NCBI RefSeq assembly: GCF_019670105.1
Contig: NZ_AP023032.1
Coordinates: forward strand, 809,501-873,500
Reading direction: 5' to 3'
Length of the DNA: 64,000 nt
Origin: Agarivorans albus
Lineage (GTDB): Bacteria > Pseudomonadota > Gammaproteobacteria > Enterobacterales > Celerinatantimonadaceae
Part shown: one piece after another, positions 1 to 64,000 of the stretch
Layout of the letters: the number at the start of each line of letters is the position of its first letter
Position numbering within the stretch: position 1 is the first letter of the stretch
The notes under the pieces: model-generated
Databases searched by the model: none
The model's input: only the letters and a program-made list of their open reading frames with translations
Told to the model about the DNA's origin: nothing
Translations under genes and position numbers: made by a program

Positions 1-107
1 ATGGGTTCGCCAAAACTTAATATCTCGCTAAACATGACCTGTCCTATTTGATTGAATTAATAAGAAGGGTTAATCCCTTAATGATGTTGATGGTATGGGA
101 TGAATTT

Positions 108-125
108 ATTTTGGTCAACCAAAAT
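108..125. promoter_or_regulatory. Operator-like palindrome, agar-regulon motif, best copy
   Basis: ATTTTGGT-CA-ACCAAAAT is a perfect 8-bp inverted repeat with a 2-bp centre. It is the most symmetrical copy of a motif that recurs before other agar genes. TTGGT/ACCAA half-sites are typical of FadR-subfamily GntR regulators such as UxuR/ExuR; that assignment is from memory and no GntR gene is in the window. Confidence 0.6.
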
Positions 126-287
126 GGTTTTTAGAGCCTCAACACGGATAAATTAAATTCAATCTTAATGGGTGTATTTTAAGTTGTTGTTTTAATTGTA
201 TTTTATGTCTTTTTGTTGATTATTTTTATTGATCTTAAACAATATTGGACTGCTATTTACTGTATTATTGTTAGCCATTCTAGCTGC

Positions 288-365
288 ATTGGTTTACCAT
301 TTTGTGATTATAGTCACGGCTATCTAACCGCTTTGTCGGTATAAATGCCGTATTGGTTGAACAAT
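288..365. promoter_or_regulatory. Two further operator-like sites before the dehydrogenase operon
   Basis: ATTGGT-TT-ACCATT lies at 288-301 and ATTGGT-TG-AACAAT at 352-365. Each departs from ATTGGT-NN-ACCAAT at one position. The second ends 11 bases before the ATG at 377, so bound protein would block transcription or initiation directly. Spacing of about 64 bases between sites would allow cooperative binding, which is inference. Confidence 0.5.
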
Positions 366-376
366 TGGGTGAGTGA

Positions 377-1849
377 ATGGCAGCAAGTAATCAAATAAGC
401 CAGTGTAAAGATCGGTTTAATGAAGCAACAACATACGACAGGGAACAGTTAAGCACTAAGATTGTTCACATAGGTTTTGGCGCGTTTCATCGCGGCCACC
501 AAGCGGTGTACAACGACTTAACTAACCAAGCATCTGGCGAGTTATGGGGCATTTGTGAAATTAACATGTTTGGTAGCGAAGACTTAGTTGCCAACTTAGT
601 TGCTCAAGACTGTTTGTTTAGTGTTGTTGAAAAATCTAAAGACACCACGACTTCTCGCTTAGTTCGTACCGTTACCGAAGCTATTCATACGCCTGTAAGT
701 GGTATTGCAACGGCCATTGCTAAAATAGCCGAACCACAAGTAGCGATAGTGTCGCTAACCATTACCGAAAAAGGTTACTGCGTTGACCCACAATCGGGTG
801 AGCTTGATGAAGCAAACGCACTGATTAAACATGACTTAGCAAATCCGCAGCAACCGCAATCGGCCTTAGGTTTAATTACCGAAGCGCTGCGAATTCGTCG
901 TGACAATGGCTTAGCGCCAATTAGCGTATTGTCTTGTGACAACATTCCTGAAAATGGTCACCTAACCAAGAATGCTTTGTTGTCTTACGCTCGTAAGTTA
1001 GATAAAGAGCTGGCCAGCTGGATTGAGCAAAATGTTAGCTTCCCTAGCACTATGGTTGACCGAATTTGTCCAGCTATGACAGCCGAAGCCTTTGCCGCGA
1101 TTGAAGCTGAAGTTGGTTATGCCGACCCGTGTGGCGTGGTATGTGAAGATTTCCGTCAATGGGTAGTAGAAGACAACTTTGTAGCTGGTCGCCCAGATTG
1201 GGATTTAGCCGGTGCAATGTTTGTTGCTGATGTATTGCCTTACGAAGAAATGAAACTGCGCATGTTAAATGGTAGTCACTCGTTCTTAGCATATAACGGC
1301 GCGCTTGCAGGTTACGAGTACATATACCAATGCATGCAAGATCCAGCATTTAAAGCGGCAACACTAAAACTGATGACTCAGGAGCAAGCTAAGTCATTAA
1401 GCCCGAGCCTTAACGTTGATTTGCCGGAATACGCCGATCTATTGATAGCGCGTTTTAGTAACGCCAACGTAAAACACAAAACTGCACAGATCGCGATGGA
1501 CGGCTCTCAAAAGCTTCCACAACGCGCGGTTGATCCCTTATTACACCTACAAAACGCCGGCTTAAAAGTCACTTGTTTGCCAATTCTTATTGCAGGTTGG
1601 ATGCATTCAGTTATTCGCGCTGTAAAAGCGGGTGAGCAAATTGTTGACCCATTAGCCGACGAGTTTAAACAGATTGTAGAAAGCAACGGCGAAGCGCTAG
1701 ACCAAGCGAAAGCCTTGTTAGCTATTAACAAAATATTTGGAACGCTTGCTAAAGATAACGCCAAGTTTAGCCAACAGGTGGTATCAGCATTTGCCTCTAT
1801 CGAAGAATACGGCATTGAGTCAGTTGTAGACTCCATTGCAGCGAATTAG
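377..1849 (+). CDS. Mannitol dehydrogenase / fructuronate reductase family oxidoreductase
   Basis: A 490-residue NAD(P)-dependent polyol or sugar-acid dehydrogenase of the long-chain mannitol dehydrogenase family (MtlD, UxuB, UxaB, DalD). The N-terminal Rossmann segment carries IVHIGFGAFHRGHQ near residues 29-42, and the family signature LSCDNIPENGH lies around residue 195. Length is normal for the family. It is cytoplasmic, with no signal peptide. ATG 377 follows a GGTGAG ribosome site. It is the first of three dehydrogenase genes, 9 bases before the next, so they are probably co-transcribed. Relatives reduce fructuronate or tagaturonate; the substrate here cannot be read from sequence. Its place beside agarases suggests a galactose- or anhydrogalactose-derived keto-acid or polyol. 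Confidence 0.85.
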   Translation: MAASNQISQCKDRFNEATTYDREQLSTKIVHIGFGAFHRGHQAVYNDLTNQASGELWGICEINMFGSEDLVANLVAQDCLFSVVEKSKDTTTSRLVRTVTEAIHTPVSGIATAIAKIAEPQVAIVSLTITEKGYCVDPQSGELDEANALIKHDLANPQQPQSALGLITEALRIRRDNGLAPISVLSCDNIPENGHLTKNALLSYARKLDKELASWIEQNVSFPSTMVDRICPAMTAEAFAAIEAEVGYADPCGVVCEDFRQWVVEDNFVAGRPDWDLAGAMFVADVLPYEEMKLRMLNGSHSFLAYNGALAGYEYIYQCMQDPAFKAATLKLMTQEQAKSLSPSLNVDLPEYADLLIARFSNANVKHKTAQIAMDGSQKLPQRAVDPLLHLQNAGLKVTCLPILIAGWMHSVIRAVKAGEQIVDPLADEFKQIVESNGEALDQAKALLAINKIFGTLAKDNAKFSQQVVSAFASIEEYGIESVVDSIAAN

Positions 1850-1858
1850 GAAATATCA

Positions 1859-2875
1859 ATGAAAACATTAGTTTGTAACGAACCATTCTCAATTGAGTAT
1901 GTAGAGCGAGAGAAACCGTCTTATGCCGAAAACGAAGTACTACTGAAAGTTAAAGCAGTAGGTATTTGTGGCACCGACATTCATGCCTTTGCTGGTCGTC
2001 AGCCATTTTTTAGCTACCCGCGGGTACTTGGCCACGAAATTAGTGGTGTAGTTGAAGCCACTGGCAGTGCTTGTAGCACCGCTAAAGTGGGCGAGCGTTT
2101 CTCGGTTATTCCGTGTATTCCTTGTGGCGAATGTTCAGCTTGTGCAGAAGGTAAAACCAACTGCTGTGAGAATGTTTCTTTATATGGCGTACACCAAGAT
2201 GGCGGCTTTACAGAGTACCTAAGCGTACTTGAAAGCAACCTGGTTAAATTGCCAGAAACCGTTAGCGATAGCCAAGGTGCATTAATCGAATGTTTCGCTA
2301 TTAGTGCTCATGCGGTGCGTCGCGCCGAAGTTAAAGCTGGCCAACGAGTGCTGCAAGTTGGTGCTGGCCCAATCGGTTTAGCGGCAGCTGCTATTGCTAA
2401 AGCTAATGGCGCAGAAGTGGTAGTTGCAGACGTAAGTGATGAGCGCCGCGCACATGTAGAAAAAGCCTTGGGCATTAAAACCTTAAATCCTCTTGCGGAA
2501 AATTATGTGGATGACCTAAAAGCAGCCTTTGGCGGCAACTTGGCATGTACCTTATTAGACGCCACTGGGAACAAAGGCTCTATGAGCCGCAGTGTTGAGC
2601 TAATTCGCCATGGCGGCAAGATTGTATTCATCGGTTTATACATCGGTGACTTGGTGCTAGATGACCCAACATTCCACAAAAAAGAAACCACATTATTAAG
2701 CAGTCGCAACGCCACTCGTGAAGATTTTGAGCGCGTGATTGAGTTAATGAGCAAAGGCGAAATCGACGAGAACATCATGAAAAACCGTGATTATGACTTT
2801 GACACAGTTGGTCTTTCTTACCAACAAGATGTAGTGAACAACGCAACGCTTATTAAGGGCGTTATTAATTTTTAG
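1859..2875 (+). CDS. Zinc-dependent alcohol dehydrogenase, L-galactonate 5-dehydrogenase-like
   Basis: A 338-residue medium-chain zinc alcohol dehydrogenase. GICGTDIH and GHE near residues 36-62 supply catalytic zinc ligands. The four-cysteine structural zinc loop is CGECSACAEGKTNCC, around residues 90-105. The cofactor loop GAGPIGLAAAAIAKANG begins near residue 168. The overall pattern recalls E. coli LgoD (YjjN, L-galactonate oxidoreductase) and related sorbitol or threonine dehydrogenases. An AGG box sits 9 bases before ATG 1859. Paired with an UxaB/UxuB-like enzyme upstream, it could form the LgoD-like step of a hexonate route, though substrate assignment is inference. Middle gene of the dehydrogenase operon; 14 bases separate it from the next gene. 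Confidence 0.85.
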   Translation: MKTLVCNEPFSIEYVEREKPSYAENEVLLKVKAVGICGTDIHAFAGRQPFFSYPRVLGHEISGVVEATGSACSTAKVGERFSVIPCIPCGECSACAEGKTNCCENVSLYGVHQDGGFTEYLSVLESNLVKLPETVSDSQGALIECFAISAHAVRRAEVKAGQRVLQVGAGPIGLAAAAIAKANGAEVVVADVSDERRAHVEKALGIKTLNPLAENYVDDLKAAFGGNLACTLLDATGNKGSMSRSVELIRHGGKIVFIGLYIGDLVLDDPTFHKKETTLLSSRNATREDFERVIELMSKGEIDENIMKNRDYDFDTVGLSYQQDVVNNATLIKGVINF

Positions 2876-2889
2876 TCGCGCAGGTAAAT

Positions 2890-3897
2890 ATGACAACAGT
2901 ACACGTAAAGGAAGCCGAGTTAAAAGGACTTGCGCTTAACAAACTTATCGCCGCTGGCCTTGATGAAAACACGGCCAAGGAAGTAACCGAAGTATTAATA
3001 CATGCGGATGCTACCGGTGTTCATTCACACGGAGTTATGCGCGTAGAACATTACTGTGAGCGTTTAGCCAAGGGTGGCTTAAACGCTAAAGCAACATTTT
3101 CAGTAGAGCAAGTATCGCCTTCGGTAGCGGTATTAGACTCTGATGACGGCATGGGCCACTCGGCGCTTATTGCTGCCACCAAACACGGCATAAACCTAGC
3201 TTCTGATACCGGCTTAGGTTTTGTAAGTGTCAAGAATACCTCGCATTGTGGGGCGCTTTCATACTTCATGGAGCAAGCCACAAATGCGGGTATGATTGCC
3301 ATTGGTATGACTCAAACCGATACCTGTGTAGCACCCCATGGTGGCGCAGCTAAGTTTTTGGGAACCAACCCAATTGCCTTTGGTTTTCCGGTTGAAGGCT
3401 CAACGCCAATGATTATCGACATGGCTACAAGTGCAACCGCATACGGCAAGTTACTGCACGCCAAAGAAACCGGTAAGTCTATTGGCAAAGGTTTAGCTAT
3501 TGATGCAGAGGGTAACGAAACCACCGATCCGCATAAAGTGGCGAACTTACTGCCATTTGGTGGGCATAAAGGTTCAGGCATTGCGCTGGCGATTGACGCG
3601 CTAACGGGCATTTTGATGGGCGCTAATTTCGGTAACCACATTGTGAAAATGTATGGTGACTACGAAAAAATGCGTAAGTTGGCGAGCTTAGTGATAGTGA
3701 TTGATCCTAAGAAACTCGGTAACCCTATGTTTGCAGTGATGATGGCTGCAATGGTGAAAGAACTGCACGAAGTTCCACCGGTTCCGGGTGTTGATAAAGT
3801 GCTTGCGCCAAATGACCTTCAAGTGGCTTATCGTGCCGAGTGCGACCTTAATGGCATTCCTGTTGCGCAAGGTGTTTACGACTACCTAGTGAGCTAA
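2890..3897 (+). CDS. Ldh2-family (malate/L-lactate/ureidoglycolate) dehydrogenase
   Basis: A 335-residue NAD(P)-dependent oxidoreductase of the type-2 malate/L-lactate dehydrogenase family, which includes AllD (ureidoglycolate) and YiaK (2,3-diketo-L-gulonate reductase). The signature HADATGVHSHGVMR lies near residues 38-51. The family motifs APHGG, FLGTNPIAFGFP and DMATS follow in order, and FGGHKGSGIAL lies near residue 222. Length is only slightly under the family norm. It closes the three-dehydrogenase operon, and a hairpin terminator follows at 3946. A role in reducing a 2-keto sugar acid (YiaK-like) fits the neighbouring genes, but the substrate is not determined by sequence. Confidence 0.85.
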   Translation: MTTVHVKEAELKGLALNKLIAAGLDENTAKEVTEVLIHADATGVHSHGVMRVEHYCERLAKGGLNAKATFSVEQVSPSVAVLDSDDGMGHSALIAATKHGINLASDTGLGFVSVKNTSHCGALSYFMEQATNAGMIAIGMTQTDTCVAPHGGAAKFLGTNPIAFGFPVEGSTPMIIDMATSATAYGKLLHAKETGKSIGKGLAIDAEGNETTDPHKVANLLPFGGHKGSGIALAIDALTGILMGANFGNHIVKMYGDYEKMRKLASLVIVIDPKKLGNPMFAVMMAAMVKELHEVPPVPGVDKVLAPNDLQVAYRAECDLNGIPVAQGVYDYLVS

Positions 3898-3945
3898 GTG
3901 TTTTAAAAAAGGTAGCAATATGGTGTCGCTCTGTGTTGCTACTAG

Positions 3946-3996
3946 CCTAGGTGCTCTCCTGCAATGGTTCCGCGGGCACCTAGGTTTCTCCTCTTT
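3946..3996 (+). terminator. Terminator after the dehydrogenase operon
   Basis: CCTAGGTGC at 3946-3954 pairs with GCACCTAGG at 3976-3984 and is followed by a pyrimidine-rich run ending in TTTTT. A second short inverted repeat (GTAGCAA/TTGCTAC) lies just before it. The rest of 3898-4209 holds the promoter and operators of the next gene. Confidence 0.7.
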
Positions 3997-4137
3997 TTAT
4001 CTGTGACTAGCCCTTAGTTACGGTGCCTTTCTTATTGGTATTACTTATTGTTTTTAATGACTTTTTTATTGGTATTGAGTTTTCCAAATATCGCTTTGGC
4101 TCACATTAGAACTTGAATTGGTGTGCTAATTTTGTAA

Positions 4138-4193
4138 TCTGGTTATCCAATATTGCTTAGTGGTTGTCCAAATATTGGTTTTGGTTATCCTTT
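4138..4193. promoter_or_regulatory. Cluster of three operator-like sites before the first GH50 gene
   Basis: TCTGGT-TA-TCCAAT (4138-4151), AGTGGT-TG-TCCAAA (4159-4172) and TTTGGT-TA-TCCTTT (4180-4193) are spaced 21 bases apart start to start, two helical turns. All are imperfect copies of ATTGGT-NN-ACCAAT. The last ends just before the ribosome site of the GTG at 4210. The phasing suggests cooperative binding on one DNA face (inference). Confidence 0.5.
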
Positions 4194-4209
4194 TAAGGGA
4201 GGAAATATT

Positions 4210-7143
4210 GTGTTGTTTAAAAAGAGCAACTTAGCAATCCTAGTATCAGTTGTATTAGCTGGGGTATCTACATCAAACGTCATTGCAGATGACACTAAGC
4301 AGTCTAGTGAAAATGCAGCCACTTCGGGTGATATGACCAGCGCGGCAACGCCGCTTGATTTCACCGAGCCAGCAGTATTAGAAAAAATTACCAATAGTCA
4401 TAGTCAGTTCTCGGTGCTTAAGAAAACCGCAGAGCAAAGTAAAGATGGCTTAAAGATGAATTTTGATGCGATCTCTGAAGCCGAGGCGCAATCTAAATGG
4501 CCAAACGTAAAAATCCACTCTAAGGCAGGCCCTTGGGATTGGAATACCAAAGGCGGCTTAAAAGTAGCCCTAGAAAATCCAGGCAGTGAAGACGTTCGCA
4601 TCGAAATGAAAGTGAGCGATAACATTGGCATTATGGGATCGGCCGACAACCAAGTTGATTTACCAATTATTTTGCCAGCGGGCAAAACTACCACCGTAGA
4701 CTTTTTGTTTAACGGTACGCAAATGAATATCGACGGCTACCGCGGTGGTGCTAAGTTAAACCTAAAAAGCATTGCCGAAATCCAATTCTATTCAGTGGGG
4801 CCTATCGCTGCGCAAGAAGTGGTAATTCGTGACATTAACTTTATTGAACGTACCGGCGATTTTGTGAAATCGGAAGCGCGTGAAGCGGAAGTTATTGCTG
4901 CACCTATTCCAACTCTTTTAGCGTTGTCTGATTTTGATGATGGCTCAAAAGGCATTGTTAGCAAGACTCATGGCACAACCATCACCTCAGTGAAGCGTGA
5001 TGAGGGTAAAGGCCTTAAAATTGATTACTCCGCAGACGCGTCTTACCCCAGCGTAACTTTTAGTGCAGATAAACCTTGGAACTGGTCTGAACATGGTGAC
5101 TTTACCTTAGCCCTTGATATTGAAAATATTGGTGATGCCGGCGCACAACTATTTATTCGCGTAGACGATGACGTAAATGAGAAGCAAGGGGGTAGCGCAA
5201 ATGGTGTTATCCATAGTCGTACTGGTTATGTTCAGTTGCCAGCAGGCGAAGCGGGTACTTACTACTTCACATTAGAAGAGCTAGCGAAAACGCTTGATTC
5301 TGGAATGCGAGGCGAGCCACCGAAGAAGTCTTATCAAGCGCAAGCAATCAACTTTGGTTGGGGTGAGCAGAAGCTAGATCTAAGCAATATTGTTAGCTTC
5401 CAACTCTATATGCAAGATCTGCAAAAAGACCTGAGTTTAGTTATCGATAACATTCGTTTAGTGCCTAATTTGAGTGCCGATACCAGCCGCTATGAAGGTT
5501 TGCTGGATGAGTTTGGTCAGTTTACCAATGAAGACTGGGCAGAAAAAATTCACTCAGCTGAAGAGCTACAGGCGCATGCAAAAGCTGATGTTAAGTTGAT
5601 TGATTCGGCCAAACCTATGGACGACCGTACGCCATATGGTGGTTGGAAAAATGGACCTAAACTAGAAGCGACGGGTTACTTTAGAACTGAGAAAGTAGAT
5701 GGGAAATGGTCTTTAGTTGACCCAAGCGGTTACCTGTATTTTGCCACAGGTTTAGACAACATTCGCATGGATGATACCTACACCACCACCGGCGTTGGCT
5801 TTACCGATTTGGTGTTGTCGGAAGATCTTAGCTTGCGTCCTAGCCAGATTTCTCAAGACAGCTATGTAGATAATCAAGATGCTCGTTCAGTGGCTTCGCA
5901 GTTACGTAACAGCATGTTTACTTGGTTACCTAGCTATCAAGATGCCTTGGCGCAAAACTATCAATATTCCACCATGATTCACACCGGCCCGCTTGAGCAT
6001 GGCGAGGTTTATAGCTTTTACAGTGCTAACTTGCAGCGTAAATATGCGCCCGATTCTCGCGATGAAGCGATTGCGGTATGGCGTGACGTAACGCTGGCTC
6101 GTATGTTGGATTGGGGTTTTACCTCGTTAGGTAACTGGGCCGATCCAAGTTTTTACGGTAATCAAAAAGTTGCGTACGTAGCAAACGGTTGGATTGTGGG
6201 CGACCACCAACGCATTAATACCGGTAACGATTACTGGGGCCCAATGCACGACCCATACGACCCAGAGTTTGTTGAGTCTGTGAAAACAATGGCTAAGCAA
6301 GTTGCCGCAGAAGTAGAGCAAGACCCTTGGTGTATAGGCACCTTTGTGGATAACGAAATGAGCTGGGGTAACACCGAGTTTGACGCTAACCACTATGCCT
6401 TAGCGATTGCTGCTTTGCGTGCTGACGCTAAAGATAGCTTTGCTAAAGCTGCATTTGTTGGCTTGTTAGAAGCGAAATATGCGCAAGATATCCAGGCGCT
6501 GAACAAGGCATGGGGAAGCGAACTTAAATCATGGGATGAACTGGCTAAAGGCTATGTGCATCAAGGTGATTTGAACGACGCACTTAAGGCCGATTACAGT
6601 ATGTTCTTGGCTGACCACTCTGATCGTTACTTTGCGATTGTACAGCAACAGATGAAGCAGGTATTACCTAACCACCTTTACCTAGGTGCGCGTTTTACCG
6701 AGTGGGGGATCACTCCTGAAGCTGCAAATAGTGCTGCCCAATATGTAGATGTAATGAGTTACAACCTCTACGGCAACGACATGTCGAAGGGCGATTGGAG
6801 CCACCTTGCTGAGTTGGATATGCCAAGCATTATTGGTGAGTTCCACTTTGGTGCTACCGACAGCGGGATGTTCCACCCTGGTCTAGTGGCTGCCGATACC
6901 CAGCAAGGGCGTGCCGAGAAGTATGCCCACTATATGGATAGTGTTATTGCTAATCCTTACTTTGTTGGTGCGCATTGGTTCCAGTACCTAGATTCGCCAA
7001 CTACTGGTCGAGCTTGGGACGGAGAAAACTACAACAATGGTTTTGTCACTGTAGCTGACTCGCCCTATGAAAAACTGGTAGCAGGAGCTGCAGAAGTTAA
7101 CCGTAAGCTGTATCCACAGCGTTACCCAGAGCTGGTGAAGTAG
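4210..7143 (+). CDS. GH50 beta-agarase, signal-peptide form
   Basis: A 977-residue family GH50 beta-agarase cleaving beta-1,4 links of agar, probably mostly in exo fashion to neoagarobiose. The start is GTG 4210, seven bases after GGAGG; an upstream TTG frame lacks a ribosome site and would bury the signal peptide. An N-terminal signal peptide ends near NVIA|DD. Two carbohydrate-binding-like beta-sandwich repeats precede the catalytic barrel, which begins around the GYFRTEKVDGKWSLVDP motif near residue 490. Catalytic glutamates by family motif are E716 in VDNEMSWGN and E877 in IIGEFHFG. The C-terminal motif AHWFQY is intact. No lipobox or C-terminal anchor is seen, so the enzyme should be periplasmic or secreted. 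It is closely similar throughout to the GH50 protein at 15152. Confidence 0.93.
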   Translation: MLFKKSNLAILVSVVLAGVSTSNVIADDTKQSSENAATSGDMTSAATPLDFTEPAVLEKITNSHSQFSVLKKTAEQSKDGLKMNFDAISEAEAQSKWPNVKIHSKAGPWDWNTKGGLKVALENPGSEDVRIEMKVSDNIGIMGSADNQVDLPIILPAGKTTTVDFLFNGTQMNIDGYRGGAKLNLKSIAEIQFYSVGPIAAQEVVIRDINFIERTGDFVKSEAREAEVIAAPIPTLLALSDFDDGSKGIVSKTHGTTITSVKRDEGKGLKIDYSADASYPSVTFSADKPWNWSEHGDFTLALDIENIGDAGAQLFIRVDDDVNEKQGGSANGVIHSRTGYVQLPAGEAGTYYFTLEELAKTLDSGMRGEPPKKSYQAQAINFGWGEQKLDLSNIVSFQLYMQDLQKDLSLVIDNIRLVPNLSADTSRYEGLLDEFGQFTNEDWAEKIHSAEELQAHAKADVKLIDSAKPMDDRTPYGGWKNGPKLEATGYFRTEKVDGKWSLVDPSGYLYFATGLDNIRMDDTYTTTGVGFTDLVLSEDLSLRPSQISQDSYVDNQDARSVASQLRNSMFTWLPSYQDALAQNYQYSTMIHTGPLEHGEVYSFYSANLQRKYAPDSRDEAIAVWRDVTLARMLDWGFTSLGNWADPSFYGNQKVAYVANGWIVGDHQRINTGNDYWGPMHDPYDPEFVESVKTMAKQVAAEVEQDPWCIGTFVDNEMSWGNTEFDANHYALAIAALRADAKDSFAKAAFVGLLEAKYAQDIQALNKAWGSELKSWDELAKGYVHQGDLNDALKADYSMFLADHSDRYFAIVQQQMKQVLPNHLYLGARFTEWGITPEAANSAAQYVDVMSYNLYGNDMSKGDWSHLAELDMPSIIGEFHFGATDSGMFHPGLVAADTQQGRAEKYAHYMDSVIANPYFVGAHWFQYLDSPTTGRAWDGENYNNGFVTVADSPYEKLVAGAAEVNRKLYPQRYPELVK

Positions 7144-7158
7144 GCTCTGTTTGTAGCC

Positions 7159-7190
7159 AAAAGACGAGCCTAGCTCGTCTTTTGTTTTAT
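7159..7190 (+). terminator. Terminator after the first GH50 gene
   Basis: AAAAGACGAGC (7159-7169) and GCTCGTCTTTT (7173-7183) form a perfect 11-bp stem with a three-base loop, followed by GTTTTAT. The A-rich left arm would let it work in both directions. Confidence 0.85.
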
Positions 7191-7238
7191 CTAAATCACT
7201 ATAAAAATCATTACACTAAACGCGTAGTAAGGAAACAT

Positions 7239-8216
7239 ATGCCCACTATCATAGACGTAGCAAAAAAAGCTGGCGTGTCTGTTGCCACAGTATCGCGAAT
7301 AATTAATCAAACTACCTTTGTTAGCGAAGCCAAGGTGGAAAAAGTAAATCAGGCGATAAAAGCACTAAATTTTATTCCAAATTATCATGCGCAAAATCTC
7401 ACCAACAACCCCAAAATTGGTCCAGCGATGATTGTGCAGTCGATACAAGATCCGCTTACCGCAACCTTGCTAAAGGCTTTGTCGGCAGAAGCGTCCAGTA
7501 ACTCAATGCCGCTACACTTGGTTTCTGGTGCGCATTCAGAAGCACAAGAAATTGAGATGTTAGAAAACTACTTAAGCCTTGGCGTGCAGTCGTTATATTT
7601 TGAAAGTGTCTATATGGAAGAAGCGAGACTGGGCGAGTTTATGCGTTTACATCCCGGTTTATTGGTGGCTAAACGTCACTTACCAAGCTATGCCAAACAG
7701 TGTTTGCACCTAGACATTGTTACCAGCCTTTGGCTGGCAGTAAAGCTGTTGGTAGAGCACGGTCACAAGCATATTACGGTAATGTGCGAAGCGCAGCAGT
7801 ACTGCGCTATTGAGCAAGGCTTAAGCCATATCGATAGCCCATTTAAGCAAGCTAATATTGCCCTTAGTCGCTTATCCCATGATCCCAACGACTGCTTAAG
7901 TAGTGATGCCTTATCATCGCCTGCTTCGGCTTTTGTTTGTTTGTCTGCTCGTTTAAGTTGGCCGGTATGGCAACAGCTAAAAGAGCAGTTGGGCTGCACT
8001 AATCCTTTTGAATTTATTGGCTCATCCAATAATGCAGCAGACAGCAAAGCCAGCTATAGCACTCTCTATTACCCAGTGCAGGCAATGGCGCAGCAAGCCT
8101 TAAGCTTCTTAAGTAGCGAACAGCAGGCTATTCCGAAAGTGTTTATGGCACAGCTTCAAGAGCGTTACTCCGACCAAGAATTGGGTTATTTAAGTGATTT
8201 AGGAGCAACCGCTTAA
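7239..8216 (+). CDS. LacI-family transcriptional regulator of the agar locus
   Basis: A 325-residue LacI/GalR-type regulator. The helix-turn-helix TIIDVAKKAGVSVATVSRIIN occupies residues 3-23, and the hinge and periplasmic-binding-like sensor domain follow. ATG 7239 is chosen because TAAGGA precedes it and LacI proteins begin just before this helix; an upstream frame to 7182 has no such signal. The sensor part is somewhat degenerate and slightly short, typical of clade-specific sugar regulators. It lies between agarase and beta-galactosidase genes, so neoagaro-oligosaccharides or galactose are plausible effectors (inference). LacI proteins usually bind palindromes with a central CG. The repeated TTGGT/ACCAA motif here lacks that centre, so which protein uses it is open. 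Confidence 0.85.
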   Translation: MPTIIDVAKKAGVSVATVSRIINQTTFVSEAKVEKVNQAIKALNFIPNYHAQNLTNNPKIGPAMIVQSIQDPLTATLLKALSAEASSNSMPLHLVSGAHSEAQEIEMLENYLSLGVQSLYFESVYMEEARLGEFMRLHPGLLVAKRHLPSYAKQCLHLDIVTSLWLAVKLLVEHGHKHITVMCEAQQYCAIEQGLSHIDSPFKQANIALSRLSHDPNDCLSSDALSSPASAFVCLSARLSWPVWQQLKEQLGCTNPFEFIGSSNNAADSKASYSTLYYPVQAMAQQALSFLSSEQQAIPKVFMAQLQERYSDQELGYLSDLGATA

Positions 8217-8218
8217 TG

Positions 8219-8258
8219 CTAGAACAGCAAGCTAGTTAGGCTAGCTTGCCGTTCTTTA
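8219..8258. terminator. Bidirectional terminator between LacI and GH2 genes
   Basis: AGAACAGCAAGCTAG pairs imperfectly with CTAGCTTGCCGTTCT and is followed by TTT. It sits between the convergent LacI gene and beta-galactosidase gene and can serve both. Confidence 0.65.
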
Positions 8259-8268
8259 TCGCCTAGAC

Positions 8269-10740
8269 TTACTCAAGTATAAAGCGTTGTACTTTAAAGA
8301 AGCCCTCGGGCGTGGTAATTCTCACTAGAATATTTTCTTCTTCTCCAGTGTATTTTATTAACGCTAGGGCCCGACCTTGATGGGTGTCTATCTGGCTTGC
8401 GTTAAAGGTTTGCACACTGGCAGGGTGGCCATTATCTAGCCCTACTAACTCGGCTGGACCGGTTAGCTCAAAACTTAGTTGGGTGTTTTGATGGCTAACC
8501 CATTTTCCTTCACTATCTGCAAGTTGTACCACCAAGTGTTGGTAACCCGGTTGGCCTTTTTGTAATGGCGTGCCTTCAACAGTCACCACTAAGTCACTGG
8601 CGGTTTGAGTGGTGCTAAGGCGGTGGGTTGCCAACACTTTGCTATTGTTTTTAGCTAGAGCGACTAGCTCGCCAGGTTGAAACGGCAAGGCCCAACGAAA
8701 CATTCTATCGGCTTGGTCAGCAAGTTGCTTACTGCCAATTGTTCGCCCGTTAAGTTGCAGCTCTACCTCTTGGCAATTGCTGATGACTTCAATGGCGATT
8801 AATTGGTTGCTGCTAAAATTCCAATGTTGTTGTTGCTCTGGCCAAATCCACAGTTTTTTCTTCCAAGCCTGCGGGTCGCGCTCTTCCAGGCTCAAACTAT
8901 CGGTTTTGTATACAAAGCGTTCTTCATCAAATACCTGATTATGAATTTGCACCATGGGCTTGTTGGTCCACAGTGATTGAAACAGATAGTAGGGGGCTTT
9001 TTTAAAGGCAGCTGTATCGAGCAAACCAGCTGCCAGCGCCTTAGTTGGCCACTGCTGATGCACTTCACCTAAATAATCAATACCGGTCCATAGGAATAAA
9101 CCCGCAACATGTGAGCGCTCACTTACCGCCTTCCACTCGTGCCATTGGGGCAATGCCTCGTTACTTATAATAGGAAGTTGGGGATGATGCTGATGGCCAT
9201 AATCGTAAAGTACTTGTCGGTAACTAAAGCCAATTACATCTAAGGATTTTGCATAGCCATTTAAATAGCTTACCGAGGGCAATATACAGTTGGCGGTAAC
9301 GGGCCTTGATACATCTTCTTCGCGCACCCATTGCGCTAATTGATGGGCTGTTTTGCCTATGTCGTAGTTATGATGAGGCAGGGTCTTGAGTTTATTGCTG
9401 ATTTGTTGGGGAGAGTTTGGCGGTAAGTTCCAGAAGTAATTGCCATTCCAGTTGGCATCGAAAAAGCCGGTTGCTTCTACATTTCTTGGGTAGGTCCATT
9501 CTATCTCGTTGCCGATGCTCCACATGAAAATGCATGGGTGGTTGATGTGTGCTCTTAAGGCATTTTTGAGATCTTGTTTAGCGTGAGTTTGAAAATGCTC
9601 CGCATAACCTCGCGAGGCTGCATCATTATGCTGCTCATTCATGTTTAGGCGTTTGTCTTTGGGGAAGTCCCATTCATCAAAAAACTCGTCTTGAACTAAA
9701 AAGCCTAAACGGTCACACAGTGATAGAAGCACTTCAGATGAAGGATTATGCGCCATTCTAATCGCATTTACGCCAGCTTCTTTTAGCCTAGTGAGTCGAC
9801 GTTCCCATACCGCTTCTGGCACAGCTGCGCCCACTAAGCCACCATCGTGATGTAAACAAACACCTTTAATTTTGGTGGCTTGCCCATTCAAAAAGAAGCC
9901 CTGTTGGCTGTTAAAATGAAAATCTCTAAGGCCAAAGCGTGTAGTGATGCAATCTAACTCTTTAGATCCAGCAGTTAGCTTAGTGGTCATTTGATAGAGG
10001 GTTGGGGAATCGGGAGACCACAGTTTGGGTTGCAATATGTCACAGCTAAAGGCAAAAGCTTGTTCTTTATTGCTTAGTGTTGCTTGATGTTGATAACTGG
10101 CAACCGGGCGCCCAGTGTCTAACTCAACAATATGACTATCTATTTGAATACGTTGATTTAGCTGCTCACTAACTACCTTAAACTTGTGCAGTATTTGAGC
10201 GAAGCCTTGGTTTATTTCTATGCTATCAACAACGCTACTCCAAATGGGAATATGCACAGGGTTTACGGTTATCAGTTTTACTTCTCGGTAAATGCCCGCT
10301 CCGGGATACCAACGGCTGTCGGCTATCCGGCTGCGGTCTACTTTTATCTTCAGCTGATTATCGCTCGCTTTTAAATACTGGCTTATCTCGAAGTAAAATG
10401 GTGAGTAACCATAGTGCTGTTTACCTAGTAATTGCTTGTTTAGCCAAAGGCTTGCGTTGTTGTAGATCCCGTCAAACAAGATAAACACCCGTTGACCTTT
10501 TTTTAGCTCTTTCATATCAAAGTTTTTTTGGTACCAGCCAATACCGCCTGGCAAGTAGGCCGTTGCACCTTCCAGTTCAGATGAAAATGGCTGCTCAATG
10601 CTCCAGTCGTGGGGCAGGGTAACGCTACGCCAGTCTGCTTCAATTGTTGTTTGGTTAGCTGTTTGTAATTGGAACTGCCAATCAGCATTAAAATCGCTAG
10701 TTTGGCGTGATGCTTTAGGCGTATTGCTGGAAATAGACAT
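8269..10740 (-). CDS. GH2 beta-galactosidase, probably acting on agaro-oligosaccharides
   Basis: An 823-residue family GH2 glycosidase. It has the N-terminal jelly-roll domain (LPHDWSIEQPF near residue 41; GGIGWYQKNF near residue 65), an immunoglobulin-like domain, a catalytic barrel containing KGVCLHHDGG and AIRMAHNPSS, and C-terminal beta domains. The acid/base glutamate is E in MWSIGNEIEW, and the nucleophile is probably E in IISNEALPQW. No signal peptide is seen, so it is cytoplasmic. It is transcribed behind the GH117 gene, 87 bases apart. Agar-specific GH2 enzymes remove galactose from the non-reducing end of agaro-oligosaccharides, and context favours that role. The exact substrate is not fixed by the sequence. 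Confidence 0.88.
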   Translation of the reverse strand: MSISSNTPKASRQTSDFNADWQFQLQTANQTTIEADWRSVTLPHDWSIEQPFSSELEGATAYLPGGIGWYQKNFDMKELKKGQRVFILFDGIYNNASLWLNKQLLGKQHYGYSPFYFEISQYLKASDNQLKIKVDRSRIADSRWYPGAGIYREVKLITVNPVHIPIWSSVVDSIEINQGFAQILHKFKVVSEQLNQRIQIDSHIVELDTGRPVASYQHQATLSNKEQAFAFSCDILQPKLWSPDSPTLYQMTTKLTAGSKELDCITTRFGLRDFHFNSQQGFFLNGQATKIKGVCLHHDGGLVGAAVPEAVWERRLTRLKEAGVNAIRMAHNPSSEVLLSLCDRLGFLVQDEFFDEWDFPKDKRLNMNEQHNDAASRGYAEHFQTHAKQDLKNALRAHINHPCIFMWSIGNEIEWTYPRNVEATGFFDANWNGNYFWNLPPNSPQQISNKLKTLPHHNYDIGKTAHQLAQWVREEDVSRPVTANCILPSVSYLNGYAKSLDVIGFSYRQVLYDYGHQHHPQLPIISNEALPQWHEWKAVSERSHVAGLFLWTGIDYLGEVHQQWPTKALAAGLLDTAAFKKAPYYLFQSLWTNKPMVQIHNQVFDEERFVYKTDSLSLEERDPQAWKKKLWIWPEQQQHWNFSSNQLIAIEVISNCQEVELQLNGRTIGSKQLADQADRMFRWALPFQPGELVALAKNNSKVLATHRLSTTQTASDLVVTVEGTPLQKGQPGYQHLVVQLADSEGKWVSHQNTQLSFELTGPAELVGLDNGHPASVQTFNASQIDTHQGRALALIKYTGEEENILVRITTPEGFFKVQRFILE

Positions 10741-10795
10741 GAAATCTCGACGTACAAAAATAGGGAGTGATAGCTGCTGAGCTAAGGGGAAATAG

Positions 10796-10819
10796 TTAGC
10801 CCACCGGGCGGTGGGCTAA
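10796..10819. repeat. Palindromic hairpin between GH117 and GH2 genes
   Basis: TTAGCCCACCG and CGGTGGGCTAA form a near-perfect stem with a tiny loop. No T-run follows on the coding (minus) strand, so an mRNA-stabilising or partial-termination hairpin inside the GH117-GH2 operon is likelier than a full terminator. Confidence 0.5.
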
Positions 10820-10827
10820 CAGCTTAC

Positions 10828-11910
10828 TTAATTTGAATTTTGATAAGTTGAAGCATCAAGAACTTGTTTCTTCACCCGGTAGCGACAAATAAAGTTCCAG
10901 TTCCACGAGGCGTCATACTTGTGGCACAAGCCCCACTCAAGGCCTGGTGACTCGATGGCTGTCTCTTGATTTGGGCGGAATATGCCTAGCGCTTCTGGCG
11001 CGCCTTTAATATAAGACATGATTTCGAAGTTAATACCATCAGCTGCCCACTGCACGGTATTCTTTTCTGGGCCGTCGGTGGTGATTAGCGAGGCTATCCC
11101 GCCATCTTTGTGCCAAACCGCAACTTCGTGGCCACTGTTTGAAATAGGGTTGTACTCCGATTTCACATACGGGCCAAGAATGTCTTTTGCTATCGCCACG
11201 CCGTGTTTAATTTCGCGGCCGCCCATGTTCATTTCTTCACCCATGGTTTCACCTTTATAGTAAAGGTAGAACTCACCCTTGAAGAACATTAGGCAGGGAT
11301 CGTGCACTTTATGGCTGTCGAAACTGCCTTTTGAATTGACCAAGAATCGATTGTCTTCTTCGGTGCGCCATTCGCCATCTTTAGCTGGGCTTACAATTGG
11401 AGCTGGTGATTTGGTCCATGGGCCAAATGGGCTATCGGCCCAAGCAATGGCAATCTCTTCAAATTGTCGGTTGGTGTAAGGCGCCTGAACAGTTTGGTAA
11501 ACTAAGTAGTATTTGCCGTCGTGGGCTAAAACTTCTGGGGTGAATACGGCGCGGTCATCGTAGGCTCCTGCTTCACCTGGGGCAATAGCACAACCGTGCT
11601 CTTTCCAAGTAATGCCATCTTCAGAACTGGCATGCCAAACTTCGGTCAGATCCCAAGGAAAAACCTTATCTTGAGGGTTGCCAGTAAAGCCGAGAGTTTC
11701 GCCTTCACCTTTGGTATACCAGCAGTGGTAAACACCCTCTACCTCTATTACTGCGGTGGGGTCACGACGAATCACACCCTCTTCAAAAGCAAAGTCACCT
11801 TGTAAGCTTTGCTCTTCAAACTCAACCATCCACTCAGGCCCTTTTTTATCGTAACCACGCTCAATAGCGCGTTTACTGGCCAAGCTTAGCTTGCTACCTG
11901 TCCCTGACAT
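10828..11910 (-). CDS. GH117 alpha-1,3-(3,6-anhydro)-L-galactosidase (neoagarobiose hydrolase)
   Basis: A 360-residue GH117 enzyme that splits neoagarobiose into 3,6-anhydro-L-galactose and D-galactose. The family's N-terminal dimer-swap motif SxAxxR is present as SLASKR near residues 9-14. Likely catalytic acids lie in [10 protein letters not shown] (near residue 50), in [12 protein letters not shown] (near residue 205) and in the ESPG segment (near residue 325), by analogy with characterised GH117 enzymes. There is no signal peptide, so it is cytoplasmic. ATG 11910 follows AGAGG. It is the first gene of a two-gene unit with the GH2 gene and has an agar-regulon operator about 50 bases upstream. 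Confidence 0.92.
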
Positions 11911-11960
11911 ATCTACCTCTATTTGTCGAAAATCTAAATTGCTTAATAACTACTGGCTAC

Positions 11961-11974
11961 AAAGGTAAACCAAT
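11961..11974. promoter_or_regulatory. Operator-like site upstream of GH117
   Basis: AAAGGT-AA-ACCAAT, read on the minus strand as ATTGGT-TT-ACCTTT, lies about 50 bases before the GH117 ATG. One half-site is perfect and the other is degenerate at two positions. Confidence 0.5.
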
Positions 11975-12292
11975 TTCAAGTAATGGTACATTAACTTACT
12001 CTAAAGCAGCTATTGAGATGAAAGAAAAGTGACCAATGACACACTTTTGTAACTTAATTTTTAGCTTTCATAACCCACTTGTTTAATTTGACAATCTTTT
12101 TGTATGACAAGCTTTCCGGCCGCAAACCCCCATGAATAAAGGCTTGGCGAATGTTAACGCTTATTAACTCATCAACCAATTGGCTGTAAGACCTAGCATT
12201 TTGCCAACCAATAGCCGTATTTATGTCGAAATGTTAGCGGTGTCACTTTAAATTGGTTGATCATTATGTACGATGAAGCAAGTTATTTAGAT

Positions 12293-12306
12293 ATTGGTTT
12301 ACCAGT
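12293..12306. promoter_or_regulatory. Operator-like site upstream of the MFS transporter
   Basis: ATTGGT-TT-ACCAGT lies 43 bases before the MFS start codon. The same 14 bases occur in inverted orientation at 28862-28875, before the SemiSWEET gene. An exact match between two sites 16 kb apart supports a shared regulator. Confidence 0.6.
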
Positions 12307-12349
12307 GTGCTAGGCATTGAGTAGCTATCGCAAAATTAATGGAGTAATC

Positions 12350-13618
12350 ATGAAAACCGATTCTAACCGAGTCGCCATGGGCAAAGTTTGCCTTATGTAC
12401 TTTTTTTACAACTTCTTCTGGTCGTTAAGCTCAGGTTCTTTATTTGCTGTATGGCTAAACGACAAAGTTGGCATTGATGGCTCTCAGATTGGCGTATTGT
12501 TTGGCTTGCAAACCGGTATTGCGGTTTTGTTTAAACCTGCTTTTGGCTATATCCTCGATAAGCTTGGTCTTAAAAAACACCTTATATACTTCATCTCTTT
12601 CTTAAGCTTGTTAATTGGTCCTTTCTACATTTATGTTTACGGCCCACTACTGGGTAACGATTCAACATTTGTATTGGGTATTGTGGCTGGTTCTGTGTAT
12701 TTGGGTATGTTGTTCCAAGCCGGCAGTGGTGTTATCGCTTCTTATAGTGACCGTTTTGCGCGTTGCCATGATAACGATTTCGGACTGGTTAACGGCTTTG
12801 GTATCGCGGCTTGGGGTGTTTCGGCAGTATTGGCTGGTTACTTGTATAACATCAACCCAGACTTCATTTTCTACGCCTGTAGTATTGCTGCTTTCTTAAT
12901 GCTGTTGTGTGCTTGGTTACTTAAAGTAAGCCACTTAGAAAATGTTGATAACGAAGTTATCTCGCAGGACAAAATTCAAAAAGAAGATGTTATTCGCCTA
13001 TTGAAGAACCCTAAAATGTGGGCCTTCATGACCTACGCGGGCACTATTTCGGTGGTGTTCTGGACTTCAATGAGCCAGTTTACTCGCTACTTTATTAGTT
13101 TCTTTCCTACCCAAGAAGAAGGTATTTCTTTTAGCTCTAACATGGACGGGCTTACCGCTATCTTCCTGTTCTTTGTGAGTGCTGGTGTGCCTTTTATTAT
13201 TCGTAAAATTGGTGCTAAAGGCAGCCTTATTCTTACCGCTGTTGGTATCACCTCTTTCTTGCTAATGATTGGTTTTGCAGGCTTAGGTGAGAAAAACCTC
13301 TACTTAGCCATTGTTGCTAAATTGCTGTTCGGCATCGTTAATCCGCTGTTGATTGTGTCGGTATTTGCTTACACCGCTGAGCAGTTTGATAAGAAAGTAA
13401 ATTCCTTTACTTACATGTTTGGATTCCAAGTGGTTAATAACCTGATGACGGCCATTGCTGCGCCAGTGATGGGTGTGATGTACGACCAACATGGATTCCC
13501 ACATAGCTATATCTATTTTGGTGTGTTCGCTGCTGTTGCCACGGTATTGGCGATGTTCACACTAAGTTCCAAGAAGACGCTGACTACAACAGATCAACAA
13601 GAAACCGTAGCAGCTTAA
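12350..13618 (+). CDS. MFS sugar:proton symporter, LacY-like family
   Basis: A 422-residue inner-membrane transporter with about twelve hydrophobic segments. The N-terminal FFYNFFWSLSSGSLFAVWL and the motif-A-like GYILDKLGLKKH (near residue 75) match the oligosaccharide:H+ symporter group that includes LacY, RafB and CscB. ATG 12350 is placed by the GGAG box six bases upstream; an earlier in-frame start at 12317 lacks one. It heads a forward block with porin and agarase genes, so its cargo is most likely neoagarobiose or a related disaccharide (inference from context). Control by the site at 12293 is likely. Confidence 0.88.
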   Translation: MKTDSNRVAMGKVCLMYFFYNFFWSLSSGSLFAVWLNDKVGIDGSQIGVLFGLQTGIAVLFKPAFGYILDKLGLKKHLIYFISFLSLLIGPFYIYVYGPLLGNDSTFVLGIVAGSVYLGMLFQAGSGVIASYSDRFARCHDNDFGLVNGFGIAAWGVSAVLAGYLYNINPDFIFYACSIAAFLMLLCAWLLKVSHLENVDNEVISQDKIQKEDVIRLLKNPKMWAFMTYAGTISVVFWTSMSQFTRYFISFFPTQEEGISFSSNMDGLTAIFLFFVSAGVPFIIRKIGAKGSLILTAVGITSFLLMIGFAGLGEKNLYLAIVAKLLFGIVNPLLIVSVFAYTAEQFDKKVNSFTYMFGFQVVNNLMTAIAAPVMGVMYDQHGFPHSYIYFGVFAAVATVLAMFTLSSKKTLTTTDQQETVAA

Positions 13619-13661
13619 ACAATCGAAACACTATTTTTAAATAAGGATGTTAGGTAAACGT

Positions 13662-15071
13662 ATGAAAACACGTATTTTTGCACTATCCGCTTTAGCGCTA
13701 TCTTGCAGCATGGCTCATGCTCAAGAAGCTGCTTTAGACTACTTAGGAGCACAAGTGGTTGAAGGCGCTCGCTTCTGGGGCTACGGCCGTGGTGGTACAG
13801 GTACTTCTACAGATAAAGTACTGGGCTTACGTTCAGATTTAGCCAACAACGGCTTTAACATTATCGAAACTGCTGGTAACCCACACGCTCAAACCGGCCG
13901 TTTGGGTAACGAAGGTAACTTTGCTGAATTCCATATCGATTACGGTTTAGTTCTTAACGACATGAACTGGGTAATCAAAACCAACATCGCTACAGATATG
14001 GAGAAATTCAATCTGGATGAGTGGTGGGTAGCAGGCCAAGGCGTATTCAAATCTAATCCTGGTGCGGTAATTTGGGTTGGTAAGCGTTACTACCAGCGTT
14101 ACAAAGCTGAAATCCTCGATTACCACATGCTGCAAAATGATGGCGTAGGTGCTGGTATTGATGATTGGGACTTTGGTTTTGCTAAATTTAACCTAGGTAT
14201 TACCAAGCAAGAGAATGGCGATAGCTACGGTCAAGATTTCTGTTCAATCAACGATCCAACTTATGCTTGTGACAGCAGCGGTCGTTCGGGTTACCGCGGT
14301 GGTTACCACTCGGTAAATACTCGCTTACATGGTATGAAAATTACCGACAACATTGCTGCGGGCTTGTTCTTTAACTATGGCTTCTACGCAGGCTCTGATA
14401 CTACTTTGAGCGAAAATGGCAGCATGACTGCCAAAGATATGAACCCAAATAGCTACCAGGCTGGTTTCCAAATTAAGCAGGGCCAATGGGCTGACTTTAA
14501 TGAATTTGTCGTTCGTTACAGCAGCGACATTGGTAAGTCGATGACTCAAGATTGGTTAGATACTCCATCAACTCAGATTGGTGCGTTCTTCCAAGGTATG
14601 CAAGAGCTAGGTGACTCATTCCGACTTCAATACGCATTGGTATATGAAGGACAGAAGTTTGATGACGAAGCGCTAAAACGCAACTTAGTGTCTATTGATA
14701 AGTCTGATTGGGGCAACATTACCATTCGTCCTACTTACATCTGGGATGATCGCTTCTCTACGGATTTAGAATTGAGCTACGACCAAATCAAGCTAAATGC
14801 TCGTGAAGGTTACGGCGAGAGCGGTACTAACTCATCTTACAAAGTTACGCTGTCGCAAAACGTACACATTGGTGGCACCTTCTGGGATCGCCCGGTACTG
14901 CGTTTCTTCGTGACTTACGGTCAATCTGATACTCAAACCACGGTTTACAACAACCGCCATGGTGAAGGTGTAGAGAACCCAAGTTGGGAATGGCGTCACA
15001 ACCCTTACGTAACAGAGAAGGGTAAAAACTCTGCTACTACAGTTGGCGCACAATTCGAAACGTGGTGGTAG
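13662..15071 (+). CDS. LamB/maltoporin-family outer-membrane porin
   Basis: A 469-residue outer-membrane beta-barrel of the LamB family. A signal peptide ends AHAQ|E. The mature start EAALDYLGAQVVEGARFWGYG and the aromatic-rich strands (DEWWVAGQG, VGKRYYQRY) resemble maltoporin, whose aromatic slide guides sugars. The protein ends in an aromatic residue (TWW) rather than the usual phenylalanine. ATG 13662 gives a proper signal peptide; ATG 13647 is a possible alternative start in the same frame. It lies 43 bases after the MFS gene, so the two should form a matched outer- and inner-membrane uptake route for neoagaro-oligosaccharides (inference). Confidence 0.88.
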   Translation: MKTRIFALSALALSCSMAHAQEAALDYLGAQVVEGARFWGYGRGGTGTSTDKVLGLRSDLANNGFNIIETAGNPHAQTGRLGNEGNFAEFHIDYGLVLNDMNWVIKTNIATDMEKFNLDEWWVAGQGVFKSNPGAVIWVGKRYYQRYKAEILDYHMLQNDGVGAGIDDWDFGFAKFNLGITKQENGDSYGQDFCSINDPTYACDSSGRSGYRGGYHSVNTRLHGMKITDNIAAGLFFNYGFYAGSDTTLSENGSMTAKDMNPNSYQAGFQIKQGQWADFNEFVVRYSSDIGKSMTQDWLDTPSTQIGAFFQGMQELGDSFRLQYALVYEGQKFDDEALKRNLVSIDKSDWGNITIRPTYIWDDRFSTDLELSYDQIKLNAREGYGESGTNSSYKVTLSQNVHIGGTFWDRPVLRFFVTYGQSDTQTTVYNNRHGEGVENPSWEWRHNPYVTEKGKNSATTVGAQFETWW

Positions 15072-15103
15072 GCCGCCCATAGTTATACCCACTTAGCACT
15101 AGA

Positions 15104-15127
15104 GCCCGTAAGCCGCGGCTTACGGGC
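15104..15127. repeat. Perfect palindrome in the porin-agarase gap
   Basis: GCCCGTAAGCCG followed directly by its reverse complement makes a 24-base perfect palindrome in the porin to GH50 gap. No T-tract follows, so it probably tunes operon expression by partial termination or RNA stability instead of ending transcription. Confidence 0.65.
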
Positions 15128-15151
15128 CTCCCACTCGTAATGGTAGAAGTT

Positions 15152-18007
15152 ATGAAATTTACAAAAAATAAAATTGCTGCGCTGTTATCGCTCACTTTGT
15201 TGGGTGTGTACGGATGTGGCTCAACTCCTAGCTCGAGCGACGCCGAAGGCGCTGTTGAAGATGTAGGCGGAACGATTCCAGATTTTGAATCTGCCGCTTT
15301 TTTCAAAAAAGTTAAAAAAGACCATGCTAAAGCCGAAGTGGTTAGCGACCAAGGTGTTACTAGCGGAAGTAGTGCGCTAAAAGTAAACTTTGATTCGGTA
15401 TCCGAGGCTAACAAATTTAAGTACTGGCCAAATGTTAAAGTACACCCAGATTCTGGCTTTTGGAACTGGAATGCGAAAGGAAGCTTAAGCCTAGACATTA
15501 CCAACCCAACTGATAGCCCAGCAAACATCATTCTAAAATTGGCTGACAACGTGGGCGTAATGGGCTCTGGTGACAACCAATTAAACTATGCGGTTAATGT
15601 ACCCGCTGGCGAAACTGTGCCAGTTGAGATGTTATTTAACGGCACCAAACGTAAGTTAGATGGCTACTGGGGTGGCGAGAAAATCAACTTACGTAACATT
15701 GTAGAATTCCAAATCTTTGTGCAAGGTCCAATGGATGCACAAACAGTCATTATCGATAACTTTAACTTGGTGGATGCTACCGGCGACTTTATTGAAGCCT
15801 CTGGCCAAGAGGTTAAGGTAAGTGGTCCTATTCCAACGGTTGCTTCAGTTACTAGCTTTGATGAAGGTCAACCTACCTTTGTTGCTTTTGACCGCAGTGC
15901 AGCAGCAACGGTAACTGAGTTAAAAACCGACATGGGCGGTTTGCTAGCTGTTAAATTAGCGGCGACTAACGCCTACCCTAATATCACTTTTAAAGCGCCA
16001 CAACCTTGGGATTGGAGCGAGTACGGTGATTTTAGTTTAGCGTTTGATCTAGAAAGTAAAACAGACGAGCCTTTACAGTTGTTTGTTCGCGTGGATGACG
16101 CAGAAAATGAAAACTGGGGCGGCACTGCAAATGGCGTAGTCGACAGTATGTCTAGCTACGTAACGCTAGCACCTGGTGACGACGGTACCTTCTACTTGCC
16201 GCTAGGCCAAACTGGTAGCCAAATCGTTTCTGGTATGCGTGCCGAGCCACCTAAAAAGTCCTACAACGCGCAAGCGATTAGTTATGGCTGGGGTGAAAAG
16301 AGCTTAGATACGTCAAACATTGTATCTTTCCAGCTATACCTGCAAAACCCAACTAAAGATGCAGAATTCAATATTAAGAGCGTTCGACTTATTCCAAATA
16401 TTGATGCAGATGCAACCCGTTATGAAGGTTTGATTGACCAATATGGTCAGTTTACTGGTTCTGAATGGCCGAAGAAAATTAGCGAAGACGAAGAACTAGA
16501 AACCATGGGTAAGCTGGCAAAAATGTCGCTTAAATCAACCAGCCAAATGCCAGGTCGAAGCATTTATGGTGGCTGGGCCGATGGTCCTAAGCTGAAAGGC
16601 ACAGGCTTCTTCCGTACTGAAAAAGTAGACGGTAAATGGTCGTTAGTAGACCCACAAGGCAACTTGTTCTTCGCAACTGGTGTCGACAACATTCGTATGG
16701 ACGACACAGTAACCATTACTGGCCACGACTTTGCCGACAAAGACAAACGTAGCGGTAAAGAAGTGGCTTCTGAAGTTCGCCGTTCAATGTTTACTTGGTT
16801 ACCAGAAGATGACGATGTATTAGCTGAGAACTATGACTACGCAAACTGGGTGCATTCAGGGGCACTTAAGAAAGGCGAAGTATTTAGTTTCTATGGTGCT
16901 AACTTGCAACGTAAATATGGCGGTACTTTCTCAGAAGCTGAAAAAGTGTGGAAAGACATCACCATAGATCGCATGGTTGATTGGGGCTTCACAACCCTAG
17001 GTAACTGGGCTGACCCAATGTTCTACGACAACAAAAAAGTTGCTTACGTAGCAAACGGTTGGATTTTTGGCGACCACGCACGCATTAGCACTGGTAACGA
17101 CTACTGGGGTCCTATTCACGATCCGTTTGACCCAGAGTTTGTAAATAGCGTTAAAGCGATGACTAAAAAGCTAATGACAGAAGTAGACAAAAATGACCCA
17201 TGGATGATGGGTGTGTTTGTCGACAACGAGATTAGCTGGGGTAACACCAAAAACGACGCAAACCACTACGGTTTGGTGGTTAATGCGCTTAGCTACGACA
17301 TGAAGAAGAGCCCGGCTAAAGCAGCCTTTACCGAGCACTTAAAAGAGAAGTACTGGGCCATTGAAGATCTAAACACTAGCTGGGGCGTGAAAGTTGCGTC
17401 GTGGGCAGAGTTTGAGAAGTCATTTGATCACCGCTCTCGCTTAAGCAAGAACATGAAGAAAGATTATGCCGAAATGCTAGAAATGCTTTCTGCTAAATAC
17501 TTCTCAACGGTTCGTGCTGAGCTTAAGAAAGTACTGCCTAATCACCTATATCTAGGCGCACGCTTTGCAGACTGGGGTGTTACGCCAGAGATTGCCAAAG
17601 GTGCTGCACCTTACGTAGACGTGATGAGCTACAACTTGTACGCCGAAGACCTTAACTCAAAGGGTGATTGGAGCAAGTTAGCAGAGCTAGATAAGCCAAG
17701 CATTATTGGTGAGTTCCACTTCGGTTCAACTGACTCAGGCTTATTCCACGGCGGTATCGTGTCGGCAGCTAGCCAGCAAGATCGCGCTAAGAAATACACC
17801 AACTACATGAACAGTATTGCCGACAACCCTTACTTCGTAGGTGCTCACTGGTTCCAATACATTGACTCTCCAACAACGGGTCGTGCTTGGGATGGTGAAA
17901 ACTACAACGTAGGTTTTGTTTCAATCACTGATACACCATACGTTCCACTGGTTGAAGCCGCTAAGAAATTCAACCAAGACGTTTACATGCTTCGTTACAA
18001 AAAATAA
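15152..18007 (+). CDS. GH50 beta-agarase, lipoprotein form
   Basis: A 951-residue GH50 beta-agarase. The N-terminus MKFTKNKIAALLSLTLLGVYGC is a lipoprotein signal with the acylated cysteine at residue 22 (VYGC is a slightly loose lipobox); glycine at +2 predicts outer-membrane sorting. Two beta-sandwich binding-type domains precede the GH50 barrel, which starts near GTGFFRTEKVDGKWSLVDP. Catalytic glutamates by motif are E693 (VDNEISWGN) and E854 (IIGEFHFG). It is similar throughout to the protein at 4210. ATG 15152 is preferred over the in-frame ATG 15140, which would add four residues. It sits behind porin and MFS genes, so surface or periplasmic-face hydrolysis is coupled to uptake. Confidence 0.93.
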   Translation: MKFTKNKIAALLSLTLLGVYGCGSTPSSSDAEGAVEDVGGTIPDFESAAFFKKVKKDHAKAEVVSDQGVTSGSSALKVNFDSVSEANKFKYWPNVKVHPDSGFWNWNAKGSLSLDITNPTDSPANIILKLADNVGVMGSGDNQLNYAVNVPAGETVPVEMLFNGTKRKLDGYWGGEKINLRNIVEFQIFVQGPMDAQTVIIDNFNLVDATGDFIEASGQEVKVSGPIPTVASVTSFDEGQPTFVAFDRSAAATVTELKTDMGGLLAVKLAATNAYPNITFKAPQPWDWSEYGDFSLAFDLESKTDEPLQLFVRVDDAENENWGGTANGVVDSMSSYVTLAPGDDGTFYLPLGQTGSQIVSGMRAEPPKKSYNAQAISYGWGEKSLDTSNIVSFQLYLQNPTKDAEFNIKSVRLIPNIDADATRYEGLIDQYGQFTGSEWPKKISEDEELETMGKLAKMSLKSTSQMPGRSIYGGWADGPKLKGTGFFRTEKVDGKWSLVDPQGNLFFATGVDNIRMDDTVTITGHDFADKDKRSGKEVASEVRRSMFTWLPEDDDVLAENYDYANWVHSGALKKGEVFSFYGANLQRKYGGTFSEAEKVWKDITIDRMVDWGFTTLGNWADPMFYDNKKVAYVANGWIFGDHARISTGNDYWGPIHDPFDPEFVNSVKAMTKKLMTEVDKNDPWMMGVFVDNEISWGNTKNDANHYGLVVNALSYDMKKSPAKAAFTEHLKEKYWAIEDLNTSWGVKVASWAEFEKSFDHRSRLSKNMKKDYAEMLEMLSAKYFSTVRAELKKVLPNHLYLGARFADWGVTPEIAKGAAPYVDVMSYNLYAEDLNSKGDWSKLAELDKPSIIGEFHFGSTDSGLFHGGIVSAASQQDRAKKYTNYMNSIADNPYFVGAHWFQYIDSPTTGRAWDGENYNVGFVSITDTPYVPLVEAAKKFNQDVYMLRYKK

Positions 18008-18023
18008 TCGCAACAACGATTTA

Positions 18024-18049
18024 GCACTCCTCAGTTAGGTGGGGAGTGC
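18024..18049. repeat. Hairpin between tandem GH50 genes
   Basis: GCACTCC and GGAGTGC form a 7-bp stem. There is no T-tract, and the ribosome site of the next agarase follows within about 25 bases, so it is likelier to affect RNA stability or cause partial termination. Confidence 0.5.
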
Positions 18050-18081
18050 AATCTGCTAGGTACAAGGAATGGGCAGGAAAT

Positions 18082-21069
18082 ATGAAGATTAAATTTTTAT
18101 CTGCAGCAATCGCTGCAAGCTTAGCATTGCCATTAAGTGCTGCTACCTTAGTCACCTCTTTTGAGGAAGCCGACTACAGCAGCTCTGAAAACAATGCTGA
18201 ATTTTTGGAAGTGTCTGGAGATGCCACTTCTGAAGTTTCAACTGAACAAGCTACCGATGGTAATCAATCGATTAAGGCGTCTTTTGACGCGGCTTTCAAA
18301 CCAATGGTTGTTTGGAATTGGGGAAGTTGGAACTGGGGCGCTGAAGATGTTATGTCAGTAGATGTTGTTAACCCTAACGACACTGACGTTACCTTTGCTA
18401 TTAAGCTAATTGATAGTGATATTCTTCCTGATTGGGTAGATGAGTCTCAAACTTCATTGGACTACTTTACGGTTTCAGCTAATACCACGCAGACCTTTAG
18501 CTTTAACTTAAATGGCGGGAACGAGTTCCAAACTCATGGCGAAAACTTTAGTAAAGATAAAGTTATCGGTGTGCAGTTCATGCTCTCTGAAAACGATCCT
18601 CAAGTGTTGTACTTTGACAACATTATGGTTGATGGCGAAGCAGTCACTCCGCCACCAAGTGATGGTGCAGTGAATACGCAAACCGCGCCTGTAGCCACCT
18701 TAGCGCAAATCGAAGACTTTGAAACAATTCCAGATTACTTACGACCTGATGGTGGGGTAAACGTTTCAACTACTACTGAGATTGTGACTAAAGGTGCTGC
18801 AGCAATGGCTGCTGAGTTTACTGCAGGTTGGAACGGTTTAGTGTTTGCAGGTACTTGGAATTGGGCAGAACTAGGTGAACACACCGCAGTCGCCGTTGAC
18901 GTTTCAAATACTAGCGATAGCAATATCTGGTTGTACTCACGTATCGAAGACGTAAATAGCCAGGGCGAAACTGCGACTCGTGGCGTATTGGTTAAAGCTG
19001 GCGAATCGAAAACTATCTACACCAGCTTAAATGACAATCCTTCATTGCTTACTCAAGATGAGCGTGTGTCAGCTTTAGGCTTACGCGATATTCCGGCAGA
19101 CCCAATGAGCGCCCAAAATGGCTGGGGTGATTTTGTTGCTTTAGACAAATCTCAAATTACCGCTATTCGTTACTTCATTGGCGAATTAGCCAGTGGTGAG
19201 ACTAGCCAAACACTTGTGTTTGATAACATGCGCGTGATTAAAGACCTTAACCACGAATCAGCCTATGCAGAAATGACTGATGCTATGGGGCAAAACAACT
19301 TAGTCACTTATGCAGGTAAAGTTGCCAGCAAAGAAGAGTTAGCTAAGTTAAGTGATCCGGAAATGGCTGCTTTGGGTGAGTTAACCAACCGCAATATGTA
19401 CGGTGGTAACCCAGATTCGTCGCCAGCTACAGACTGTGTGCTAGCTACGCCTGCCTCGTTTAACGCTTGTAAAGACGCTGATGGTAACTGGCAATTGGTC
19501 GACCCTGCTGGTAATGCGTTTTTCTCAACCGGTGTTGATAACATTCGTCTGCAAGATACTTACACCATGACCGGCGTGTCGAGTGACGCCGAATCTGAGT
19601 CTGCACTTCGCCAGTCAATGTTTACAGAAATTCCAAGTGATTATGTCAATGAAAACTATGGCCCTGTGCATAGTGGACCTGTTTCTCAAGGCCAAGCTGT
19701 AAGTTTTTACGCTAATAACTTAATTACCCGCCACGCTAGCGAAGACGTATGGCGAGACATTACTGTTAAGCGTATGAAAGACTGGGGCTTTAACACCTTA
19801 GGTAACTGGACCGATCCAGCCTTGTATGCAAACGGTAGCGTTCCTTACGTGGCAAATGGTTGGTCAACCTCTGGTGCCGATCGTCTTCCAGTTAAACAAA
19901 TTGGCAGCGGCTACTGGGGACCACTTCCTGATCCGTGGGATGCTAATTTTGCTACCAATGCCGCCACAATGGCTGCAGAGATCAAAGCTCAGGTTGAAGG
20001 CAACGAAGAGTACTTAGTGGGTATTTTTGTTGATAACGAAATGAGCTGGGGCAATGTCACTGATGTTGAAGGCTCTCGTTATGCGCAAACGCTAGCGGTG
20101 TTCAATACCGACGGCACTGATGCAACAACTAGCCCTGCCAAAAATAGCTTTATTTGGTTCTTAGAAAACCAGCGTTATACCGGTGGCATTGCTGACCTAA
20201 ACGCAGCCTGGGGAACCGATTATGCGTCTTGGGATGCGATGCGCCCAGCGCAAGAGTTAGCTTATGTGGCTGGCATGGAAGCTGATATGCAGTTCCTTGC
20301 TTGGCAGTTTGCTTTCCAGTACTTCAACACCGTAAACACAGCATTAAAAGCTGAGTTACCAAACCACTTGTACTTGGGCTCTCGCTTTGCAGATTGGGGA
20401 CGTACTCCTGATGTAGTAAGTGCTGCTGCGGCTGTTGTTGATGTAATGAGCTACAACATCTACAAAGACAGCATTGCAGCTGCCGATTGGGATGCTGATG
20501 CCTTAAGTCAAATCGAAGCCATTGATAAGCCGGTAATTATTGGCGAGTTCCACTTCGGTGCGCTTGATAGTGGTTCGTTTGCAGAAGGTGTAGTAAATGC
20601 CACTTCGCAACAAGATCGTGCAGACAAAATGGTTAGCTTTTACGAATCAGTAAATGCCCATAAAAACTTTGTAGGTGCGCATTGGTTCCAATACATCGAT
20701 TCACCATTAACGGGTCGTGCATGGGATGGCGAAAACTACAACGTTGGTTTTGTTAGCAATACTGACACGCCATATACATTGATGACAGATGCTGCGCGTG
20801 AGTTTAACTGTGGCATGTACGGCACTGACTGCTCTAGCTTAAGCAATGCTACTGAAGCTGCTTCGAGAGCGGGTGAGTTGTATACCGGTACCAATATTGG
20901 TGTTAGCCACTCTGGCCCAGAAGCGCCAGATCCAGGTGAGCCAGTTGATCCTCCAATTGATCCGCCAACACCACCAACGGGTGGCGTAACTGGCGGTGGC
21001 GGTAGCGCAGGTTGGTTATCGCTACTAGGTTTGGCCGGCGTATTTTTACTAAGACGTCGTAAAGTGTAA
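18082..21069 (+). CDS. GH50 beta-agarase with GlyGly-CTERM sorting tail
   Basis: A 995-residue GH50 beta-agarase. ATG 18082 follows AGGAAAT and opens a signal peptide ending LSAA. Two N-terminal beta-sandwich domains are followed by the GH50 barrel. Catalytic glutamates by motif are E653 (VDNEMSWGN) and E822 (IIGEFHFG). After the barrel comes a proline/aspartate-rich linker (PDPGEPVDPPIDPPTPP), then GGVTGGGGSAGW, a hydrophobic helix and the basic end RRRKV. This layout matches the GlyGly-CTERM signal processed by rhombosortase in type II secretion hosts, so the enzyme is probably exported to the cell surface or medium. It is more divergent than the 4210/15152 pair. Confidence 0.93.
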   Translation: MKIKFLSAAIAASLALPLSAATLVTSFEEADYSSSENNAEFLEVSGDATSEVSTEQATDGNQSIKASFDAAFKPMVVWNWGSWNWGAEDVMSVDVVNPNDTDVTFAIKLIDSDILPDWVDESQTSLDYFTVSANTTQTFSFNLNGGNEFQTHGENFSKDKVIGVQFMLSENDPQVLYFDNIMVDGEAVTPPPSDGAVNTQTAPVATLAQIEDFETIPDYLRPDGGVNVSTTTEIVTKGAAAMAAEFTAGWNGLVFAGTWNWAELGEHTAVAVDVSNTSDSNIWLYSRIEDVNSQGETATRGVLVKAGESKTIYTSLNDNPSLLTQDERVSALGLRDIPADPMSAQNGWGDFVALDKSQITAIRYFIGELASGETSQTLVFDNMRVIKDLNHESAYAEMTDAMGQNNLVTYAGKVASKEELAKLSDPEMAALGELTNRNMYGGNPDSSPATDCVLATPASFNACKDADGNWQLVDPAGNAFFSTGVDNIRLQDTYTMTGVSSDAESESALRQSMFTEIPSDYVNENYGPVHSGPVSQGQAVSFYANNLITRHASEDVWRDITVKRMKDWGFNTLGNWTDPALYANGSVPYVANGWSTSGADRLPVKQIGSGYWGPLPDPWDANFATNAATMAAEIKAQVEGNEEYLVGIFVDNEMSWGNVTDVEGSRYAQTLAVFNTDGTDATTSPAKNSFIWFLENQRYTGGIADLNAAWGTDYASWDAMRPAQELAYVAGMEADMQFLAWQFAFQYFNTVNTALKAELPNHLYLGSRFADWGRTPDVVSAAAAVVDVMSYNIYKDSIAAADWDADALSQIEAIDKPVIIGEFHFGALDSGSFAEGVVNATSQQDRADKMVSFYESVNAHKNFVGAHWFQYIDSPLTGRAWDGENYNVGFVSNTDTPYTLMTDAAREFNCGMYGTDCSSLSNATEAASRAGELYTGTNIGVSHSGPEAPDPGEPVDPPIDPPTPPTGGVTGGGGSAGWLSLLGLAGVFLLRRRKV

Positions 21070-21076
21070 GGACTGT

Positions 21077-21121
21077 GCCGCCTCGTAAATTAAGTTGTAT
21101 TGCGAGGCGGCCTTTTTATTT
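21077..21121 (+). terminator. Strong terminator after the GlyGly-CTERM agarase
   Basis: GCCGCCTCG (21077-21085) pairs with CGAGGCGGC (21103-21111) and is followed by CTTTTTATTTT. It overlaps the leader of the following small gene, so genes from 21134 onward may depend on read-through or a weak promoter inside this gap. Confidence 0.88.
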
Positions 21122-21133
21122 TCAGGAAGAAAT

Positions 21134-21535
21134 ATGAAGTATCTATATATTGTCCGCGGGCCATTTGGCAGCGGTAAAACCGAGTTTGCAAAAACCATCA
21201 CCAATGACGTGGTGTCCTGCTGGGATTACTACGCTCAATATGGCCAAAACAAGTGGAATGAAGAGCTTAAGCCGCATGCCGATGAGTATTGTCGTGCCTC
21301 TGTTGCTGAGTTAATGGAAAAAGGCGTTAACAGCATCGCCGTGACTAACTCCTTCTCTAAATCTAGTGACTTAGATTTTTACCTTGAAGCCGCCAACCTG
21401 CATGAATACAAAGTATTCACCCTGGTGATGGAAAATCAAAATAGCGAAGAATACAAACGTGACGCGCCAGAAGATGTGGTGCTTAAACAGATTATCAACT
21501 TAAAAAATAGCGTGGTATTCCACCAAGGTTTTTAA
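21134..21535 (+). CDS. Small P-loop ATP/GTP-binding protein of unknown role
   Basis: A 133-residue protein opening with MKYLYIVRGPFGSGKTEFAK, a Walker A loop (GPFGSGKT, residues 9-16) right at the N-terminus. This is the arrangement of small P-loop kinases such as the polynucleotide-kinase-like group. ATG 21134 follows GGAAGAAAT. There is no signal peptide and no further domain. It lies between agarase and chemosensory genes in the same orientation, but a functional link is not evident. It could be a small-molecule or nucleotide kinase; I do not recognise a named family with certainty. Confidence 0.7.
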   Translation: MKYLYIVRGPFGSGKTEFAKTITNDVVSCWDYYAQYGQNKWNEELKPHADEYCRASVAELMEKGVNSIAVTNSFSKSSDLDFYLEAANLHEYKVFTLVMENQNSEEYKRDAPEDVVLKQIINLKNSVVFHQGF

Positions 21536-21569
21536 CAGCAATTGATAGCGTTTTGGTAAGAGAAAAAGT

Positions 21570-22421
21570 ATGAAAAAAATAACCATTGCCAGCTTCTTTT
21601 TGTTTTGCGGTTTAACCTTATCTAATAGCGTTCTAGCACAGGTAACAACGCCCATGGTTTTGGGCGAACGCGACCGCTTAGTCGTTGATTTGATTAAATT
21701 AGCATTTGAAAAAAGTAACTATTCGCAAAAAATTCAACCCATCGATACCTATTACAGTGAGGCTCGATTAGTTGAAGAAGTAAAACAAGATCAGGTGAGT
21801 GTGATTTGGGCTGGTGCGTCAAACTCGATGCAGCAACAGCTTAAAGCCATCAAGATCCCTATTTTTAAAGGATTATTGGGCCACCGCGTTTTTGTTATTG
21901 AAAAAAGCAATCAAGCAGCCTTTGAAGGTGTGTCTAGTTTAGCCACGCTAAAGCGCTTAAAAGCAGGCTTAGGCCGTTTTTGGGGCGATACCGAAATCCT
22001 AGAAAATGCCGGACTAGAAGTAGTTAAACCGGTTAAAGCACAAAGCTTATTCTACATGGTAGATGGCGGACGTTTTGATTACCTACCTTTAGCTGTGCAC
22101 GAAGCCTGGGAAGTGGTAGAAACCCAAAAGGAAGTAAACCTCGCCGTAGAAGATGACATTCTGTTGGTCTACCCAATGGCGATGTATCTCTACGTTAACC
22201 CTAAGAATCGCGCCTTATATGATGCGATTAACGATGGCTTAGAAACCGCCATTGCTGATGGCAGCTATAACCAGCTGTTTTATCAATCTCCCCTTATCTC
22301 AAAAACCTTTGAAACAGCGCGCCTTACCGAGCGCCGAATAATAAAAATAGATAATCCTTTACTGCCCGCAGACGCACCTTTGCACCGCGAAGAGTTGTGG
22401 TTGGACATTCAAGAAAGATAG
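21570..22421 (+). CDS. Periplasmic substrate-binding-like protein paired with a chemoreceptor
   Basis: A 283-residue exported protein with a signal peptide (MKKITIASFFLFCGLTLSNSVLA|Q). The mature part reads like the type-2 periplasmic-binding fold of family-3 solute-binding proteins: GERDRLVVDLIKLAFEKSNY near the start, a switch segment around VIEKSN, and YPMAMYLYVNP near residue 210. No transporter membrane or ATPase gene accompanies it. Instead a chemoreceptor gene follows after 18 bases. A sensory role is therefore likely: the protein would deliver ligand occupancy to the chemoreceptor. The ligand is unknown; an agar-derived sugar is suggested only by context. Confidence 0.75.
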   Translation: MKKITIASFFLFCGLTLSNSVLAQVTTPMVLGERDRLVVDLIKLAFEKSNYSQKIQPIDTYYSEARLVEEVKQDQVSVIWAGASNSMQQQLKAIKIPIFKGLLGHRVFVIEKSNQAAFEGVSSLATLKRLKAGLGRFWGDTEILENAGLEVVKPVKAQSLFYMVDGGRFDYLPLAVHEAWEVVETQKEVNLAVEDDILLVYPMAMYLYVNPKNRALYDAINDGLETAIADGSYNQLFYQSPLISKTFETARLTERRIIKIDNPLLPADAPLHREELWLDIQER

Positions 22422-22439
22422 ACATAAGCGAGACTAAAC

Positions 22440-23918
22440 GTGAAAGCAAGTTTGAGTAAATCCCTAATTATTATATTACTGCTATTTGGTTTGCTAGGCC
22501 TGTTATTAGGCGGTGGCGTTAGCTACTTAAATACCAAAAGCAAATTGGCTGAAGGCTACTTAGTAGAGCAACAAGCCATTACCGAGATGGCCAAAGCATC
22601 ATTAATAGAAGCGGTGTTTGTTTATGATTTTGAACAAGCGCAAGCCATTGTAGATGCTTTGGTTCAATCCCCGATCCTAAATGCAGTGGAAGTAGTGGAC
22701 CAGCGTGGTAAAGCTATTTCTCAGGCCAGCATTGCCAATCAAAAGCAAGACTTCAATCTAATTGAGCTGCAACGTGGCGAGGACTTTATTGGTACGTTAA
22801 AGCTGCAATTTGATGATAGCAGTGTGATTGCCACGCTAAACAGCGAAATAACCAATGTAATGCTCAACATTATATTGGTATTAGCCGTTGTGGTTGCAGC
22901 CGTGTTTTTCTACGTGCGTAAGCTGGTGGTAATTCCAATCAACGACGTGGCAAACTCTTTGCACCAAATTGCCACTGGTGACGGGGACCTTACCCGACGT
23001 ATTCCAGTGAACAACGATAACGAGATAGGTGTACTTAGTAGCAACTTCAATTTACTGATGGACAACCTATCGCACCTGCTTAATAGCATTCGTTCGGTGA
23101 GTGAGCAGGTAAGCTCGGTGTCTCATTCGTTAAGTTCATCTTCTAGCGAATCTCAGCGTGATTCTTTATCGCAACAAGATCAGATGGAGCAGGCCGCTAC
23201 CTCACTGCAAGAAATGAGTGCCTCCGCAGAAGAAGTGTTTGTAAACGCTGAGCAAACCGCCGAGAAGTCGCAAACAGCCCGCGAGCAAACCTTGCTAGGT
23301 GTAGAGTTGGTGCGCGAAAACAGCCAATTAATTACCCGTTTATCGCAAAGCATTACCGATACGTCTTCACGCATCGATAAGTTAATTGATTCAAGCTCAG
23401 CGATTGGCTCTGTAGTGGAGGTTATTCGTAACATCGCCGAACAAACCAATCTACTTGCCTTAAACGCGGCAATTGAAGCAGCTCGAGCTGGTGAGCAAGG
23501 GCGAGGGTTTGCGGTGGTTGCCGATGAAGTAAGAGCTCTGGCCCAGAAAACCCAAGAGTCTACCCAAGAAATTGAATCTATTGTTGCTGCGCTGCAAGAC
23601 AATGCCTCAAATGCGGCTAGCTCTATGGGGGCAAGTTTGCAATCGAGTAAAGAGGTGGACAATGCGGCGGGGTCTATTTCACAAGCCTTACAAGATATCT
23701 GCGAGCACATTGAGAACATTAACCAAATGAACACCCACGTTGCGGTAGCTGCCAAACAACAAAACAGCGTTACTCAGACCATTGCTGAAAATGTTACCAC
23801 CTTAAATACCCTGGCTAGTTCTATTGCAAATAATGCAAAAAATGTGAACGGACAAGTGATCTCACTCGAAGAACACAACAATGAGCTTGTAGTAAATATC
23901 AAACGTTTTAAAGTATGA
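22440..23918 (+). CDS. Methyl-accepting chemotaxis protein
   Basis: A 492-residue chemoreceptor starting at GTG 22440. It has a first membrane helix (residues 8-28), a short periplasmic region of about 110 residues, a second membrane helix near residues 138-160 ([20 protein letters not shown]), a HAMP linker with [10 protein letters not shown], and a long coiled-coil signalling domain. The hairpin tip [28 protein letters not shown] near residues 331-358 is the CheA/CheW contact. The periplasmic part looks too small for a large sensor domain, which suits sensing through the binding protein encoded just upstream. Agar-directed chemotaxis is a reasonable inference from the locus. Confidence 0.9.
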
Positions 23919-23945
23919 CAAATAAACTTAAATAGTAGGAAGTAA

Positions 23946-24410
<465 letters not shown>

Positions 24411-24418
24411 GTGCACTA

Positions 24419-24453
24419 AATCCACTTAGCCAAGGCTAAGTGGATTCTTTTTT
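24419..24453 (+). terminator. Terminator after the YhcH-family gene
   Basis: AATCCACTTAGCC (24419-24431) and GGCTAAGTGGATT (24434-24446) form a perfect 13-bp stem with a two-base gap, followed by CTTTTTTG. It marks the end of the long forward block. Confidence 0.92.
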
Positions 24454-24892
24454 GATGTTACTCGCTTATTAGCCTTTCACCCATCACTACTAATATTCCT
24501 TGATTAATGCCAGTTAACCTGCGCGCTGCTGTTTACTTCACCATAAAAAATCCCAGCAATATAGACTGTTGTGCTAGCCGATACCCATAGTGATACCTCT
24601 ATTGACTTAGGGTTAAAGCATTAAGGCTTAGCACTTCGTTTACGCTTAAGCTTGGCTAACACGAGGCATGGTTCACAAGTTTGTAAAAATTGGTTTTCCA
24701 ATAATTTAGATTGGTTGACATTTGATTGGCTGAAGTCATTATTACCCTTAGATATTTTTCTGTTTTAACGCGTCGCTTGGCAGCTAGAAAGTTTAATACT
24801 TAAGGTTTGTTAGTTAAGTTTTCTCTATGGCTTAGTTATATTGCCTAGACTCTGCCATGGCTATCAGGACGCTAATCATTTGAGGATACATA
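24454..24892. other. Gene-free control region before the cytoplasmic GH50 gene
   Basis: No coding region is supported. A promoter and two operator-like sites lie near 24689-24743. A further 150 bases separate them from the start codon, so the transcript probably has a long 5-prime leader. No known riboswitch was recognised in it. Confidence 0.5.
24689..24743 (+). promoter_or_regulatory. Operator-overlapped promoter for the cytoplasmic GH50 gene
   Basis: ATTGGT-TT-TCCAAT (24689-24702) and ATTGGT-TG-ACATTT (24710-24723) are agar-regulon-type sites. The second contains TTGACA (24715-24720), which with ATTATT 17 bases downstream makes a plausible sigma-70 promoter. Protein on these sites would cover the -35 element, implying repression. 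Confidence 0.55.
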
Positions 24893-27166
24893 ATGGAAAC
24901 GCGCTTAAGGGCTGACTCAGCTAAAACTATATCTGAGCATGAGCAATCAATTTTGATTTATGATTTTGCTGAGCAAATTCCTAAGGCTTTTAGTTTTAGC
25001 AACGTGGACGCAGAATTGGTAAGTGAAGGCAACGGCATTACTACTGGTTCGCAAGCCTTAAAAGTTACTACACATAGCAAAGAAAACTTTTACACCTCAA
25101 TCTTTATCGAACCTGAGCAGCCTTTTGATTGGAGTGCGCTTCCTAACTTTAGTTTTGCATTTGACGTCACAAACTTAGGTCGTCGTTCAACACAGATTTT
25201 CATCAATATCTTCGACAAACAAGGGCAAATGCATAGCCGCAGCATTAACGTAGCCGGTGGCTCTTGCAAAACTTATTTAAACGAGCTTAAAGGTGAGTTT
25301 TTAAAGGGGGGGCTTAACTATGAATCGGGTTTTCGCTCTAACCCAGCAGCCTGGGATACGCCATTTCACTATGCAACGTGGATGTGGGGTGAGATGAACA
25401 TCGATTTAAGTGCCGTTGCCAAAATTGAATTAAGCATTCACGGTACTTTGATTGATCATCAGTTGGTGTTAGATAACTTTAGAGTGATTTTTACCCCGGA
25501 ATGTAATCCCGATTTTCTTAAAGGTTGTTTAGATAAGTTTGGTCAAAATGCTTTAGTGGAAACCGCGGAAAAAGTACATTCTGAAGAAGAGTTATTGGCG
25601 GTTACAGCCAAAGAGCTTAAAGCCTTAGAGCAAGGTGCTATGCCCCAGCGTTCGCGCTTTAGTGGTTACACTGGAGGTCCGCAGCTAGAGGCAACCGGCT
25701 TTTTCCGTACCGAAAAAATCGACGGTAAATGGTCGTTAGTTGACCCAGATGGTTACCCATACTTTGCTACCGGCCTCGACATTATTCGCCTAGCAAACTC
25801 ATTTACTATTACCGGTATTGATTACGACCACTCAAAAGTGGCTGCGCGTAGCGATGACGATGTTACTCCTGAAGACTCTAAAGAAAAGCTCGAAATTAGC
25901 CAAGAAGCCTTTGATTCAGCCTATGTTGCCAACCAAACTCGCCGAGACTTTTTTGATTGGTTGCCTAGCTACGACGACCCCTTAGCTGAGCATTACAGCT
26001 ATATGCGTGAGCTGTTTGAAGGCCCAGTTGATCGCGGCGAAATCTTTAGTTTTTACTCGGCAAATCTACAGCGCAAGTACGGTCAAGATGGCGCCGATTA
26101 CATGGGCAAGTGGCGCGAAGTCACCATGGACCGCATGCTTAACTGGGGCTTTTCTTGTTTAGGTAATTGGACTGCTCCAGAGTTTTACAGTAACGACAAA
26201 ATTCCTTATTTCGCCAATGGCTGGATTATTGGAGACTTTAAAACAGTGACTAGTGGCGATGATTTTTGGGCGCCACTGCCTGATCCTTTCGACCCGGTAT
26301 TTAGAGAGCGCGCCGAAGCAACGGTAAGCCAAGTTAAAGCCGAAATGCAAGGTTCACCATGGTGTGTGGGTATTTTCATTGATAATGAGAAAAGCTGGGG
26401 CCGAATGGGCACCATTAATGGCCATTATGGTATTACGATCCATACTCTAGGTCGCAGCGATGAAGAGAGCCCAACTAAGGCGGTATTCACTCAAGCCTTA
26501 AAAGACAAGTACGGCACTGTAGAACAGCTTAACCAAGCTTGGGGGACGAACATCGACTCTTGGCAAGCAGTAGCTGGTGGCGTTAGTGATTTAGCCCATA
26601 ACGAAGCACAGCTTAGTGACTACTCCATGTTATTAGAGTTGTACGCCAGCGAATACTTCAAAGTGGTAAACGAGTCGCTTAAAGCTCAATTACCTAATCA
26701 CTTGTACTTGGGGGCTCGATTTGCTGATTGGGGCTGTAATCCAGAGGTGGTAAGAGCGGCGGCAAAACATGTGGATGTTGTAAGTTACAACTACTACAAA
26801 GAAGGGCTACATCCAGAACCTTGGAAGTTTTTGGCTGAAGTAGACATGCCGAGCATTATTGGTGAGTTTCATATTGGCGTTAAAGAAGGTTTCTTCCACG
26901 CAGGTTTGGTGACGGCTAATGACCAAACCGAGCGCGGCGAGATGTTTGAAGATTACTTAAACTCAGTGATTGATAACCCATATTTTGTCGGCGCACATTG
27001 GTTCCAATACATTGATTCACCGATTACTGGGCGTTCGTTTGACGGCGAAAACTACAATGTGGGTTTTGTGGGCATAACCGATGTGCCATATCAGCCAATG
27101 GTTGATGCTGCTAAACGGGTAAATGGCGGCATGTATCAGCGCCGTTTTAAAAATGCGAAAAAGTAG
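24893..27166 (+). CDS. GH50 beta-agarase, signal-less (cytoplasmic) form
   Basis: A 757-residue GH50 enzyme with only one beta-sandwich domain before the catalytic barrel. The N-terminus METRLRADSAKTISEHEQ is hydrophilic and no signal peptide is seen, so it should stay in the cytoplasm. ATG 24893 follows GAGGAT. Catalytic glutamates by motif are E499 (FIDNEKSWGR) and E658 (IIGEFHIG). The barrel motifs FFRTEKIDGKWSLVDPDG and AHWFQYIDSPITGR are intact. It probably trims imported neoagaro-oligosaccharides to neoagarobiose for GH117. It is transcribed alone from its own operator-bearing promoter. Confidence 0.93.
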   Translation: METRLRADSAKTISEHEQSILIYDFAEQIPKAFSFSNVDAELVSEGNGITTGSQALKVTTHSKENFYTSIFIEPEQPFDWSALPNFSFAFDVTNLGRRSTQIFINIFDKQGQMHSRSINVAGGSCKTYLNELKGEFLKGGLNYESGFRSNPAAWDTPFHYATWMWGEMNIDLSAVAKIELSIHGTLIDHQLVLDNFRVIFTPECNPDFLKGCLDKFGQNALVETAEKVHSEEELLAVTAKELKALEQGAMPQRSRFSGYTGGPQLEATGFFRTEKIDGKWSLVDPDGYPYFATGLDIIRLANSFTITGIDYDHSKVAARSDDDVTPEDSKEKLEISQEAFDSAYVANQTRRDFFDWLPSYDDPLAEHYSYMRELFEGPVDRGEIFSFYSANLQRKYGQDGADYMGKWREVTMDRMLNWGFSCLGNWTAPEFYSNDKIPYFANGWIIGDFKTVTSGDDFWAPLPDPFDPVFRERAEATVSQVKAEMQGSPWCVGIFIDNEKSWGRMGTINGHYGITIHTLGRSDEESPTKAVFTQALKDKYGTVEQLNQAWGTNIDSWQAVAGGVSDLAHNEAQLSDYSMLLELYASEYFKVVNESLKAQLPNHLYLGARFADWGCNPEVVRAAAKHVDVVSYNYYKEGLHPEPWKFLAEVDMPSIIGEFHIGVKEGFFHAGLVTANDQTERGEMFEDYLNSVIDNPYFVGAHWFQYIDSPITGRSFDGENYNVGFVGITDVPYQPMVDAAKRVNGGMYQRRFKNAKK

Positions 27167-27193
27167 TGCGTTTTGACGTTTAACCTTAACTAA

Positions 27194-27218
27194 GAAAGGG
27201 GACTTCGGTCTCCTTTTC
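27194..27218 (+). terminator. Terminator after the cytoplasmic GH50 gene
   Basis: GAAAGGGGAC, a TTCG tetraloop, then GTCTCCTTTTC form a stable hairpin with a built-in T-run 27 bases after the stop codon. Confidence 0.8.
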
Positions 27219-27348
27219 ATTGATATACCAATACGTGGTTTATCTACTGGGAAAGTCTGTTGCTACTTCTTGTTTATCTTGGTTAATACGACCAGCGGTA
27301 AGCATGTTGATGTAATGATTGGCTTTGCGCCAAGTGATATAAGAATTG

Positions 27349-27434
27349 TAGCCACACCTTAATGAATCCGTTTGTTAAATAATCCAGTGTGGCTATAACG
27401 CCAGAAGTGCAAGATCGGCTTCTGGTGTTTTTTT
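27349..27434 (+). ncRNA. Candidate small RNA or second terminator
   Basis: TAGCCACAC (27349-27357) pairs perfectly with GTGTGGCTA (27387-27395). It is followed at once by a second hairpin, CGCCAGAAG / CTTCTGGTG, with a run of seven T (27399-27434). There is no open reading frame and another terminator lies 130 bases upstream, so this may be the 3-prime end of a small RNA starting in 27230-27340. It may also be only a back-up terminator. The remainder of 27219-27592 shows nothing else. Confidence 0.35.
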
Positions 27435-27592
27435 GTCCTTCCTACTCTCGTTACTAAACTTCAACAATTAGCTTGTGACTCATTACTCTTGGCTCATGAT
27501 AGTCTTACAAGCTGATGGCTTAATCGCTGAGTCATTTATAGAGCTGTGTGATGTCTGTTTAGTATGATGCTGGTGGCTCAAGTATGCTTCAA

Positions 27593-28444
27593 CTAAGGGG
27601 CGCTTATTGATTGCCAGTGGCTAACCCGCTGCTGTTTAACTCCCGATTGCTGAATGGCTTTTTCAACTAAACCTAAGCGAATGATCTCTGCTAAGCCTTG
27701 ATCAATGGCTTGAGCAATTTCAGCTCCATGTGGGTGCTGTTTCGACACCATAAAATGACGGCTTTCTTGAAATTCTATTTTCATATTCGGGATCGGATAA
27801 AAGCTGCCATAACTATCTTGAATGGCTAGGTCTGGGGTATTCGGGAACTCTAAAAAGGCAACGTTAATTCGGCCCTTACTTAACATGCCAAACAATGACT
27901 GATTACGGTTGAGTTTATCTATGTTGTTAAAGCCACTACGCTGCAACTGGGCTATGTCTTGATACCAAGTACTTCCCACACTGATGGGTAATTCTCTGAG
28001 CTGTTCATGAGTTAAAATTTGGCTGAGCAGGGGAGAACCTTGGTTAACATAAAAGCCTTTTTCAAAGGTATTTTTAGGGATAATAGCCACCGACTTGTAG
28101 GTACTGTCATCAAAGTCACTTTCCCAGATGTCGGCCTGATATACCGCCACATTGCCTTGTTTCAACTCTCGCAGGCTGCGACCGGTATTCGGCGAGGTTA
28201 CAAAGGTGAGCGAATACTGTAAATCGCTATAGCTGAGGGCTTGAGTTAACAGCAGCAAGCTTACGGTTGCGCGATCTGAATAGGGTGACTCATAATCATT
28301 GATTTGGGCTGGGTTGTCGCCTTTTAGCTCAAGCAATTGCTGGTAATTTGAGAAGGTGCCTTGGTCACCAATAATCGACACTTCTATAGCGGCGAAAGAA
28401 GAAAAGCTATACAGGCATAAAATGCTGAGTATCCACGATCTCAC
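27593..28444 (-). CDS. Periplasmic substrate-binding-like protein (family 3 type)
   Basis: A 283-residue exported protein. A signal peptide (MRSWILSILCLYSFSSFA|A) precedes a type-2 periplasmic-binding-like domain with IEVSIIGDQGTFSNYQQLLEL, then SDRATVSLLLLTQAL and a C-terminal SGVKQQRVSHW. It is the same length as the protein at 21570 and probably belongs to the same broad group, but the sequences are not close. It stands alone on the minus strand, with no transporter genes around it. Such orphan proteins often feed sensors or chemoreceptors elsewhere. The ligand is unknown. Confidence 0.65.
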   Translation of the reverse strand: MRSWILSILCLYSFSSFAAIEVSIIGDQGTFSNYQQLLELKGDNPAQINDYESPYSDRATVSLLLLTQALSYSDLQYSLTFVTSPNTGRSLRELKQGNVAVYQADIWESDFDDSTYKSVAIIPKNTFEKGFYVNQGSPLLSQILTHEQLRELPISVGSTWYQDIAQLQRSGFNNIDKLNRNQSLFGMLSKGRINVAFLEFPNTPDLAIQDSYGSFYPIPNMKIEFQESRHFMVSKQHPHGAEIAQAIDQGLAEIIRLGLVEKAIQQSGVKQQRVSHWQSISAP

Positions 28445-28569
28445 TATTGCTCCTTATTTGTTTAGGGCGGCCTTAACTAATTTGGCAGTTACTTACTGTA
28501 GCGTAAGATAACAACTTAAAGTGTAGACCGCTTCACAGTCGCTATTAGGAACAGTGGTTTAAGGAGCGA

Positions 28570-28848
28570 TTAAGCTTTGTTTTTAGATGACTTAATACGC
28601 TGAATAATGGTGAGAATCAGCACCCAGGAGGCGAGGATAAAAGTAATAATATTGGCTAAAAAAACCGATAGATCTTGTATTAAGAAGCCGTAAATCATCC
28701 ACAGACCTACGCCAGTGGTTAATATGGAATACATGGTTAATGAAATTCCAGCAACATTCTTGGTCTTAATAATGTGAATTACCTGCGGGACAAACGACAA
28801 AGTGGTGCAGCTAGCTGCTATTAATCCAAGAACCGTAAGGGCTGTCAT
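28570..28848 (-). CDS. SemiSWEET-type sugar transporter
   Basis: A 92-residue membrane protein with three hydrophobic helices. The PQ-loop motif SFVPQVIHIIKTKNVAGIS lies near residues 18-36 in helix 1, and a second conserved stretch follows around SILTTGVGLWMIYGF. This is the size and topology of a bacterial SemiSWEET, which works as a dimer to move sugars down their gradient. Two agar-regulon-type sites lie 14-60 bases upstream of the ATG. It may therefore move galactose, anhydrogalactose or a breakdown product across the inner membrane (inference). The gene stands alone. Confidence 0.85.
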   Translation of the reverse strand: MTALTVLGLIAASCTTLSFVPQVIHIIKTKNVAGISLTMYSILTTGVGLWMIYGFLIQDLSVFLANIITFILASWVLILTIIQRIKSSKNKA

Positions 28849-28861
28849 CTAAACTTCATTT

Positions 28862-28907
28862 ACTGGTAAACCAATTTGGGTGAATTATACCTTTTTGGTT
28901 AACCTTG
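28862..28907. promoter_or_regulatory. Two operator-like sites before the SemiSWEET gene
   Basis: ACTGGT-AA-ACCAAT (28862-28875) is the exact reverse complement of the site at 12293-12306. TTTGGT-TA-ACCTTG (28894-28907) is a weaker second copy 32 bases away. Both lie in the short gap between the SemiSWEET start and the LysR stop, where they can act only on the SemiSWEET gene or as distal sites. Confidence 0.6.
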
Positions 28908-28943
28908 TAAATAATGAAACCGATTAAACCCTGCACTCATCAC

Positions 28944-29879
28944 TTAGTTAAGTACACTAGCTTCTAGGATGTTTTGACTAACCAGCTTTTTGAGTAGTTG
29001 CTGGGTATTCTCCCGCAAGTTATCCCGTAACAAACGCATCGCTGGAGTAATTGATTGGCGGCTGGGGCAAATAAGCCATAATTCGGTGGGAGTAGGTTGG
29101 TAATCGTGCATCACACTCACTAAGTTACCGGCTAAGATATCAGAAGCCATATCTAAGCTAGATTTAACCGCCAGCCCATGGCCGGCTACACACCAGCGCC
29201 TTACTAAATCGCCATCGTTTGCTGCTCTGTTGCTTGTCATTTTAATCTTGTAGCTTTGTTGCTCATCACTAAAGCGCCAAACATCATGAACAATGTCGTG
29301 CAGCTGATAGAGCAAGCCGTTGTGTTTGCTTAGCTCTTTAGGGTGCTTGGGCGTCCCATGTTTTAATAGATATTCTGGGCTGGCGCACAATAGCCGTGGA
29401 GCGTTACATATTTTGAAGCCGTAAACACTGGCATCGCTGGGTGAACCATAGCGCAAAGCCATATCTACTGAATCACGATAAAAGTCGATATTGCTGTCGC
29501 TAATGCTGCTGCGTAGGTTTAGCGCGGGGTAGTGCGACATAAACTCATCTAGCCAGGGGCTGATTACATTTCTTCCCAGATCAGATGAAAGAGCGATTCG
29601 TAGCTCACCGTCAATCACATCCAAGTCGTGTTTCATATTTTGCTTGGCTTGTTCAAGCATTTGCAGCGCTTGTTCGCATTGCGGAACATAACGCTCACCC
29701 GCGGCAGATAAACGCAGGTGTCTGGTTGTTCGAATAAATAGCTCCGCACCTAGTTGGCTTTCTACACGCTTTAGTGCTGCACTAGCCGTGGCAGAACGCA
29801 TATCTAGCTTGGCTGCAGCGGCTGTAATACTGCGGCATTCTGCTACCTTTAAAACTACCTGTAAATCTTCCAGTAGCAT
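28944..29879 (-). CDS. LysR-family transcriptional regulator
   Basis: A 311-residue LysR regulator. The N-terminal winged helix-turn-helix spans residues 1-60 (SITAAAAKLDMRSATASAALKRVESQLGAELFIRTTRHLRLSAAG, read in parts), followed by the co-inducer domain with a DxxLRYG-type segment (SVDMALRYGSPSDASVYG). It is divergent to the small monooxygenase-like gene at 30013, with a 133-base shared gap, the usual arrangement of a LysR regulator with its target. No obvious T-N11-A box stands out. It has no clear tie to agar genes. Confidence 0.88.
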   Translation of the reverse strand: MLLEDLQVVLKVAECRSITAAAAKLDMRSATASAALKRVESQLGAELFIRTTRHLRLSAAGERYVPQCEQALQMLEQAKQNMKHDLDVIDGELRIALSSDLGRNVISPWLDEFMSHYPALNLRSSISDSNIDFYRDSVDMALRYGSPSDASVYGFKICNAPRLLCASPEYLLKHGTPKHPKELSKHNGLLYQLHDIVHDVWRFSDEQQSYKIKMTSNRAANDGDLVRRWCVAGHGLAVKSSLDMASDILAGNLVSVMHDYQPTPTELWLICPSRQSITPAMRLLRDNLRENTQQLLKKLVSQNILEASVLN

Positions 29880-30012
29880 AACGGCACCTTTTATTGTCTA
29901 TTTATTTTTGATAATGATTCAAATATTACCCTGTTTATTGAGCTGTATGCAAAAGGCTACTATTTAACCCGTTAAAGCGAACCAGCAATTTACTTATTTA
30001 GAGGATAGCCAA

Positions 30013-30303
30013 ATGGCCAAGTTAACTATCGTTGCAAACATTAAAGCAAATGCAGACAAAATTGAGTTAGTAAAAGCAGAGCTGCTTAAGCTGATAGATA
30101 TCACTAGAGCCGAAGAAGGCTGTATTAACTACGATTTGCATCAAGACAACGAAAACCCAGCGCACTTTATGTTTTACGAAAATTGGGAGTCACGTGAACT
30201 ATGGCAAACCCACATGGGCAATACTCACTTAGCAGAGTACATGGCGGCAACCGAAGGCGCAGTAGCAGAGTTTACCTTGAATGAAATGACGCAAATTGCT
30301 TAG
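30013..30303 (+). CDS. Antibiotic-biosynthesis-monooxygenase (ABM, YgiN-like) domain protein
   Basis: A 96-residue single-domain protein of the dimeric alpha-beta barrel ABM family. Hallmarks are KLTIVANIKANADKIELVKAELLKLIDITR, EEGCINYDLHQDNENPAHFMFYENW and the later HMGNTHLAEYM. E. coli YgiN, a quinol monooxygenase, is of this type. AGAGGAT precedes ATG 30013. It is probably controlled by the divergent LysR gene. Cytoplasmic; the substrate is unknown and may be a quinone or small electrophile. Confidence 0.85.
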   Translation: MAKLTIVANIKANADKIELVKAELLKLIDITRAEEGCINYDLHQDNENPAHFMFYENWESRELWQTHMGNTHLAEYMAATEGAVAEFTLNEMTQIA

Positions 30304-30327
30304 GCTGTTTGCTTTGAAATGAGCAAC

Positions 30328-30356
30328 AAAAAAGCCAGTCGAATGACTGGCTTTTT
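30328..30356. terminator. Bidirectional terminator between ABM gene and serA
   Basis: AAAAAAGCCAGTC, GAAT, GACTGGCTTTTT form a perfect hairpin with A- and T-tracts on both sides. It lies between two convergent genes. Confidence 0.93.
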
Positions 30357-30374
30357 CTATACAGGCAATAAAGC

Positions 30375-31604
30375 TTAGTGAAGAATACGGGCGCGAATAG
30401 TGCCGTCAATTTCTTTAAGCTTAGTAATCGCTTGTTCGGCTTGCGCTGTTTCTACATCAATCACTACATAGCCAATGCTGTCATTGGTTTGCAGGTACTG
30501 CGCTGCAATGTTGATTGAGTCTTCGGCAAAGGCCAAGTTGATTTTGGTAAGCACACCCGGTTGGTTGTGGTGAATGTGCAACAAACGGCTAGTGCCAGTG
30601 TGCTCTGGTAGTGCTACTTCTGGGAAGTTAACTGCCGACAAGGTTGAGCCGTTGTCAGAGTATTTAGCCAGTTTAGACGCTACTTCAATACCGATATTCT
30701 CTTGCGCTTCTTGGGTTGAACCACCAACGTGTGGGCTAAGAATTACGTTGTCGAAGCCACGTAAGTTAGACACAAACTCTTCTTTGTTTGATTTTGGCTC
30801 AGTTGGGAATACATCAATCGCCGCACCAGCAAGCTTTTTGCTTTCTAATACTGATACCAAAGATTCAATCTCAACTACCGTACCGCGAGAGGCGTTAATC
30901 AGAATCGAACCTTGCTTCATAGCGGCAAACTGCGCTTCACCAAACATGTACTTGGTTTGTGCGGTTTCTGGTACGTGTAGGCTTACCACGTCACTCATTG
31001 TTAGTAGTTGGTCAAGGTCGGCGATTTGGGTGGCGTTACCCAAAGATAGCTTGTTTTCTATATCGTAGTAGTAAACTTGCATGCCTAGGGTTTCAGCCAA
31101 AATACCCAGCTGAGTACCAATATGGCCGTAACCGATAATGCCTAGCTTTTTACCACGTGCTTCATAAGAGTTGTCGGCCGATTTTATCCATTCGCCGCGA
31201 TGTGCTTTGGCGTTTTTCTCTGGAATGCCACGTAGTAGTAAAATAATTTCACCTAATACTAGTTCAGCTACGCTACGAGTATTAGAGAACGGTGCGTTGA
31301 ATACTGGAATACCTTTTTGCTGAGCAGCTTTAAGGTCAACTTGGTTAGTACCAATACAGAAACAACCAATTGCAACAAGCTTGTTTGCTGCTGCTAGCAC
31401 ACGTTCGTTTAGGTCTGTACGGGAGCGAATACCAATGAAGTGAACGTCTTTAATTTTTTCAATCAGTTCTTCTTCTGCTAGCGAGGTTTTGATCATTTCT
31501 ACATTTTCATAACCCGCAGATTGGAAAGATTGCAGTGAGCTAGGGTGTAAACCCTCTAACAACAATACTTTGATTTTTTCCTTGCCTAACGAATACTTTG
31601 CCAT
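30375..31604 (-). CDS. serA: D-3-phosphoglycerate dehydrogenase
   Basis: A 409-residue enzyme for the first step of serine synthesis, 3-phosphoglycerate to 3-phosphohydroxypyruvate. The Rossmann motif is GIIGYGHIGTQLG near residues 157-169. The catalytic arginine, glutamate and histidine lie in INASRGT, VFPTEP and ILSPHVGGST. A C-terminal ACT domain (from about residue 338, RLLHIHHNQPGVLTKIN) gives serine feedback control. Length and layout match the E. coli enzyme. Divergence of function is not suspected. Its neighbour rpiA is the same as in E. coli, although there the two are oriented differently. Confidence 0.96.
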   Translation of the reverse strand: MAKYSLGKEKIKVLLLEGLHPSSLQSFQSAGYENVEMIKTSLAEEELIEKIKDVHFIGIRSRTDLNERVLAAANKLVAIGCFCIGTNQVDLKAAQQKGIPVFNAPFSNTRSVAELVLGEIILLLRGIPEKNAKAHRGEWIKSADNSYEARGKKLGIIGYGHIGTQLGILAETLGMQVYYYDIENKLSLGNATQIADLDQLLTMSDVVSLHVPETAQTKYMFGEAQFAAMKQGSILINASRGTVVEIESLVSVLESKKLAGAAIDVFPTEPKSNKEEFVSNLRGFDNVILSPHVGGSTQEAQENIGIEVASKLAKYSDNGSTLSAVNFPEVALPEHTGTSRLLHIHHNQPGVLTKINLAFAEDSINIAAQYLQTNDSIGYVVIDVETAQAEQAITKLKEIDGTIRARILH

Positions 31605-31811
31605 GTTTGCTTCCTAATACCCATGTTACCGCTCGAGCGGCTAAATTTAGCAAAAAAGCAGCACTTAGGGAATGTAATTTTATTACATCAAATTTTATTC
31701 ATGATGTGATTATTATTCTCTATATTATTTATTTTGTAGTTTTTAATGTTGCAATGAGGGTTTAGTTTAGTGCTTGATCGAGATTATTTATGGGGTGTTG
31801 GAATATTTCAC

Positions 31812-31845
31812 AAAAAAAAGAGCGCGCAATGCACTCTTTTTTTTT
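31812..31845 (-). terminator. Terminator downstream of rpiA
   Basis: On the minus strand a GAGTGC...GCGCTC stem is followed by a run of eight T, 15 bases after the rpiA stop. The plus strand also has a nine-T run, so it can work both ways. Confidence 0.85.
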
Positions 31846-31859
31846 AAGGTCTTAGTTGA

Positions 31860-32513
31860 TTAGCGTTTTTTCGCGCCTTCTGGGGTGCCAATGATCACTT
31901 CATTTGCGCCGCGAGCTGCAAATAGGCCATTAGTTACTACACCTACAATGGCGTTAATGTCGCGTTCCATTTTCACTGGATCTACAATCTTCATGTTGTG
32001 AACATCTAAGATCACGTTACCGTTATCGGTTACTACACCTTCACGGTAAACTGGGTCGCCGCCAAGCTTAACCAGCTCGCGCGCTACATAGCTACGGGCC
32101 ATTGGAATCACTTCAACCGGAAGAGGGAAGTTACCTAATACTGGCACTTCTTTGGTATTGTCTACGATACAGATAAATTGGTCGGCAACAGCGGCAATAA
32201 TCTTTTCACGAGTTAGGGCTGCACCACCGCCCTTGATCATGTGGTTTTGTTCGTTGATTTCATCGGCACCGTCTACGTAAACCGACAAGTCACTCACACT
32301 GTTTAAATCAAACACTTCAATGCCATAAGCGAGTAGCTTTTCGGTAGACGCTTCAGAGCTTGAAACCGCCCCTTTAATGCTGTCTTTCATGGTCGCTAAG
32401 GCGTCAATGAAATGGTTCACGGTAGAGCCTGTGCCTACGCCAACAATGGTGTCTTCTTGAACATATTCCAATGCGGCCCAGCCAGCGGCTTTTTTCATTT
32501 CATCTTGTGTCAT
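31860..32513 (-). CDS. rpiA: Ribose-5-phosphate isomerase A
   Basis: A 217-residue RpiA interconverting ribose-5-phosphate and ribulose-5-phosphate in the pentose phosphate pathway. Motifs are [13 protein letters not shown] (residues 25-37), [10 protein letters not shown] and [14 protein letters not shown], which carry the phosphate-binding and catalytic residues. The start at 32513 gives the usual [18 protein letters not shown]; a longer frame to 32582 adds 23 residues unlike the family. Cytoplasmic. It sits between serA and ygfA, the conserved gammaproteobacterial neighbourhood. Confidence 0.96.
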
Positions 32514-32649
32514 TACAGTGCTCCGAGCAAAGTGAGGGGGAGGGCAACAGAAGCCCGCTTGTTTGGCGCGGATTATAACCAAGCGCTGGCGTTAACGCCA
32601 TGCTCGTTAGGCGCTTTTTTCGGCGCTTTTATTATTACTGTTTTAGTTA

Positions 32650-33234
32650 TTACCAGCACCAATATCTGCTAGGAGTAATAATCCGTTTAAGTGGTTGATC
32701 CCATGCTTGCACCGGCACTTCGTTTATTTGCTGGCAATCGTGAGCAAGGCCAATAACTAAAGGTTTATCTCCACTAATTTGTGCCAGCAAGCGGTCGTAG
32801 TAGCCGCCACCCATGCCTAGGCGGTTACCCTGCGAGTCAAAGGCTACCAAGGGGGCTAGGATTAAATCCAGTTGCTGAGCGTCAATTACCTGTTTGGCAT
32901 CGAAGATGGGTTCGCCAATGCCAAATCTATTGGCTTGTAAGGGGCTGCTGGCTTGGTAACGATGAAAGCACATCTCGCCATTTTTCGTGGGGTCAACTAG
33001 GGGCACATAAACCTGTTTGCCTTGTTGCCATAAACAATTAATCAGCAAGCTTAAATCAAGCTCGCCGTCAAAGGCTAAATAGAGCGCTACCCGTTGCATC
33101 GGAATAAACTCGGGATCGTCCTGCAAGTATTCAAGAATGGCTTGGCTGGCCTCTAGCTGTTGCAAAGGGCTTAAGGCGCTACGTTGTAGGCGTATCTGTT
33201 TGCGTAATTGCTGGCGAGGATCTAGCTGGGGCAT
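32650..33234 (-). CDS. ygfA: 5-formyltetrahydrofolate cyclo-ligase
   Basis: A 194-residue folate enzyme of the YgfA/MTHFS family that converts 5-formyltetrahydrofolate to 5,10-methenyltetrahydrofolate. The family signature RLGMGGGYYDRLLAQ lies near residues 138-152, and DPRQQLRKQIRLQRSALS is the typical N-terminus. ATG 33234 is preferred because upstream extension needs a TTG. In E. coli this gene lies directly behind the 6S RNA gene ssrS. Here ssrS is 20 kb away, with the accessory region between, so co-transcription of 6S RNA and ygfA has been lost. Confidence 0.92.
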   Translation of the reverse strand: MPQLDPRQQLRKQIRLQRSALSPLQQLEASQAILEYLQDDPEFIPMQRVALYLAFDGELDLSLLINCLWQQGKQVYVPLVDPTKNGEMCFHRYQASSPLQANRFGIGEPIFDAKQVIDAQQLDLILAPLVAFDSQGNRLGMGGGYYDRLLAQISGDKPLVIGLAHDCQQINEVPVQAWDQPLKRIITPSRYWCW

Positions 33235-33354
33235 ATAAACAGACTTAAATGACAAATTAGACTTTTAGTGTGTATCTATATTGGCAATCAAGCAAGGCGC
33301 TGCAAAACATTAAGCCAAAATTTGGGTCGATACCGAAAAGAGGAAGTAAAGGTC

Positions 33355-33379
33355 ACCAAGCCTGATGAACAGGCTTGGT
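33355..33379 (-). terminator. Terminator downstream of the YeeN-type gene
   Basis: ACCAAGCCTG and CAGGCTTGGT form a perfect 10-bp stem with a five-base loop. On the minus strand it lies 15 bases after the stop and is followed by GACCTTT, a modest T-run. Confidence 0.7.
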
Positions 33380-33393
33380 AAAAACCAGTAGAG

Positions 33394-34113
33394 TTATTCT
33401 TGCTCTACGTTGTGATACACGTTTTGCACGTCGTCACAGTCATCAAGCATGGCTTGAAATTTCTCGAACATCGCTACGTCATCACCGCTAATAGTGGTGT
33501 AGTTTTGCGGAATAAAGCTAATTTCTTCTAGTTCAAACTCTAACTCAGGCAAGGCTTGAGTTAATGAAGTTTTAACTTTGAAGTATTCAGTGTGTGGAGC
33601 AAATACGGTAATCATACCGTCTTCACTTTCTACATCGGTAACTTCCACGTCGTCCATTAATAGGATTTCTAGAATGGCGTCTTCGTCGTCACCTTTAAAG
33701 GCAAAAATAGCTTGGTGGTCAAACATATGCGCCACGCTGCCTTGGTTACCAATTTTAGATTTGGTTTTTACAAAGGCTTGGCGAACGTCGGTAAAGGTAC
33801 GGCTGTTGTTATCGGTTAAGCAGTCAACAATTACCATACAGCCGCCTGGGCCGTAACCTTCGTAACGTGCTGGAACGTAGTCTTCGCCAGCGCCGCCTTT
33901 GGCTTTGTCGATAGCTTTATCGATTACGTGACTAGGAACTTGATCTTTTTTAGCGCGGTCTACAACACTGCGTAGTTGTAAGTTAGCTTCTAGATCGGCA
34001 CCGCCATTTTTAGCGATAACGTAGATTTCTTTACTGTATTTAGAATAAACCTTGGTTTTTGCACCAGCGGTTTTGGCCATTGAGGCCTTACGTACTTCAA
34101 AACTTCTGCCCAT
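33394..34113 (-). CDS. YebC/PmpR family protein, YeeN type
   Basis: A 239-residue member of the YebC/PmpR/TACO1 family. The start [32 protein letters not shown] resembles E. coli YeeN more than Yeb[39 protein letters not shown] and the C-terminal [13 protein letters not shown] are the three family blocks. Members bind DNA as regulators or assist translation of difficult (for example proline-rich) stretches; the role of the YeeN type is less clear. Cytoplasmic; transcribed alone, with its own terminator. Confidence 0.9.
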
Positions 34114-34229
34114 AGGGATGCTCTTTTTGTTCGATGCTTAAAAATTCTGGGAAAGGATTTTACCAGCTGAAATACAAGGAACAAGGGCTGGCGCGGGTTC
34201 TCGATCAATAATGCGGTTAATTTAGTTAA

Positions 34230-34263
34230 ATCGTGAGGTATTTAACTGTTAAATCCTCACGAT
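34230..34263 (-). terminator. Hairpin at the end of the LolA-like/ABC operon
   Basis: ATCGTGAGG (34230-34238) and CCTCACGAT (34255-34263) form a 9-bp stem with an inner ATTTAAC/GTTAAAT repeat. The T-run after it on the minus strand is weak, so termination efficiency is uncertain. Confidence 0.5.
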
Positions 34264-34314
34264 TATCTAGGTGCTTAATAGCCTTTTGCGACTAAATAGC
34301 TGTTTGTAGCATAT

Positions 34315-35058
34315 TTAAAGTTGCTCTAAAGACTGCTTACTTAAATAGGCAGGGTTATAGTATTTGTCGGCAAGGCTATGCGCTTGTACCGACTCGTAAT
34401 CAATAACCGTGCTTTTATTGGTTTGAATGCTATCAACCAAGGTCATGGTTTTTACTACGGTTCGACCATCTCGCTGGCCTTGCTCAAAGTAAGCTTGTTT
34501 TGCCAGTTTGCCAGACTTTAAGTAGAGGTCGGCTTTAAGTGGAAAATTGCTGCGGTGATCCACCCACAAGTCTATTTTTTGATAGCTGGCACCACTGGTT
34601 TTAGCCTGTAATTGTAAGTGCAGAGCCGTTACCCCATCTAACTCACTAATTTCACCCAATTCGCCTTGGTAGTCTTCACTCCAGGTGAGGGTTGATATGT
34701 CGCCTACCGAGGCTTCTCCCAATAGCTTTTGCATGGGTGTAATGCGAATTGGCCTGCGGCTATTTGGCATAAGCAGCCAGTAATTGTCGCCAAGCATCAG
34801 CATTTTTTGCCCCAGCTCCGATTGCGCTTTAAATACCACTAATGATTCGCGTTCTGGGCGAATATACACGTTGTAACGGTGTTTCTTTTTTAGCTGCTGT
34901 TTATCAAATTGACTCACCTCGGTGACTACTTTGGCCGATGCGCTTTGTAAGCGGTAACTGTCGGCTTCAAGCAAGCGAAGGCTAACTTCCTCATTCGCTT
35001 GCACTAAACCAATGCTAAATAAGCTACCTAATAACCACAGTTTAAATAGACTAAACAT
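34315..35058 (-). CDS. LolA-like outer-membrane lipoprotein-sorting domain protein
   Basis: A 247-residue exported protein. A signal peptide (MFSLFKLWLLGSLFSIGLVQA|N) is followed by a single LolA/LolB-like half-barrel domain with YNVYIRPERESLVVFKA, LMLGDNYWLLMP and DLWVDHRSNFPLKADLYLKSGKLAKQAYF. It overlaps the permease gene by eight bases, so translation is probably coupled. With the ABC pair it forms a LolCDE/MacB-like system that may move a lipid-linked or hydrophobic cargo across the periplasm. It is not the housekeeping LolA; the cargo is unknown. Confidence 0.82.
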   Translation of the reverse strand: MFSLFKLWLLGSLFSIGLVQANEEVSLRLLEADSYRLQSASAKVVTEVSQFDKQQLKKKHRYNVYIRPERESLVVFKAQSELGQKMLMLGDNYWLLMPNSRRPIRITPMQKLLGEASVGDISTLTWSEDYQGELGEISELDGVTALHLQLQAKTSGASYQKIDLWVDHRSNFPLKADLYLKSGKLAKQAYFEQGQRDGRTVVKTMTLVDSIQTNKSTVIDYESVQAHSLADKYYNPAYLSKQSLEQL

Positions 35059-36265
35059 AAATAAGAGCCTCGGTAATAGGCTTTTTTAAGCCTTTGTTCG
35101 CAGCAATGGCAGACGCCAATGCGCATATACACACCACGCCTAAAGAGACGATGGCAGCCAACATGAATGAGAACGTAATATGTAGTGGGTAGCCTACGCT
35201 GCGCCCCGGTGGAGGAGGCATTTGAATATCAGCAAATAGCAGCGTTAATGATACCGAGCCACTAAGTAGCACACCTATTAGGCTGCCAATTAAGGCCAGG
35301 ACTACAGCTTCTAATACAAAGCCAATTAGCTGTTCCGAATTGGCAGTGCCCAGGGCTGATAGGGTGCCTATTTCTCGGGTTCGCTCAGTGACCGACATGC
35401 TCAAGGTATTAAATAACGACACAAACACCACTAGCGCCATAATAAAGCCCATCACTCCAAAGATGCGGTTGTACAAGCCTTTTACTGCTTCGTAGAAGAA
35501 GGCCTGTTCCCACCATGGCGTTACCAACAAACTTGGTTGCTGTTGTTCAACTTGTTGTTTGAGCTGGCTAATATCTTGATTGGCAAATGCAAATACCGAC
35601 ATTAAGCTCACCTTATCGGTGGCGAGCAGGGCTTGGCTATCACTTAAGGAGATATACACTAGGCGTTTGTCCATCTCTGGAACACCAGTAGAAACAATGC
35701 CTTGCACGGTAAAGTCGAAGGCATTTAGCGCGCCCTCTGTGGTGGTGCTAAGCAGCGTTAGCCAATCACCAGGTTGTACCTTCATGTTGCGAGCTAACTC
35801 GTCGCCTAGCAGAATTTGTGGCAAGTCTTGATCACTTTGCTGAGTGAGCAATTGACCAGCCTTTAGGTCTAAAAAGGGCCCTTTCTGGGTGAACTCGCTG
35901 GGCAATACGCCTTGGCCTACAAAAATTGCCGATTTGTCGCCGTTGCTAATTAGGCCGCTAAATTCGATGCGAGGTTGCACCGCTTTTATGCCGTTTAAGG
36001 CCATTAAGTCTTGGCGCTGCTGTTGCCAATTCGCTAAGCCATATTGCAGGGGAGTATCTTCTTGCTGGTTAAAATACTCTGGGCTAGACAAGGTTAAATG
36101 GCCTGTGTCGCGTGCGGCGGCTTCGGCTAGCGATTGATAGGTAAACAAGCCAAATCCGCCAGAGGTGACCAAGGCCATTACGGCAATGGCGATAATAAGC
36201 ACCGACATAATGCTGCGGCGGCGATTTCGTTGCACATTAAGTAATGCATGTTTTAGGCGACGCAT
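35051..36265 (-). CDS. FtsX/MacB-type ABC transporter permease
   Basis: A 404-residue inner-membrane permease. An N-terminal membrane helix (SIMSVLIIAIAVMALVTSGG) is followed by a large periplasmic MacB_PCD-like domain of about 220 residues. The C-terminal FtsX domain has three helices with the motif SMSVTERTREIGTLSALGT near residues 290-308. It overlaps the ATPase gene by 13 bases and the LolA-like gene by eight. This architecture moves substrates by mechanical coupling (LolC/E, MacB) instead of by import. The start MRRLKHALLNVQRN is typical of the family. Confidence 0.9.
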   Translation of the reverse strand: MRRLKHALLNVQRNRRRSIMSVLIIAIAVMALVTSGGFGLFTYQSLAEAAARDTGHLTLSSPEYFNQQEDTPLQYGLANWQQQRQDLMALNGIKAVQPRIEFSGLISNGDKSAIFVGQGVLPSEFTQKGPFLDLKAGQLLTQQSDQDLPQILLGDELARNMKVQPGDWLTLLSTTTEGALNAFDFTVQGIVSTGVPEMDKRLVYISLSDSQALLATDKVSLMSVFAFANQDISQLKQQVEQQQPSLLVTPWWEQAFFYEAVKGLYNRIFGVMGFIMALVVFVSLFNTLSMSVTERTREIGTLSALGTANSEQLIGFVLEAVVLALIGSLIGVLLSGSVSLTLLFADIQMPPPPGRSVGYPLHITFSFMLAAIVSLGVVCICALASAIAANKGLKKPITEALIYV

Positions 36266-36939
36266 GCGCTAACCTCCTTGGATAATACCTGTCCGTCTAG
36301 TAGTTCTATTTGTCGGTCGCAATGTTCACTCATACGGTTATCGTGAGTGGCGATCACAAAGGTGGTGTTGTGGCTTTTGCCAATGGCCTTCATCAGCTCC
36401 ACCACTTGGTGGGCGGTGTGGCTGTCGAGGCTAGCTGTTGGTTCATCGGCAATGACCAAGCGTGGCTGGTGAATCAAAGCTCGTGCCACAGCAATGCGTT
36501 GTTGTTGGCCCCCCGATAAACGGTCGGGTTTAGCTTGCGCAAAGTCGGCCATGCCTACCGCATCTAAAATTTGCATAATGCGCTGTTTGCGTTGTTGGCT
36601 AGGCACTTTATTTAGCATTAGCGGATACTCTACGTTTTCGTAGGCGCTCATTACTGGCACTAAATTAAAGCGTTGGAATACAAAGCCCAGCTGTTGTCGC
36701 CGTAGCTGCATACAATGCTGCGGGTCTTTATCCAGTTTTACCCCATCAAAATACAGCTCGCCTTGGTAGTTAAGATCTAACAAGCCACAAATATTAAGTA
36801 AGGTGCTTTTGCCTGAGCCTGATGGGCCGCAAAGGGCAATCATTTCACCAGCACGAATATGTTCATTAACATTGCTTAACGCCTGCTGACTTACTTGGCC
36901 GGTTTGGTAAAACTTACTTAAGCCTTTAAATTGCAACAT
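36253..36939 (-). CDS. LolD/MacB-type ABC transporter ATPase
   Basis: A 228-residue ATPase. Walker A is GPSGSGKST near residues 38-46, the signature is LSGGQQQRIAVARAL near residues 141-155, and Walker B is LVIADEPTASLD near residues 160-171. The H-loop is IATHD. Length and sequence fit the LolD/FtsE/MacB subgroup that pairs with FtsX-type permeases, here encoded next in the operon. Ten bases separate it from the gene upstream at 36949. Cytoplasmic face of the inner membrane. Confidence 0.93.
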   Translation of the reverse strand: MLQFKGLSKFYQTGQVSQQALSNVNEHIRAGEMIALCGPSGSGKSTLLNICGLLDLNYQGELYFDGVKLDKDPQHCMQLRRQQLGFVFQRFNLVPVMSAYENVEYPLMLNKVPSQQRKQRIMQILDAVGMADFAQAKPDRLSGGQQQRIAVARALIHQPRLVIADEPTASLDSHTAHQVVELMKAIGKSHNTTFVIATHDNRMSEHCDRQIELLDGQVLSKEVSACVA

Positions 36940-36948
36940 ATTCTATCC

Positions 36949-37578
36949 TTAGCTCTTGTTTTGCTTAGCCATTAGCTGCGCGGTGAGCTGGCTGTAATCA
37001 TCATTTACACCGCTTTGCTTAAGTTGCTTAAACCATTGTTGAGCCAGTGCCGGTTGCTGATTGTTTAAGGCCGCCTCTACAGCAAAGCGGTACACCCAAG
37101 AAGTGGCTTGCGCAGGAGATTGCAAAAAGCGCTGGTCATTAAGTACTTGTTTGAACAACTGCATACCTTGGTCTTGGTAATTAAAAAAGTCTGGCACGCT
37201 GGTAAAGGTAACTGCGGCCGTTGCCTGCATATATATCGCTTGAGGAAGGTAGCGATATTGCTGCTGCCATTGCTCTTCTCCAATCATATTTAAGGCTTTA
37301 TCCATGCGTGCTAAGCCATCTTCGGTGTAGCGCATTTTGCTCCAAGGCATCCAAGCATCGTCACCTTTTAAAGTCTCGGTGCCACCTAGATAAAACAAGG
37401 TCCAAGGGTCTGAAGGTTGCTGCTGATGGGCGAGTTGTAACTCTTTATACAGTGAATCTAGCTGCGAGTAGTCGCCTTGGGCAGCTTGAAAGTAAGTGGT
37501 AAGTTGTTGCTCGTTAATGCTAGCGCTTGCTGAATAAGAGCAAACAAGTAGTAGGCTGGCTAAAGTAAGCTTTTTCAT
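36949..37578 (-). CDS. Exported protein of unknown function heading the ABC operon
   Basis: A 209-residue protein with a signal peptide (MKKLTLASLLLVCSYSASA|S). The rest is alpha-helical, rich in Q and W, and reads like tetratricopeptide-type repeats (LQLAHQQQPSDPWTLFYLGGTE, then MQATAAVTFTSVPD). ATG 37578 follows AAGGA; a TTG two codons upstream is not needed. As the first gene of a four-gene operon with ABC transporter and LolA-like genes, it is probably a periplasmic partner of that system. No named family was recognised. Confidence 0.7.
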   Translation of the reverse strand: MKKLTLASLLLVCSYSASASINEQQLTTYFQAAQGDYSQLDSLYKELQLAHQQQPSDPWTLFYLGGTETLKGDDAWMPWSKMRYTEDGLARMDKALNMIGEEQWQQQYRYLPQAIYMQATAAVTFTSVPDFFNYQDQGMQLFKQVLNDQRFLQSPAQATSWVYRFAVEAALNNQQPALAQQWFKQLKQSGVNDDYSQLTAQLMAKQNKS

Positions 37579-37883
37579 GATCAATCCTTGTCAGTGTGAG
37601 TACATGAGCAAGATTACGATTGATATTCCCTTACAGCTGCATGATGCGATAAAAGGTAACTGGCGCAGATTAATGGAATGTTGAGCTGATGAATGAGCGG
37701 AGCGCAGAGTGAGGCTTAACGTGCTTACTCCATAAATAGTCTTAGTGTTTGGTGGTGGCTCGCAATCACTCTTGACCTATCGTTGCTTAGCTCTTGAAGA
37801 TGACCAATAAGATTTAACCGTTTTCGTTTTAATATCCCTCTGTGGGTTGATCAATGCTGTGATTACATACAGAAATCTGGGAT
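37579..37883. other. Gene-free stretch upstream of the ABC operon and repeat copy A
   Basis: No open reading frame or hairpin of note is seen. It should contain the minus-strand promoter of the ABC operon. The sequence is more AT-rich than its neighbours and changes character toward the cassette region to its right. Confidence 0.4.
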
Positions 37884-38000
37884 TCCTACTTTTCACAAAA
37901 GATTGCATACTTTTATGTTGATGTTTTAGTCACTTTTCTAGCTAGGTGGCTGATTCTGCTAATAAAAGGTGATAATATTGGATTTATCAAATGCGTGAAA
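37884..38000 (+). repeat. Repeat copy A, a fragment shared with 51431-51548
   Basis: About 117 bases align with 51431-51548 at roughly three-quarters identity by eye. The core TTTTCTAGCTAGGTGGCTGA is nearly unchanged. In one frame both copies encode a similar peptide, with AYF, DV, FLARWL, KGD, GF and KC shared, so it descends from a coding segment. Copy A has no ATG in that frame. Both copies lie 33-84 bases before the first gene of a cassette-like group. Between this copy and 38084 a hairpin (CCTTG-TTTAAG-CAAGG) is present. Confidence 0.7.
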
Positions 38001-38083
38001 GGAGGAAGAGCTCCTTGTTTAAGCAAGGGGTTTTTCCTCTTAATAAGTCGTTATGATTTTTTAAATCAAGTAGGAAGTTAAGT

Positions 38084-38704
38084 ATGAAAGTAATGAAGTA
38101 TGCAATAATCGTAATGTTGATGCCTGCGATAAGTTTCGCAACACCTATATTAGATCAGAGCAATGATTATAATCCTTACGGCACAGTGAGTGCTCCAAAT
38201 CCTAATGCTGATGCTGGTCAATTATTTACAGTTGGTATATCCGGTACTCTTGATAGTATCGAGTTACTTGGATGGAATCAGGCTACTGCTTTTGAAGCAA
38301 GCCGAGAGCATGAGTTAAGCCTTTTTAAGGTTGGTACAGAGTATACTCCCGGTAATGCTCTTGCCACTATCACACAAACTGCTGAAGGTTATTCAGAGCA
38401 ATGGTTTAACTTCGATTTCAGCGGTTTCAATATTTCTGTCGAAGCTGGAGATGAGTTGTTAATGTTATGGAGCTCCGAAGGGTACTTTAAATGGAGGTAT
38501 AACTCTTTTGCTTACGAGAACGGCGACCGTTTTATTCGTAACACTTACTATCCAGAAGGTACATTTGTAGAAAATCGAGACCAAATATTTCGAACATATG
38601 TAACTAAAGTTCCTGAACCTTCAAGTGCTCTTTTGTTGTTAGGGGGACTGGTACTGCTCATAACAAAGCGTTCAACCGGACGCGCCTTCGACGCGCGCGG
38701 TTAA
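38084..38704 (+). CDS. PEP-CTERM sorting-domain protein on a cassette-like segment
   Basis: A 206-residue exported protein. The signal peptide ends near AISFA|TP. The body is beta-rich and of no named family (FTVGISGTLDSIELLGWNQATAF). The tail VPEPSSALLLLGGLVLLITKR is a PEP-CTERM signal: proline-glutamate-proline, hydrophobic helix, basic end. Such tails are cut by exosortase for surface or matrix delivery. The frame runs on for 10 residues into an attC site and stops inside it at 38704. AGGAAG precedes ATG 38084. Codon use and AT content differ from the housekeeping genes. Carriage on an integron cassette is inferred from the attC site. Confidence 0.8.
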   Translation: MKVMKYAIIVMLMPAISFATPILDQSNDYNPYGTVSAPNPNADAGQLFTVGISGTLDSIELLGWNQATAFEASREHELSLFKVGTEYTPGNALATITQTAEGYSEQWFNFDFSGFNISVEAGDELLMLWSSEGYFKWRYNSFAYENGDRFIRNTYYPEGTFVENRDQIFRTYVTKVPEPSSALLLLGGLVLLITKRSTGRAFDARG

Positions 38705-38716
38705 CGCGGCGTTATG
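38661..38716 (+). repeat. Integron attC recombination site
   Basis: An imperfect palindrome of about 56 bases. Left arm TAAC-AAA-GCGTT-C-AACCG-GA-CGCGC pairs with right arm GCGCG-CGGTT-AACGC-GGC-GTTA. The unpaired C after GCGTT corresponds to an extrahelical base on the folded strand, a hallmark of attC sites. The 3-prime core GTTATGT is close to GTTRRRY. The terminal loop is short (about CTTCGA). It separates the PEP-CTERM gene from the next cassette gene. Confidence 0.85.
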
Positions 38717-38732
38717 TATCAAGGAAGTATCG

Positions 38733-39242
38733 ATGTATTTTATAGAGCTGTTTTCTGATAAAGCAGACCAAGTAAGATTGGTTACTTTTCTCCTGTCAGC
38801 CCTTCTTGCAGTCTCTGTGCTTCTGTTAAACCAATACATCAATACCAAGAGAAATAAGCGTGACTTACTACTGTCCAAAATTGAAGATTTATATAAAACG
38901 TCAATAAAATATACGAACCTTTGTACTGAAATTCTTGATGATGTTCAGCACTAGAAAGTTAACTACCCGGCAGTTAATAAAGAGCATAGAAGGGAAATTC
39001 AAAATATCCTTAGAAAAATGGAAATGTTATGCGGTTTATACTTCCCTGATTCTGGCTTTGATACCAACGATTATCGGTTATGGAATATGGAAGTTCTCGA
39101 ATACCTTGAAAAAGGTAAGCATGCAGAAGAAGGTGAAATTTATTGTATGTGGGACGATGCGCGACAACACGTAGTTAACGCAGATGCGAAACTGGCAGTT
39201 ATATGCTCCAATTTAATGAAGGTATACGGCTATAAAACATAA
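38733..39242 (+). pseudogene. Cassette-borne small membrane-anchored protein interrupted by an in-frame TAG
   Basis: One continuous frame of 169 codons is broken only by TAG at 38952. The first part (73 residues) has a membrane helix (VRLVTFLLSALLAVSVLLLNQYI) and then NTKRNKRDLLLSKIEDLYKTSIKY. After the stop the frame continues with KVNYPAVNKEHRREIQNILRKMEML and ends DARQHVVNADAKLAVICSNLMKVYGYKT. The joined product looks like one of the helical, single-pass hypothetical proteins common in gene cassettes. It is either a recent pseudogene or a split gene. It starts 17 bases after an attC core. Confidence 0.7.
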
Positions 39243-39258
39243 CAAAGCGTTAAAGACG
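39236..39258 (+). repeat. Truncated attC left half
   Basis: ACATAACAAAGCGTTAAAGACGG repeats the left arm of the site at 38661 (TAACAAAGCGTT), but no matching right arm follows in the next 100 bases. It is probably a decayed or deleted attC site between two cassette genes. Confidence 0.55.
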
Positions 39259-39282
39259 GTATGACTATACAGTAAGGGTGCT

Positions 39283-39651
39283 ATGAAGTTCTTAGGTCTG
39301 ATTTTTTTTATAATTTTTCTCGTCGGGTGCCCTGCAATTACACGGGGTGTCGTAGAGAATCGCTCTGATAATCCAATTGTTATTTATTATTCAGGAAATC
39401 ACACAGGCTCAGCCTATAAAATACCGACCAATAAGGCTATTGAAATCATCTGGTCTTATGGCTGCATAACTGTAGTACATAACGAAGAGTTGTTTTTCTT
39501 TGATGGAAGTGAGATTCCAGAAAAATATGTTAATATTCATTTGTTTAGCACTTATACAAACATAGTGTACATGGATGGCACATTGCGATTTTCAGCTGAA
39601 AATGGTGAGTATTTCAACTTGCCTCTAGCGAGTTCTTGCGGAAACGCATGA
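39283..39651 (+). CDS. Small putative lipoprotein, cassette-like
   Basis: A 122-residue protein beginning MKFLGLIFFIIFLVGC, a lipoprotein signal with the acylated cysteine at residue 16 (LVGC). The mature part is beta-rich and unrecognised (NRSDNPIVIYYSGNHTGSAYK, then a cysteine-containing SYGCITVVHN). Proline at +2 does not indicate inner-membrane retention. It follows a truncated attC, and a GC-rich hairpin (GCGCCCTTAGGGCGC, 39669-39683) follows the stop. It is AT-rich compared with the core genes. Function unknown; likely cell-envelope. Confidence 0.65.
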   Translation: MKFLGLIFFIIFLVGCPAITRGVVENRSDNPIVIYYSGNHTGSAYKIPTNKAIEIIWSYGCITVVHNEELFFFDGSEIPEKYVNIHLFSTYTNIVYMDGTLRFSAENGEYFNLPLASSCGNA

Positions 39652-39719
39652 CAAAGACATAAAACATCGCGCCCTTAGGGCGCTAGATTCGCAAAAAACA
39701 CTCGCCGTTTATGGCGAAG

Positions 39720-40184
39720 CTAAACCACAATATTGGTTGTTATTTTAGTGGTCACCGAGTTAGCAATAAAACATTGCTGGTGGGCTTGATGATGCATTTT
39801 CTCAAGCTTAGTTAGACTCACCTCTTGCCCTGAAAAAGTCACTTTAGGGTTGAGCTTTACCTCTGTCATGGCCATTTTTCCTTGCTCATTTAAGGCCATT
39901 ATTCCTACCGCTTTGTCTTCATAGCTATCCACTACCAAACGGTTTTTCGCCGCGATAGATAAGAAAAATAACATATGGCAGCTAGATAGTGAGGCAACAA
40001 AGGCCTCCTCTGGGTCAACGTTTGCTTCTACCGAGTAAGGCAACGGCACCACATGCGGTGACGACGAGGCTGCAACAGTTTGGCCGCCATCAAAGTGCCA
40101 ATGGTGGCCTCGGCTGTAATGGTTGTCGGTATAAGCTTCATCGGTTTGGCGTTGCCACTCTACAATGGCGAAGTATTCAGACAT
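39720..40184 (-). CDS. OsmC/Ohr-family peroxiredoxin-like protein
   Basis: A 154-residue OsmC-family protein. The motifs are EANVDPEEAFVASLSSCHMLFFLSIAAKN with one conserved cysteine, and HHQAHQQCFIANSV with the second; the pair reduces organic hydroperoxides in characterised members. ATG 40184 follows AGGA with six-base spacing; ATG 40190 is too close to it. Cytoplasmic. It is divergent to a cupin gene, with a 161-base gap. OsmC proteins with this HHWHFDGGQTV start are often annotated as general stress proteins. Confidence 0.88.
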   Translation of the reverse strand: MSEYFAIVEWQRQTDEAYTDNHYSRGHHWHFDGGQTVAASSSPHVVPLPYSVEANVDPEEAFVASLSSCHMLFFLSIAAKNRLVVDSYEDKAVGIMALNEQGKMAMTEVKLNPKVTFSGQEVSLTKLEKMHHQAHQQCFIANSVTTKITTNIVV

Positions 40185-40345
40185 AAGCATTCCTGCGGTG
40201 AGTTAGTAAAGTTAAAACAACACGGCCTTAGCATGCTGCAGTCGTTAGTGCTTGGCAATGACAAATTCAAGCTTAAGGGCATGGGCTTGAAATTTATTGC
40301 CAAGCAAGCAACTCTAATGGTTAACAGCGTTTTTTAGGAACCATT

Positions 40346-41002
40346 ATGCTCAACATGAATTTTGACCAAGCCTTGGCGATCGATACCGAACAAATGGACT
40401 GGCTAGCTAGCCCCTCTGCTGGGGTATTGCGTAAACCGCTAGAGCGAGAAGCCAAAGAGTCTGGCCATGTCACCAGCATTGTGCAGTATCAGCCAGAGTC
40501 TTTTTTCCCTGAACATCCACATCCACAAGGTGAAGAAATCTTGGTATTAGAAGGCGTGTTTTCTGATGAGCATGGCGATTACCCAGCGGGTACCTATATT
40601 CGTAATCCGCCAGACAGCAAACATAGCCCTTTTAGCAAACAAGGCTGCGTGATATTTGTGAAACTTAATCAGTTTGATGTGCGCGACCTTACTCAGGTAA
40701 GAGTTAATACTAAGCAAACACCTTGGTTGCCGGGCATTGGGGGCTTGGAAGTAATGCCTTTGCATGAGTTTGAGCATGAACATGTTGCATTGGTTAAGTG
40801 GCCAGCCGGTGAGATTTTCCAGCCCCATCGTCATTTTGGTGGGGAAGAAATTTTAGTTTTGTCGGGAGAGTTTAAAGACGAACATGGTAGTTATCCTAAA
40901 CTCACTTGGCTGCGCAGCCCGCATATGAGTCAGCATCACCCTTTTGTTGAGCAGGAAACGATTATCTTGGTGAAAACGGGTCACTTACCGGTAGAGAGTT
41001 AA
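40346..41002 (+). CDS. Double-cupin (ChrR-like) protein
   Basis: A 218-residue protein with two cupin repeats. The first has PESFFPEHPHPQGEEILVLEGVFSDEHGDYPAGTYIRNPPDS near residues 50-90, and the second PAGEIFQPHRHFGGEEILVLSGEFKDEHGSYP near residues 150-182. Both carry the His-x-His...Glu metal ligands. The pattern matches the ChrR cupin domain, but the anti-sigma zinc-binding N-terminus of true ChrR is missing. It may be a metal-dependent sensor or an enzyme of oxidative stress, which suits its divergent OsmC neighbour. AGGA precedes ATG 40346. Confidence 0.82.
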   Translation: MLNMNFDQALAIDTEQMDWLASPSAGVLRKPLEREAKESGHVTSIVQYQPESFFPEHPHPQGEEILVLEGVFSDEHGDYPAGTYIRNPPDSKHSPFSKQGCVIFVKLNQFDVRDLTQVRVNTKQTPWLPGIGGLEVMPLHEFEHEHVALVKWPAGEIFQPHRHFGGEEILVLSGEFKDEHGSYPKLTWLRSPHMSQHHPFVEQETIILVKTGHLPVES

Positions 41003-41052
41003 GCACAATCGTAGGCAGGGGGATGAATCAGGACTTAGCGAGAAAGAAGTAA

Positions 41053-41096
41053 GAGCGGTGCCCAATGAGGAGAGTCGGGCGGGCACCGCCCCTACA
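41053..41096. repeat. Hairpin repeat with GGTGCCC arms
   Basis: GCGGTGCCC at the left pairs with GGGCACCGC at the right around a 19-base loop. The left part AGAGCGGTGCCCAATGAGGA recurs with two changes at 59157-59176, so it may belong to a dispersed repeat family. The remaining bases to 41343 contain only a small palindrome (TATTGTA-T-TACAATA, 41253-41267). Confidence 0.5.
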
Positions 41097-41343
41097 AAAC
41101 TGTTTACTGATCGTGTGCTCATTTGTAAAAGCTAACTTGGTTGTAATCACCGGCTTCTATACCTATGTGGATAAGGCTTTGACCCAATTAGCTTTGTTTA
41201 AAGAGTCAAGCGAGCTGCCATATGACTGAGCGACCAAAATAGTATATTCTATTATTGTATTACAATATGTGATTTAGCTTACAAAAGCAGCGATTATTTT
41301 GTTTTTGTTTATCTTAGCGATGACGACGTTAGTCGTTAGTGAC

Positions 41344-41609
41344 TAGGGCCTGTTAATCTTTGGTGTTGAAATTTTATTCAAGATAAGCGGGCTTTAATCG
41401 CGGCGAGCACTTTGAAACCTAGTGGGCTAAGTGAAAAGTGTTCAACGAAGAGTAAAGTTCGCTTATCTTAGCCCTTCGGGCAGCATTTCTTAGCCATTTA
41501 TTCAGTGTTAGCGAGTGATTATTAAGCCCACTTAACTGCACACTCACTGCCTTGCCTAAATGGCTAAGAAATTGCTGTAAAAACCATCAGCAAAGCTCAA
41601 CAGGCCCTA
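41344..41609. mobile_element. MITE-like non-coding element with TA target duplication
   Basis: The ends are inverted repeats: TAGGGCCTGTTAATCTTTG on the left and CAAAGCTCAACAGGCCCTA on the right, flanked by or including TA on both sides. Inside are two large inverted repeats: AAGATAAGCG (41380-41389) with CGCTTATCTT (41460-41469), and TTTCTTAGCCATTTA (41486-41500) with its complement (41557-41571). No reading frame is present. A TA duplication suggests mobilisation by an IS630/Tc1-mariner-type transposase (inference). Confidence 0.75.
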
Positions 41610-41639
41610 ACAACAAAGTCGCGCTCAATTGCGATAAGC

Positions 41640-41673
41640 AAAAAAAACAGGTGCGTAAAAAAACCTACACCTG
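41640..41673 (-). terminator. Terminator of the second PEP-CTERM gene
   Basis: On the minus strand CAGGTG and CACCTG form a stem followed by eight T. It lies 22 bases after the stop codon at 41695. Confidence 0.7.
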
Positions 41674-41694
41674 CCCATAACAAGATCTAAAGGA

Positions 41695-42498
41695 TTAGAT
41701 TTTTTTGTGTTGGCGTCGTAAACCTAGTGCGATAAGGCCGATGCCAAATAAAGCCAAGGTTCCAGGCTCCGAAACCGAGACAATGGCAAATTGACCGTTA
41801 AGAATGGTATCGCGATAGGCTTCATCTTCATCACCAAGGTAAGGAGTATTCATATTGTCGGTGATGTTAAAGTTAAGCTGCCACACTAGGTTGTCTCCAT
41901 TTTCCCAAAGCTCAAATAAGCTGCCGTAATCGGTAGAGAAAAAGTCTTCAGCTAGCGCATCGTCTATGGCTGCATCGTACCAGCTGTAGTCAAAAGACCC
42001 GGTTAGCGATACATCACCCATTACCGCGCTGCCAGAGTTAACAACTAGCTGCGCCACTTTAATGCTGTCACCATAAATAATCTCTCCACTGTTTTGGTCG
42101 TAACCTAGAACGCTAGTGAAGTTAATATTGATGTTGCCACCCTGGTCGAAGCTAACGCCACCCGTATCGGTAAACCCGCCGCTTAAATCGTTGTAGTCAA
42201 AGGTCATCGCCCAGTTATTATTTAAGCCAGCGTTATAGAGTGGGGTATTAGGATTTCGGTATAAACCTGTAGCATTGCCGTTGCCAGACTCAGTAAAGCT
42301 AGAGTTGACATCTGGGCTGCATAAGCCACCTGTGCAGTTGCCATTTTGCAGAGCCGAAGTAGCATGAATGTTAGTGGTTAAGTAGTCTGCCTTGGCTGTG
42401 CTAGTACCACCTAAATTTAAGTAGAAGGGCACCGCATGGGCTACGTTTATGCTAGCCGCGAGCACCAAGGCCCAGCAGCAAGAAGGGAGTATCTTCAT
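41695..42498 (-). CDS. PEP-CTERM sorting-domain protein
   Basis: A 267-residue exported protein. The signal peptide ends near NVAHA|VP. The body is rich in Asn, Gly, Ser and Asp (LNLGGTSTAKADYLTTN, FNLSGG-like repeats) with no named domain. The tail VSEPGTLALFGIGLIALGLRRQHKKI is a PEP-CTERM-type signal (SEPGT, hydrophobic helix, RRQ). It should be processed by an exosortase, which is not in this window. It is unrelated in its body to the PEP-CTERM protein at 38084. Function unknown, probably surface or exopolysaccharide-associated. Confidence 0.82.
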   Translation of the reverse strand: MKILPSCCWALVLAASINVAHAVPFYLNLGGTSTAKADYLTTNIHATSALQNGNCTGGLCSPDVNSSFTESGNGNATGLYRNPNTPLYNAGLNNNWAMTFDYNDLSGGFTDTGGVSFDQGGNININFTSVLGYDQNSGEIIYGDSIKVAQLVVNSGSAVMGDVSLTGSFDYSWYDAAIDDALAEDFFSTDYGSLFELWENGDNLVWQLNFNITDNMNTPYLGDEDEAYRDTILNGQFAIVSVSEPGTLALFGIGLIALGLRRQHKKI

Positions 42499-42715
42499 TT
42501 TACATTTCCATTATAAGTTGATGATAGTAATCAGCTTTTCCGTTTTACAATAATTGCTGACTTATTTGTTGTTAAGCAAAAAACAGACCTATCAATATAA
42601 CCTTATAAAAAATATGGATATTGATTTTTAATTGATGCATCAAAGACTTATATAATGTAAAAAAAGCCGACAGGGATTTGTTTAAGCGAATTGCCCTAGG
42701 GATAAAGGATCTAAA

Positions 42716-43036
42716 ATGAATGTGATTGAATTACGTGAGTACCAAATTAAACCTGGAAAAACCGCTCAATGGCTTAATTTGATGGAAAAGGAAATATTGC
42801 CCTACCAACGAAGTAAGGGAGTGGAGGTGATTAATAGCTATCTATATTGTGACGACAATGGCGATGAATGGTTTGTTTGGTTGAGGCAGTTTAAAGATGA
42901 GCAAAGTCGCCAAGAGATTTGCAGCCAGCTGTATGATCAATGGTGGATTAACGAAGTACGTCCCAAGGTGTTTAGTTTAATTGAAGAGAGGAGTGTAAAA
43001 GTACGCACGCTACAAGCGGCTTTTAGCGCAAACTAA
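42716..43036 (+). CDS. NIPSNAP-family protein
   Basis: A 106-residue single-domain protein with the NIPSNAP/dimeric alpha-beta barrel pattern: VIELREYQIKPGKTAQWLNLMEKEILPYQRSKG at the start and EWFVWLRQFKDEQSRQE in the middle. Cytoplasmic. AAGGAT precedes ATG 42716. The function of bacterial members is unknown; some may be small oxygenase-like or isomerase-like enzymes. It is divergent to the PEP-CTERM gene and convergent with the LacI gene, 14 bases from its stop, with no clear pathway link. Confidence 0.82.
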   Translation: MNVIELREYQIKPGKTAQWLNLMEKEILPYQRSKGVEVINSYLYCDDNGDEWFVWLRQFKDEQSRQEICSQLYDQWWINEVRPKVFSLIEERSVKVRTLQAAFSAN

Positions 43037-43050
43037 ACTAATTGTATTCA

Positions 43051-44109
43051 CTAAGGCAATGCATTTTTAACTTGCTGTAGTAGCTGCTCGATTTGTGCCT
43101 TATTGTAAGTTTTTGAGTCTAAGGTTTGCGTGCTGGCTCGCTCAATTAGCTGGGTTGCTACAAAGGCTTTAAATGGCGGCTCGCTGGCCGAATCATTAAA
43201 CAACATGTCTACCGCCTGGGCCGATATTGCCGCAAAGTCTTGCTTAATGGTGGTAAGCGGAGGGTAGAAGTAGGCGCTATCGGCGCTGTCATCAAAACCA
43301 ATTACCGCAACCTGTTGCGGTACCGCTAGGCTATGCTCGTGCAGGGCGCGTAATACTCCCAAGGCCATCTGGTCACTGGCAACTAATACGCCGTCGATAA
43401 CCGCGCCATTGCTTAATGCTTCACGAGTAAGTTGATAGCCACTGCTGGCCAGCCAGTCTCCCTCAAGTTGAGCAACCACAGTAGCCTCAAAGTGCTTAAT
43501 TTGGCTAAGCCACCCCTGTAAACGCAGCGTTGAAGCAGTTGAATCGTGAGGGCCTGTAATAAGCAACAAACGTTGGCGTTGCTGCTTAAGCATTAGCTGA
43601 GCAGCTTCACTGGCACCTTGATAATGAGCGGCACTCACCGAGTTAACTTGGCTGTTATTGGGAACATCGATAAAGACAAAATGCAGATCAGTGAACAGCT
43701 CTACCAATTGCTCGGCTTCTTCTTTAGTGAGGGGCAGGTTCACAATGATGTATTCAATACGTTGTGATTTTAACTCTCGAGTTGCTGTTACGATCTTTTG
43801 GTAGGCGTGTTCATCCACCACCGCAAACGAGGTGCCGTAGCCGTGCAATTGGGCTTGAATGCGAATATTGTTGGCAATGATCGAAATGCCATGCAGCGAT
43901 ACATCAAGGGTAATTAAACCAATAACCTTAGATTTAGCCCCACTTAATAGCTGCGCTCCTTTATTAGGCACGTAACCAAGTTTGTCGATAGCGGCATTTA
44001 CTTTGTCACGTGTTTCTTGGGCAACATTACTGGCACCGTTGGTTACCCGAGAAACCGTTTGTGTAGATACGCCCGCCAACTCGGCAACCTGTTTAAATGT
44101 AACGCTCAC
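43051..44109 (-). CDS. LacI-family repressor of the alpha-galactosidase operon
   Basis: A 352-residue LacI/GalR-type regulator. GTG 44109 is the start: AAGGGA lies seven bases upstream and it gives the family N-terminus VSVTFKQVAELAGVSTQTVSRVTNG (helix-turn-helix at residues 4-25). A longer frame to 44259 adds 50 unlikely residues. The sensor domain includes VIGLITLDVSLHGIS, GVLVASDQMALGVLRAL and VIGFDDSADSAYFYPPLTTIKQD, all typical. It is divergent to the GH36 gene. Two CG-centred palindromes in the shared gap are its likely operators, so it probably represses both itself and the alpha-galactosidase unit until a galactoside binds. Confidence 0.92.
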   Translation of the reverse strand: MSVTFKQVAELAGVSTQTVSRVTNGASNVAQETRDKVNAAIDKLGYVPNKGAQLLSGAKSKVIGLITLDVSLHGISIIANNIRIQAQLHGYGTSFAVVDEHAYQKIVTATRELKSQRIEYIIVNLPLTKEEAEQLVELFTDLHFVFIDVPNNSQVNSVSAAHYQGASEAAQLMLKQQRQRLLLITGPHDSTASTLRLQGWLSQIKHFEATVVAQLEGDWLASSGYQLTREALSNGAVIDGVLVASDQMALGVLRALHEHSLAVPQQVAVIGFDDSADSAYFYPPLTTIKQDFAAISAQAVDMLFNDSASEPPFKAFVATQLIERASTQTLDSKTYNKAQIEQLLQQVKNALP

Positions 44110-44227
44110 CTGCAAATCCCTTGTTTTTAGTTCACTGTTTCGCTTTAGCAAGCAAATTGTAACACCCAGTTTAAGGGAAATCTTAGTTGAGCCAATAAAA
44201 CGCGATTTAGCGCTACAGTAGTTACTG

Positions 44228-44241
44228 TGTTTTCGAAAACA
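44228..44241. promoter_or_regulatory. LacI-type operator, perfect palindrome
   Basis: TGTTTTCGAAAACA is a perfect 14-base palindrome with a central CG, as LacI-family operators have. It lies in the gap between the divergent LacI and GH36 genes, 119 bases upstream of the repressor start. Confidence 0.8.
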
Positions 44242-44347
44242 TAACTCGATCAATGTCACAAGTAAACGTTTTCCCTGTCGATCTCGATCACATTGTGCTG
44301 GCGATTAAATAGCCTTACACACCAAATAGGCGCATATTTCGGCTAAA

Positions 44348-44361
44348 TGTTTACGCAAACA
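44348..44361. promoter_or_regulatory. LacI-type operator next to the GH36 start
   Basis: TGTTTACGCAAACA matches the site at 44228 in both TGTTT/AAACA arms and the CG centre. It ends 13 bases before the GH36 ATG, so bound repressor would cover the ribosome-site region or the early transcript. A weaker relative (TAAACGTTTTC) lies near 44263. Confidence 0.8.
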
Positions 44362-44374
44362 CTTGGATGTTGTC

Positions 44375-46477
44375 ATGAGTCAGATTGTTCACCTTTGTAG
44401 CAAAAATTGCAGCCTCATTATTAAGCTGGCGCGAGTGCCAGAAATTTTGCATTGGGGCAATAAAATAGAGCAGATAGATGAAGATATTCTGCTATCGACA
44501 GAGCGGCCAATTTCACAAGCCCGTTTAGATGTGGATGTGCCTTTAAGCCTTTGCCCTGAACTGGGTAGTGGCCACTTTAATGCCCCCGGAATAGAAGGGC
44601 ATCGCAATGGTTACGACTGGGCGCCGGTTTTTACCACCACGGAACATTATTCAAGTGAAGGCTGTGCAGTATTCACTTTACGAGACGACGTTGCGCACTT
44701 AGAGCTTAAGATTGAAATAGAGCTTGATTACGACAGTGATGTGGTGAAAAAGCGCATTAGCGTAACCAACTTGGAACACACCAAGTACTATCTCACTAAG
44801 CTTTCCGCCACTTTGCCCTTACCGCATCACGCCAATGAGTTGATGACTTTTCATGGTCGCTGGAGCCGCGAGTTCCAAACGCACCGTCAGGCGTTCTCCC
44901 ATGGTGGCTTTATGCAAGAAAACCGTCGTGGCCGTACTTCGCATGAAAACTTCCCTGGCTTGTTTGCCGGTAGCAATAACTTCGACCAGCAGAATGGTCA
45001 GGTGTGGGGCTTCCACTTAGGGTGGAGTGGTAACCACCAGTTACGCGCTGACGTAAAAAGTGATGGCCGACGTTTTGTGCAAGCTGGTGAGTTATTGTTG
45101 GCTGGCGAAGTACGTTTAGATTACATGCAAAGTTACAGCACTCCTTGGTTGTATGCCTGTGCTAGCAATACCGGTTTAAATGGTATTTCAGATCGCTTCC
45201 ATCGCTATGTTCGCGCCAACATTATTAAGTTCCCTGAGAATAAACCTCGCCCAGTACACCTAAATACTTGGGAAGGTATTTATTTTGAGCACGATCCTGA
45301 ATACATCATGAAAATGGCCAGCGAAGCCGCCGAAATGGGCGTGGAGCGTTTCATTATTGACGATGGTTGGTTTGTCGGTCGCAGTGGCGAGCGCAGTGCC
45401 TTAGGTGATTGGTATTTAGATGAGAAAAAATACCCCAATGGCCTAGAGCCGGTTATTGAGCATGTAAATCAACAAGGTATGGAGTTTGGTCTTTGGGTTG
45501 AGCCAGAGATGATCAGTAAAGACTCTATCCTATTCCGCGAACATCCAGAGTGGGTGCTAGAGCTTAAAGGCTATCATCAACCTTCTGGCCGTTGGCAGTA
45601 CGTTCTTAACCTGCAAAACCAAGATTGTTTTGACTACTTGTTCGAGCGTTTAAGTGAGCTGCTTACTCGCTACAACATCGCGTACTTAAAGTGGGATATG
45701 AACCGCGAATTAGTACAGCCAGGTCATGTTGGACGACCAGCGGTTAATGGCCAAACTAAAGCGCTATATGCCTTACTAGACAAATTACTAGCAACACACC
45801 CTAAGGTTGAAATCGAGTCTTGCTCATCCGGCGGTGGCCGCATTGATTTTGAAATTCTAAAACGTACTCATCGTTTTTGGGCCTCAGATTGCAATGATGC
45901 ATTAGAGCGCCAAACCATTCAGCGTGGCATGAGCTATTTCTTCCCGCCAGAAGTGATGGGCGCACACATCGGCCCAGACGAGAGCCATACAACCCGTCGT
46001 TGCCATCACATTAACATGCGTGGCATGACAGCATTAAGCGGACACATGGGGGTAGAGCTAGACCCAGTTAAAGTGGCTAGTGAAGAAAAACAAGCCTTTG
46101 CTCACTACATTGCGCTGCACAAAGAATATCGCCAGTTGTTACACAGTGGCCGAAGCTTTCGCTTAAATGCTTCGGATCATCGCCAACACATTAATGGTGT
46201 ACAAAGTGACGACGAAATGTTGATCACGGTATGCCAGTTAGCGATGCCAGATTACGCCTTACCTGCACCCTTGCGGATTAGCTGTGTAGAGCCGGGAGCA
46301 AGCTACCAAGTTAAGTTGGTAGAAATGCCAGAGACCAGTTTCCAGTTAATGAAACAGCGCCCAAGTTGGTTAGATAAAACCCTCACTTTGAGTGGCGATA
46401 ACCTGCGTGAAATTGGCTTAACCCTGCCGATTCTCGACCCCGAGTCAGCGCTAATGGTGCACCTGAAACGAATTTAG
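44375..46477 (+). CDS. GH36 alpha-galactosidase
   Basis: A 700-residue family GH36 alpha-galactosidase releasing terminal alpha-galactose from melibiose, raffinose or galactomannan oligomers. The N-terminal beta-supersandwich ends near residue 320. The barrel has FIIDDGWFVGRSGERSALGDW, and the nucleophile aspartate lies in YLKWDMNRE. The acid/base aspartate lies in FWASDCNDALERQ, after SCSSGGGRIDFE. No signal peptide is seen, so it is cytoplasmic. ATG 44375 (MSQIVHLC) is preferred over a TTG four codons upstream. It is followed after 68 bases by a sodium/solute symporter, the likely uptake system for its substrate. Red-algal floridoside is also a possible natural substrate (inference). Confidence 0.93.
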   Translation: MSQIVHLCSKNCSLIIKLARVPEILHWGNKIEQIDEDILLSTERPISQARLDVDVPLSLCPELGSGHFNAPGIEGHRNGYDWAPVFTTTEHYSSEGCAVFTLRDDVAHLELKIEIELDYDSDVVKKRISVTNLEHTKYYLTKLSATLPLPHHANELMTFHGRWSREFQTHRQAFSHGGFMQENRRGRTSHENFPGLFAGSNNFDQQNGQVWGFHLGWSGNHQLRADVKSDGRRFVQAGELLLAGEVRLDYMQSYSTPWLYACASNTGLNGISDRFHRYVRANIIKFPENKPRPVHLNTWEGIYFEHDPEYIMKMASEAAEMGVERFIIDDGWFVGRSGERSALGDWYLDEKKYPNGLEPVIEHVNQQGMEFGLWVEPEMISKDSILFREHPEWVLELKGYHQPSGRWQYVLNLQNQDCFDYLFERLSELLTRYNIAYLKWDMNRELVQPGHVGRPAVNGQTKALYALLDKLLATHPKVEIESCSSGGGRIDFEILKRTHRFWASDCNDALERQTIQRGMSYFFPPEVMGAHIGPDESHTTRRCHHINMRGMTALSGHMGVELDPVKVASEEKQAFAHYIALHKEYRQLLHSGRSFRLNASDHRQHINGVQSDDEMLITVCQLAMPDYALPAPLRISCVEPGASYQVKLVEMPETSFQLMKQRPSWLDKTLTLSGDNLREIGLTLPILDPESALMVHLKRI

Positions 46478-46545
46478 TTATTGAGTTTTTAGTATCAACC
46501 GAGTGGTCAGTGATTGCCGCTCGCCAACTTTTTGAAGGATTAACC

Positions 46546-48249
46546 ATGTCTATAACAGTGTTCTTATCGTTCCTGCTGTTTACTGGCTTTGTGGGGGTAT
46601 TTACCTACAACAAAGTTAAGAAAAACAAGCACGATTCCCAAGATGGCTACTTTTTGGGTGGCCGCAGCTTAACCGGTGGCTTAATTGCCAGCTCGTTAAT
46701 TTTAACTAACTTAAGTGCCACCAGTTTTGTGGGTATGAGTGCCCAGTCTTACACGCACAATATGAGTGTAATGGGCTGGGAAGTAGCCTCGGGTGTTACC
46801 CTGATTATTATTGCCTTGCTGTTAGTGCCGCGCTATCTAAAGCAAGGTATTACCACCATTCCAGACTTTTTAGAAAGCCGTTATGACTTATCGGTGAAGA
46901 AGTTTGTCACCTTGCTGTTCCTATGCCAGTACGTGATTAACATTCTGCCTACTACCTTGTACGCCGGTGCAGTGGTATTAGGTGAAATCTTCGATATTCA
47001 AACTTTACTGGGTGTGTCTGAGTTTGCAGCTATTGCGATTATTTCTGCCACTATTGGTGTTTTAGGCTTCTTTTATGCCATTTATGGTGGCTTAAAAGCG
47101 GTAGTAATTGCCGATACCATTAACGGTGTAGGCTTAATTATTGGCGGCTTAATGATTCCGGTATTTGGCCTAATGGTGTTAGGTGGCGGTAGCTTTAGTG
47201 ATGGCTTACATCAAATTGTTACGGTTGCACCAGAGAAGCTGCAGTCGGTGGGCACCTCAACTGATCCACTACCATTCTCAACCTTGTTTACCGGTTTGCT
47301 GTTAGTAAACTTGTACTACTGGGGAACCGACCAATCTATTATCCAGCGTGCTTTAGGGGCTAAAAACCTTAAAGAAGGACAAAAAGGGGTAATTTTAGCC
47401 GGTGGTATTAAAGTTATTTCACCATTGTTCTTAATTATTCCCGGTATTATCGCCTTTCATATGTTCGGTGCCGATGCAGGTAACCCAGATACAATGTATA
47501 CCCGCTTGGTGAACGAAGTATTACCAAAACCACTAGTGGGCTTTTTTGTGGCGGTAATGTTTGGTGCCATTCTCAGTACCTTTAACGGAGTGTTGAATAG
47601 CTCAACTACTTTGTTTGCCCTTAACGTATACAAGCCTTTGTTTGGTCATGGTAAATCAGACCAAGAGTTGGTGGCTAAGGGCCGTGTGTTTGGCGTACTT
47701 ATTGCGATTATTGCAGTGTGTATTGCACCATTTATTATGTTTGCGCCAGAAGGTTTATTCCAATATTTACAAATGGTTGCTGGCTTCTTTAGTGTGCCAA
47801 TCTTTACCATTGTATTTGTTGGCTACATTTCTAAGCGTGTTCCAGCTATCGCTGCCAAAGTAGCCTTGGTGGTGTTTGTATCGTCTTACGCTGCGATGCA
47901 GTTAGTGTTTGAAACGCCTTTGCACTTCCTACACCAATTAGCCATCTTGTTTGTGGTTTGTACCATCTTAATGTTTGTAATTGGTGCCTTTAAACCACGC
48001 GAACAAGACTACGTTATGCCTATTAACAAAGACATGGATGTAACACCTTGGGAGTTTCGTTTTGAAGCATCGGCCATTGTGCTTTACATGGTATTGGGCG
48101 CGTTCATCATGTTCTCAGATATCGGCTTAATGTCAGATGATCCTACATTGCTGCAAACTTACGGATTCTGCGGTTTGATTATGCTGGTGGGTATTTTCTT
48201 CAGACACCTTAAACGTAAACAACTTCAGCCAGAAGCTGAAGCAAGCTAA
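46546..48249 (+). CDS. SSS-family sodium:sugar symporter
   Basis: A 567-residue inner-membrane transporter with about thirteen to fourteen hydrophobic helices. FLGGRSLTGGLIASSLILTNLSATSFVGMSAQSY near residues 33-66 and the later YWGTDQSIIQRALGAKNLKEGQKG mark the sodium:solute symporter family, close to SGLT-like galactose/glucose carriers. ATG 46546 follows GAAGGA; the GTG at 46510 lacks a ribosome site. It lies behind the alpha-galactosidase gene and under the same LacI operators, so the cargo is probably an alpha-galactoside or galactose. Confidence 0.92.
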   Translation: MSITVFLSFLLFTGFVGVFTYNKVKKNKHDSQDGYFLGGRSLTGGLIASSLILTNLSATSFVGMSAQSYTHNMSVMGWEVASGVTLIIIALLLVPRYLKQGITTIPDFLESRYDLSVKKFVTLLFLCQYVINILPTTLYAGAVVLGEIFDIQTLLGVSEFAAIAIISATIGVLGFFYAIYGGLKAVVIADTINGVGLIIGGLMIPVFGLMVLGGGSFSDGLHQIVTVAPEKLQSVGTSTDPLPFSTLFTGLLLVNLYYWGTDQSIIQRALGAKNLKEGQKGVILAGGIKVISPLFLIIPGIIAFHMFGADAGNPDTMYTRLVNEVLPKPLVGFFVAVMFGAILSTFNGVLNSSTTLFALNVYKPLFGHGKSDQELVAKGRVFGVLIAIIAVCIAPFIMFAPEGLFQYLQMVAGFFSVPIFTIVFVGYISKRVPAIAAKVALVVFVSSYAAMQLVFETPLHFLHQLAILFVVCTILMFVIGAFKPREQDYVMPINKDMDVTPWEFRFEASAIVLYMVLGAFIMFSDIGLMSDDPTLLQTYGFCGLIMLVGIFFRHLKRKQLQPEAEAS

Positions 48250-48265
48250 TTCTTAGCAGGCTTTT

Positions 48266-48291
48266 GCCCAGCCTTAGCGCTGGGCTTTTTT
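48266..48291 (+). terminator. Terminator after the alpha-galactosidase unit
   Basis: GCCCAGC (48266-48272) and GCTGGGC (48279-48285) form the stem, and six T follow directly. Confidence 0.92.
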
Positions 48292-48321
48292 ATGTCTAGA
48301 AACAAGGTTAACCGTTAAAGC

Positions 48322-49071
48322 TTACATCGCTTTAAACAAATGGTTGGCGCTGCGGCTTACCGGATATTCGCTATTGTCTTCTAATGCAACCGTGAGTTTG
48401 CCAAGCATGTTTTTGTTCACCCGTTTAATGGCGTTAACTCGAACTAAGGTTGAGCGATGAATCTGCCAAAACAAGCCCGGTTCAATTTGGCCTAGCAACT
48501 CTTTTAATGGCGTTCGAATAACGTAGTCACCTTGTTGGCTGCGTACCGTGGTGTACTTGTCTTCCGCCACAAAGGCCAAAATGTTATCGATGGCAATAAG
48601 TTCTACCGCCTCTCCTTTACTGGCTCTTATCCACTGCAAGTATTCGGGCTTTTCGTCTAGTGCTTGCACTAATGCTTGAAGGTCGTAGCTGGGGCTAGCA
48701 TCAGCACTTGTTTGGCGCTGCTGAATACGTTGGCAGGTTTGCAATAAGCGCTGCTCATCAATGGGTTTAAGCAAATAATCAACGGCTTGTTGTTCAAAGG
48801 CTTGAATCGCATATTCATCAAAGGCCGTGGTGAATACAATATGTGGTGGTTTAGCTAGCTGATTGAGCTTTTGTGCCACTTCAATACCGGTCATGCCGGG
48901 CATACGAATATCCAGAAATACCACGTCGGCGGCCAGTTGTTCGGCAGCGGCTAAGGCGCTTGGGCCATCGCCGGCCTTATCTACAATCTCTAACTCTGGC
49001 CAACATTCCCCCAGCATTTTGTCTAAATGAAAACGCAGTAAGGGTTCGTCATCAACAATTATTGCTCGCAT
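48322..49071 (-). CDS. LytTR-type response regulator
   Basis: A 249-residue response regulator. The receiver domain (residues 1-120) has the acidic pair DDE at 7-9, phospho-acceptor D54 in VVFLDIRMPG and the lysine in DYLLKPID. The C-terminal LytTR DNA-binding domain (about 145-249) has ILAFVAEDKYTTVRS, YVIRTPLKELLGQ and the closing FWQIHRSTLVRVNAI. Its start overlaps the histidine kinase stop by 13 bases. Together they form an AlgR/LytR-type two-component pair. No target site was recognised. Confidence 0.93.
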   Translation of the reverse strand: MRAIIVDDEPLLRFHLDKMLGECWPELEIVDKAGDGPSALAAAEQLAADVVFLDIRMPGMTGIEVAQKLNQLAKPPHIVFTTAFDEYAIQAFEQQAVDYLLKPIDEQRLLQTCQRIQQRQTSADASPSYDLQALVQALDEKPEYLQWIRASKGEAVELIAIDNILAFVAEDKYTTVRSQQGDYVIRTPLKELLGQIEPGLFWQIHRSTLVRVNAIKRVNKNMLGKLTVALEDNSEYPVSRSANHLFKAM

Positions 49072-50081
49072 GGAAACTCCAATTTGGCCAAGGTGCCGCC
49101 GGTTTCTAAAGCTTGAATATGTAAACTAGCTTGATTGGGAAATAAGCTCGCTAGCCGTTTTTGGATGTTGCTTAAGGCCAAACCATGGCCTTGTTTGGCA
49201 GCTTGCTTAAAGCCAATGCCGTTATCTTCGATAGTTATTTGCCAGCGCTGCTCGTCCACATTAATGCGCACATTTACATGGCCGCCTTCAGCCTTGGGTT
49301 CAATGCCATGAAAAACCGCATTTTCAACTAAAGGCTGCAATAACATCGGTGGCAATTGGCGCTGGTTAAGCTCTTGCGAAGTAAGCGTTACTGAATACTG
49401 CAAACGCTCACCTAAGCGAATTTGTTGAATCGCTAAATAAGCACTAATACCTGCTACCTCATCTTCTAGGCTAATGCTCTCTTGGCGGCTTTTTTTAAGG
49501 GTAACTCTTAATAGCTCGGTAAATTTATCTAACAGAATTTCTGCTTGCTTGGGCTCTACTGCGATGAGTGCTTTTAAATTAGCTAGAGTATTAAACAAAA
49601 AGTGCGGCTCAATTTGGCTTTGCAGTAATTTTAGTTGGCTGTAGGTAAGTGCTTGCTCCGCTTTTAGCTTTTCTAACTCAGCTTGTTGTAGCGCCGAAGC
49701 CATACTTAGGTTTTGCTCACGGCTAAAGAAGTAGTAGTAAATAACGGCACAGAAAAATAGGCCAATAATCACTACTTTAAGCATTAAGGGCCAATCAAAA
49801 TCGTCGTAATAAGGGCTTATCCAATACCAAGTATGGGCGCTACCAATGCTTAAGGTGAGTGGGGCGCTCAGCACAAATGCCCAAAAGCTACTCATTTTGG
49901 GAAACATGGTATCAATCAACATAGTGGTGCAAGTGCCTACCGTGCCAAAGCCTAAGGCAATAACAAAATGCATCCAATAGGGACCGCCCCAAATTGCATT
50001 GGTGAGGTAGGCAATGGGGAAGGAAAACAGCGCGCAAATTGCCAACGAGCGCCACACTGATAAAAGGCATTTATTGTTCAA
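49059..50081 (-). CDS. LytS/YpdA-type sensor histidine kinase
   Basis: A 340-residue sensor kinase of the His_kinase family. Four membrane helices fill residues 10-118. A short coiled coil (REQNLSMASALQQAELEKLKAEQA) leads to the H-box QSQIEPHFLFNTLANLKALI with phospho-histidine H160. The N-box is LVENAVFHGIEPK and the G-box NGIGFKQAAKQGHGLALSNI. No periplasmic sensor domain is present, so it may sense membrane state or a membrane-bound signal. Its start overlaps the outer-membrane protein stop by four bases (ATGA), so the three genes are translationally coupled. Confidence 0.93.
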   Translation of the reverse strand: MNNKCLLSVWRSLAICALFSFPIAYLTNAIWGGPYWMHFVIALGFGTVGTCTTMLIDTMFPKMSSFWAFVLSAPLTLSIGSAHTWYWISPYYDDFDWPLMLKVVIIGLFFCAVIYYYFFSREQNLSMASALQQAELEKLKAEQALTYSQLKLLQSQIEPHFLFNTLANLKALIAVEPKQAEILLDKFTELLRVTLKKSRQESISLEDEVAGISAYLAIQQIRLGERLQYSVTLTSQELNQRQLPPMLLQPLVENAVFHGIEPKAEGGHVNVRINVDEQRWQITIEDNGIGFKQAAKQGHGLALSNIQKRLASLFPNQASLHIQALETGGTLAKLEFPCEQ

Positions 50082-51259
50082 AAGAGTCCCTCGAGTTTTA
50101 TTAAACCAACTTTGTTTTCTGGTAATAAGCTATATACCGCATCACTCGCTCCACCAAGATAGCGCAGCCTTGCGCCAAGCGTCCATCCTTGGCTAAATTC
50201 GTAATCCAGCCTTGCTGTAGCGATCACGCCACCATCTTCTGGCGCTAGCATTAAATCAAACGCCGGTTGCCAATCTTCTATGTCACGATGCCAATGCAGC
50301 ATTACATTGTGTTGCAGCAAATTTTGACCATTAAACACTTCCCCTTGGGAAAAACGTAAGTTGCTAATGTCGCCACTTTGTTGCTGCAAGTAATAACTAA
50401 TATCGGCGACTTGTTGCCATTGTGTCTGGTTTAGCGCGCGGTTATCAAACCAATATTCTAGGATAAGGTTATCACCATTTAAATTTGCCCAGGTCATGCC
50501 TATTAGTGCTTGAAAACCATGATTAAATTCTTGTTCGATTACTGGTGATACTTGACCAATGTTGCTGCTGTTTAGTTGGCTAACGCTGCGCTGATAATGC
50601 TGCTGGTAACGGCTCTCGGCATGTACTTCCCAAGCATCGCCAAAGGTGGTGACCCAAGTTCCACCTAAGTTAAGCGCGCGTTTATTATCGTAATAGCTTA
50701 CTGCCTGCCATTCGCTATCGTTATTAAGTTGGTACCAACGTAAACCTAGGCCCCGTTGTTGTAGACCTTCGGATTCGGTTGCTAGGTAAGAGTCGGTATA
50801 AAATAAAGCATATTCACCATTACCACTAAACTGGCTAAGGCTTAATACGCCCACTCCTTCTTCTACTTGAATAGCTACCGGATTACGCCGATAAGGCAGG
50901 AACATATCTAAAGGGCGAAAACCATAACTTACGCCTAAGTCGATGCGTTGTTTACCAACTAACAAGTCTCGCTCGGCTAGCTCGGTTTTCCAGAATAGCT
51001 CGGCCACAATTAAATCATGCTGGTTATCTTGCTTTTGTTTGGCTTGGCTTAAAGCAACTAGCTGCCCTTGTACATTGCCATATTGAGGAAACCAGCGCAG
51101 GGCTGCATCGCCAAACCACTGTTCTTCACTGGCGAACACCGGGCTATTTGAAGCGCTAGCAAAACCAACATCCAACTCCAATTGCCACTGTTGCTGCCAA
51201 GCTGCTTGGCTAACGCTACTGAGCAGCAATAAAAACCAAGATAAAGCAAACCTAGTCAA
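50078..51259 (-). CDS. Outer-membrane beta-barrel-like protein heading the LytS/LytR operon
   Basis: A 393-residue exported protein with a signal peptide (MTRFALSWFLLLLSSVSQA|A) and alternating strands typical of a beta-barrel, ending in phenylalanine (LIKLEGLF), the outer-membrane assembly signal. Segments such as WKTELAERDLLVGKQRIDLGVSYGFRPLDMF resemble porin-like proteins of unknown cargo. It is the first gene of a three-gene operon with a kinase and regulator. The same combination of an outer-membrane protein and sensing genes also suggests a link to the LolA-like/ABC operon at 34.3-37.6 kb, but that is only inference. Confidence 0.78.
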   Translation of the reverse strand: MTRFALSWFLLLLSSVSQAAWQQQWQLELDVGFASASNSPVFASEEQWFGDAALRWFPQYGNVQGQLVALSQAKQKQDNQHDLIVAELFWKTELAERDLLVGKQRIDLGVSYGFRPLDMFLPYRRNPVAIQVEEGVGVLSLSQFSGNGEYALFYTDSYLATESEGLQQRGLGLRWYQLNNDSEWQAVSYYDNKRALNLGGTWVTTFGDAWEVHAESRYQQHYQRSVSQLNSSNIGQVSPVIEQEFNHGFQALIGMTWANLNGDNLILEYWFDNRALNQTQWQQVADISYYLQQQSGDISNLRFSQGEVFNGQNLLQHNVMLHWHRDIEDWQPAFDLMLAPEDGGVIATARLDYEFSQGWTLGARLRYLGGASDAVYSLLPENKVGLIKLEGLF

Positions 51260-51430
51260 AACGTATCCTAATTAAATTCTGTCCTTTGAGCATTAGCTTA
51301 CGAGGGTGGCTAAGGGAACGGTTTTGAATGCGATAAACGGTTAGCTAAGTTGATAAAGTGCATCAAGCAGGGATAAGTGGTAAGGGAATTATGGGGGTGT
51401 TGTGTGGATTAATTGGAACGTGAATTACTA
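51260..51430. other. Promoter region of the outer-membrane protein operon
   Basis: No gene is seen. It should hold the minus-strand promoter for the three-gene operon. A GTG-started frame of 63 codons (51402-51593) runs through repeat copy B and reaches 13 bases into the next gene; see the repeat entry. Confidence 0.4.
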
Positions 51431-51548
51431 TTCCTTCTTTCCACAAAGGCTTGCATACTTTTGTGCTGATGTTTTTGTTATTTTTCTAGCTAGGTGGCTG
51501 ATGCGGCTTAGGAAAGGTGATAAATTGGGTTTTGTTAAATGTATGATA
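51431..51548 (+). repeat. Repeat copy B, a fragment shared with 37884-38000
   Basis: This is the second copy of the fragment described at 37884. Here the shared frame is open from GTG 51402 to 51593 and could encode 63 residues, with FFPQRLAYFCADVFVIFLARWLM as its membrane-like middle (read in parts). About 22 of 35 aligned residues match copy A, and many base changes are silent. This suggests past selection on a small protein or on a larger lost gene. Confidence 0.7.
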
Positions 51549-51580
51549 AGAGCAAAGTTGTTACCCCCTAGTGAGTACCT

Positions 51581-52069
51581 ATGGAAACGATAAAGTTAGA
51601 ATATTCAAAGTCTTTGATAAAGAAAGCTATAAGGTCTTATTGGTGGCGCCAAGTTGGGCCAACCTTTATTTTGTTTACCATAAGTTTGGCGGGCTATTTG
51701 ATTTATTTAATATCAAACGGTGATCGTTCCTGGTTGGTGGGGCTTTCCGGTACGGTAGTTGTAATGGCTGTTACAATTATGACCGCGTTATATTTTGTGC
51801 ATTATAAAAGATCAATTGCTAAGCTTGCGTCTATGGGTAAACCTGAAGCAACTCTAGAGCTAGAAAGCTATCGTTTTCGTGTGGCATCAGGGGCTGGCAG
51901 CTCTGAAATTGAATGGTCATTAATTAAACAAGTATGGAAATTTGATGGCTTATGGCTCTTATTCTTTAGTGCCGGCGAGTTTATGACTTTACCAACAGAG
52001 AATATCAGTGGCGAAAATTTAGAATTTATTCTTACCAGGCTGGAAGAGGTTGGTGCCAAAGTTGTGTAA
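51581..52069 (+). CDS. YcxB-like membrane protein, cassette-type
   Basis: A 162-residue protein with two membrane helices near residues 25-75 (LFTISLAGYLIYLIS; LSGTVVVMAVTIMTALYFV) and a cytoplasmic C-terminal domain (LELESYRFRVASGAGSSEIEWSLIKQVWKFDGLWLLFF, then LPTENI). This resembles the YcxB-like family, small proteins frequently found in integron cassettes. The stop TAA lies at the edge of a large palindrome with attC character. AT-rich and isolated in function from its neighbours. Role unknown. Confidence 0.75.
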   Translation: METIKLEYSKSLIKKAIRSYWWRQVGPTFILFTISLAGYLIYLISNGDRSWLVGLSGTVVVMAVTIMTALYFVHYKRSIAKLASMGKPEATLELESYRFRVASGAGSSEIEWSLIKQVWKFDGLWLLFFSAGEFMTLPTENISGENLEFILTRLEEVGAKVV

Positions 52070-52205
52070 CAAGGCCAAGCAGATGTAGCCTTAAAAAGCA
52101 CCGGCTTGGACAGCCTACACTGCGCACCTTTGTGTTGTTGCTGTCGCTCTAAATTTACACAAAGGTGCTACGCTACGGCTGCCTCTGTTGGCGGCATAAG
52201 GCTTA
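52064..52205 (+). repeat. Large attC-like palindrome
   Basis: Left AACAAGGCCAAGCAGATGTAGCC pairs imperfectly with right GGCTGCCTCTGTTGGC, and the inner arms GCACCTTTGTGT and ACACAAAGGTGC are perfect complements. The size (about 140 bases) and the layout, from the stop of one gene to just before the next, match long attC sites of chromosomal integrons. The terminal cores fit GTTRRRY poorly, so it is probably decayed. Confidence 0.6.
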
Positions 52206-52218
52206 CGGAAGAGTAATT

Positions 52219-52530
52219 GTGCTTAAGTTCTCTAAAATTTTGTTCTGGTTAATTGGCGGGCTATTTCTTTTCTCGTTGGCTTTTCGAGCATTCGTGTATC
52301 CATACATGTATATAGCTCCAGGCGATCCTTACGGTATTTCTGACATCATTGAATTCTTCTTGGGCTTGTTGTTCATGGCACTGATAGGTGTTGCTGGGCT
52401 CACTTCTCTATTTCTCCTCATCAGGGGCCGTGAAGGGGAGCGAAAGTCGGGTGTATTTTTAGTTGCGTTTTGTAGCGCCATACTGCTCGTAATGGGGCCA
52501 GCCCGTGAACTGGCTTCATCTGTGTGGTAA
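52219..52530 (+). CDS. Small three-helix membrane protein, cassette-type
   Basis: A 103-residue protein from GTG 52219, chosen because GGAAGAG precedes it; the longer frame to 52165 runs through the attC-like palindrome. Three hydrophobic helices are visible (ILFWLIGGLFLFSLAFRAFV; IIEFFLGLLFMALIGVAGLTSLFLLI; GVFLVAFCSAILLVMG). No named family is recognised. It is flanked on both sides by attC-like sites, as a one-gene cassette would be. Confidence 0.65.
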   Translation: MLKFSKILFWLIGGLFLFSLAFRAFVYPYMYIAPGDPYGISDIIEFFLGLLFMALIGVAGLTSLFLLIRGREGERKSGVFLVAFCSAILLVMGPARELASSVW

Positions 52531-52534
52531 CGAA

Positions 52535-52640
52535 GCCTAACAAACAAAATAATCAAGCACTCGTCGCTGCGCTCCTTGCGGCGACAAGTGCCACTACGCG
52601 GCGGAGCCGCTGCACTGACCCATTTTTGAGGCGATAAGTA
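52535..52640 (+). repeat. attC-like site, degenerate on the right
   Basis: The left core GCCTAAC (52535-52541) fits RYYYAAC exactly and is followed by AAACAAAATAATCAAG. The inside folds into GC-rich hairpins (GTCGC...GCGAC and GCGGC-GGA-GCCGC). The expected right core GTTAGGC is replaced by GATAAGT near 52633. It lies precisely between two small cassette-type genes. Confidence 0.6.
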
Positions 52641-52658
52641 CCTCAAGGACTTGCATCA

Positions 52659-52973
52659 ATGGAAATCTCGGCGAAAAATATATCTAAAAAATCACTATTT
52701 AAATTTTTGTTAAAAAGTGTTGGTTACGGCTTAATCGCATACTGTTTGCTACTGGGGGTATTATCTCTTTTCGGCTTTGAAACAATCGCTTTCAATGAGC
52801 AATATTACACTGGTATCAAAGGGCTATTAGTATCATTGCCCCTTGGCTTCGTTTTAGGGTTGATTTTCACTTGTTTTGTTTGGTTAATCGGCATCTTAGG
52901 CTTGTGGATAAATTCATTTTTTAGTGGGGTAACTATAGTTTTTAAAGGTGTTTCAGAGAATGTTGAAGAATAG
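52659..52973 (+). CDS. Small two-helix membrane protein, cassette-type
   Basis: A 104-residue protein. AAGGA lies ten bases before ATG 52659. A lysine-rich start (MEISAKNISKKSLFKFLLKS) precedes two long hydrophobic segments (VGYGLIAYCLLLGVLSLFGF; GLLVSLPLGFVLGLIFTCFVWLIGILGLWI). There is no recognised family. It is the last of three small membrane-protein genes arrayed between attC-like sites. No right-hand attC site was found after it. Confidence 0.65.
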   Translation: MEISAKNISKKSLFKFLLKSVGYGLIAYCLLLGVLSLFGFETIAFNEQYYTGIKGLLVSLPLGFVLGLIFTCFVWLIGILGLWINSFFSGVTIVFKGVSENVEE

Positions 52974-53194
52974 TTATTGTGATGAGTGGCTTAAGAGTGA
53001 AGGTTCTCAGTTGATTAAATGGAGGTTTAACTACCCAGGGAATCTGTTATTACCTACTCAGGTCTTCGCAGTTCTTCTTACCCTAAATTTACTACTCACA
53101 TAACTACGTGTTTGCGGAAGCTATTGACCCTAAAGTGATCTTGCCAACTGACTTGTAGTGCCGTTAAAACTAACTCGCACATTAGAATACATGT

Positions 53195-53242
53195 GTTTTT
53201 TAGCCTTTGAGCCATGAGGTTCTTATGAAGGGGGAAACCATT
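53195..53242 (-). repeat. Partial duplicate of the 6S RNA 3-prime hairpin
   Basis: TTTTAGCC-TTTGAGCCATGAGGTTC-...-GGGGGAAACC closely repeats TTTTAGCC-CTTGAACCATGAGGTTC-...-GGCGGGAAAC inside the 6S gene (53278-53318), in the same orientation and 80 bases away. The rest of the 6S sequence is absent, so this is a fragment. The remaining 52974-53194 shows no gene. Confidence 0.6.
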
Positions 53243-53250
53243 AGAGGAAG

Positions 53251-53434
53251 AAAGAAGTACCCAGAGTGCCGCTGTTGATTTTAGCCCTTGAACCATGAGG
53301 TTCAAGGCGGGAAACAAGACCCTACCGTAGGCTTCTCAGTCGGGCTGAGCATGCTCAATAGCAGGGAAAAATTACCCTTAAGATACAATTATCGGCTCAG
53401 GGACATCACCAACTGGCGAACACCCCAGGAAACT
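53251..53434 (-). ncRNA. ssrS: 6S RNA
   Basis: The minus strand carries the landmarks of 6S RNA, the RNA-polymerase-binding regulator of stationary phase. From the 5-prime end they are GGGGTGTTCGC, CCCTGAGCCGATA, GAGCATGCTC, GAGAAGCC, CCTTGAACC with GGTTCAAGGGC, and GCGGCACTCTGGG. CCTGGGGTG at the start pairs with the closing CACTCTGGG to make the terminal stem. The length of about 184 bases equals that of E. coli. A TATAAA box lies just before the 5-prime end. It follows zapA on the same strand, as in E. coli. Exact ends are estimates. Confidence 0.95.
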
Positions 53435-53481
53435 AAACTCTTTATACACTGTAGTAAAACTTCGAATACCCTGCGAGTACC

Positions 53482-53796
53482 CTATTCAACATTACCCACT
53501 GGTTGGCTCTGCTCTAGCAAGGCGCGTTCAATGGTGTTTTGTAGCTCTACTATGCGCTGATTCATGTTATCAGCATAATTCTGATTTTTTGCTTGTTCGT
53601 TATGCAGCTCGTAAGAGAGGTGCAAACCAACCATTATGGCTAAGTGCTCGGTACTATTAACGCTGCTCTTTTCTTTGAGCGCTTCTAAACGTTGAGATAA
53701 TTCGTCGGCGGCTTGGCGAAGTTTATCTTCTTCACCTACCGGGCAAGCTACTCGGAAGTTCTTGCCTAACAATATTATGTCTACGCCCTGCGTCAT
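53482..53796 (-). CDS. zapA: Cell division protein ZapA
   Basis: A 104-residue FtsZ-associated protein that bundles FtsZ filaments at the division ring. VDIILLGKNFRVACPVGEEDKLRQAADELSQRLEALKE is the globular N-terminal domain, and ILNA-like HLAIMVGLHLSYELHNEQAKN leads into the C-terminal coiled coil ending ALLEQSQPVGNVE. Length is normal. 6S RNA follows downstream on the same strand. Upstream, a PilZ gene separates it from ygfB, unlike in E. coli where the two are divergent neighbours. Confidence 0.94.
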   Translation of the reverse strand: MTQGVDIILLGKNFRVACPVGEEDKLRQAADELSQRLEALKEKSSVNSTEHLAIMVGLHLSYELHNEQAKNQNYADNMNQRIVELQNTIERALLEQSQPVGNVE

Positions 53797-54065
53797 GATT
53801 CGCCTTAGCTAAACTCTATTATCGACTGAATATATAGCGCAGCGCGTTAACTTGCAACCATTGTTGCTGCGGCTTGGTGCAAGCTGCGGCAATAACGAGC
53901 AGTTTGCTGTAAAGCTAAACAAATCTGCGTTATCGGTCTCATAAAACCCAGTTTGTTTGCTTGAATATCACTAACGATTTGTCCACCATAGCCAACTATA
54001 ATTATTTGAGCGTTAACGCTAACGCCAGTTTACAAAGTTTTTTAGGTAACAGGATACAAAGCTTC

Positions 54066-54671
54066 ATGGCGCAAGCAGGCAGTTTTGCCGATGAACGTCG
54101 CAGATTTTATCGCATTGTTTACCCAGTGCGTTTGATTCAGCTCCTCATAAAAATGGTTAACACTAAAATTGCCAATGTTGACCCTCAAGGCCGCAAAAAA
54201 TCAGAAGTGAAAGACGCTTACGCTGCGCAGTTCATGCCGATGATGTACTTAGGTGATCATGTTTTCCCGGTGTTAGATGTATCTGAAGGTGGCTGCCGTA
54301 TTCAATGGCGATCTTCAGCGGAGCCTTTGCCTATTTCCAGCAAAATATTGGTGGGGCGGATCATTTTTCATAAAGACCTAAGCAAAATTGTTGATTACCT
54401 GCCCAAAGATCTCCAAGACGAATTCGAAGATTTGAGCCTGCTTTACAGTACCGAAGGTTACGAGCATCAGTTCGAGGCGAGAATTATTCGCAAGATTGAA
54501 AACAAGCGCGATCCATACCCACAGTTGTGTCTGCAATTTACCAAGACCACTCACATGTCGGCGCGATTTATTCGCCAGCAAGAAAGCACCTTAATTAAAC
54601 TGTTTCGCGATCAATATATTGAGCGAGTGCGCCTGCGCCGCCAACAGCTGAAAGAAGCTCAGCAGAAATAG
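54066..54671 (+). CDS. PilZ-domain protein
   Basis: A 201-residue cytoplasmic protein if read from ATG 54066, which has AGGA 11 bases upstream; TTG 53961 would add 35 residues. The c-di-GMP-binding PilZ hallmarks are both present: DERRRFYRIVYPVRL (RxxxR, near residues 9-23 of this start) and VLDVSEGGCRI (D/NxSxxG). A long insertion sits between them, more than in simple PilZ proteins. The C-terminal helix is charged. It probably responds to c-di-GMP in motility or surface attachment. It is interposed between zapA and ygfB. Confidence 0.78.
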   Translation: MAQAGSFADERRRFYRIVYPVRLIQLLIKMVNTKIANVDPQGRKKSEVKDAYAAQFMPMMYLGDHVFPVLDVSEGGCRIQWRSSAEPLPISSKILVGRIIFHKDLSKIVDYLPKDLQDEFEDLSLLYSTEGYEHQFEARIIRKIENKRDPYPQLCLQFTKTTHMSARFIRQQESTLIKLFRDQYIERVRLRRQQLKEAQQK

Positions 54672-54763
54672 CCCTTAAACTGCCACTAAATATAAGTTTA
54701 AAAATGGCTGCTGCCCTTAAGCAGTGTTAGGATTAGCCAACTAAAAGTAGCTAGGTATTTAAT

Positions 54764-55330
54764 GTGACTAAAATTGCATATCCAGATTACGAAGATCTGG
54801 GTGAACTACTCATAGGTTCAAAAATATTGGTAAGCCCTGCCGAAGTTCATGGTCTGTTAAGCGGCCTACTGGCAGCGGGTTTGCCCAGTGATGGCGACTG
54901 GATGAGCCAGATTAATGCGCTTATTAACGATGGCCAAGGTCTACCTGTTGAGATTAAAAAGCAGCTAAAAATTGTAATGGAAGCTACCCACAGCGGTATG
55001 AGCGACAGCTTGTTAGGTTTTCAATTAATGCTGCCCGATGACGAAGTAGTGGTAGAAGAGCGCACCGAAGCCTTAGCTCAATGGGTGCAAAGCTTTTTAG
55101 TGGGTTTTGGGGTAGTGCAAAACGACCTAAATAAACTCTCGGAAGATGTGCAAGAACTGGTTAAAGACTTCACCGAAATTAGCCAATTATCTTCCGATTT
55201 AGATGATGACGAAGAAGAAAACGAACAAGCACTTTTCCAAGTAGTGGAATACGTGCGTATTGGCGCTATAACTATCTTTGCTCACCTAACTGCCAGTGAT
55301 AGCGACCAACAACAACCTACATTGCATTAA
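54764..55330 (+). CDS. ygfB: UPF0149 family protein YgfB
   Basis: A 188-residue cytoplasmic protein of the UPF0149/YgfB family, all alpha-helical. The start is GTG 54764. Hallmarks are SPAEVHGLLSGLLAAGLPSDGDWM near the N-terminus and ALAQWVQSFLVGFGVVQ in the middle, with an acidic DLDDDEEENEQALFQVVEYVRIGA near the end. In gammaproteobacteria it always travels with pepP, ubiH and ubiI; in Pseudomonas YgfB influences antibiotic-resistance gene expression. It is followed after 24 bases by pepP in the same direction, so an operon is likely. Confidence 0.93.
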   Translation: MTKIAYPDYEDLGELLIGSKILVSPAEVHGLLSGLLAAGLPSDGDWMSQINALINDGQGLPVEIKKQLKIVMEATHSGMSDSLLGFQLMLPDDEVVVEERTEALAQWVQSFLVGFGVVQNDLNKLSEDVQELVKDFTEISQLSSDLDDDEEENEQALFQVVEYVRIGAITIFAHLTASDSDQQQPTLH

Positions 55331-55354
55331 ACACTCATAAGCCAAGGAGTTGCT

Positions 55355-56650
55355 GTGTTTTTACAACGTCGTCAGCAGTTATTTGCTGCCATGTCAGACA
55401 ACAGTGTTGCGATTTTTTGCGCTGCCGAAGAACAAACCCGCAGCCGCGATACTGAGTTTCCCTTTCGCCAAGACAGCGACTTTTATTACTTCTCTGGATT
55501 TAACGAACCTAGCGCATTGTTATTGCTGATCAAACACGCTGGCGAAACTCGCACCGTGTTGTTTAATCGCCGTAAAGATAAGCTCGCCGAAATTTGGCAA
55601 GGCCGCCGTTTAGGCCAAGAGCAAGCCGTTAGCGACTTAGGCATGGATAAAGCCCACGCCATAGAAGAGCTAGGCGAGCACTTACATCTTGAGCTAGATG
55701 GTTTAGATAAGGTGTATTTGGCGCAAGGGCGTTACCCGGCTTACGATCAACAAATTTTTGCTGCCATCGAGTGCCTACGCAATGGTTTGCGCCAAGGCTT
55801 TAAAGCGCCTAAGCAAATCGAAGACTGGCGCTTAATTGTTGATGAAATGCGCTTGATAAAATCGGCCGACGAAGTGGCGCTAATGCGCAAAGCGGGCGAG
55901 ATTTCTGCCGCTGGTCATGTGCGTGCTATGCGCAGTTGTAAGGTCGGCATGTGGGAATACCAGTTAGAAGCCGAAATTCATCACGAATTTTTAATGGCTG
56001 GCTCACGCGCACCCGCTTACGGCACCATTGTTGGTGCTGGCGACAACGCTTGTATTTTGCATTACACCGAGAACGAAAGCGTGATGCAAGATGGCGATTT
56101 AGTGTTGATTGACGCGGGCGCCGAATACCAAATGTATGCCGGTGACATTACCCGCACCTTCCCGGTAAACGGCAAGTTTAGCCCAGAGCAAGCCAAGCTT
56201 TACAAGGTGGTTTTAGACGCCCAGTTAGCCGCTTTAGATATGTTAAAGCCGGGCGTGTCGATTTATGAAGTGAACCAAGTAGTGCTTAACATTATGGTAA
56301 GTGGCTTGGTTGATTTAGGCATTATGCAAGGTGATGTAGCCACACTTATTGAAGAAGAAGCTTACAAAGAATATTACATGCACGGCTTAGGACATTGGAT
56401 TGGCCTAGACGTACACGATGTGGGTGACTATTACGATGTTAAGCGCACTCGGCCATTGGTAGAGGGCATGGCCATCACCATTGAACCTGGCTTGTATATT
56501 CCTGCAGATGCCGAGGTGCCAGCGGCTTATCAAGGCATAGGTATTCGTATTGAAGACGATGTGGTTATAACCAGCGATGGTCGTGAAATTCTGACCAGCG
56601 ATGTGCCTAAATCTATTGCCGAAATAGAAGCGTTAATGGCAAATGGCTAG
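55355..56650 (+). CDS. pepP: Xaa-Pro aminopeptidase (aminopeptidase P II)
   Basis: A 431-residue metallopeptidase removing N-terminal residues that precede proline. GTG 55355 follows AAGGAG. The N-terminal domain contains FPFRQDSDFYYFSGFNEP. The pita-bread domain carries the dimanganese ligands: D in VLIDAGAEY, D in YAGDITRTFPVNG, H in MHGLGHWIGLDVHDVG, E in TIEPGLYIP and E in GIRIEDDV. Length matches E. coli PepP. The stop overlaps the start of ubiH by eight bases. Confidence 0.96.
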   Translation: MFLQRRQQLFAAMSDNSVAIFCAAEEQTRSRDTEFPFRQDSDFYYFSGFNEPSALLLLIKHAGETRTVLFNRRKDKLAEIWQGRRLGQEQAVSDLGMDKAHAIEELGEHLHLELDGLDKVYLAQGRYPAYDQQIFAAIECLRNGLRQGFKAPKQIEDWRLIVDEMRLIKSADEVALMRKAGEISAAGHVRAMRSCKVGMWEYQLEAEIHHEFLMAGSRAPAYGTIVGAGDNACILHYTENESVMQDGDLVLIDAGAEYQMYAGDITRTFPVNGKFSPEQAKLYKVVLDAQLAALDMLKPGVSIYEVNQVVLNIMVSGLVDLGIMQGDVATLIEEEAYKEYYMHGLGHWIGLDVHDVGDYYDVKRTRPLVEGMAITIEPGLYIPADAEVPAAYQGIGIRIEDDVVITSDGREILTSDVPKSIAEIEALMANG

Positions 56651-57872
56651 TATGAGCAAGCCCCAAATCCAAGACCAAGAGCAGTATCAGCACTTTGATA
56701 TTGCCATTGTGGGGGCGGGCATGGCAGGCGCAAGCCTCGCCTTGGCCTTAAGTAATGGCCGAACTGAGCAGCCATTACGCATTGCGGTAATCGAGGCTGC
56801 CGAGCTAAATTTTGGCCAACACCCAGGCTTTGATGGTCGCGCTATTGCTTTATCGGCTGGCTCAGAGCAGTGGCTTAAACAGCAAAACTTGTGGCAATAC
56901 TTAGCGCCACATACCTGTGCCATAGAGCATATCCATGTTTCAGATCGTGGCCATTGCGGTTATACCACCTTAGATGCTCAGGAGTATCAGCTTGATGCCC
57001 TTGGGCAAGTGATAGAGCTAGAACACGCGGGTCGCGAGTTTCACACACTACTTAGCCAACGCCAGCAGGTGCAGTTGTTTTGTCCCAACAAGGTAAACAA
57101 GATTGAGCAGCAGTCAGAGCAAGTACTTGTAGAGCTAGATAAGCAGCAAACCATTAGTGCTAGCTTATTAGTGGGCGCAGATGGCGCGGAGTCTTTGGTG
57201 GGTAAGCAAATAGGCAATCAACAGCAACATGATTTTGGCAAGTTTGCCTTAATTGCCAATGTGCAGGCAGAGCAAGATCTCGCTGGTCGCGCTTTTGAAC
57301 GCTTTACCGAAGATGGGCCATTAGCGCTATTACCAATGACCGACAATCGTTGGTCGGTCGTTTGGTCACTTACTGGCGAGGATGCTCAGCGCCTGCAAGC
57401 GGCCAGTGAAAGTGAGTTTTTAGCCGAGCTACAGCGCGCTTTTGGTTACCGAGCTGGGCGCTTTATTGGTGTAGGCAAACGTGTTGCTTACCCACTGTTG
57501 CTGCGCCACTACCCACGCTTATTTAGCCACCGTTTATTGGTACTCGGCAATGCTGCCCATGCGCTGCATCCTATTGCCGGGCAGGGCTTTAATTTAGGGC
57601 TGCGCGATGTGGCAGCTCTGGCGGAACTAATTCAACAGCAGTGGAGCTGCGGCGGAGGTCTAGGCGCGCACAGCCTATTAGATGCATACCAACAAGCGCG
57701 AGAGCAAGATAATGCCCGCACTATCTCTATGACATCTACGCTGGCTAGTTTGTTTGCCAGCAACGACAAAACTTCGGTGGTTCCACGAAACCTTGGCCTA
57801 ATGGCTATGCAACTTTCACCTCGCTTTAAATCGCTGCTAGCGAAACAAAGCTTAGGTTTATATCTCTCTTAA
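56643..57872 (+). CDS. ubiH: 2-octaprenyl-6-methoxyphenol hydroxylase
   Basis: A 409-residue FAD monooxygenase hydroxylating the ubiquinone ring. The FAD motifs are DIAIVGAGMAGASLALAL near residues 19-36, GADGAESLVG in the middle and LGNAAHALHPIAGQGFNLGLRD near residue 304. ATG 56643 overlaps pepP; ATG 56652 (MSKPQIQ) is an equally good start. UbiH and UbiI are paralogues; this one is named by its position directly after pepP, as in E. coli. It probably associates with the membrane-bound Ubi complex. Confidence 0.92.
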   Translation: MASMSKPQIQDQEQYQHFDIAIVGAGMAGASLALALSNGRTEQPLRIAVIEAAELNFGQHPGFDGRAIALSAGSEQWLKQQNLWQYLAPHTCAIEHIHVSDRGHCGYTTLDAQEYQLDALGQVIELEHAGREFHTLLSQRQQVQLFCPNKVNKIEQQSEQVLVELDKQQTISASLLVGADGAESLVGKQIGNQQQHDFGKFALIANVQAEQDLAGRAFERFTEDGPLALLPMTDNRWSVVWSLTGEDAQRLQAASESEFLAELQRAFGYRAGRFIGVGKRVAYPLLLRHYPRLFSHRLLVLGNAAHALHPIAGQGFNLGLRDVAALAELIQQQWSCGGGLGAHSLLDAYQQAREQDNARTISMTSTLASLFASNDKTSVVPRNLGLMAMQLSPRFKSLLAKQSLGLYLS

Positions 57873-57891
57873 TCAGGACTAGGACAGGCAA

Positions 57892-59100
57892 ATGCAAGCG
57901 GTTGATTTAACAATTATTGGTGGTGGAATGGTAGGTTTGGCCTTAGCCAGCGCTCTGGCCGACAGCCCATTGCGTATTGCCATTGTTGAACCTAAACCCT
58001 CACAGCCGCCAGAACTGAGCGAATACAGCTTGCGAGTGAGTGCACTTAGTTTGTCTTCTCAACAGTTTTTACAATCGCTAGGAGTATGGCAAAGCATAGT
58101 AGAGCAGCGAATCGCGCCTTATAATGACATGCAAGTTTGGGAGCACGACAGCTTTGCTAAAATTCGTTTTCAAGCAGAAAAGATGATGGTGCCAAACATT
58201 GGTCACATTGTAGAAAACGACATTATTCGTCATGCCTTATGGCAACAAGTTAGCCAGCAGAGCAATGTTACTATTATTGAGCAGGCAGTAGACAAATTAC
58301 ACCGCGGCGATAGTGAATCATGGTTAAGTTTTGCCAACGGCCAAGGCTTAAGCTCTAAACTGCTGGTGGCGGCAGATGGCGCAAACTCTTGGCTGCGCCA
58401 GCAATTAGATATTCCTCTCACTTATTGGGATTACCAGCACACCGCCATTGTGGCCACCATTAAAACTGCGGAACCACACCAAGATTGCGCTCGTCAAATA
58501 TTTACCCCTGAAGGGCCTTTAGCTTTTCTACCATTAAGTGATGCCAATACCTGTTCGATTGTTTGGTCGGTTTCCCCCGACAGAGCCGCAGAGCTGCAAG
58601 CCACGAGCGAGGCTGAGTTTAATAAGCAGCTAACTATGGCCTTTGATAATCGCTTAGGTTTGTGTGAACGAGTAGGAGAGTGCGCCGGCTTCCCGCTGCG
58701 GATGCGTTACGCGCGCGATTTTGCCGGTAAAGGTTTTGCATTAATTGGCGATGCCGCCCACACCATTCACCCCTTAGCTGGGCAAGGTGTAAACCTTGGT
58801 TTAATGGATGCTGCCGCGCTAGCGCAAGAGCTCATTGCAATGCAACAAGAAGGCAAGAGCATTAACGACTACGCCAATTTACGTCACTTTGAGCGCTGGC
58901 GCAAAAGCGAAGCCAGCCAAATGATCGCCTCAATGGAGTTTTTTAAACGCTTATTTGGCAACGCCAACCCAGCACTTAAGTTACTGCGTGGAGTAGGCAT
59001 GAGTTTGGTAGATAAGGCCGAACCGCTCAAGCAACAAGCCATGCGCCGCGCCTTGGGTTTAGAAGGTGACTTACCTAAACGAGCTAGCTTAAAAGCCTAA
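57892..59100 (+). CDS. ubiI: UbiI/VisC family ubiquinone C5-hydroxylase
   Basis: A 402-residue FAD monooxygenase for the C5 hydroxylation in ubiquinone synthesis. LTIIGGGMVGLALASAL near residues 6-22, VAADGANSWLRQQL near residue 160 and LIGDAAHTIHPLAGQGVNLGLMDAAAL near residue 284 are the FAD-binding blocks. It is paralogous to the gene before it and separated by 19 bases. It ends the ygfB-pepP-ubiH-ubiI operon. In E. coli gcvT follows; here a divergent gene pair intervenes. Confidence 0.93.
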   Translation: MQAVDLTIIGGGMVGLALASALADSPLRIAIVEPKPSQPPELSEYSLRVSALSLSSQQFLQSLGVWQSIVEQRIAPYNDMQVWEHDSFAKIRFQAEKMMVPNIGHIVENDIIRHALWQQVSQQSNVTIIEQAVDKLHRGDSESWLSFANGQGLSSKLLVAADGANSWLRQQLDIPLTYWDYQHTAIVATIKTAEPHQDCARQIFTPEGPLAFLPLSDANTCSIVWSVSPDRAAELQATSEAEFNKQLTMAFDNRLGLCERVGECAGFPLRMRYARDFAGKGFALIGDAAHTIHPLAGQGVNLGLMDAAALAQELIAMQQEGKSINDYANLRHFERWRKSEASQMIASMEFFKRLFGNANPALKLLRGVGMSLVDKAEPLKQQAMRRALGLEGDLPKRASLKA

Positions 59101-59282
59101 GTTTTAGCGCTGACACTCAGAGACAGTGCCTGCGCTTTTAGTTGTTAAGCTTATTGAGAGTGGTGCCCGATGAGGACATTGAGTTGTTGTACTCATTGAT
59201 GAACACTCTGCGGGAGCATCAGCGCATAGATTGCCAACGCGTAACTATTTTTCTGTCAGGCTTGAAATTAAGCTACTGCTGC

Positions 59283-59783
59283 TTAACATTCGTCACGTTG
59301 AAACTCCATTATCGGTCCATTGAATCCTGCTCTTTTTATTGCTATCTGCATCCCGTAGTTGTTTTCACTAGTGTCGATAATAATCCTTTTAGATTTGTTC
59401 CTAGCTTGTATGTGTTGCGTTGCAAAAACGAGAGCTCGGGTTGCTAGTCCTTGTCCACGCATGTTTTTGTTAGTAAACACAGGACCAATAACTGCGTCGG
59501 AGAGTTCTACTGGGTAATGCTTGCAGCGGCCATAAGTAATGAATCCGTGGCTATAAAGTGTTTTCTTAGTTCCAGAGCAATACATTGAACTTCTCTTCAA
59601 CGAGATTTTTAACAGAAGCTTTAAGAGTGCTCTTCCTGAGCCAAAATGGTCACTCAGCATGCTTATATTTCTAATAAATGAGGTGAAACTATCAATAATC
59701 ACCATCTTGCTTTTAGAAGAATGATCTTTCTTTTCACAAGGAAGAACTTCATTAAAGTCGAGTGAATAAACAAACTGCTTCAT
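59283..59783 (-). CDS. GNAT-family acetyltransferase-like protein
   Basis: A 166-residue protein whose C-terminal half carries the GNAT acetyl-CoA loop: VFTNKNMRGQGLATRALVFATQHIQ, then RIIIDTSENNYGMQIAIKRAGF. The N-terminal half is divergent and basic (SLKRSSMYCSGTKKTLYS). ATG 59783 overlaps the upstream stop as TGATG, so the two genes are translationally coupled; a TTG five codons upstream is not needed. It may modify the same substrate as its partner, possibly a cell-wall, sugar or peptide amine, but none is identified. It lies in a gap between ubiI and gcvT. Confidence 0.75.
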   Translation of the reverse strand: MKQFVYSLDFNEVLPCEKKDHSSKSKMVIIDSFTSFIRNISMLSDHFGSGRALLKLLLKISLKRSSMYCSGTKKTLYSHGFITYGRCKHYPVELSDAVIGPVFTNKNMRGQGLATRALVFATQHIQARNKSKRIIIDTSENNYGMQIAIKRAGFNGPIMEFQRDEC

Positions 59784-60511
59784 CAGTGTAATTTCCAATG
59801 CACATGGTAAGGCTTAAACATCAGTTTCTTTTTGAATCGAGCTAATGTTTCAGAAGAGTTTACATATGAACCGTAAACGAAGTATTTAACACCTGAGTAG
59901 CCCTCAATGCTTTTTCTGGCAATTTCGGTAATAAGTAAGGGGACGATTCCATCTTTTTGGTAATCTTTGTGCCCAAAAAAATGTGAAAGCTCAAGAAGTT
60001 CTCCGGCGACTATGCAGCCCGCATAAGCGACTAGTTTTCTGTTGCTATCAAATACTCCAAAGTATGGATAGTTATGGGTGCCACTCTTAGATTTTTTATC
60101 AGTGTTAGGCTTTGGCTTGTTATTCAACATTTCTGCGTCCATTGCCCCTTGGCGAACGCTAGTCGAGCAGCGAATTTCGTAAATCTCATCAAGGTAGTCA
60201 TTGTAAATGATAGGTTCGAATACATAACCCATGCGCAATGCTTTTCTTACGTTTCTTCGAGCTGAACTTTCTAGAGAGTTAAAATATGAATCGTAGTCGG
60301 CACCCAACGTACAAACCGCTACTCCACGGGTCATTCGGCCAAATATCGGCATTTTAGGATGTCGTCTTGTTACTTCTTTATAAAATGATCGTGTGAACTC
60401 GCTAAAAAAAGGTCCTTCATTTTTTGCAAGACTGTATTTTAAGGAAATGTTTAAGTTAGGTGATTTAAATATTAATCGTAGCTTACCTTTTAACTCATTA
60501 AGTGAATTCAT
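59783..60511 (-). CDS. FemAB-like / GNAT-superfamily protein
   Basis: A 242-residue protein of the acyl-CoA N-acyltransferase (FemAB-like) superfamily. YDSYFNSLESSARRNVRKALRMGYVFE near residues 93-119 is the typical block that recognises the acceptor. YPYFGVFDSNRKLVAYAGCIVAGELLELSHFFGH and the later FVYGSYVNSSETLARFKKKLMFKPY complete the core. ATG 60511 follows AAGGGA; ATG 60526 is the alternative. It is coupled by a TGATG overlap to the gene after it. Members transfer amino acids or acyl groups to amines in cell-wall or exopolysaccharide synthesis. The function here is unknown, and the pair is not part of the conserved ubi-gcv neighbourhood. Confidence 0.72.
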   Translation of the reverse strand: MNSLNELKGKLRLIFKSPNLNISLKYSLAKNEGPFFSEFTRSFYKEVTRRHPKMPIFGRMTRGVAVCTLGADYDSYFNSLESSARRNVRKALRMGYVFEPIIYNDYLDEIYEIRCSTSVRQGAMDAEMLNNKPKPNTDKKSKSGTHNYPYFGVFDSNRKLVAYAGCIVAGELLELSHFFGHKDYQKDGIVPLLITEIARKSIEGYSGVKYFVYGSYVNSSETLARFKKKLMFKPYHVHWKLH

Positions 60512-61231
60512 TTGAGATCCCTTCATAATTCATTCACTTACAGGTTAGATGATAAATATGTTTATTATTATTGATCTTAATCAGTAAAAGCTGATGTTTT
60601 TTTGGTGGTTATTTTTAGTTATTACAGATGTCACATAAAAGCTTGGCCTTTCATGAATAACCAGCTGAGTTTTATTTAATGTCTATTTATTGCTTTGAAT
60701 TGGCTATTATTTAGTGGTTACAACGCTAACGTTTACTACTTTGAAGAGCAGTAAATACTTAATACAGGCTGCGCCTGTATTTGGCTAGGCTCTTCGTGTC
60801 GTAAAGCTAGCTTGTATTAAGCTAAGCGAAATAACTGATTCGTTATTGGAGGGATTTACATCCCCAAAATGTCTAACTGGATGCGCTCAAACAGGTGATT
60901 TATTTTTATTAAGTTTTTTCTTGTGGATTAGTTTAACTAATGGTTTGTGGTTTTAGGTCAGCCTTTTAAATTGTGGTTATGTTTGCGCAGACTAGCAATA
61001 ATTAGTGAATAACTAAGAATTGGCTTGGTTTGTTGGTGTTTTTTGCTGTTTTTGGGCATTTTTAGCTAAAGCTTGTCACCACGCTGTTGAAGGGATGTAA
61101 GCAAATTGTGCAGCTTATAGATTAGCTCAGCTTGTGATTGGTGCTTTCTTGTTGCGCACATCTCGCTATAATTGTTCAGCATTGGCAGGGGGAGTTTATC
61201 CTTCGCGTCCTCATAATAAAGGGATCAGCAC
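60512..61231. other. Gene-free stretch upstream of gcvT
   Basis: No open reading frame is supported. It holds the structured segment 60743-60864 and, nearer gcvT, a TATAAT box at 61167-61172 that could be the gcv promoter -10. I looked for the tandem glycine riboswitch common upstream of gcvT in Vibrio and did not recognise it. Confidence 0.5.
60743..60864. ncRNA. Candidate structured RNA upstream of gcvT
   Basis: Four hairpins stand in series. GAAGAGC/GCTCTTC encloses AATACAGGC-TGC-GCCTGTATT (perfect 9-bp stem). They are followed by AATAAC/GTTATT and GGGAT-TTAC-ATCCC. No frame covers it. It could be a small RNA, a long leader element of gcvT, or a leader on the opposite strand for the FemAB-like gene. 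No known family was recognised. Confidence 0.35.
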
Positions 61232-62323
61232 ATGACACAGCAAACGGTACTTCATCAAGCGCACCTCGACGCAGGCGCAAAGTTAGTGGATTTTCACGGC
61301 TGGGAAATGCCGATTAACTACGGCTCACAAATAGAAGAGCACCACGCTGTTCGCCAAGCCGCCGGCATGTTTGATGTATCCCATATGACCATTGTTGATG
61401 TGCAGGGCGAGCAAGCCCAAGCCTTCCTTCGAAAACTATTAGCTAACGACGTAGCCAAACTTACCGTTAAAGGTAAAGCGCTTTACGGCGGCATGTTAAA
61501 CCATGAAGGCGGCGTGATTGACGACCTTATTACCTATTACTTTAGCGAAACCGATTACCGCTTAGTGGTTAACTCGGCTACGCGCGAAAAAGATCTAGCG
61601 TGGATCAACCAACAAGCCAGCGATTTTGCAGTAAGTATTACCGAGCGCCCAGAGCTAGCGATGATTGCGGTACAAGGCCCACAGGCTAAAAAGCTGACTT
61701 CTGCAGTATTAGACAACGACCAAAACCTCGCGATAGAAGGCATGAAGCCGTTCTTTGGTGTACAAGCTGGCGACTTATTTATTGCTACCACTGGTTATAC
61801 CGGCGAGCAAGGCTACGAAATTGTGGTACCGCAAGATAAAGCGGTAGCTCTTTGGAAAGCACTAGAAGCGCAAGGTGTACAACCTTGTGGTTTAGGCGCG
61901 CGCGATACCCTGCGTCTAGAAGCAGGTATGAATTTATATGGTCAAGACATGGACGAGAGCGTATCACCGCTAGCGGCCAACATGGGCTGGACCATTGCAT
62001 GGGAGCCGCAAGAGCGCGACTTTATTGGCCGCCAAGCCTTAGAAGCTCAAAAAGCCGAAGGCACCGACAAGCTGGTTGGTTTAGTCATGGAAACCAAAGG
62101 CGTAATGCGTGCAGGCCAAGCGGTTACGGTAGTGAATGAGTATGGCGAAGCGTTACCTGGTGTTGTCACCAGCGGCACTTTTTCTCCTACTTTGGGTCAA
62201 AGTATTGCCTTGGCTCGTATCGCCAATTGCGATGTAGAAGAAGCCTTAGTGGAAATGCGCAAAAAACAGGTTAAAGTGAAAGTAGTAAAACCTGTATTTG
62301 TGCGTAATGGCGCCAAAGTGTAA
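61232..62323 (+). CDS. gcvT: Glycine cleavage system T protein (aminomethyltransferase)
   Basis: A 363-residue tetrahydrofolate-dependent aminomethyltransferase of the glycine cleavage complex. [31 protein letters not shown] at the start, [14 protein letters not shown] and [14 protein letters not shown] are signature blocks, and [22 protein letters not shown] carries the folate-site residues. Length matches the E. coli protein. AAAGGGA precedes ATG 61232. It starts the gcvT-gcvH-gcvP operon, and upstream synteny with ubiI is conserved except for the inserted pair. Confidence 0.96.
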
Positions 62324-62401
62324 GCCCAAATAATCGAATTTTGTTTGTAGATTTAACTTTAAATTAAAACCTTAAGTAAGAACTTATAGAGGAAAGGAAT
62401 T

Positions 62402-62794
62402 ATGGCTAATATCCCTGCCGAACTGCGTTATGCCAGTACTCACGAGTGGGTACGTTCAGAAGGCGATGGCGTATACACCGTTGGCATTAGTGAGCACGCG
62501 CAAGAGCTACTTGGCGACATGGTGTTTATTGACTTACCAGACGTAGGCGACGATATAGACGCAGGCGATGACTGCGCAGTAGCGGAGTCGGTTAAAGCTG
62601 CCTCAGACATCTACGCGCCACTAAGCGGTGAAGTAGTAGAGATTAATGAAGAACTAGAAGATTCACCCGAGCAAGTAAACAGCGATGCTTACGGCGATGG
62701 TTGGATGTTTAAAGTTAAAGTGAGCGACGAAAGCGAGCTAGAGAACTTACTCTCGGCCGAAGATTACGCCGCCACTATCGAAGAAGATGAATAA
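62402..62794 (+). CDS. gcvH: Glycine cleavage system H protein
   Basis: A 130-residue lipoyl carrier protein that shuttles the aminomethyl group. The lipoyl-lysine is K65 in [22 protein letters not shown]. The N-terminal [22 protein letters not shown] and [16 protein letters not shown] are standard family blocks. GAGGAAAGG precedes ATG 62402. It is 78 bases after gcvT and 111 bases before gcvP, with a hairpin in the latter gap. Confidence 0.97.
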
Positions 62795-62809
62795 GCTTTG
62801 ATCAAAAAT

Positions 62810-62837
62810 GCGCTCCGCTAGTCGGGGCGCTTTTTTT
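62810..62837 (+). terminator. Terminator-like hairpin between gcvH and gcvP
   Basis: GCGCTCCGC and GTCGGGGCGC form an imperfect stem followed by seven T. It lies inside the operon, so it is probably a partial terminator setting gcvP below gcvTH, or an mRNA 3-prime end for gcvTH. Confidence 0.75.
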
Positions 62838-62905
62838 ATCCGTAACACAATAATAAACCCGACTAAACGCAACGCATTTTGTTTCAGTAATACAGGAATA
62901 GTTTA

Positions 62906-64000
62906 ATGAACCCGTCTTTGCCGTTAACCGAACTAGAGCAAAACCAAGACTTTATTCGCCGCCATATTGGCCCCGATCAAGCCGAAGTTAACACCATGCT
63001 TAAACAGCTTGGCTTAAGCTCTGTAGAGCAACTTATTGAGCAAACGGTGCCTCAGCAAATTCGTTTAAACCAAGACCTAAGTATTGGCGATAGCCTCACA
63101 GAGCAACAAGCGCTTGCTGCATTACGTAAGCTAGCTAAGCAAAACAAGGTTTACCGTAGCTACATTGGTATGGGCTACCACAATACCCATGTACCGCACG
63201 TTATTTTACGTAATGTATTTGAAAACCCTGGTTGGTACACCGCCTATACGCCTTACCAACCAGAGATTGCCCAAGGCCGCTTAGAAGCGCTGCTTAACTT
63301 CCAACAGTTAACCCTAGATTTAACTGGCTTAGAGCTAGCTAGTGCTTCGTTATTGGATGAAGCTACCGCCGCAGCCGAGGCCATGGCACTAGCCAAGCGT
63401 GTGTCTAAAAATAAAAAATGTAACCTGTACTTTATTGCCGACGATGTGCACCCACAAACCATCGACGTAGTAAAAGAGCGTGCCGATTTCTTTGGCTTCG
63501 ACGTTGAAGTAGGCCCAGCCGAAAGCGTGGTTGAGCACAATGTGTTTGGCGCGCTGCTACAATACCCCGGCACTACCGGCCGAGTGCGCGACTTAAGCGA
63601 GCTAATCGAACAAGTGCATAGCAACAAAGGCATTGTGGCTGTAGCGGCCGATATTATGGCCTTGGTAATGCTTAAATCGCCAGGTGCCATGGGTGCCGAC
63701 GTAGTACTAGGCTGCGCTCAACGCTTTGGTGTACCTATGGGTTACGGCGGACCACATGCAGCATTTTTTGCAACCCGAGACGCTTACAAACGCTCCTTAC
63801 CGGGTCGTATTATTGGTGTATCTAAAGACAGGCGCGGTAAGCCTGCTTTGCGTATGGCCTTGCAAACCCGCGAGCAACATATTCGCCGCGAAAAAGCTAA
63901 TTCAAACATTTGTACTGCCCAAGTATTGCTAGCCAACATGGCCTCGTTTTATGCGGTATTTCATGGCCCAGACGGCCTGCGCACTATTGCCCAGCGTATT
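62906..64000 (+). CDS. gcvP: Glycine dehydrogenase (decarboxylating), P protein, 5-prime part
   Basis: The first 365 codons of GcvP, cut by the window edge and open to the end. The enzyme decarboxylates glycine with pyridoxal phosphate; the full protein is about 950-960 residues. [17 protein letters not shown] near residues 17-33, [21 protein letters not shown] near residue 85, [23 protein letters not shown] and [19 protein letters not shown] are family blocks. The pyridoxal lysine lies beyond the window. ATG 62906 follows CAGGAATA. Third gene of the gcvTHP operon. Confidence 0.96.

Follow-up and report, generated by a model that had tools for sequence, protein, structure and literature searches.

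What controls the agar-degradation genes of Agarivorans albus? A 64,000-nt stretch of its genome (assembly GCF_019670105.1, contig NZ_AP023032.1, positions 809,501–873,500 of the forward strand; hereafter the window, whose base 1 is C1:809501) carries similar TTGGT-NN-ACCAA palindromes before several agar-related genes, and the initial annotation proposed that these mark an agar regulon spanning 29 kb. As the regulator it suspected a UxuR/ExuR-type GntR protein whose gene lies outside the window. Such palindromes precede AHG-type (3,6-anhydro-L-galactose) catabolic, transport and agarase genes as well as a gntR gene, and judging from sequence we consider it likely (probability roughly 0.83) that they are the operators of one UxuR-like GntR protein encoded inside the agar/AHG locus.

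A palindrome shared by agar-related promoters

The palindrome is real: at up to two mismatches, ATTGGTNNACCAAT matches the window 18 times versus 3.24 expected, and none of 100 shuffles reached 18. Every site named in the initial annotation is present in the sequence, and the mismatches to ATTGGTNNACCAAT that we counted for each are given below. Two further sites can be added to that list, at 12252 (described below) and at 4117 (2 mismatches, 86% conserved). Nine of the 18 matches look accidental: those at 4538, 4654, 4894, 7416, 16429, 27011 and 32906 lie inside open reading frames, that at 27219 sits in a stretch absent from genome G006, and that at 63725 is remote from agar genes. Three of these (4538, 16429 and 27219) reach 16 bits or more with the matrix built from the sites, yet are probably accidental.

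At the left end of the window, predicted operator TTTGGTCAACCAAA (110..123; 2 mismatches, fully conserved in 5 genomes) lies between a kinase gene on the minus strand and a dehydrogenase operon on the plus strand (377..3897), which encodes UxuB-family, Zn-dependent and Ldh2-family dehydrogenases according to NCBIfam and Pfam. It is followed by predicted operators ATTGGTTTACCATT (288..301; 1 mismatch, full conservation) and, 64 bp or about 6 turns from the latter, ATTGGTTGAACAAT (352..365; 1 mismatch, 93% conserved). Three weak predicted operators directly precede the first GH50-like agarase gene: those at 4138, 4159 and 4180 (4138..4193; 3, 3 and 4 mismatches) are phased at exactly 21 bases, as had been noted, and the triple is kept in 5 genomes; G004 carries a 2-base insertion there. 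The gene itself (4213..7143, plus strand; start uncertain, GTG 4210 or TTG 4213) has a Pfam Agarase_CBM domain; that it belongs to GH50 we assume, following the initial annotation.

On the minus strand, a gene (10828..11910) with Pfam matches to GH43 and GH32, which on the same basis we take to be GH117-like, is preceded by predicted operator AAAGGTAAACCAAT (11961..11974; 2 mismatches, full conservation). Facing the other way, a LacY-family sugar transporter gene (12350..13618, plus strand; PF01306, 260.5 bits) is preceded by predicted operators ATTGGTTGATCATT (12252..12265; 2 mismatches, 93% conserved) and, 41 bp on, ATTGGTTTACCAGT (12293..12306; 1 mismatch, full conservation). A second GH50-like gene (24893..27166, plus strand; Pfam Agarase_CBM domain), called cytoplasmic by the initial annotation, lies downstream of predicted operator ATTGGTTTTCCAAT and, 21 bp on, weak site ATTGGTTGACATTT (together 24689..24723; 1 mismatch at 24689 and 3 at 24710), which overlap a TTGACA -35-like hexamer. 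The SemiSWEET gene (28570..28848, minus strand; NCBIfam SemiSWEET_2, 97.3 bits, cut-off 80) is preceded by predicted operator ACTGGTAAACCAAT (28862..28875; 1 mismatch), which is retained in G006 and is a perfect palindrome at the equivalent position in G001. Weak site TTTGGTTAACCTTG (28894..28907; 4 mismatches) lies 32 bp from it, its core also retained in G006. The 14-mers at 12293 and 28862 are, as reported, exact reverse complements of each other. The weak sites at 4138–4193, 24710 and 28894 would not stand on the consensus alone; conservation and spacing support them.

A GntR-family protein encoded in the locus

Three more predicted operators lie outside the window, at C1:803814, C1:804064 and C1:806638, and palindromes precede gntR itself, an AHG dehydrogenase-like gene and an MFS gene, all outside the stretch from which the motif was read. 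The gntR gene (C1:804120-804899, plus strand) is located 4.6 kb ahead of the window, amid genes that resemble those of AHG catabolism. The proposal of the initial annotation, one agar regulon under a regulator encoded beyond the window, is supported, but the regulon exceeds 29 kb: it starts 5.7 kb before the window and includes a distant target.

The protein, one of six FCD proteins found in the genome, combines an N-terminal winged helix (PF00392, 67 bits, cut-off 27) with a C-terminal FCD domain (PF07729, 76.6 bits, cut-off 24.3), and residues D144, H148, H199 and H221 of the latter, which we take to have a metal role, are invariant in 9 sequences. Its best NCBIfam models are UxuR (210.5 bits, under the cut-off of 442) and ExuR (190.6 bits, under the cut-off of 396), in agreement with the suspected subfamily. 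In a tree not rooted by an outgroup, agar-locus GntR forms its own clade of 12 rows apart from UxuR and ExuR, with a 100/100 split. It is not a UxuR equivalog by score, tree grouping or linkage to uxuA and hexuronate genes, but it agrees with UxuR in the 2-base gap.

Distribution in the genome and in relatives

The initial annotation had set its regulon against a motif equally frequent across the genome. By raw counts ATTGGTNNACCAAT is just that (33 sites at up to one mismatch versus 38 for the reversed control; 505 versus 491 at up to two), but by position it is not: the 34.6-kb agar cluster holds 7 of the 33 sites versus 0.24 expected (P 3.7e-9), a partly circular test, as these same sites supplied the consensus. 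The motif is special in position only, not in genome frequency. The other sites among the 33 include three before a porphyranase/agarase-type gene 1.35 Mb away, two before an outer-membrane protein gene and one before a GH16 gene. Altogether four sites precede the porphyranase/agarase-type gene and are kept in 5 genomes; the GH16 site is only partly conserved and decays in G004 and G006. The two sites before the outer-membrane protein gene (C1:3079453 and C1:3079597) are perfect palindromes, outside the assigned regulon. The remaining 20 we left out of the regulon; 16 of them fall in open reading frames and 4 are intergenic, upstream of genes without a clear agar link.

In related Agarivorans genomes, where absence of the motif upstream of agar genes would have spoken against a regulon, it is present and conserved: eleven sites are 93.5% conserved versus 59.9% at shifted positions, a value reached by none of 20,000 shifts. 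Across 12 relatives, 89 intergenic matches (at least 12 bits) fall in 76 kb versus 30 coding matches in 380 kb, and many of the intergenic matches precede the same orthologues, including in genomes of other families. A partly redundant set of 24 distant loci holds 140 intergenic matches, whereas 200 permuted matrices averaged 18.6 and never exceeded 127. Some relatives have few sites in the stretch around their GntR gene (none in G359, one each in G341 and G090, two in G153). An AHG cycloisomerase-like gene occurs in 16 of 18 genomes with GntR versus 9 of 376 others; with up to six candidates scored per genome, 9 of the 25 genomes with the cycloisomerase-like gene are without a GntR of the agar-locus type. 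Genome G005 has neither GntR nor the cycloisomerase-like gene, and no site pair within 500 bp.

Spacing and promoter overlap

The half-site gap is specific: we found 79 sites at gap 2 versus 3–15 at gaps 0, 1 and 3–7 (14 at gap 3). Neighbouring sites are separated by whole DNA turns as judged by a jitter control, the one control for this spacing since no permuted motif gave at least eight pairs, and this spacing suggests that the sites form cooperative arrays. Some sites overlap -35-like hexamers; this is weak evidence, since TTGACC can occur within the operator itself and, in 3 of the 5 stretches scanned, promoter-like matches showed no excess over shuffles.

Alternative explanations

The raw genome-wide counts, equal to the control, are what one would expect of chance AT-rich palindromes retained only through promoter conservation, but the conservation test, the permuted-matrix control, the gap specificity, the helical spacing and the recurrence before orthologues leave this explanation a probability close to nil. 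Another candidate for the reader of the palindromes is the LacI-family protein whose gene (7239-8216) is flanked by agar genes within the cluster: it has a LacI DNA-binding domain, and upstream of the SemiSWEET gene there is one CG-centred match to TGNAANCGNTTNCA (28915, with 1 mismatch). LacI-family operators are normally CG-centred, and the initial annotation doubted this protein for want of a central CG, a doubt borne out by all 17 matrix sites, none of which has one. The match at 28915 is, moreover, the sole TGNAANCGNTTNCA match at up to one mismatch in window positions 1-31000, the protein falls short of GntR in conservation (66% versus 98% in G004), and E. coli uxu promoters carry the motif with an identical gap. 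We reject it as the reader of the palindromes on conservation, the TGNAANCGNTTNCA scan and the E. coli matches, and regard that role as extremely doubtful.

The regulator and operator are clearly UxuR-related and one product of the first operon belongs to the UxuB family, so that an ordinary UxuR/ExuR hexuronate regulon, with the agar genes as bystanders or secondary members, also deserves consideration. It is very improbable: the GntR clade is split from both UxuR and ExuR, the sites precede agarase-type, GH117-like and AHG-type genes, and genome G007 has a UxuR-like protein beside UxuA as well as the agar-clade GntR. UxuA and UxaC have no match in the A. albus genome, which argues that this is not a hexuronate regulon, and we reject its plain form on this ground. 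Finally, GntR may be the right protein but chiefly activate transcription, or both activate and repress, the phased arrays upstream serving to recruit polymerase. Some sites do lie far upstream (about -315 to -391 at the distant porphyranase/agarase-type gene), and a conserved CRP-like site lies between operators 288 and 352; against this, UxuR of E. coli carries a repressor annotation, and other sites overlap -35-like hexamers or directly precede the first GH50-like start codon. We think activation unlikely.

Proposed mechanism

In the reading that we prefer, operators of one UxuR-like GntR, a GntR dimer would bind TTGGT-NN-ACCAA and repress, covering the -35 region at some promoters and acting elsewhere through arrays on one face of the DNA. 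UxuR responds to a fructuronate-type ligand. For GntR, the inducer would be a carboxylate that arises only from agar degradation, binds the FCD domain and releases the protein; candidates are 3,6-anhydro-L-galactonate, 2-keto-3-deoxy-L-galactonate and a product of the dehydrogenase operon. A little AHG could thereby turn on the whole system, a feed-forward induction.

More tentatively, a UxuR relative may, in several marine families, be the master switch for digesting agar, working through cooperative one-face operator arrays (about 2, 3, 4 and 6 turns), with a longer gap possibly insulating the UxuR-like copy in G007 and the agar-clade protein from each other. There, the promoter of the copy beside UxuA has three gap-3 sites, one base longer; this idea concerns a single genome, whose agar locus also has five gap-3 palindromes (at up to one mismatch).

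In the parts of the literature accessible to us we found no described UxuR-like regulator of agar catabolism: term searches of the available text of two agar papers (PMC7326809, PMC5943477) found none, and a term search of PMC10163077 returned no occurrence. The candidate regulator gene, the operator matrix and the list of predicted targets make agar induction directly testable. The system is a possible part for AHG-responsive expression systems, and would exemplify the rewiring of a sugar-acid regulator to a polysaccharide.

Comparison with known regulators

Two regulators of red-algal galactan degradation offer parallels in function. DagR of Streptomyces coelicolor was claimed to repress agarolytic genes in a paper that has since been retracted (PMC9178413); it shares with our GntR the claimed control of agar degradation but belongs to the LacI family. 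CgrA of Zobellia galactanivorans, the carrageenan regulator described in PMC5698469, likewise controls degradation of a red-algal galactan, as proposed for GntR, but is an AraC-family protein from a different phylum and acts on a different polysaccharide.

The parallels in sequence lie within the FadR subfamily, whose operator consensus is a palindrome with TKGT/ACMA boxes, according to PMC4494728; the TTGGT/ACCAA half-sites of the regulon promoters fit these boxes. The same paper gives an operator gap of 2 bases for UxuR and 3 for ExuR; by this and by the E. coli uxu and exu regions, the 2-base gap fits UxuR, not ExuR. E. coli ExuR belongs to the same subfamily and is 37% identical to GntR, but has the 3-base gap, and the best matrix match in the exu region reaches only 9.9 bits. 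With E. coli UxuR, GntR shares the domain pair, 42% identity and, in its predicted operators, TTGGT-NN-ACCAA with its 2-base gap. Within the uxu region, our matrix gives its top ranks to the promoters of uxuA and uxuR, with a site pair at 20 bp spacing before uxuR and another at 106 bp (10 turns) before uxuA. GntR differs from UxuR in its separate clade, in falling below the UxuR model cut-off and in its predicted targets, which are agar and AHG-type genes.

The probable regulator gene and its neighbours

A search of the genome (a single contig of 4.79 Mb, C1, with the window at C1:809501-873500) for FCD-domain proteins returned six, one of which, a FadR-subfamily GntR protein, is encoded at C1:804120-804899 (+), 4.6 kb ahead of the window. 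Around gntR lie genes for an aldehyde dehydrogenase resembling 3,6-anhydro-L-galactose (AHG) dehydrogenase, a sugar-porter MFS protein, an enolase-superfamily protein resembling AHG cycloisomerase, a KDPG-type aldolase and a KDG/KDGal-type kinase; their AHG roles we presume from resemblance and general knowledge of the pathway. GntR scores best against the NCBIfam models UxuR (210.5 bits, cut-off 442) and ExuR (190.6 bits, cut-off 396), in both cases under cut-off, and shares 42% identity with E. coli UxuR and 37% with ExuR. R36, R46, R50, D144, H148, H199 and H221 are invariant in a nine-sequence alignment that includes GntR, presumably in the DNA and metal roles familiar from FadR-type structures.

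Palindromes precede gntR itself (ATTGATTTACCAAA, C1:804064), the AHG dehydrogenase-like gene (TTTGGTAAACCAAT, C1:803814) and the MFS gene (TTTGGTTAGCCAAT, C1:806638), all outside the window and beyond the view of the initial annotation, whose only local candidate regulator was a LacI-family protein (window 7239-8216). That protein has a DNA-binding domain, and a Pfam search found no sugar-binding domain; it has a 66% identical counterpart in G004, a same-genus relative, where a match to the GH2 gene is absent from the stretch.

Distribution of the palindromes

Every palindrome listed in the initial annotation is present in the sequence. The window holds 18 matches to ATTGGTNNACCAAT with at most two mismatches, against 3.24 expected, and none of 100 shuffles reached 18. 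Across the genome there is no such excess over the reversed control, either at two or fewer mismatches (505 versus 491) or at one or fewer (33 versus 38). Seven of those 33, with 0.24 expected (binomial P 3.7e-9), fall in C1:803814-838375, and a matrix built from 17 sites of this genome gives 15 matches of at least 14 bits across 36.5 kb of cluster sequence (some within coding sequence), none in the other 35 kb of the window and three among other loci, 134.5 kb in all, of the same genome, figures that are partly circular because the motif was derived from the same region. The idea that equal genome-wide frequency would speak against a regulon is answered in two ways: the raw counts do equal the control, but the positions are not evenly spread. 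What distinguishes the palindromes is their position, not their frequency in the genome. The genome's only two perfect ATTGGTNNACCAAT palindromes (C1:3079453 and C1:3079597; L032:9453 and 9597) are separated by 144 bp and stand, well away from the agar cluster, upstream of a gene for a small outer-membrane beta-barrel protein; G001, another genome compared, lacks such a pair.

Conservation within the genus and beyond

We aligned six promoters with their counterparts in four relatives of the same genus (in three of them for the GH50-like promoter at 24.7 kb); the more divergent relatives are G006 and G004. The 11 sites with at most two mismatches have a mean identity of 0.935, versus 0.599 (sd 0.078) at circularly shifted positions, and none of 20,000 shifts equalled the observed value. 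Neither TTTTGGTCAACCAAAA, before the kinase gene, nor ATTGGTTTACCAGT, before the LacY-like gene, varies among the five genomes, while their flanks diverge; the least conserved aligned site is that of the MFS gene (0.71). A natural control is provided by G005, a member of the genus with neither GntR nor the cycloisomerase-like gene: it has 33 motif matches, the same number as the window's genome, and its closest two are 7.9 kb apart. The window's genome has four inter-site gaps of at most 500 bp versus 0.11 expected; the regulon holds three of them, and the fourth separates the two perfect palindromes.

Among 394 genomes of the order, GntR has matches (E up to 1e-70) in 18, from five families, and the cycloisomerase-like gene (E up to 1e-100) in 25, the copy in G002 being partial. 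The two occur together in 16 (Fisher P 2.5e-20, uncorrected for shared ancestry), GntR alone in two (G153, G359) and the cycloisomerase-like gene alone in nine. Stretches taken from 12 relatives contain 89 intergenic sites of at least 12 bits in 76 kb versus 30 coding ones in 380 kb. Sites of this strength occupy the interval from the kinase gene to the UxuB-like gene and that from the AHG dehydrogenase gene to gntR, and they also precede MFS, GH117-like/LacY-like, GH50-like and LamB-like genes. The stretches fetched around gntR are sparse in G359 (no site), G341 and G090 (one each) and G153 (two); in G090 the cycloisomerase gene is about 60 kb from gntR, beyond the stretch scanned. At 24 distant loci, some overlapping, we counted 140 intergenic matches of at least 8 bits, versus 18.6 on average and 127 at most with 200 permuted palindromic matrices. 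Two agar-clade GntR proteins occur in one genome in G008, G009 and Vibrio ulleungensis (L041/L050).

UxuR-type or ExuR-type operators

The distance between GT and AC is given as two bases for UxuR and three for ExuR in the part of PMC4494728 available to us. TTGGT/ACCAA palindromes with at most one mismatch number 79 at a gap of 2 versus 3-15 at gaps of 0, 1 and 3-7. When the matrix, which contains only sites of the window's genome, was run over 10 kb of the E. coli uxu region, the best four places all lay before uxuA/gntP (18.1 and 16.9) or uxuR (17.0 and 13.5), the next best scoring 9.3. The operators fit UxuR rather than ExuR, since gap 2 rather than 3 dominates and the exu region reaches only 9.9, versus 18.1 in uxu; the uxu matches also speak against the local LacI-family protein as the one that binds these palindromes. 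The tree places the agar regulator in a separate group (12 rows, 100/100 support) that excludes UxuR, ExuR and the UxuR-like proteins found in G007 and G010. In both of these genomes UxuA adjoins the UxuR-like gene; neither UxuA nor UxaC has a match in the window's genome. G007 also has an agar-clade regulator, and its uxu-side promoter carries three palindromes with a 3-base gap, not 2 (L083:13080, 13195 and 13228).

Probable targets far from the cluster

Four sites (C1:2157495, 2157718, 2157762 and 2157794) precede a gene 1.35 Mb from gntR. Its 1339-residue product, which looks to be secreted and which we take to be GH86-like, has a CBM6 domain, a porphyranase beta-sandwich and a C-terminal porphyranase domain. 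The sites are kept in all five same-genus genomes with the gene, each at 13.9 bits or more despite letter changes, and two sites 22 bp apart lie upstream of the homologue in G008. More tentatively, the gene of a GH16 protein that carries a ricin-type domain may also be a target: a site begins 33 bp ahead of its start codon in three genomes but has decayed in G006 and G004, both of which have another candidate further upstream.

Promoter layout and proposed mechanism

Because E. coli UxuR is annotated as a repressor, we favour, by analogy, a scheme in which GntR would repress and an AHG-derived acid would relieve the repression. Before the kinase gene, the GH50-like gene at 24.9 kb (TTGACA) and gntR, sites share bases with -35-like hexamers, a placement that supports repression, its weight limited by the fact that the operator itself can contain TTGACC; promoter-like matches exceed shuffles only in the stretches of the 24.9 kb GH50-like gene and gntR. 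The three-site array before the first GH50-like gene (window 4138, 4159 and 4180) leaves 16-19 bp between its end and the likely start codon. Between operators 288 and 352 of the dehydrogenase operon, a CRP-like site with one mismatch (TGTGATTATAGTCACG, window 303-318), its half-sites kept in all five aligned genomes and its spacer variable, suggests added catabolite control.

Two strong tandem hairpins (window 3911-3986; -37.6 kcal/mol over a 108-nt stretch, z -4.8) separate the Ldh2-family gene from the first GH50-like gene; they are largely kept in relatives and have no Rfam match at gathering scores. A 6S RNA is found at window 53254-53434 (-) (RF00013, 122.5 bits).

Site spacing and comparison with known systems

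Our search, which mostly did not extend to subscription papers, found no agar or AHG regulator of the UxuR-like GntR kind and no paper joining UxuR with agarase; because of that coverage, priority for such a regulator is not proven. In the accessible portions of the respective papers, the carrageenan regulator CgrA is of AraC type (PMC5698469) and a GntR protein is named in connection with alginate (PMC3124978).

Of 49 site pairs at most 70 bp apart in the window's genome and relatives, not fully independent where promoters are orthologous, 47 are spaced by 20-22, 31-33, 41-44, 51-53 or 62-65 bp and the other two by 23 and 26. For a reduced set of 27 pairs (the window's genome, its distant locus, G072, G378, G246, G008 and G002), the mean cosine at a period of 10.55 is 0.79, versus -0.01 (sd 0.14) for jittered positions, none of 3000 equalling it. 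The best-fitting period was 10.9-11.0. Weaker extra half-sites 7-12 nt from the centres of GntR-family sites are described in the available part of PMC4494728, an arrangement related to, yet different from, the helical spacing of sites here.
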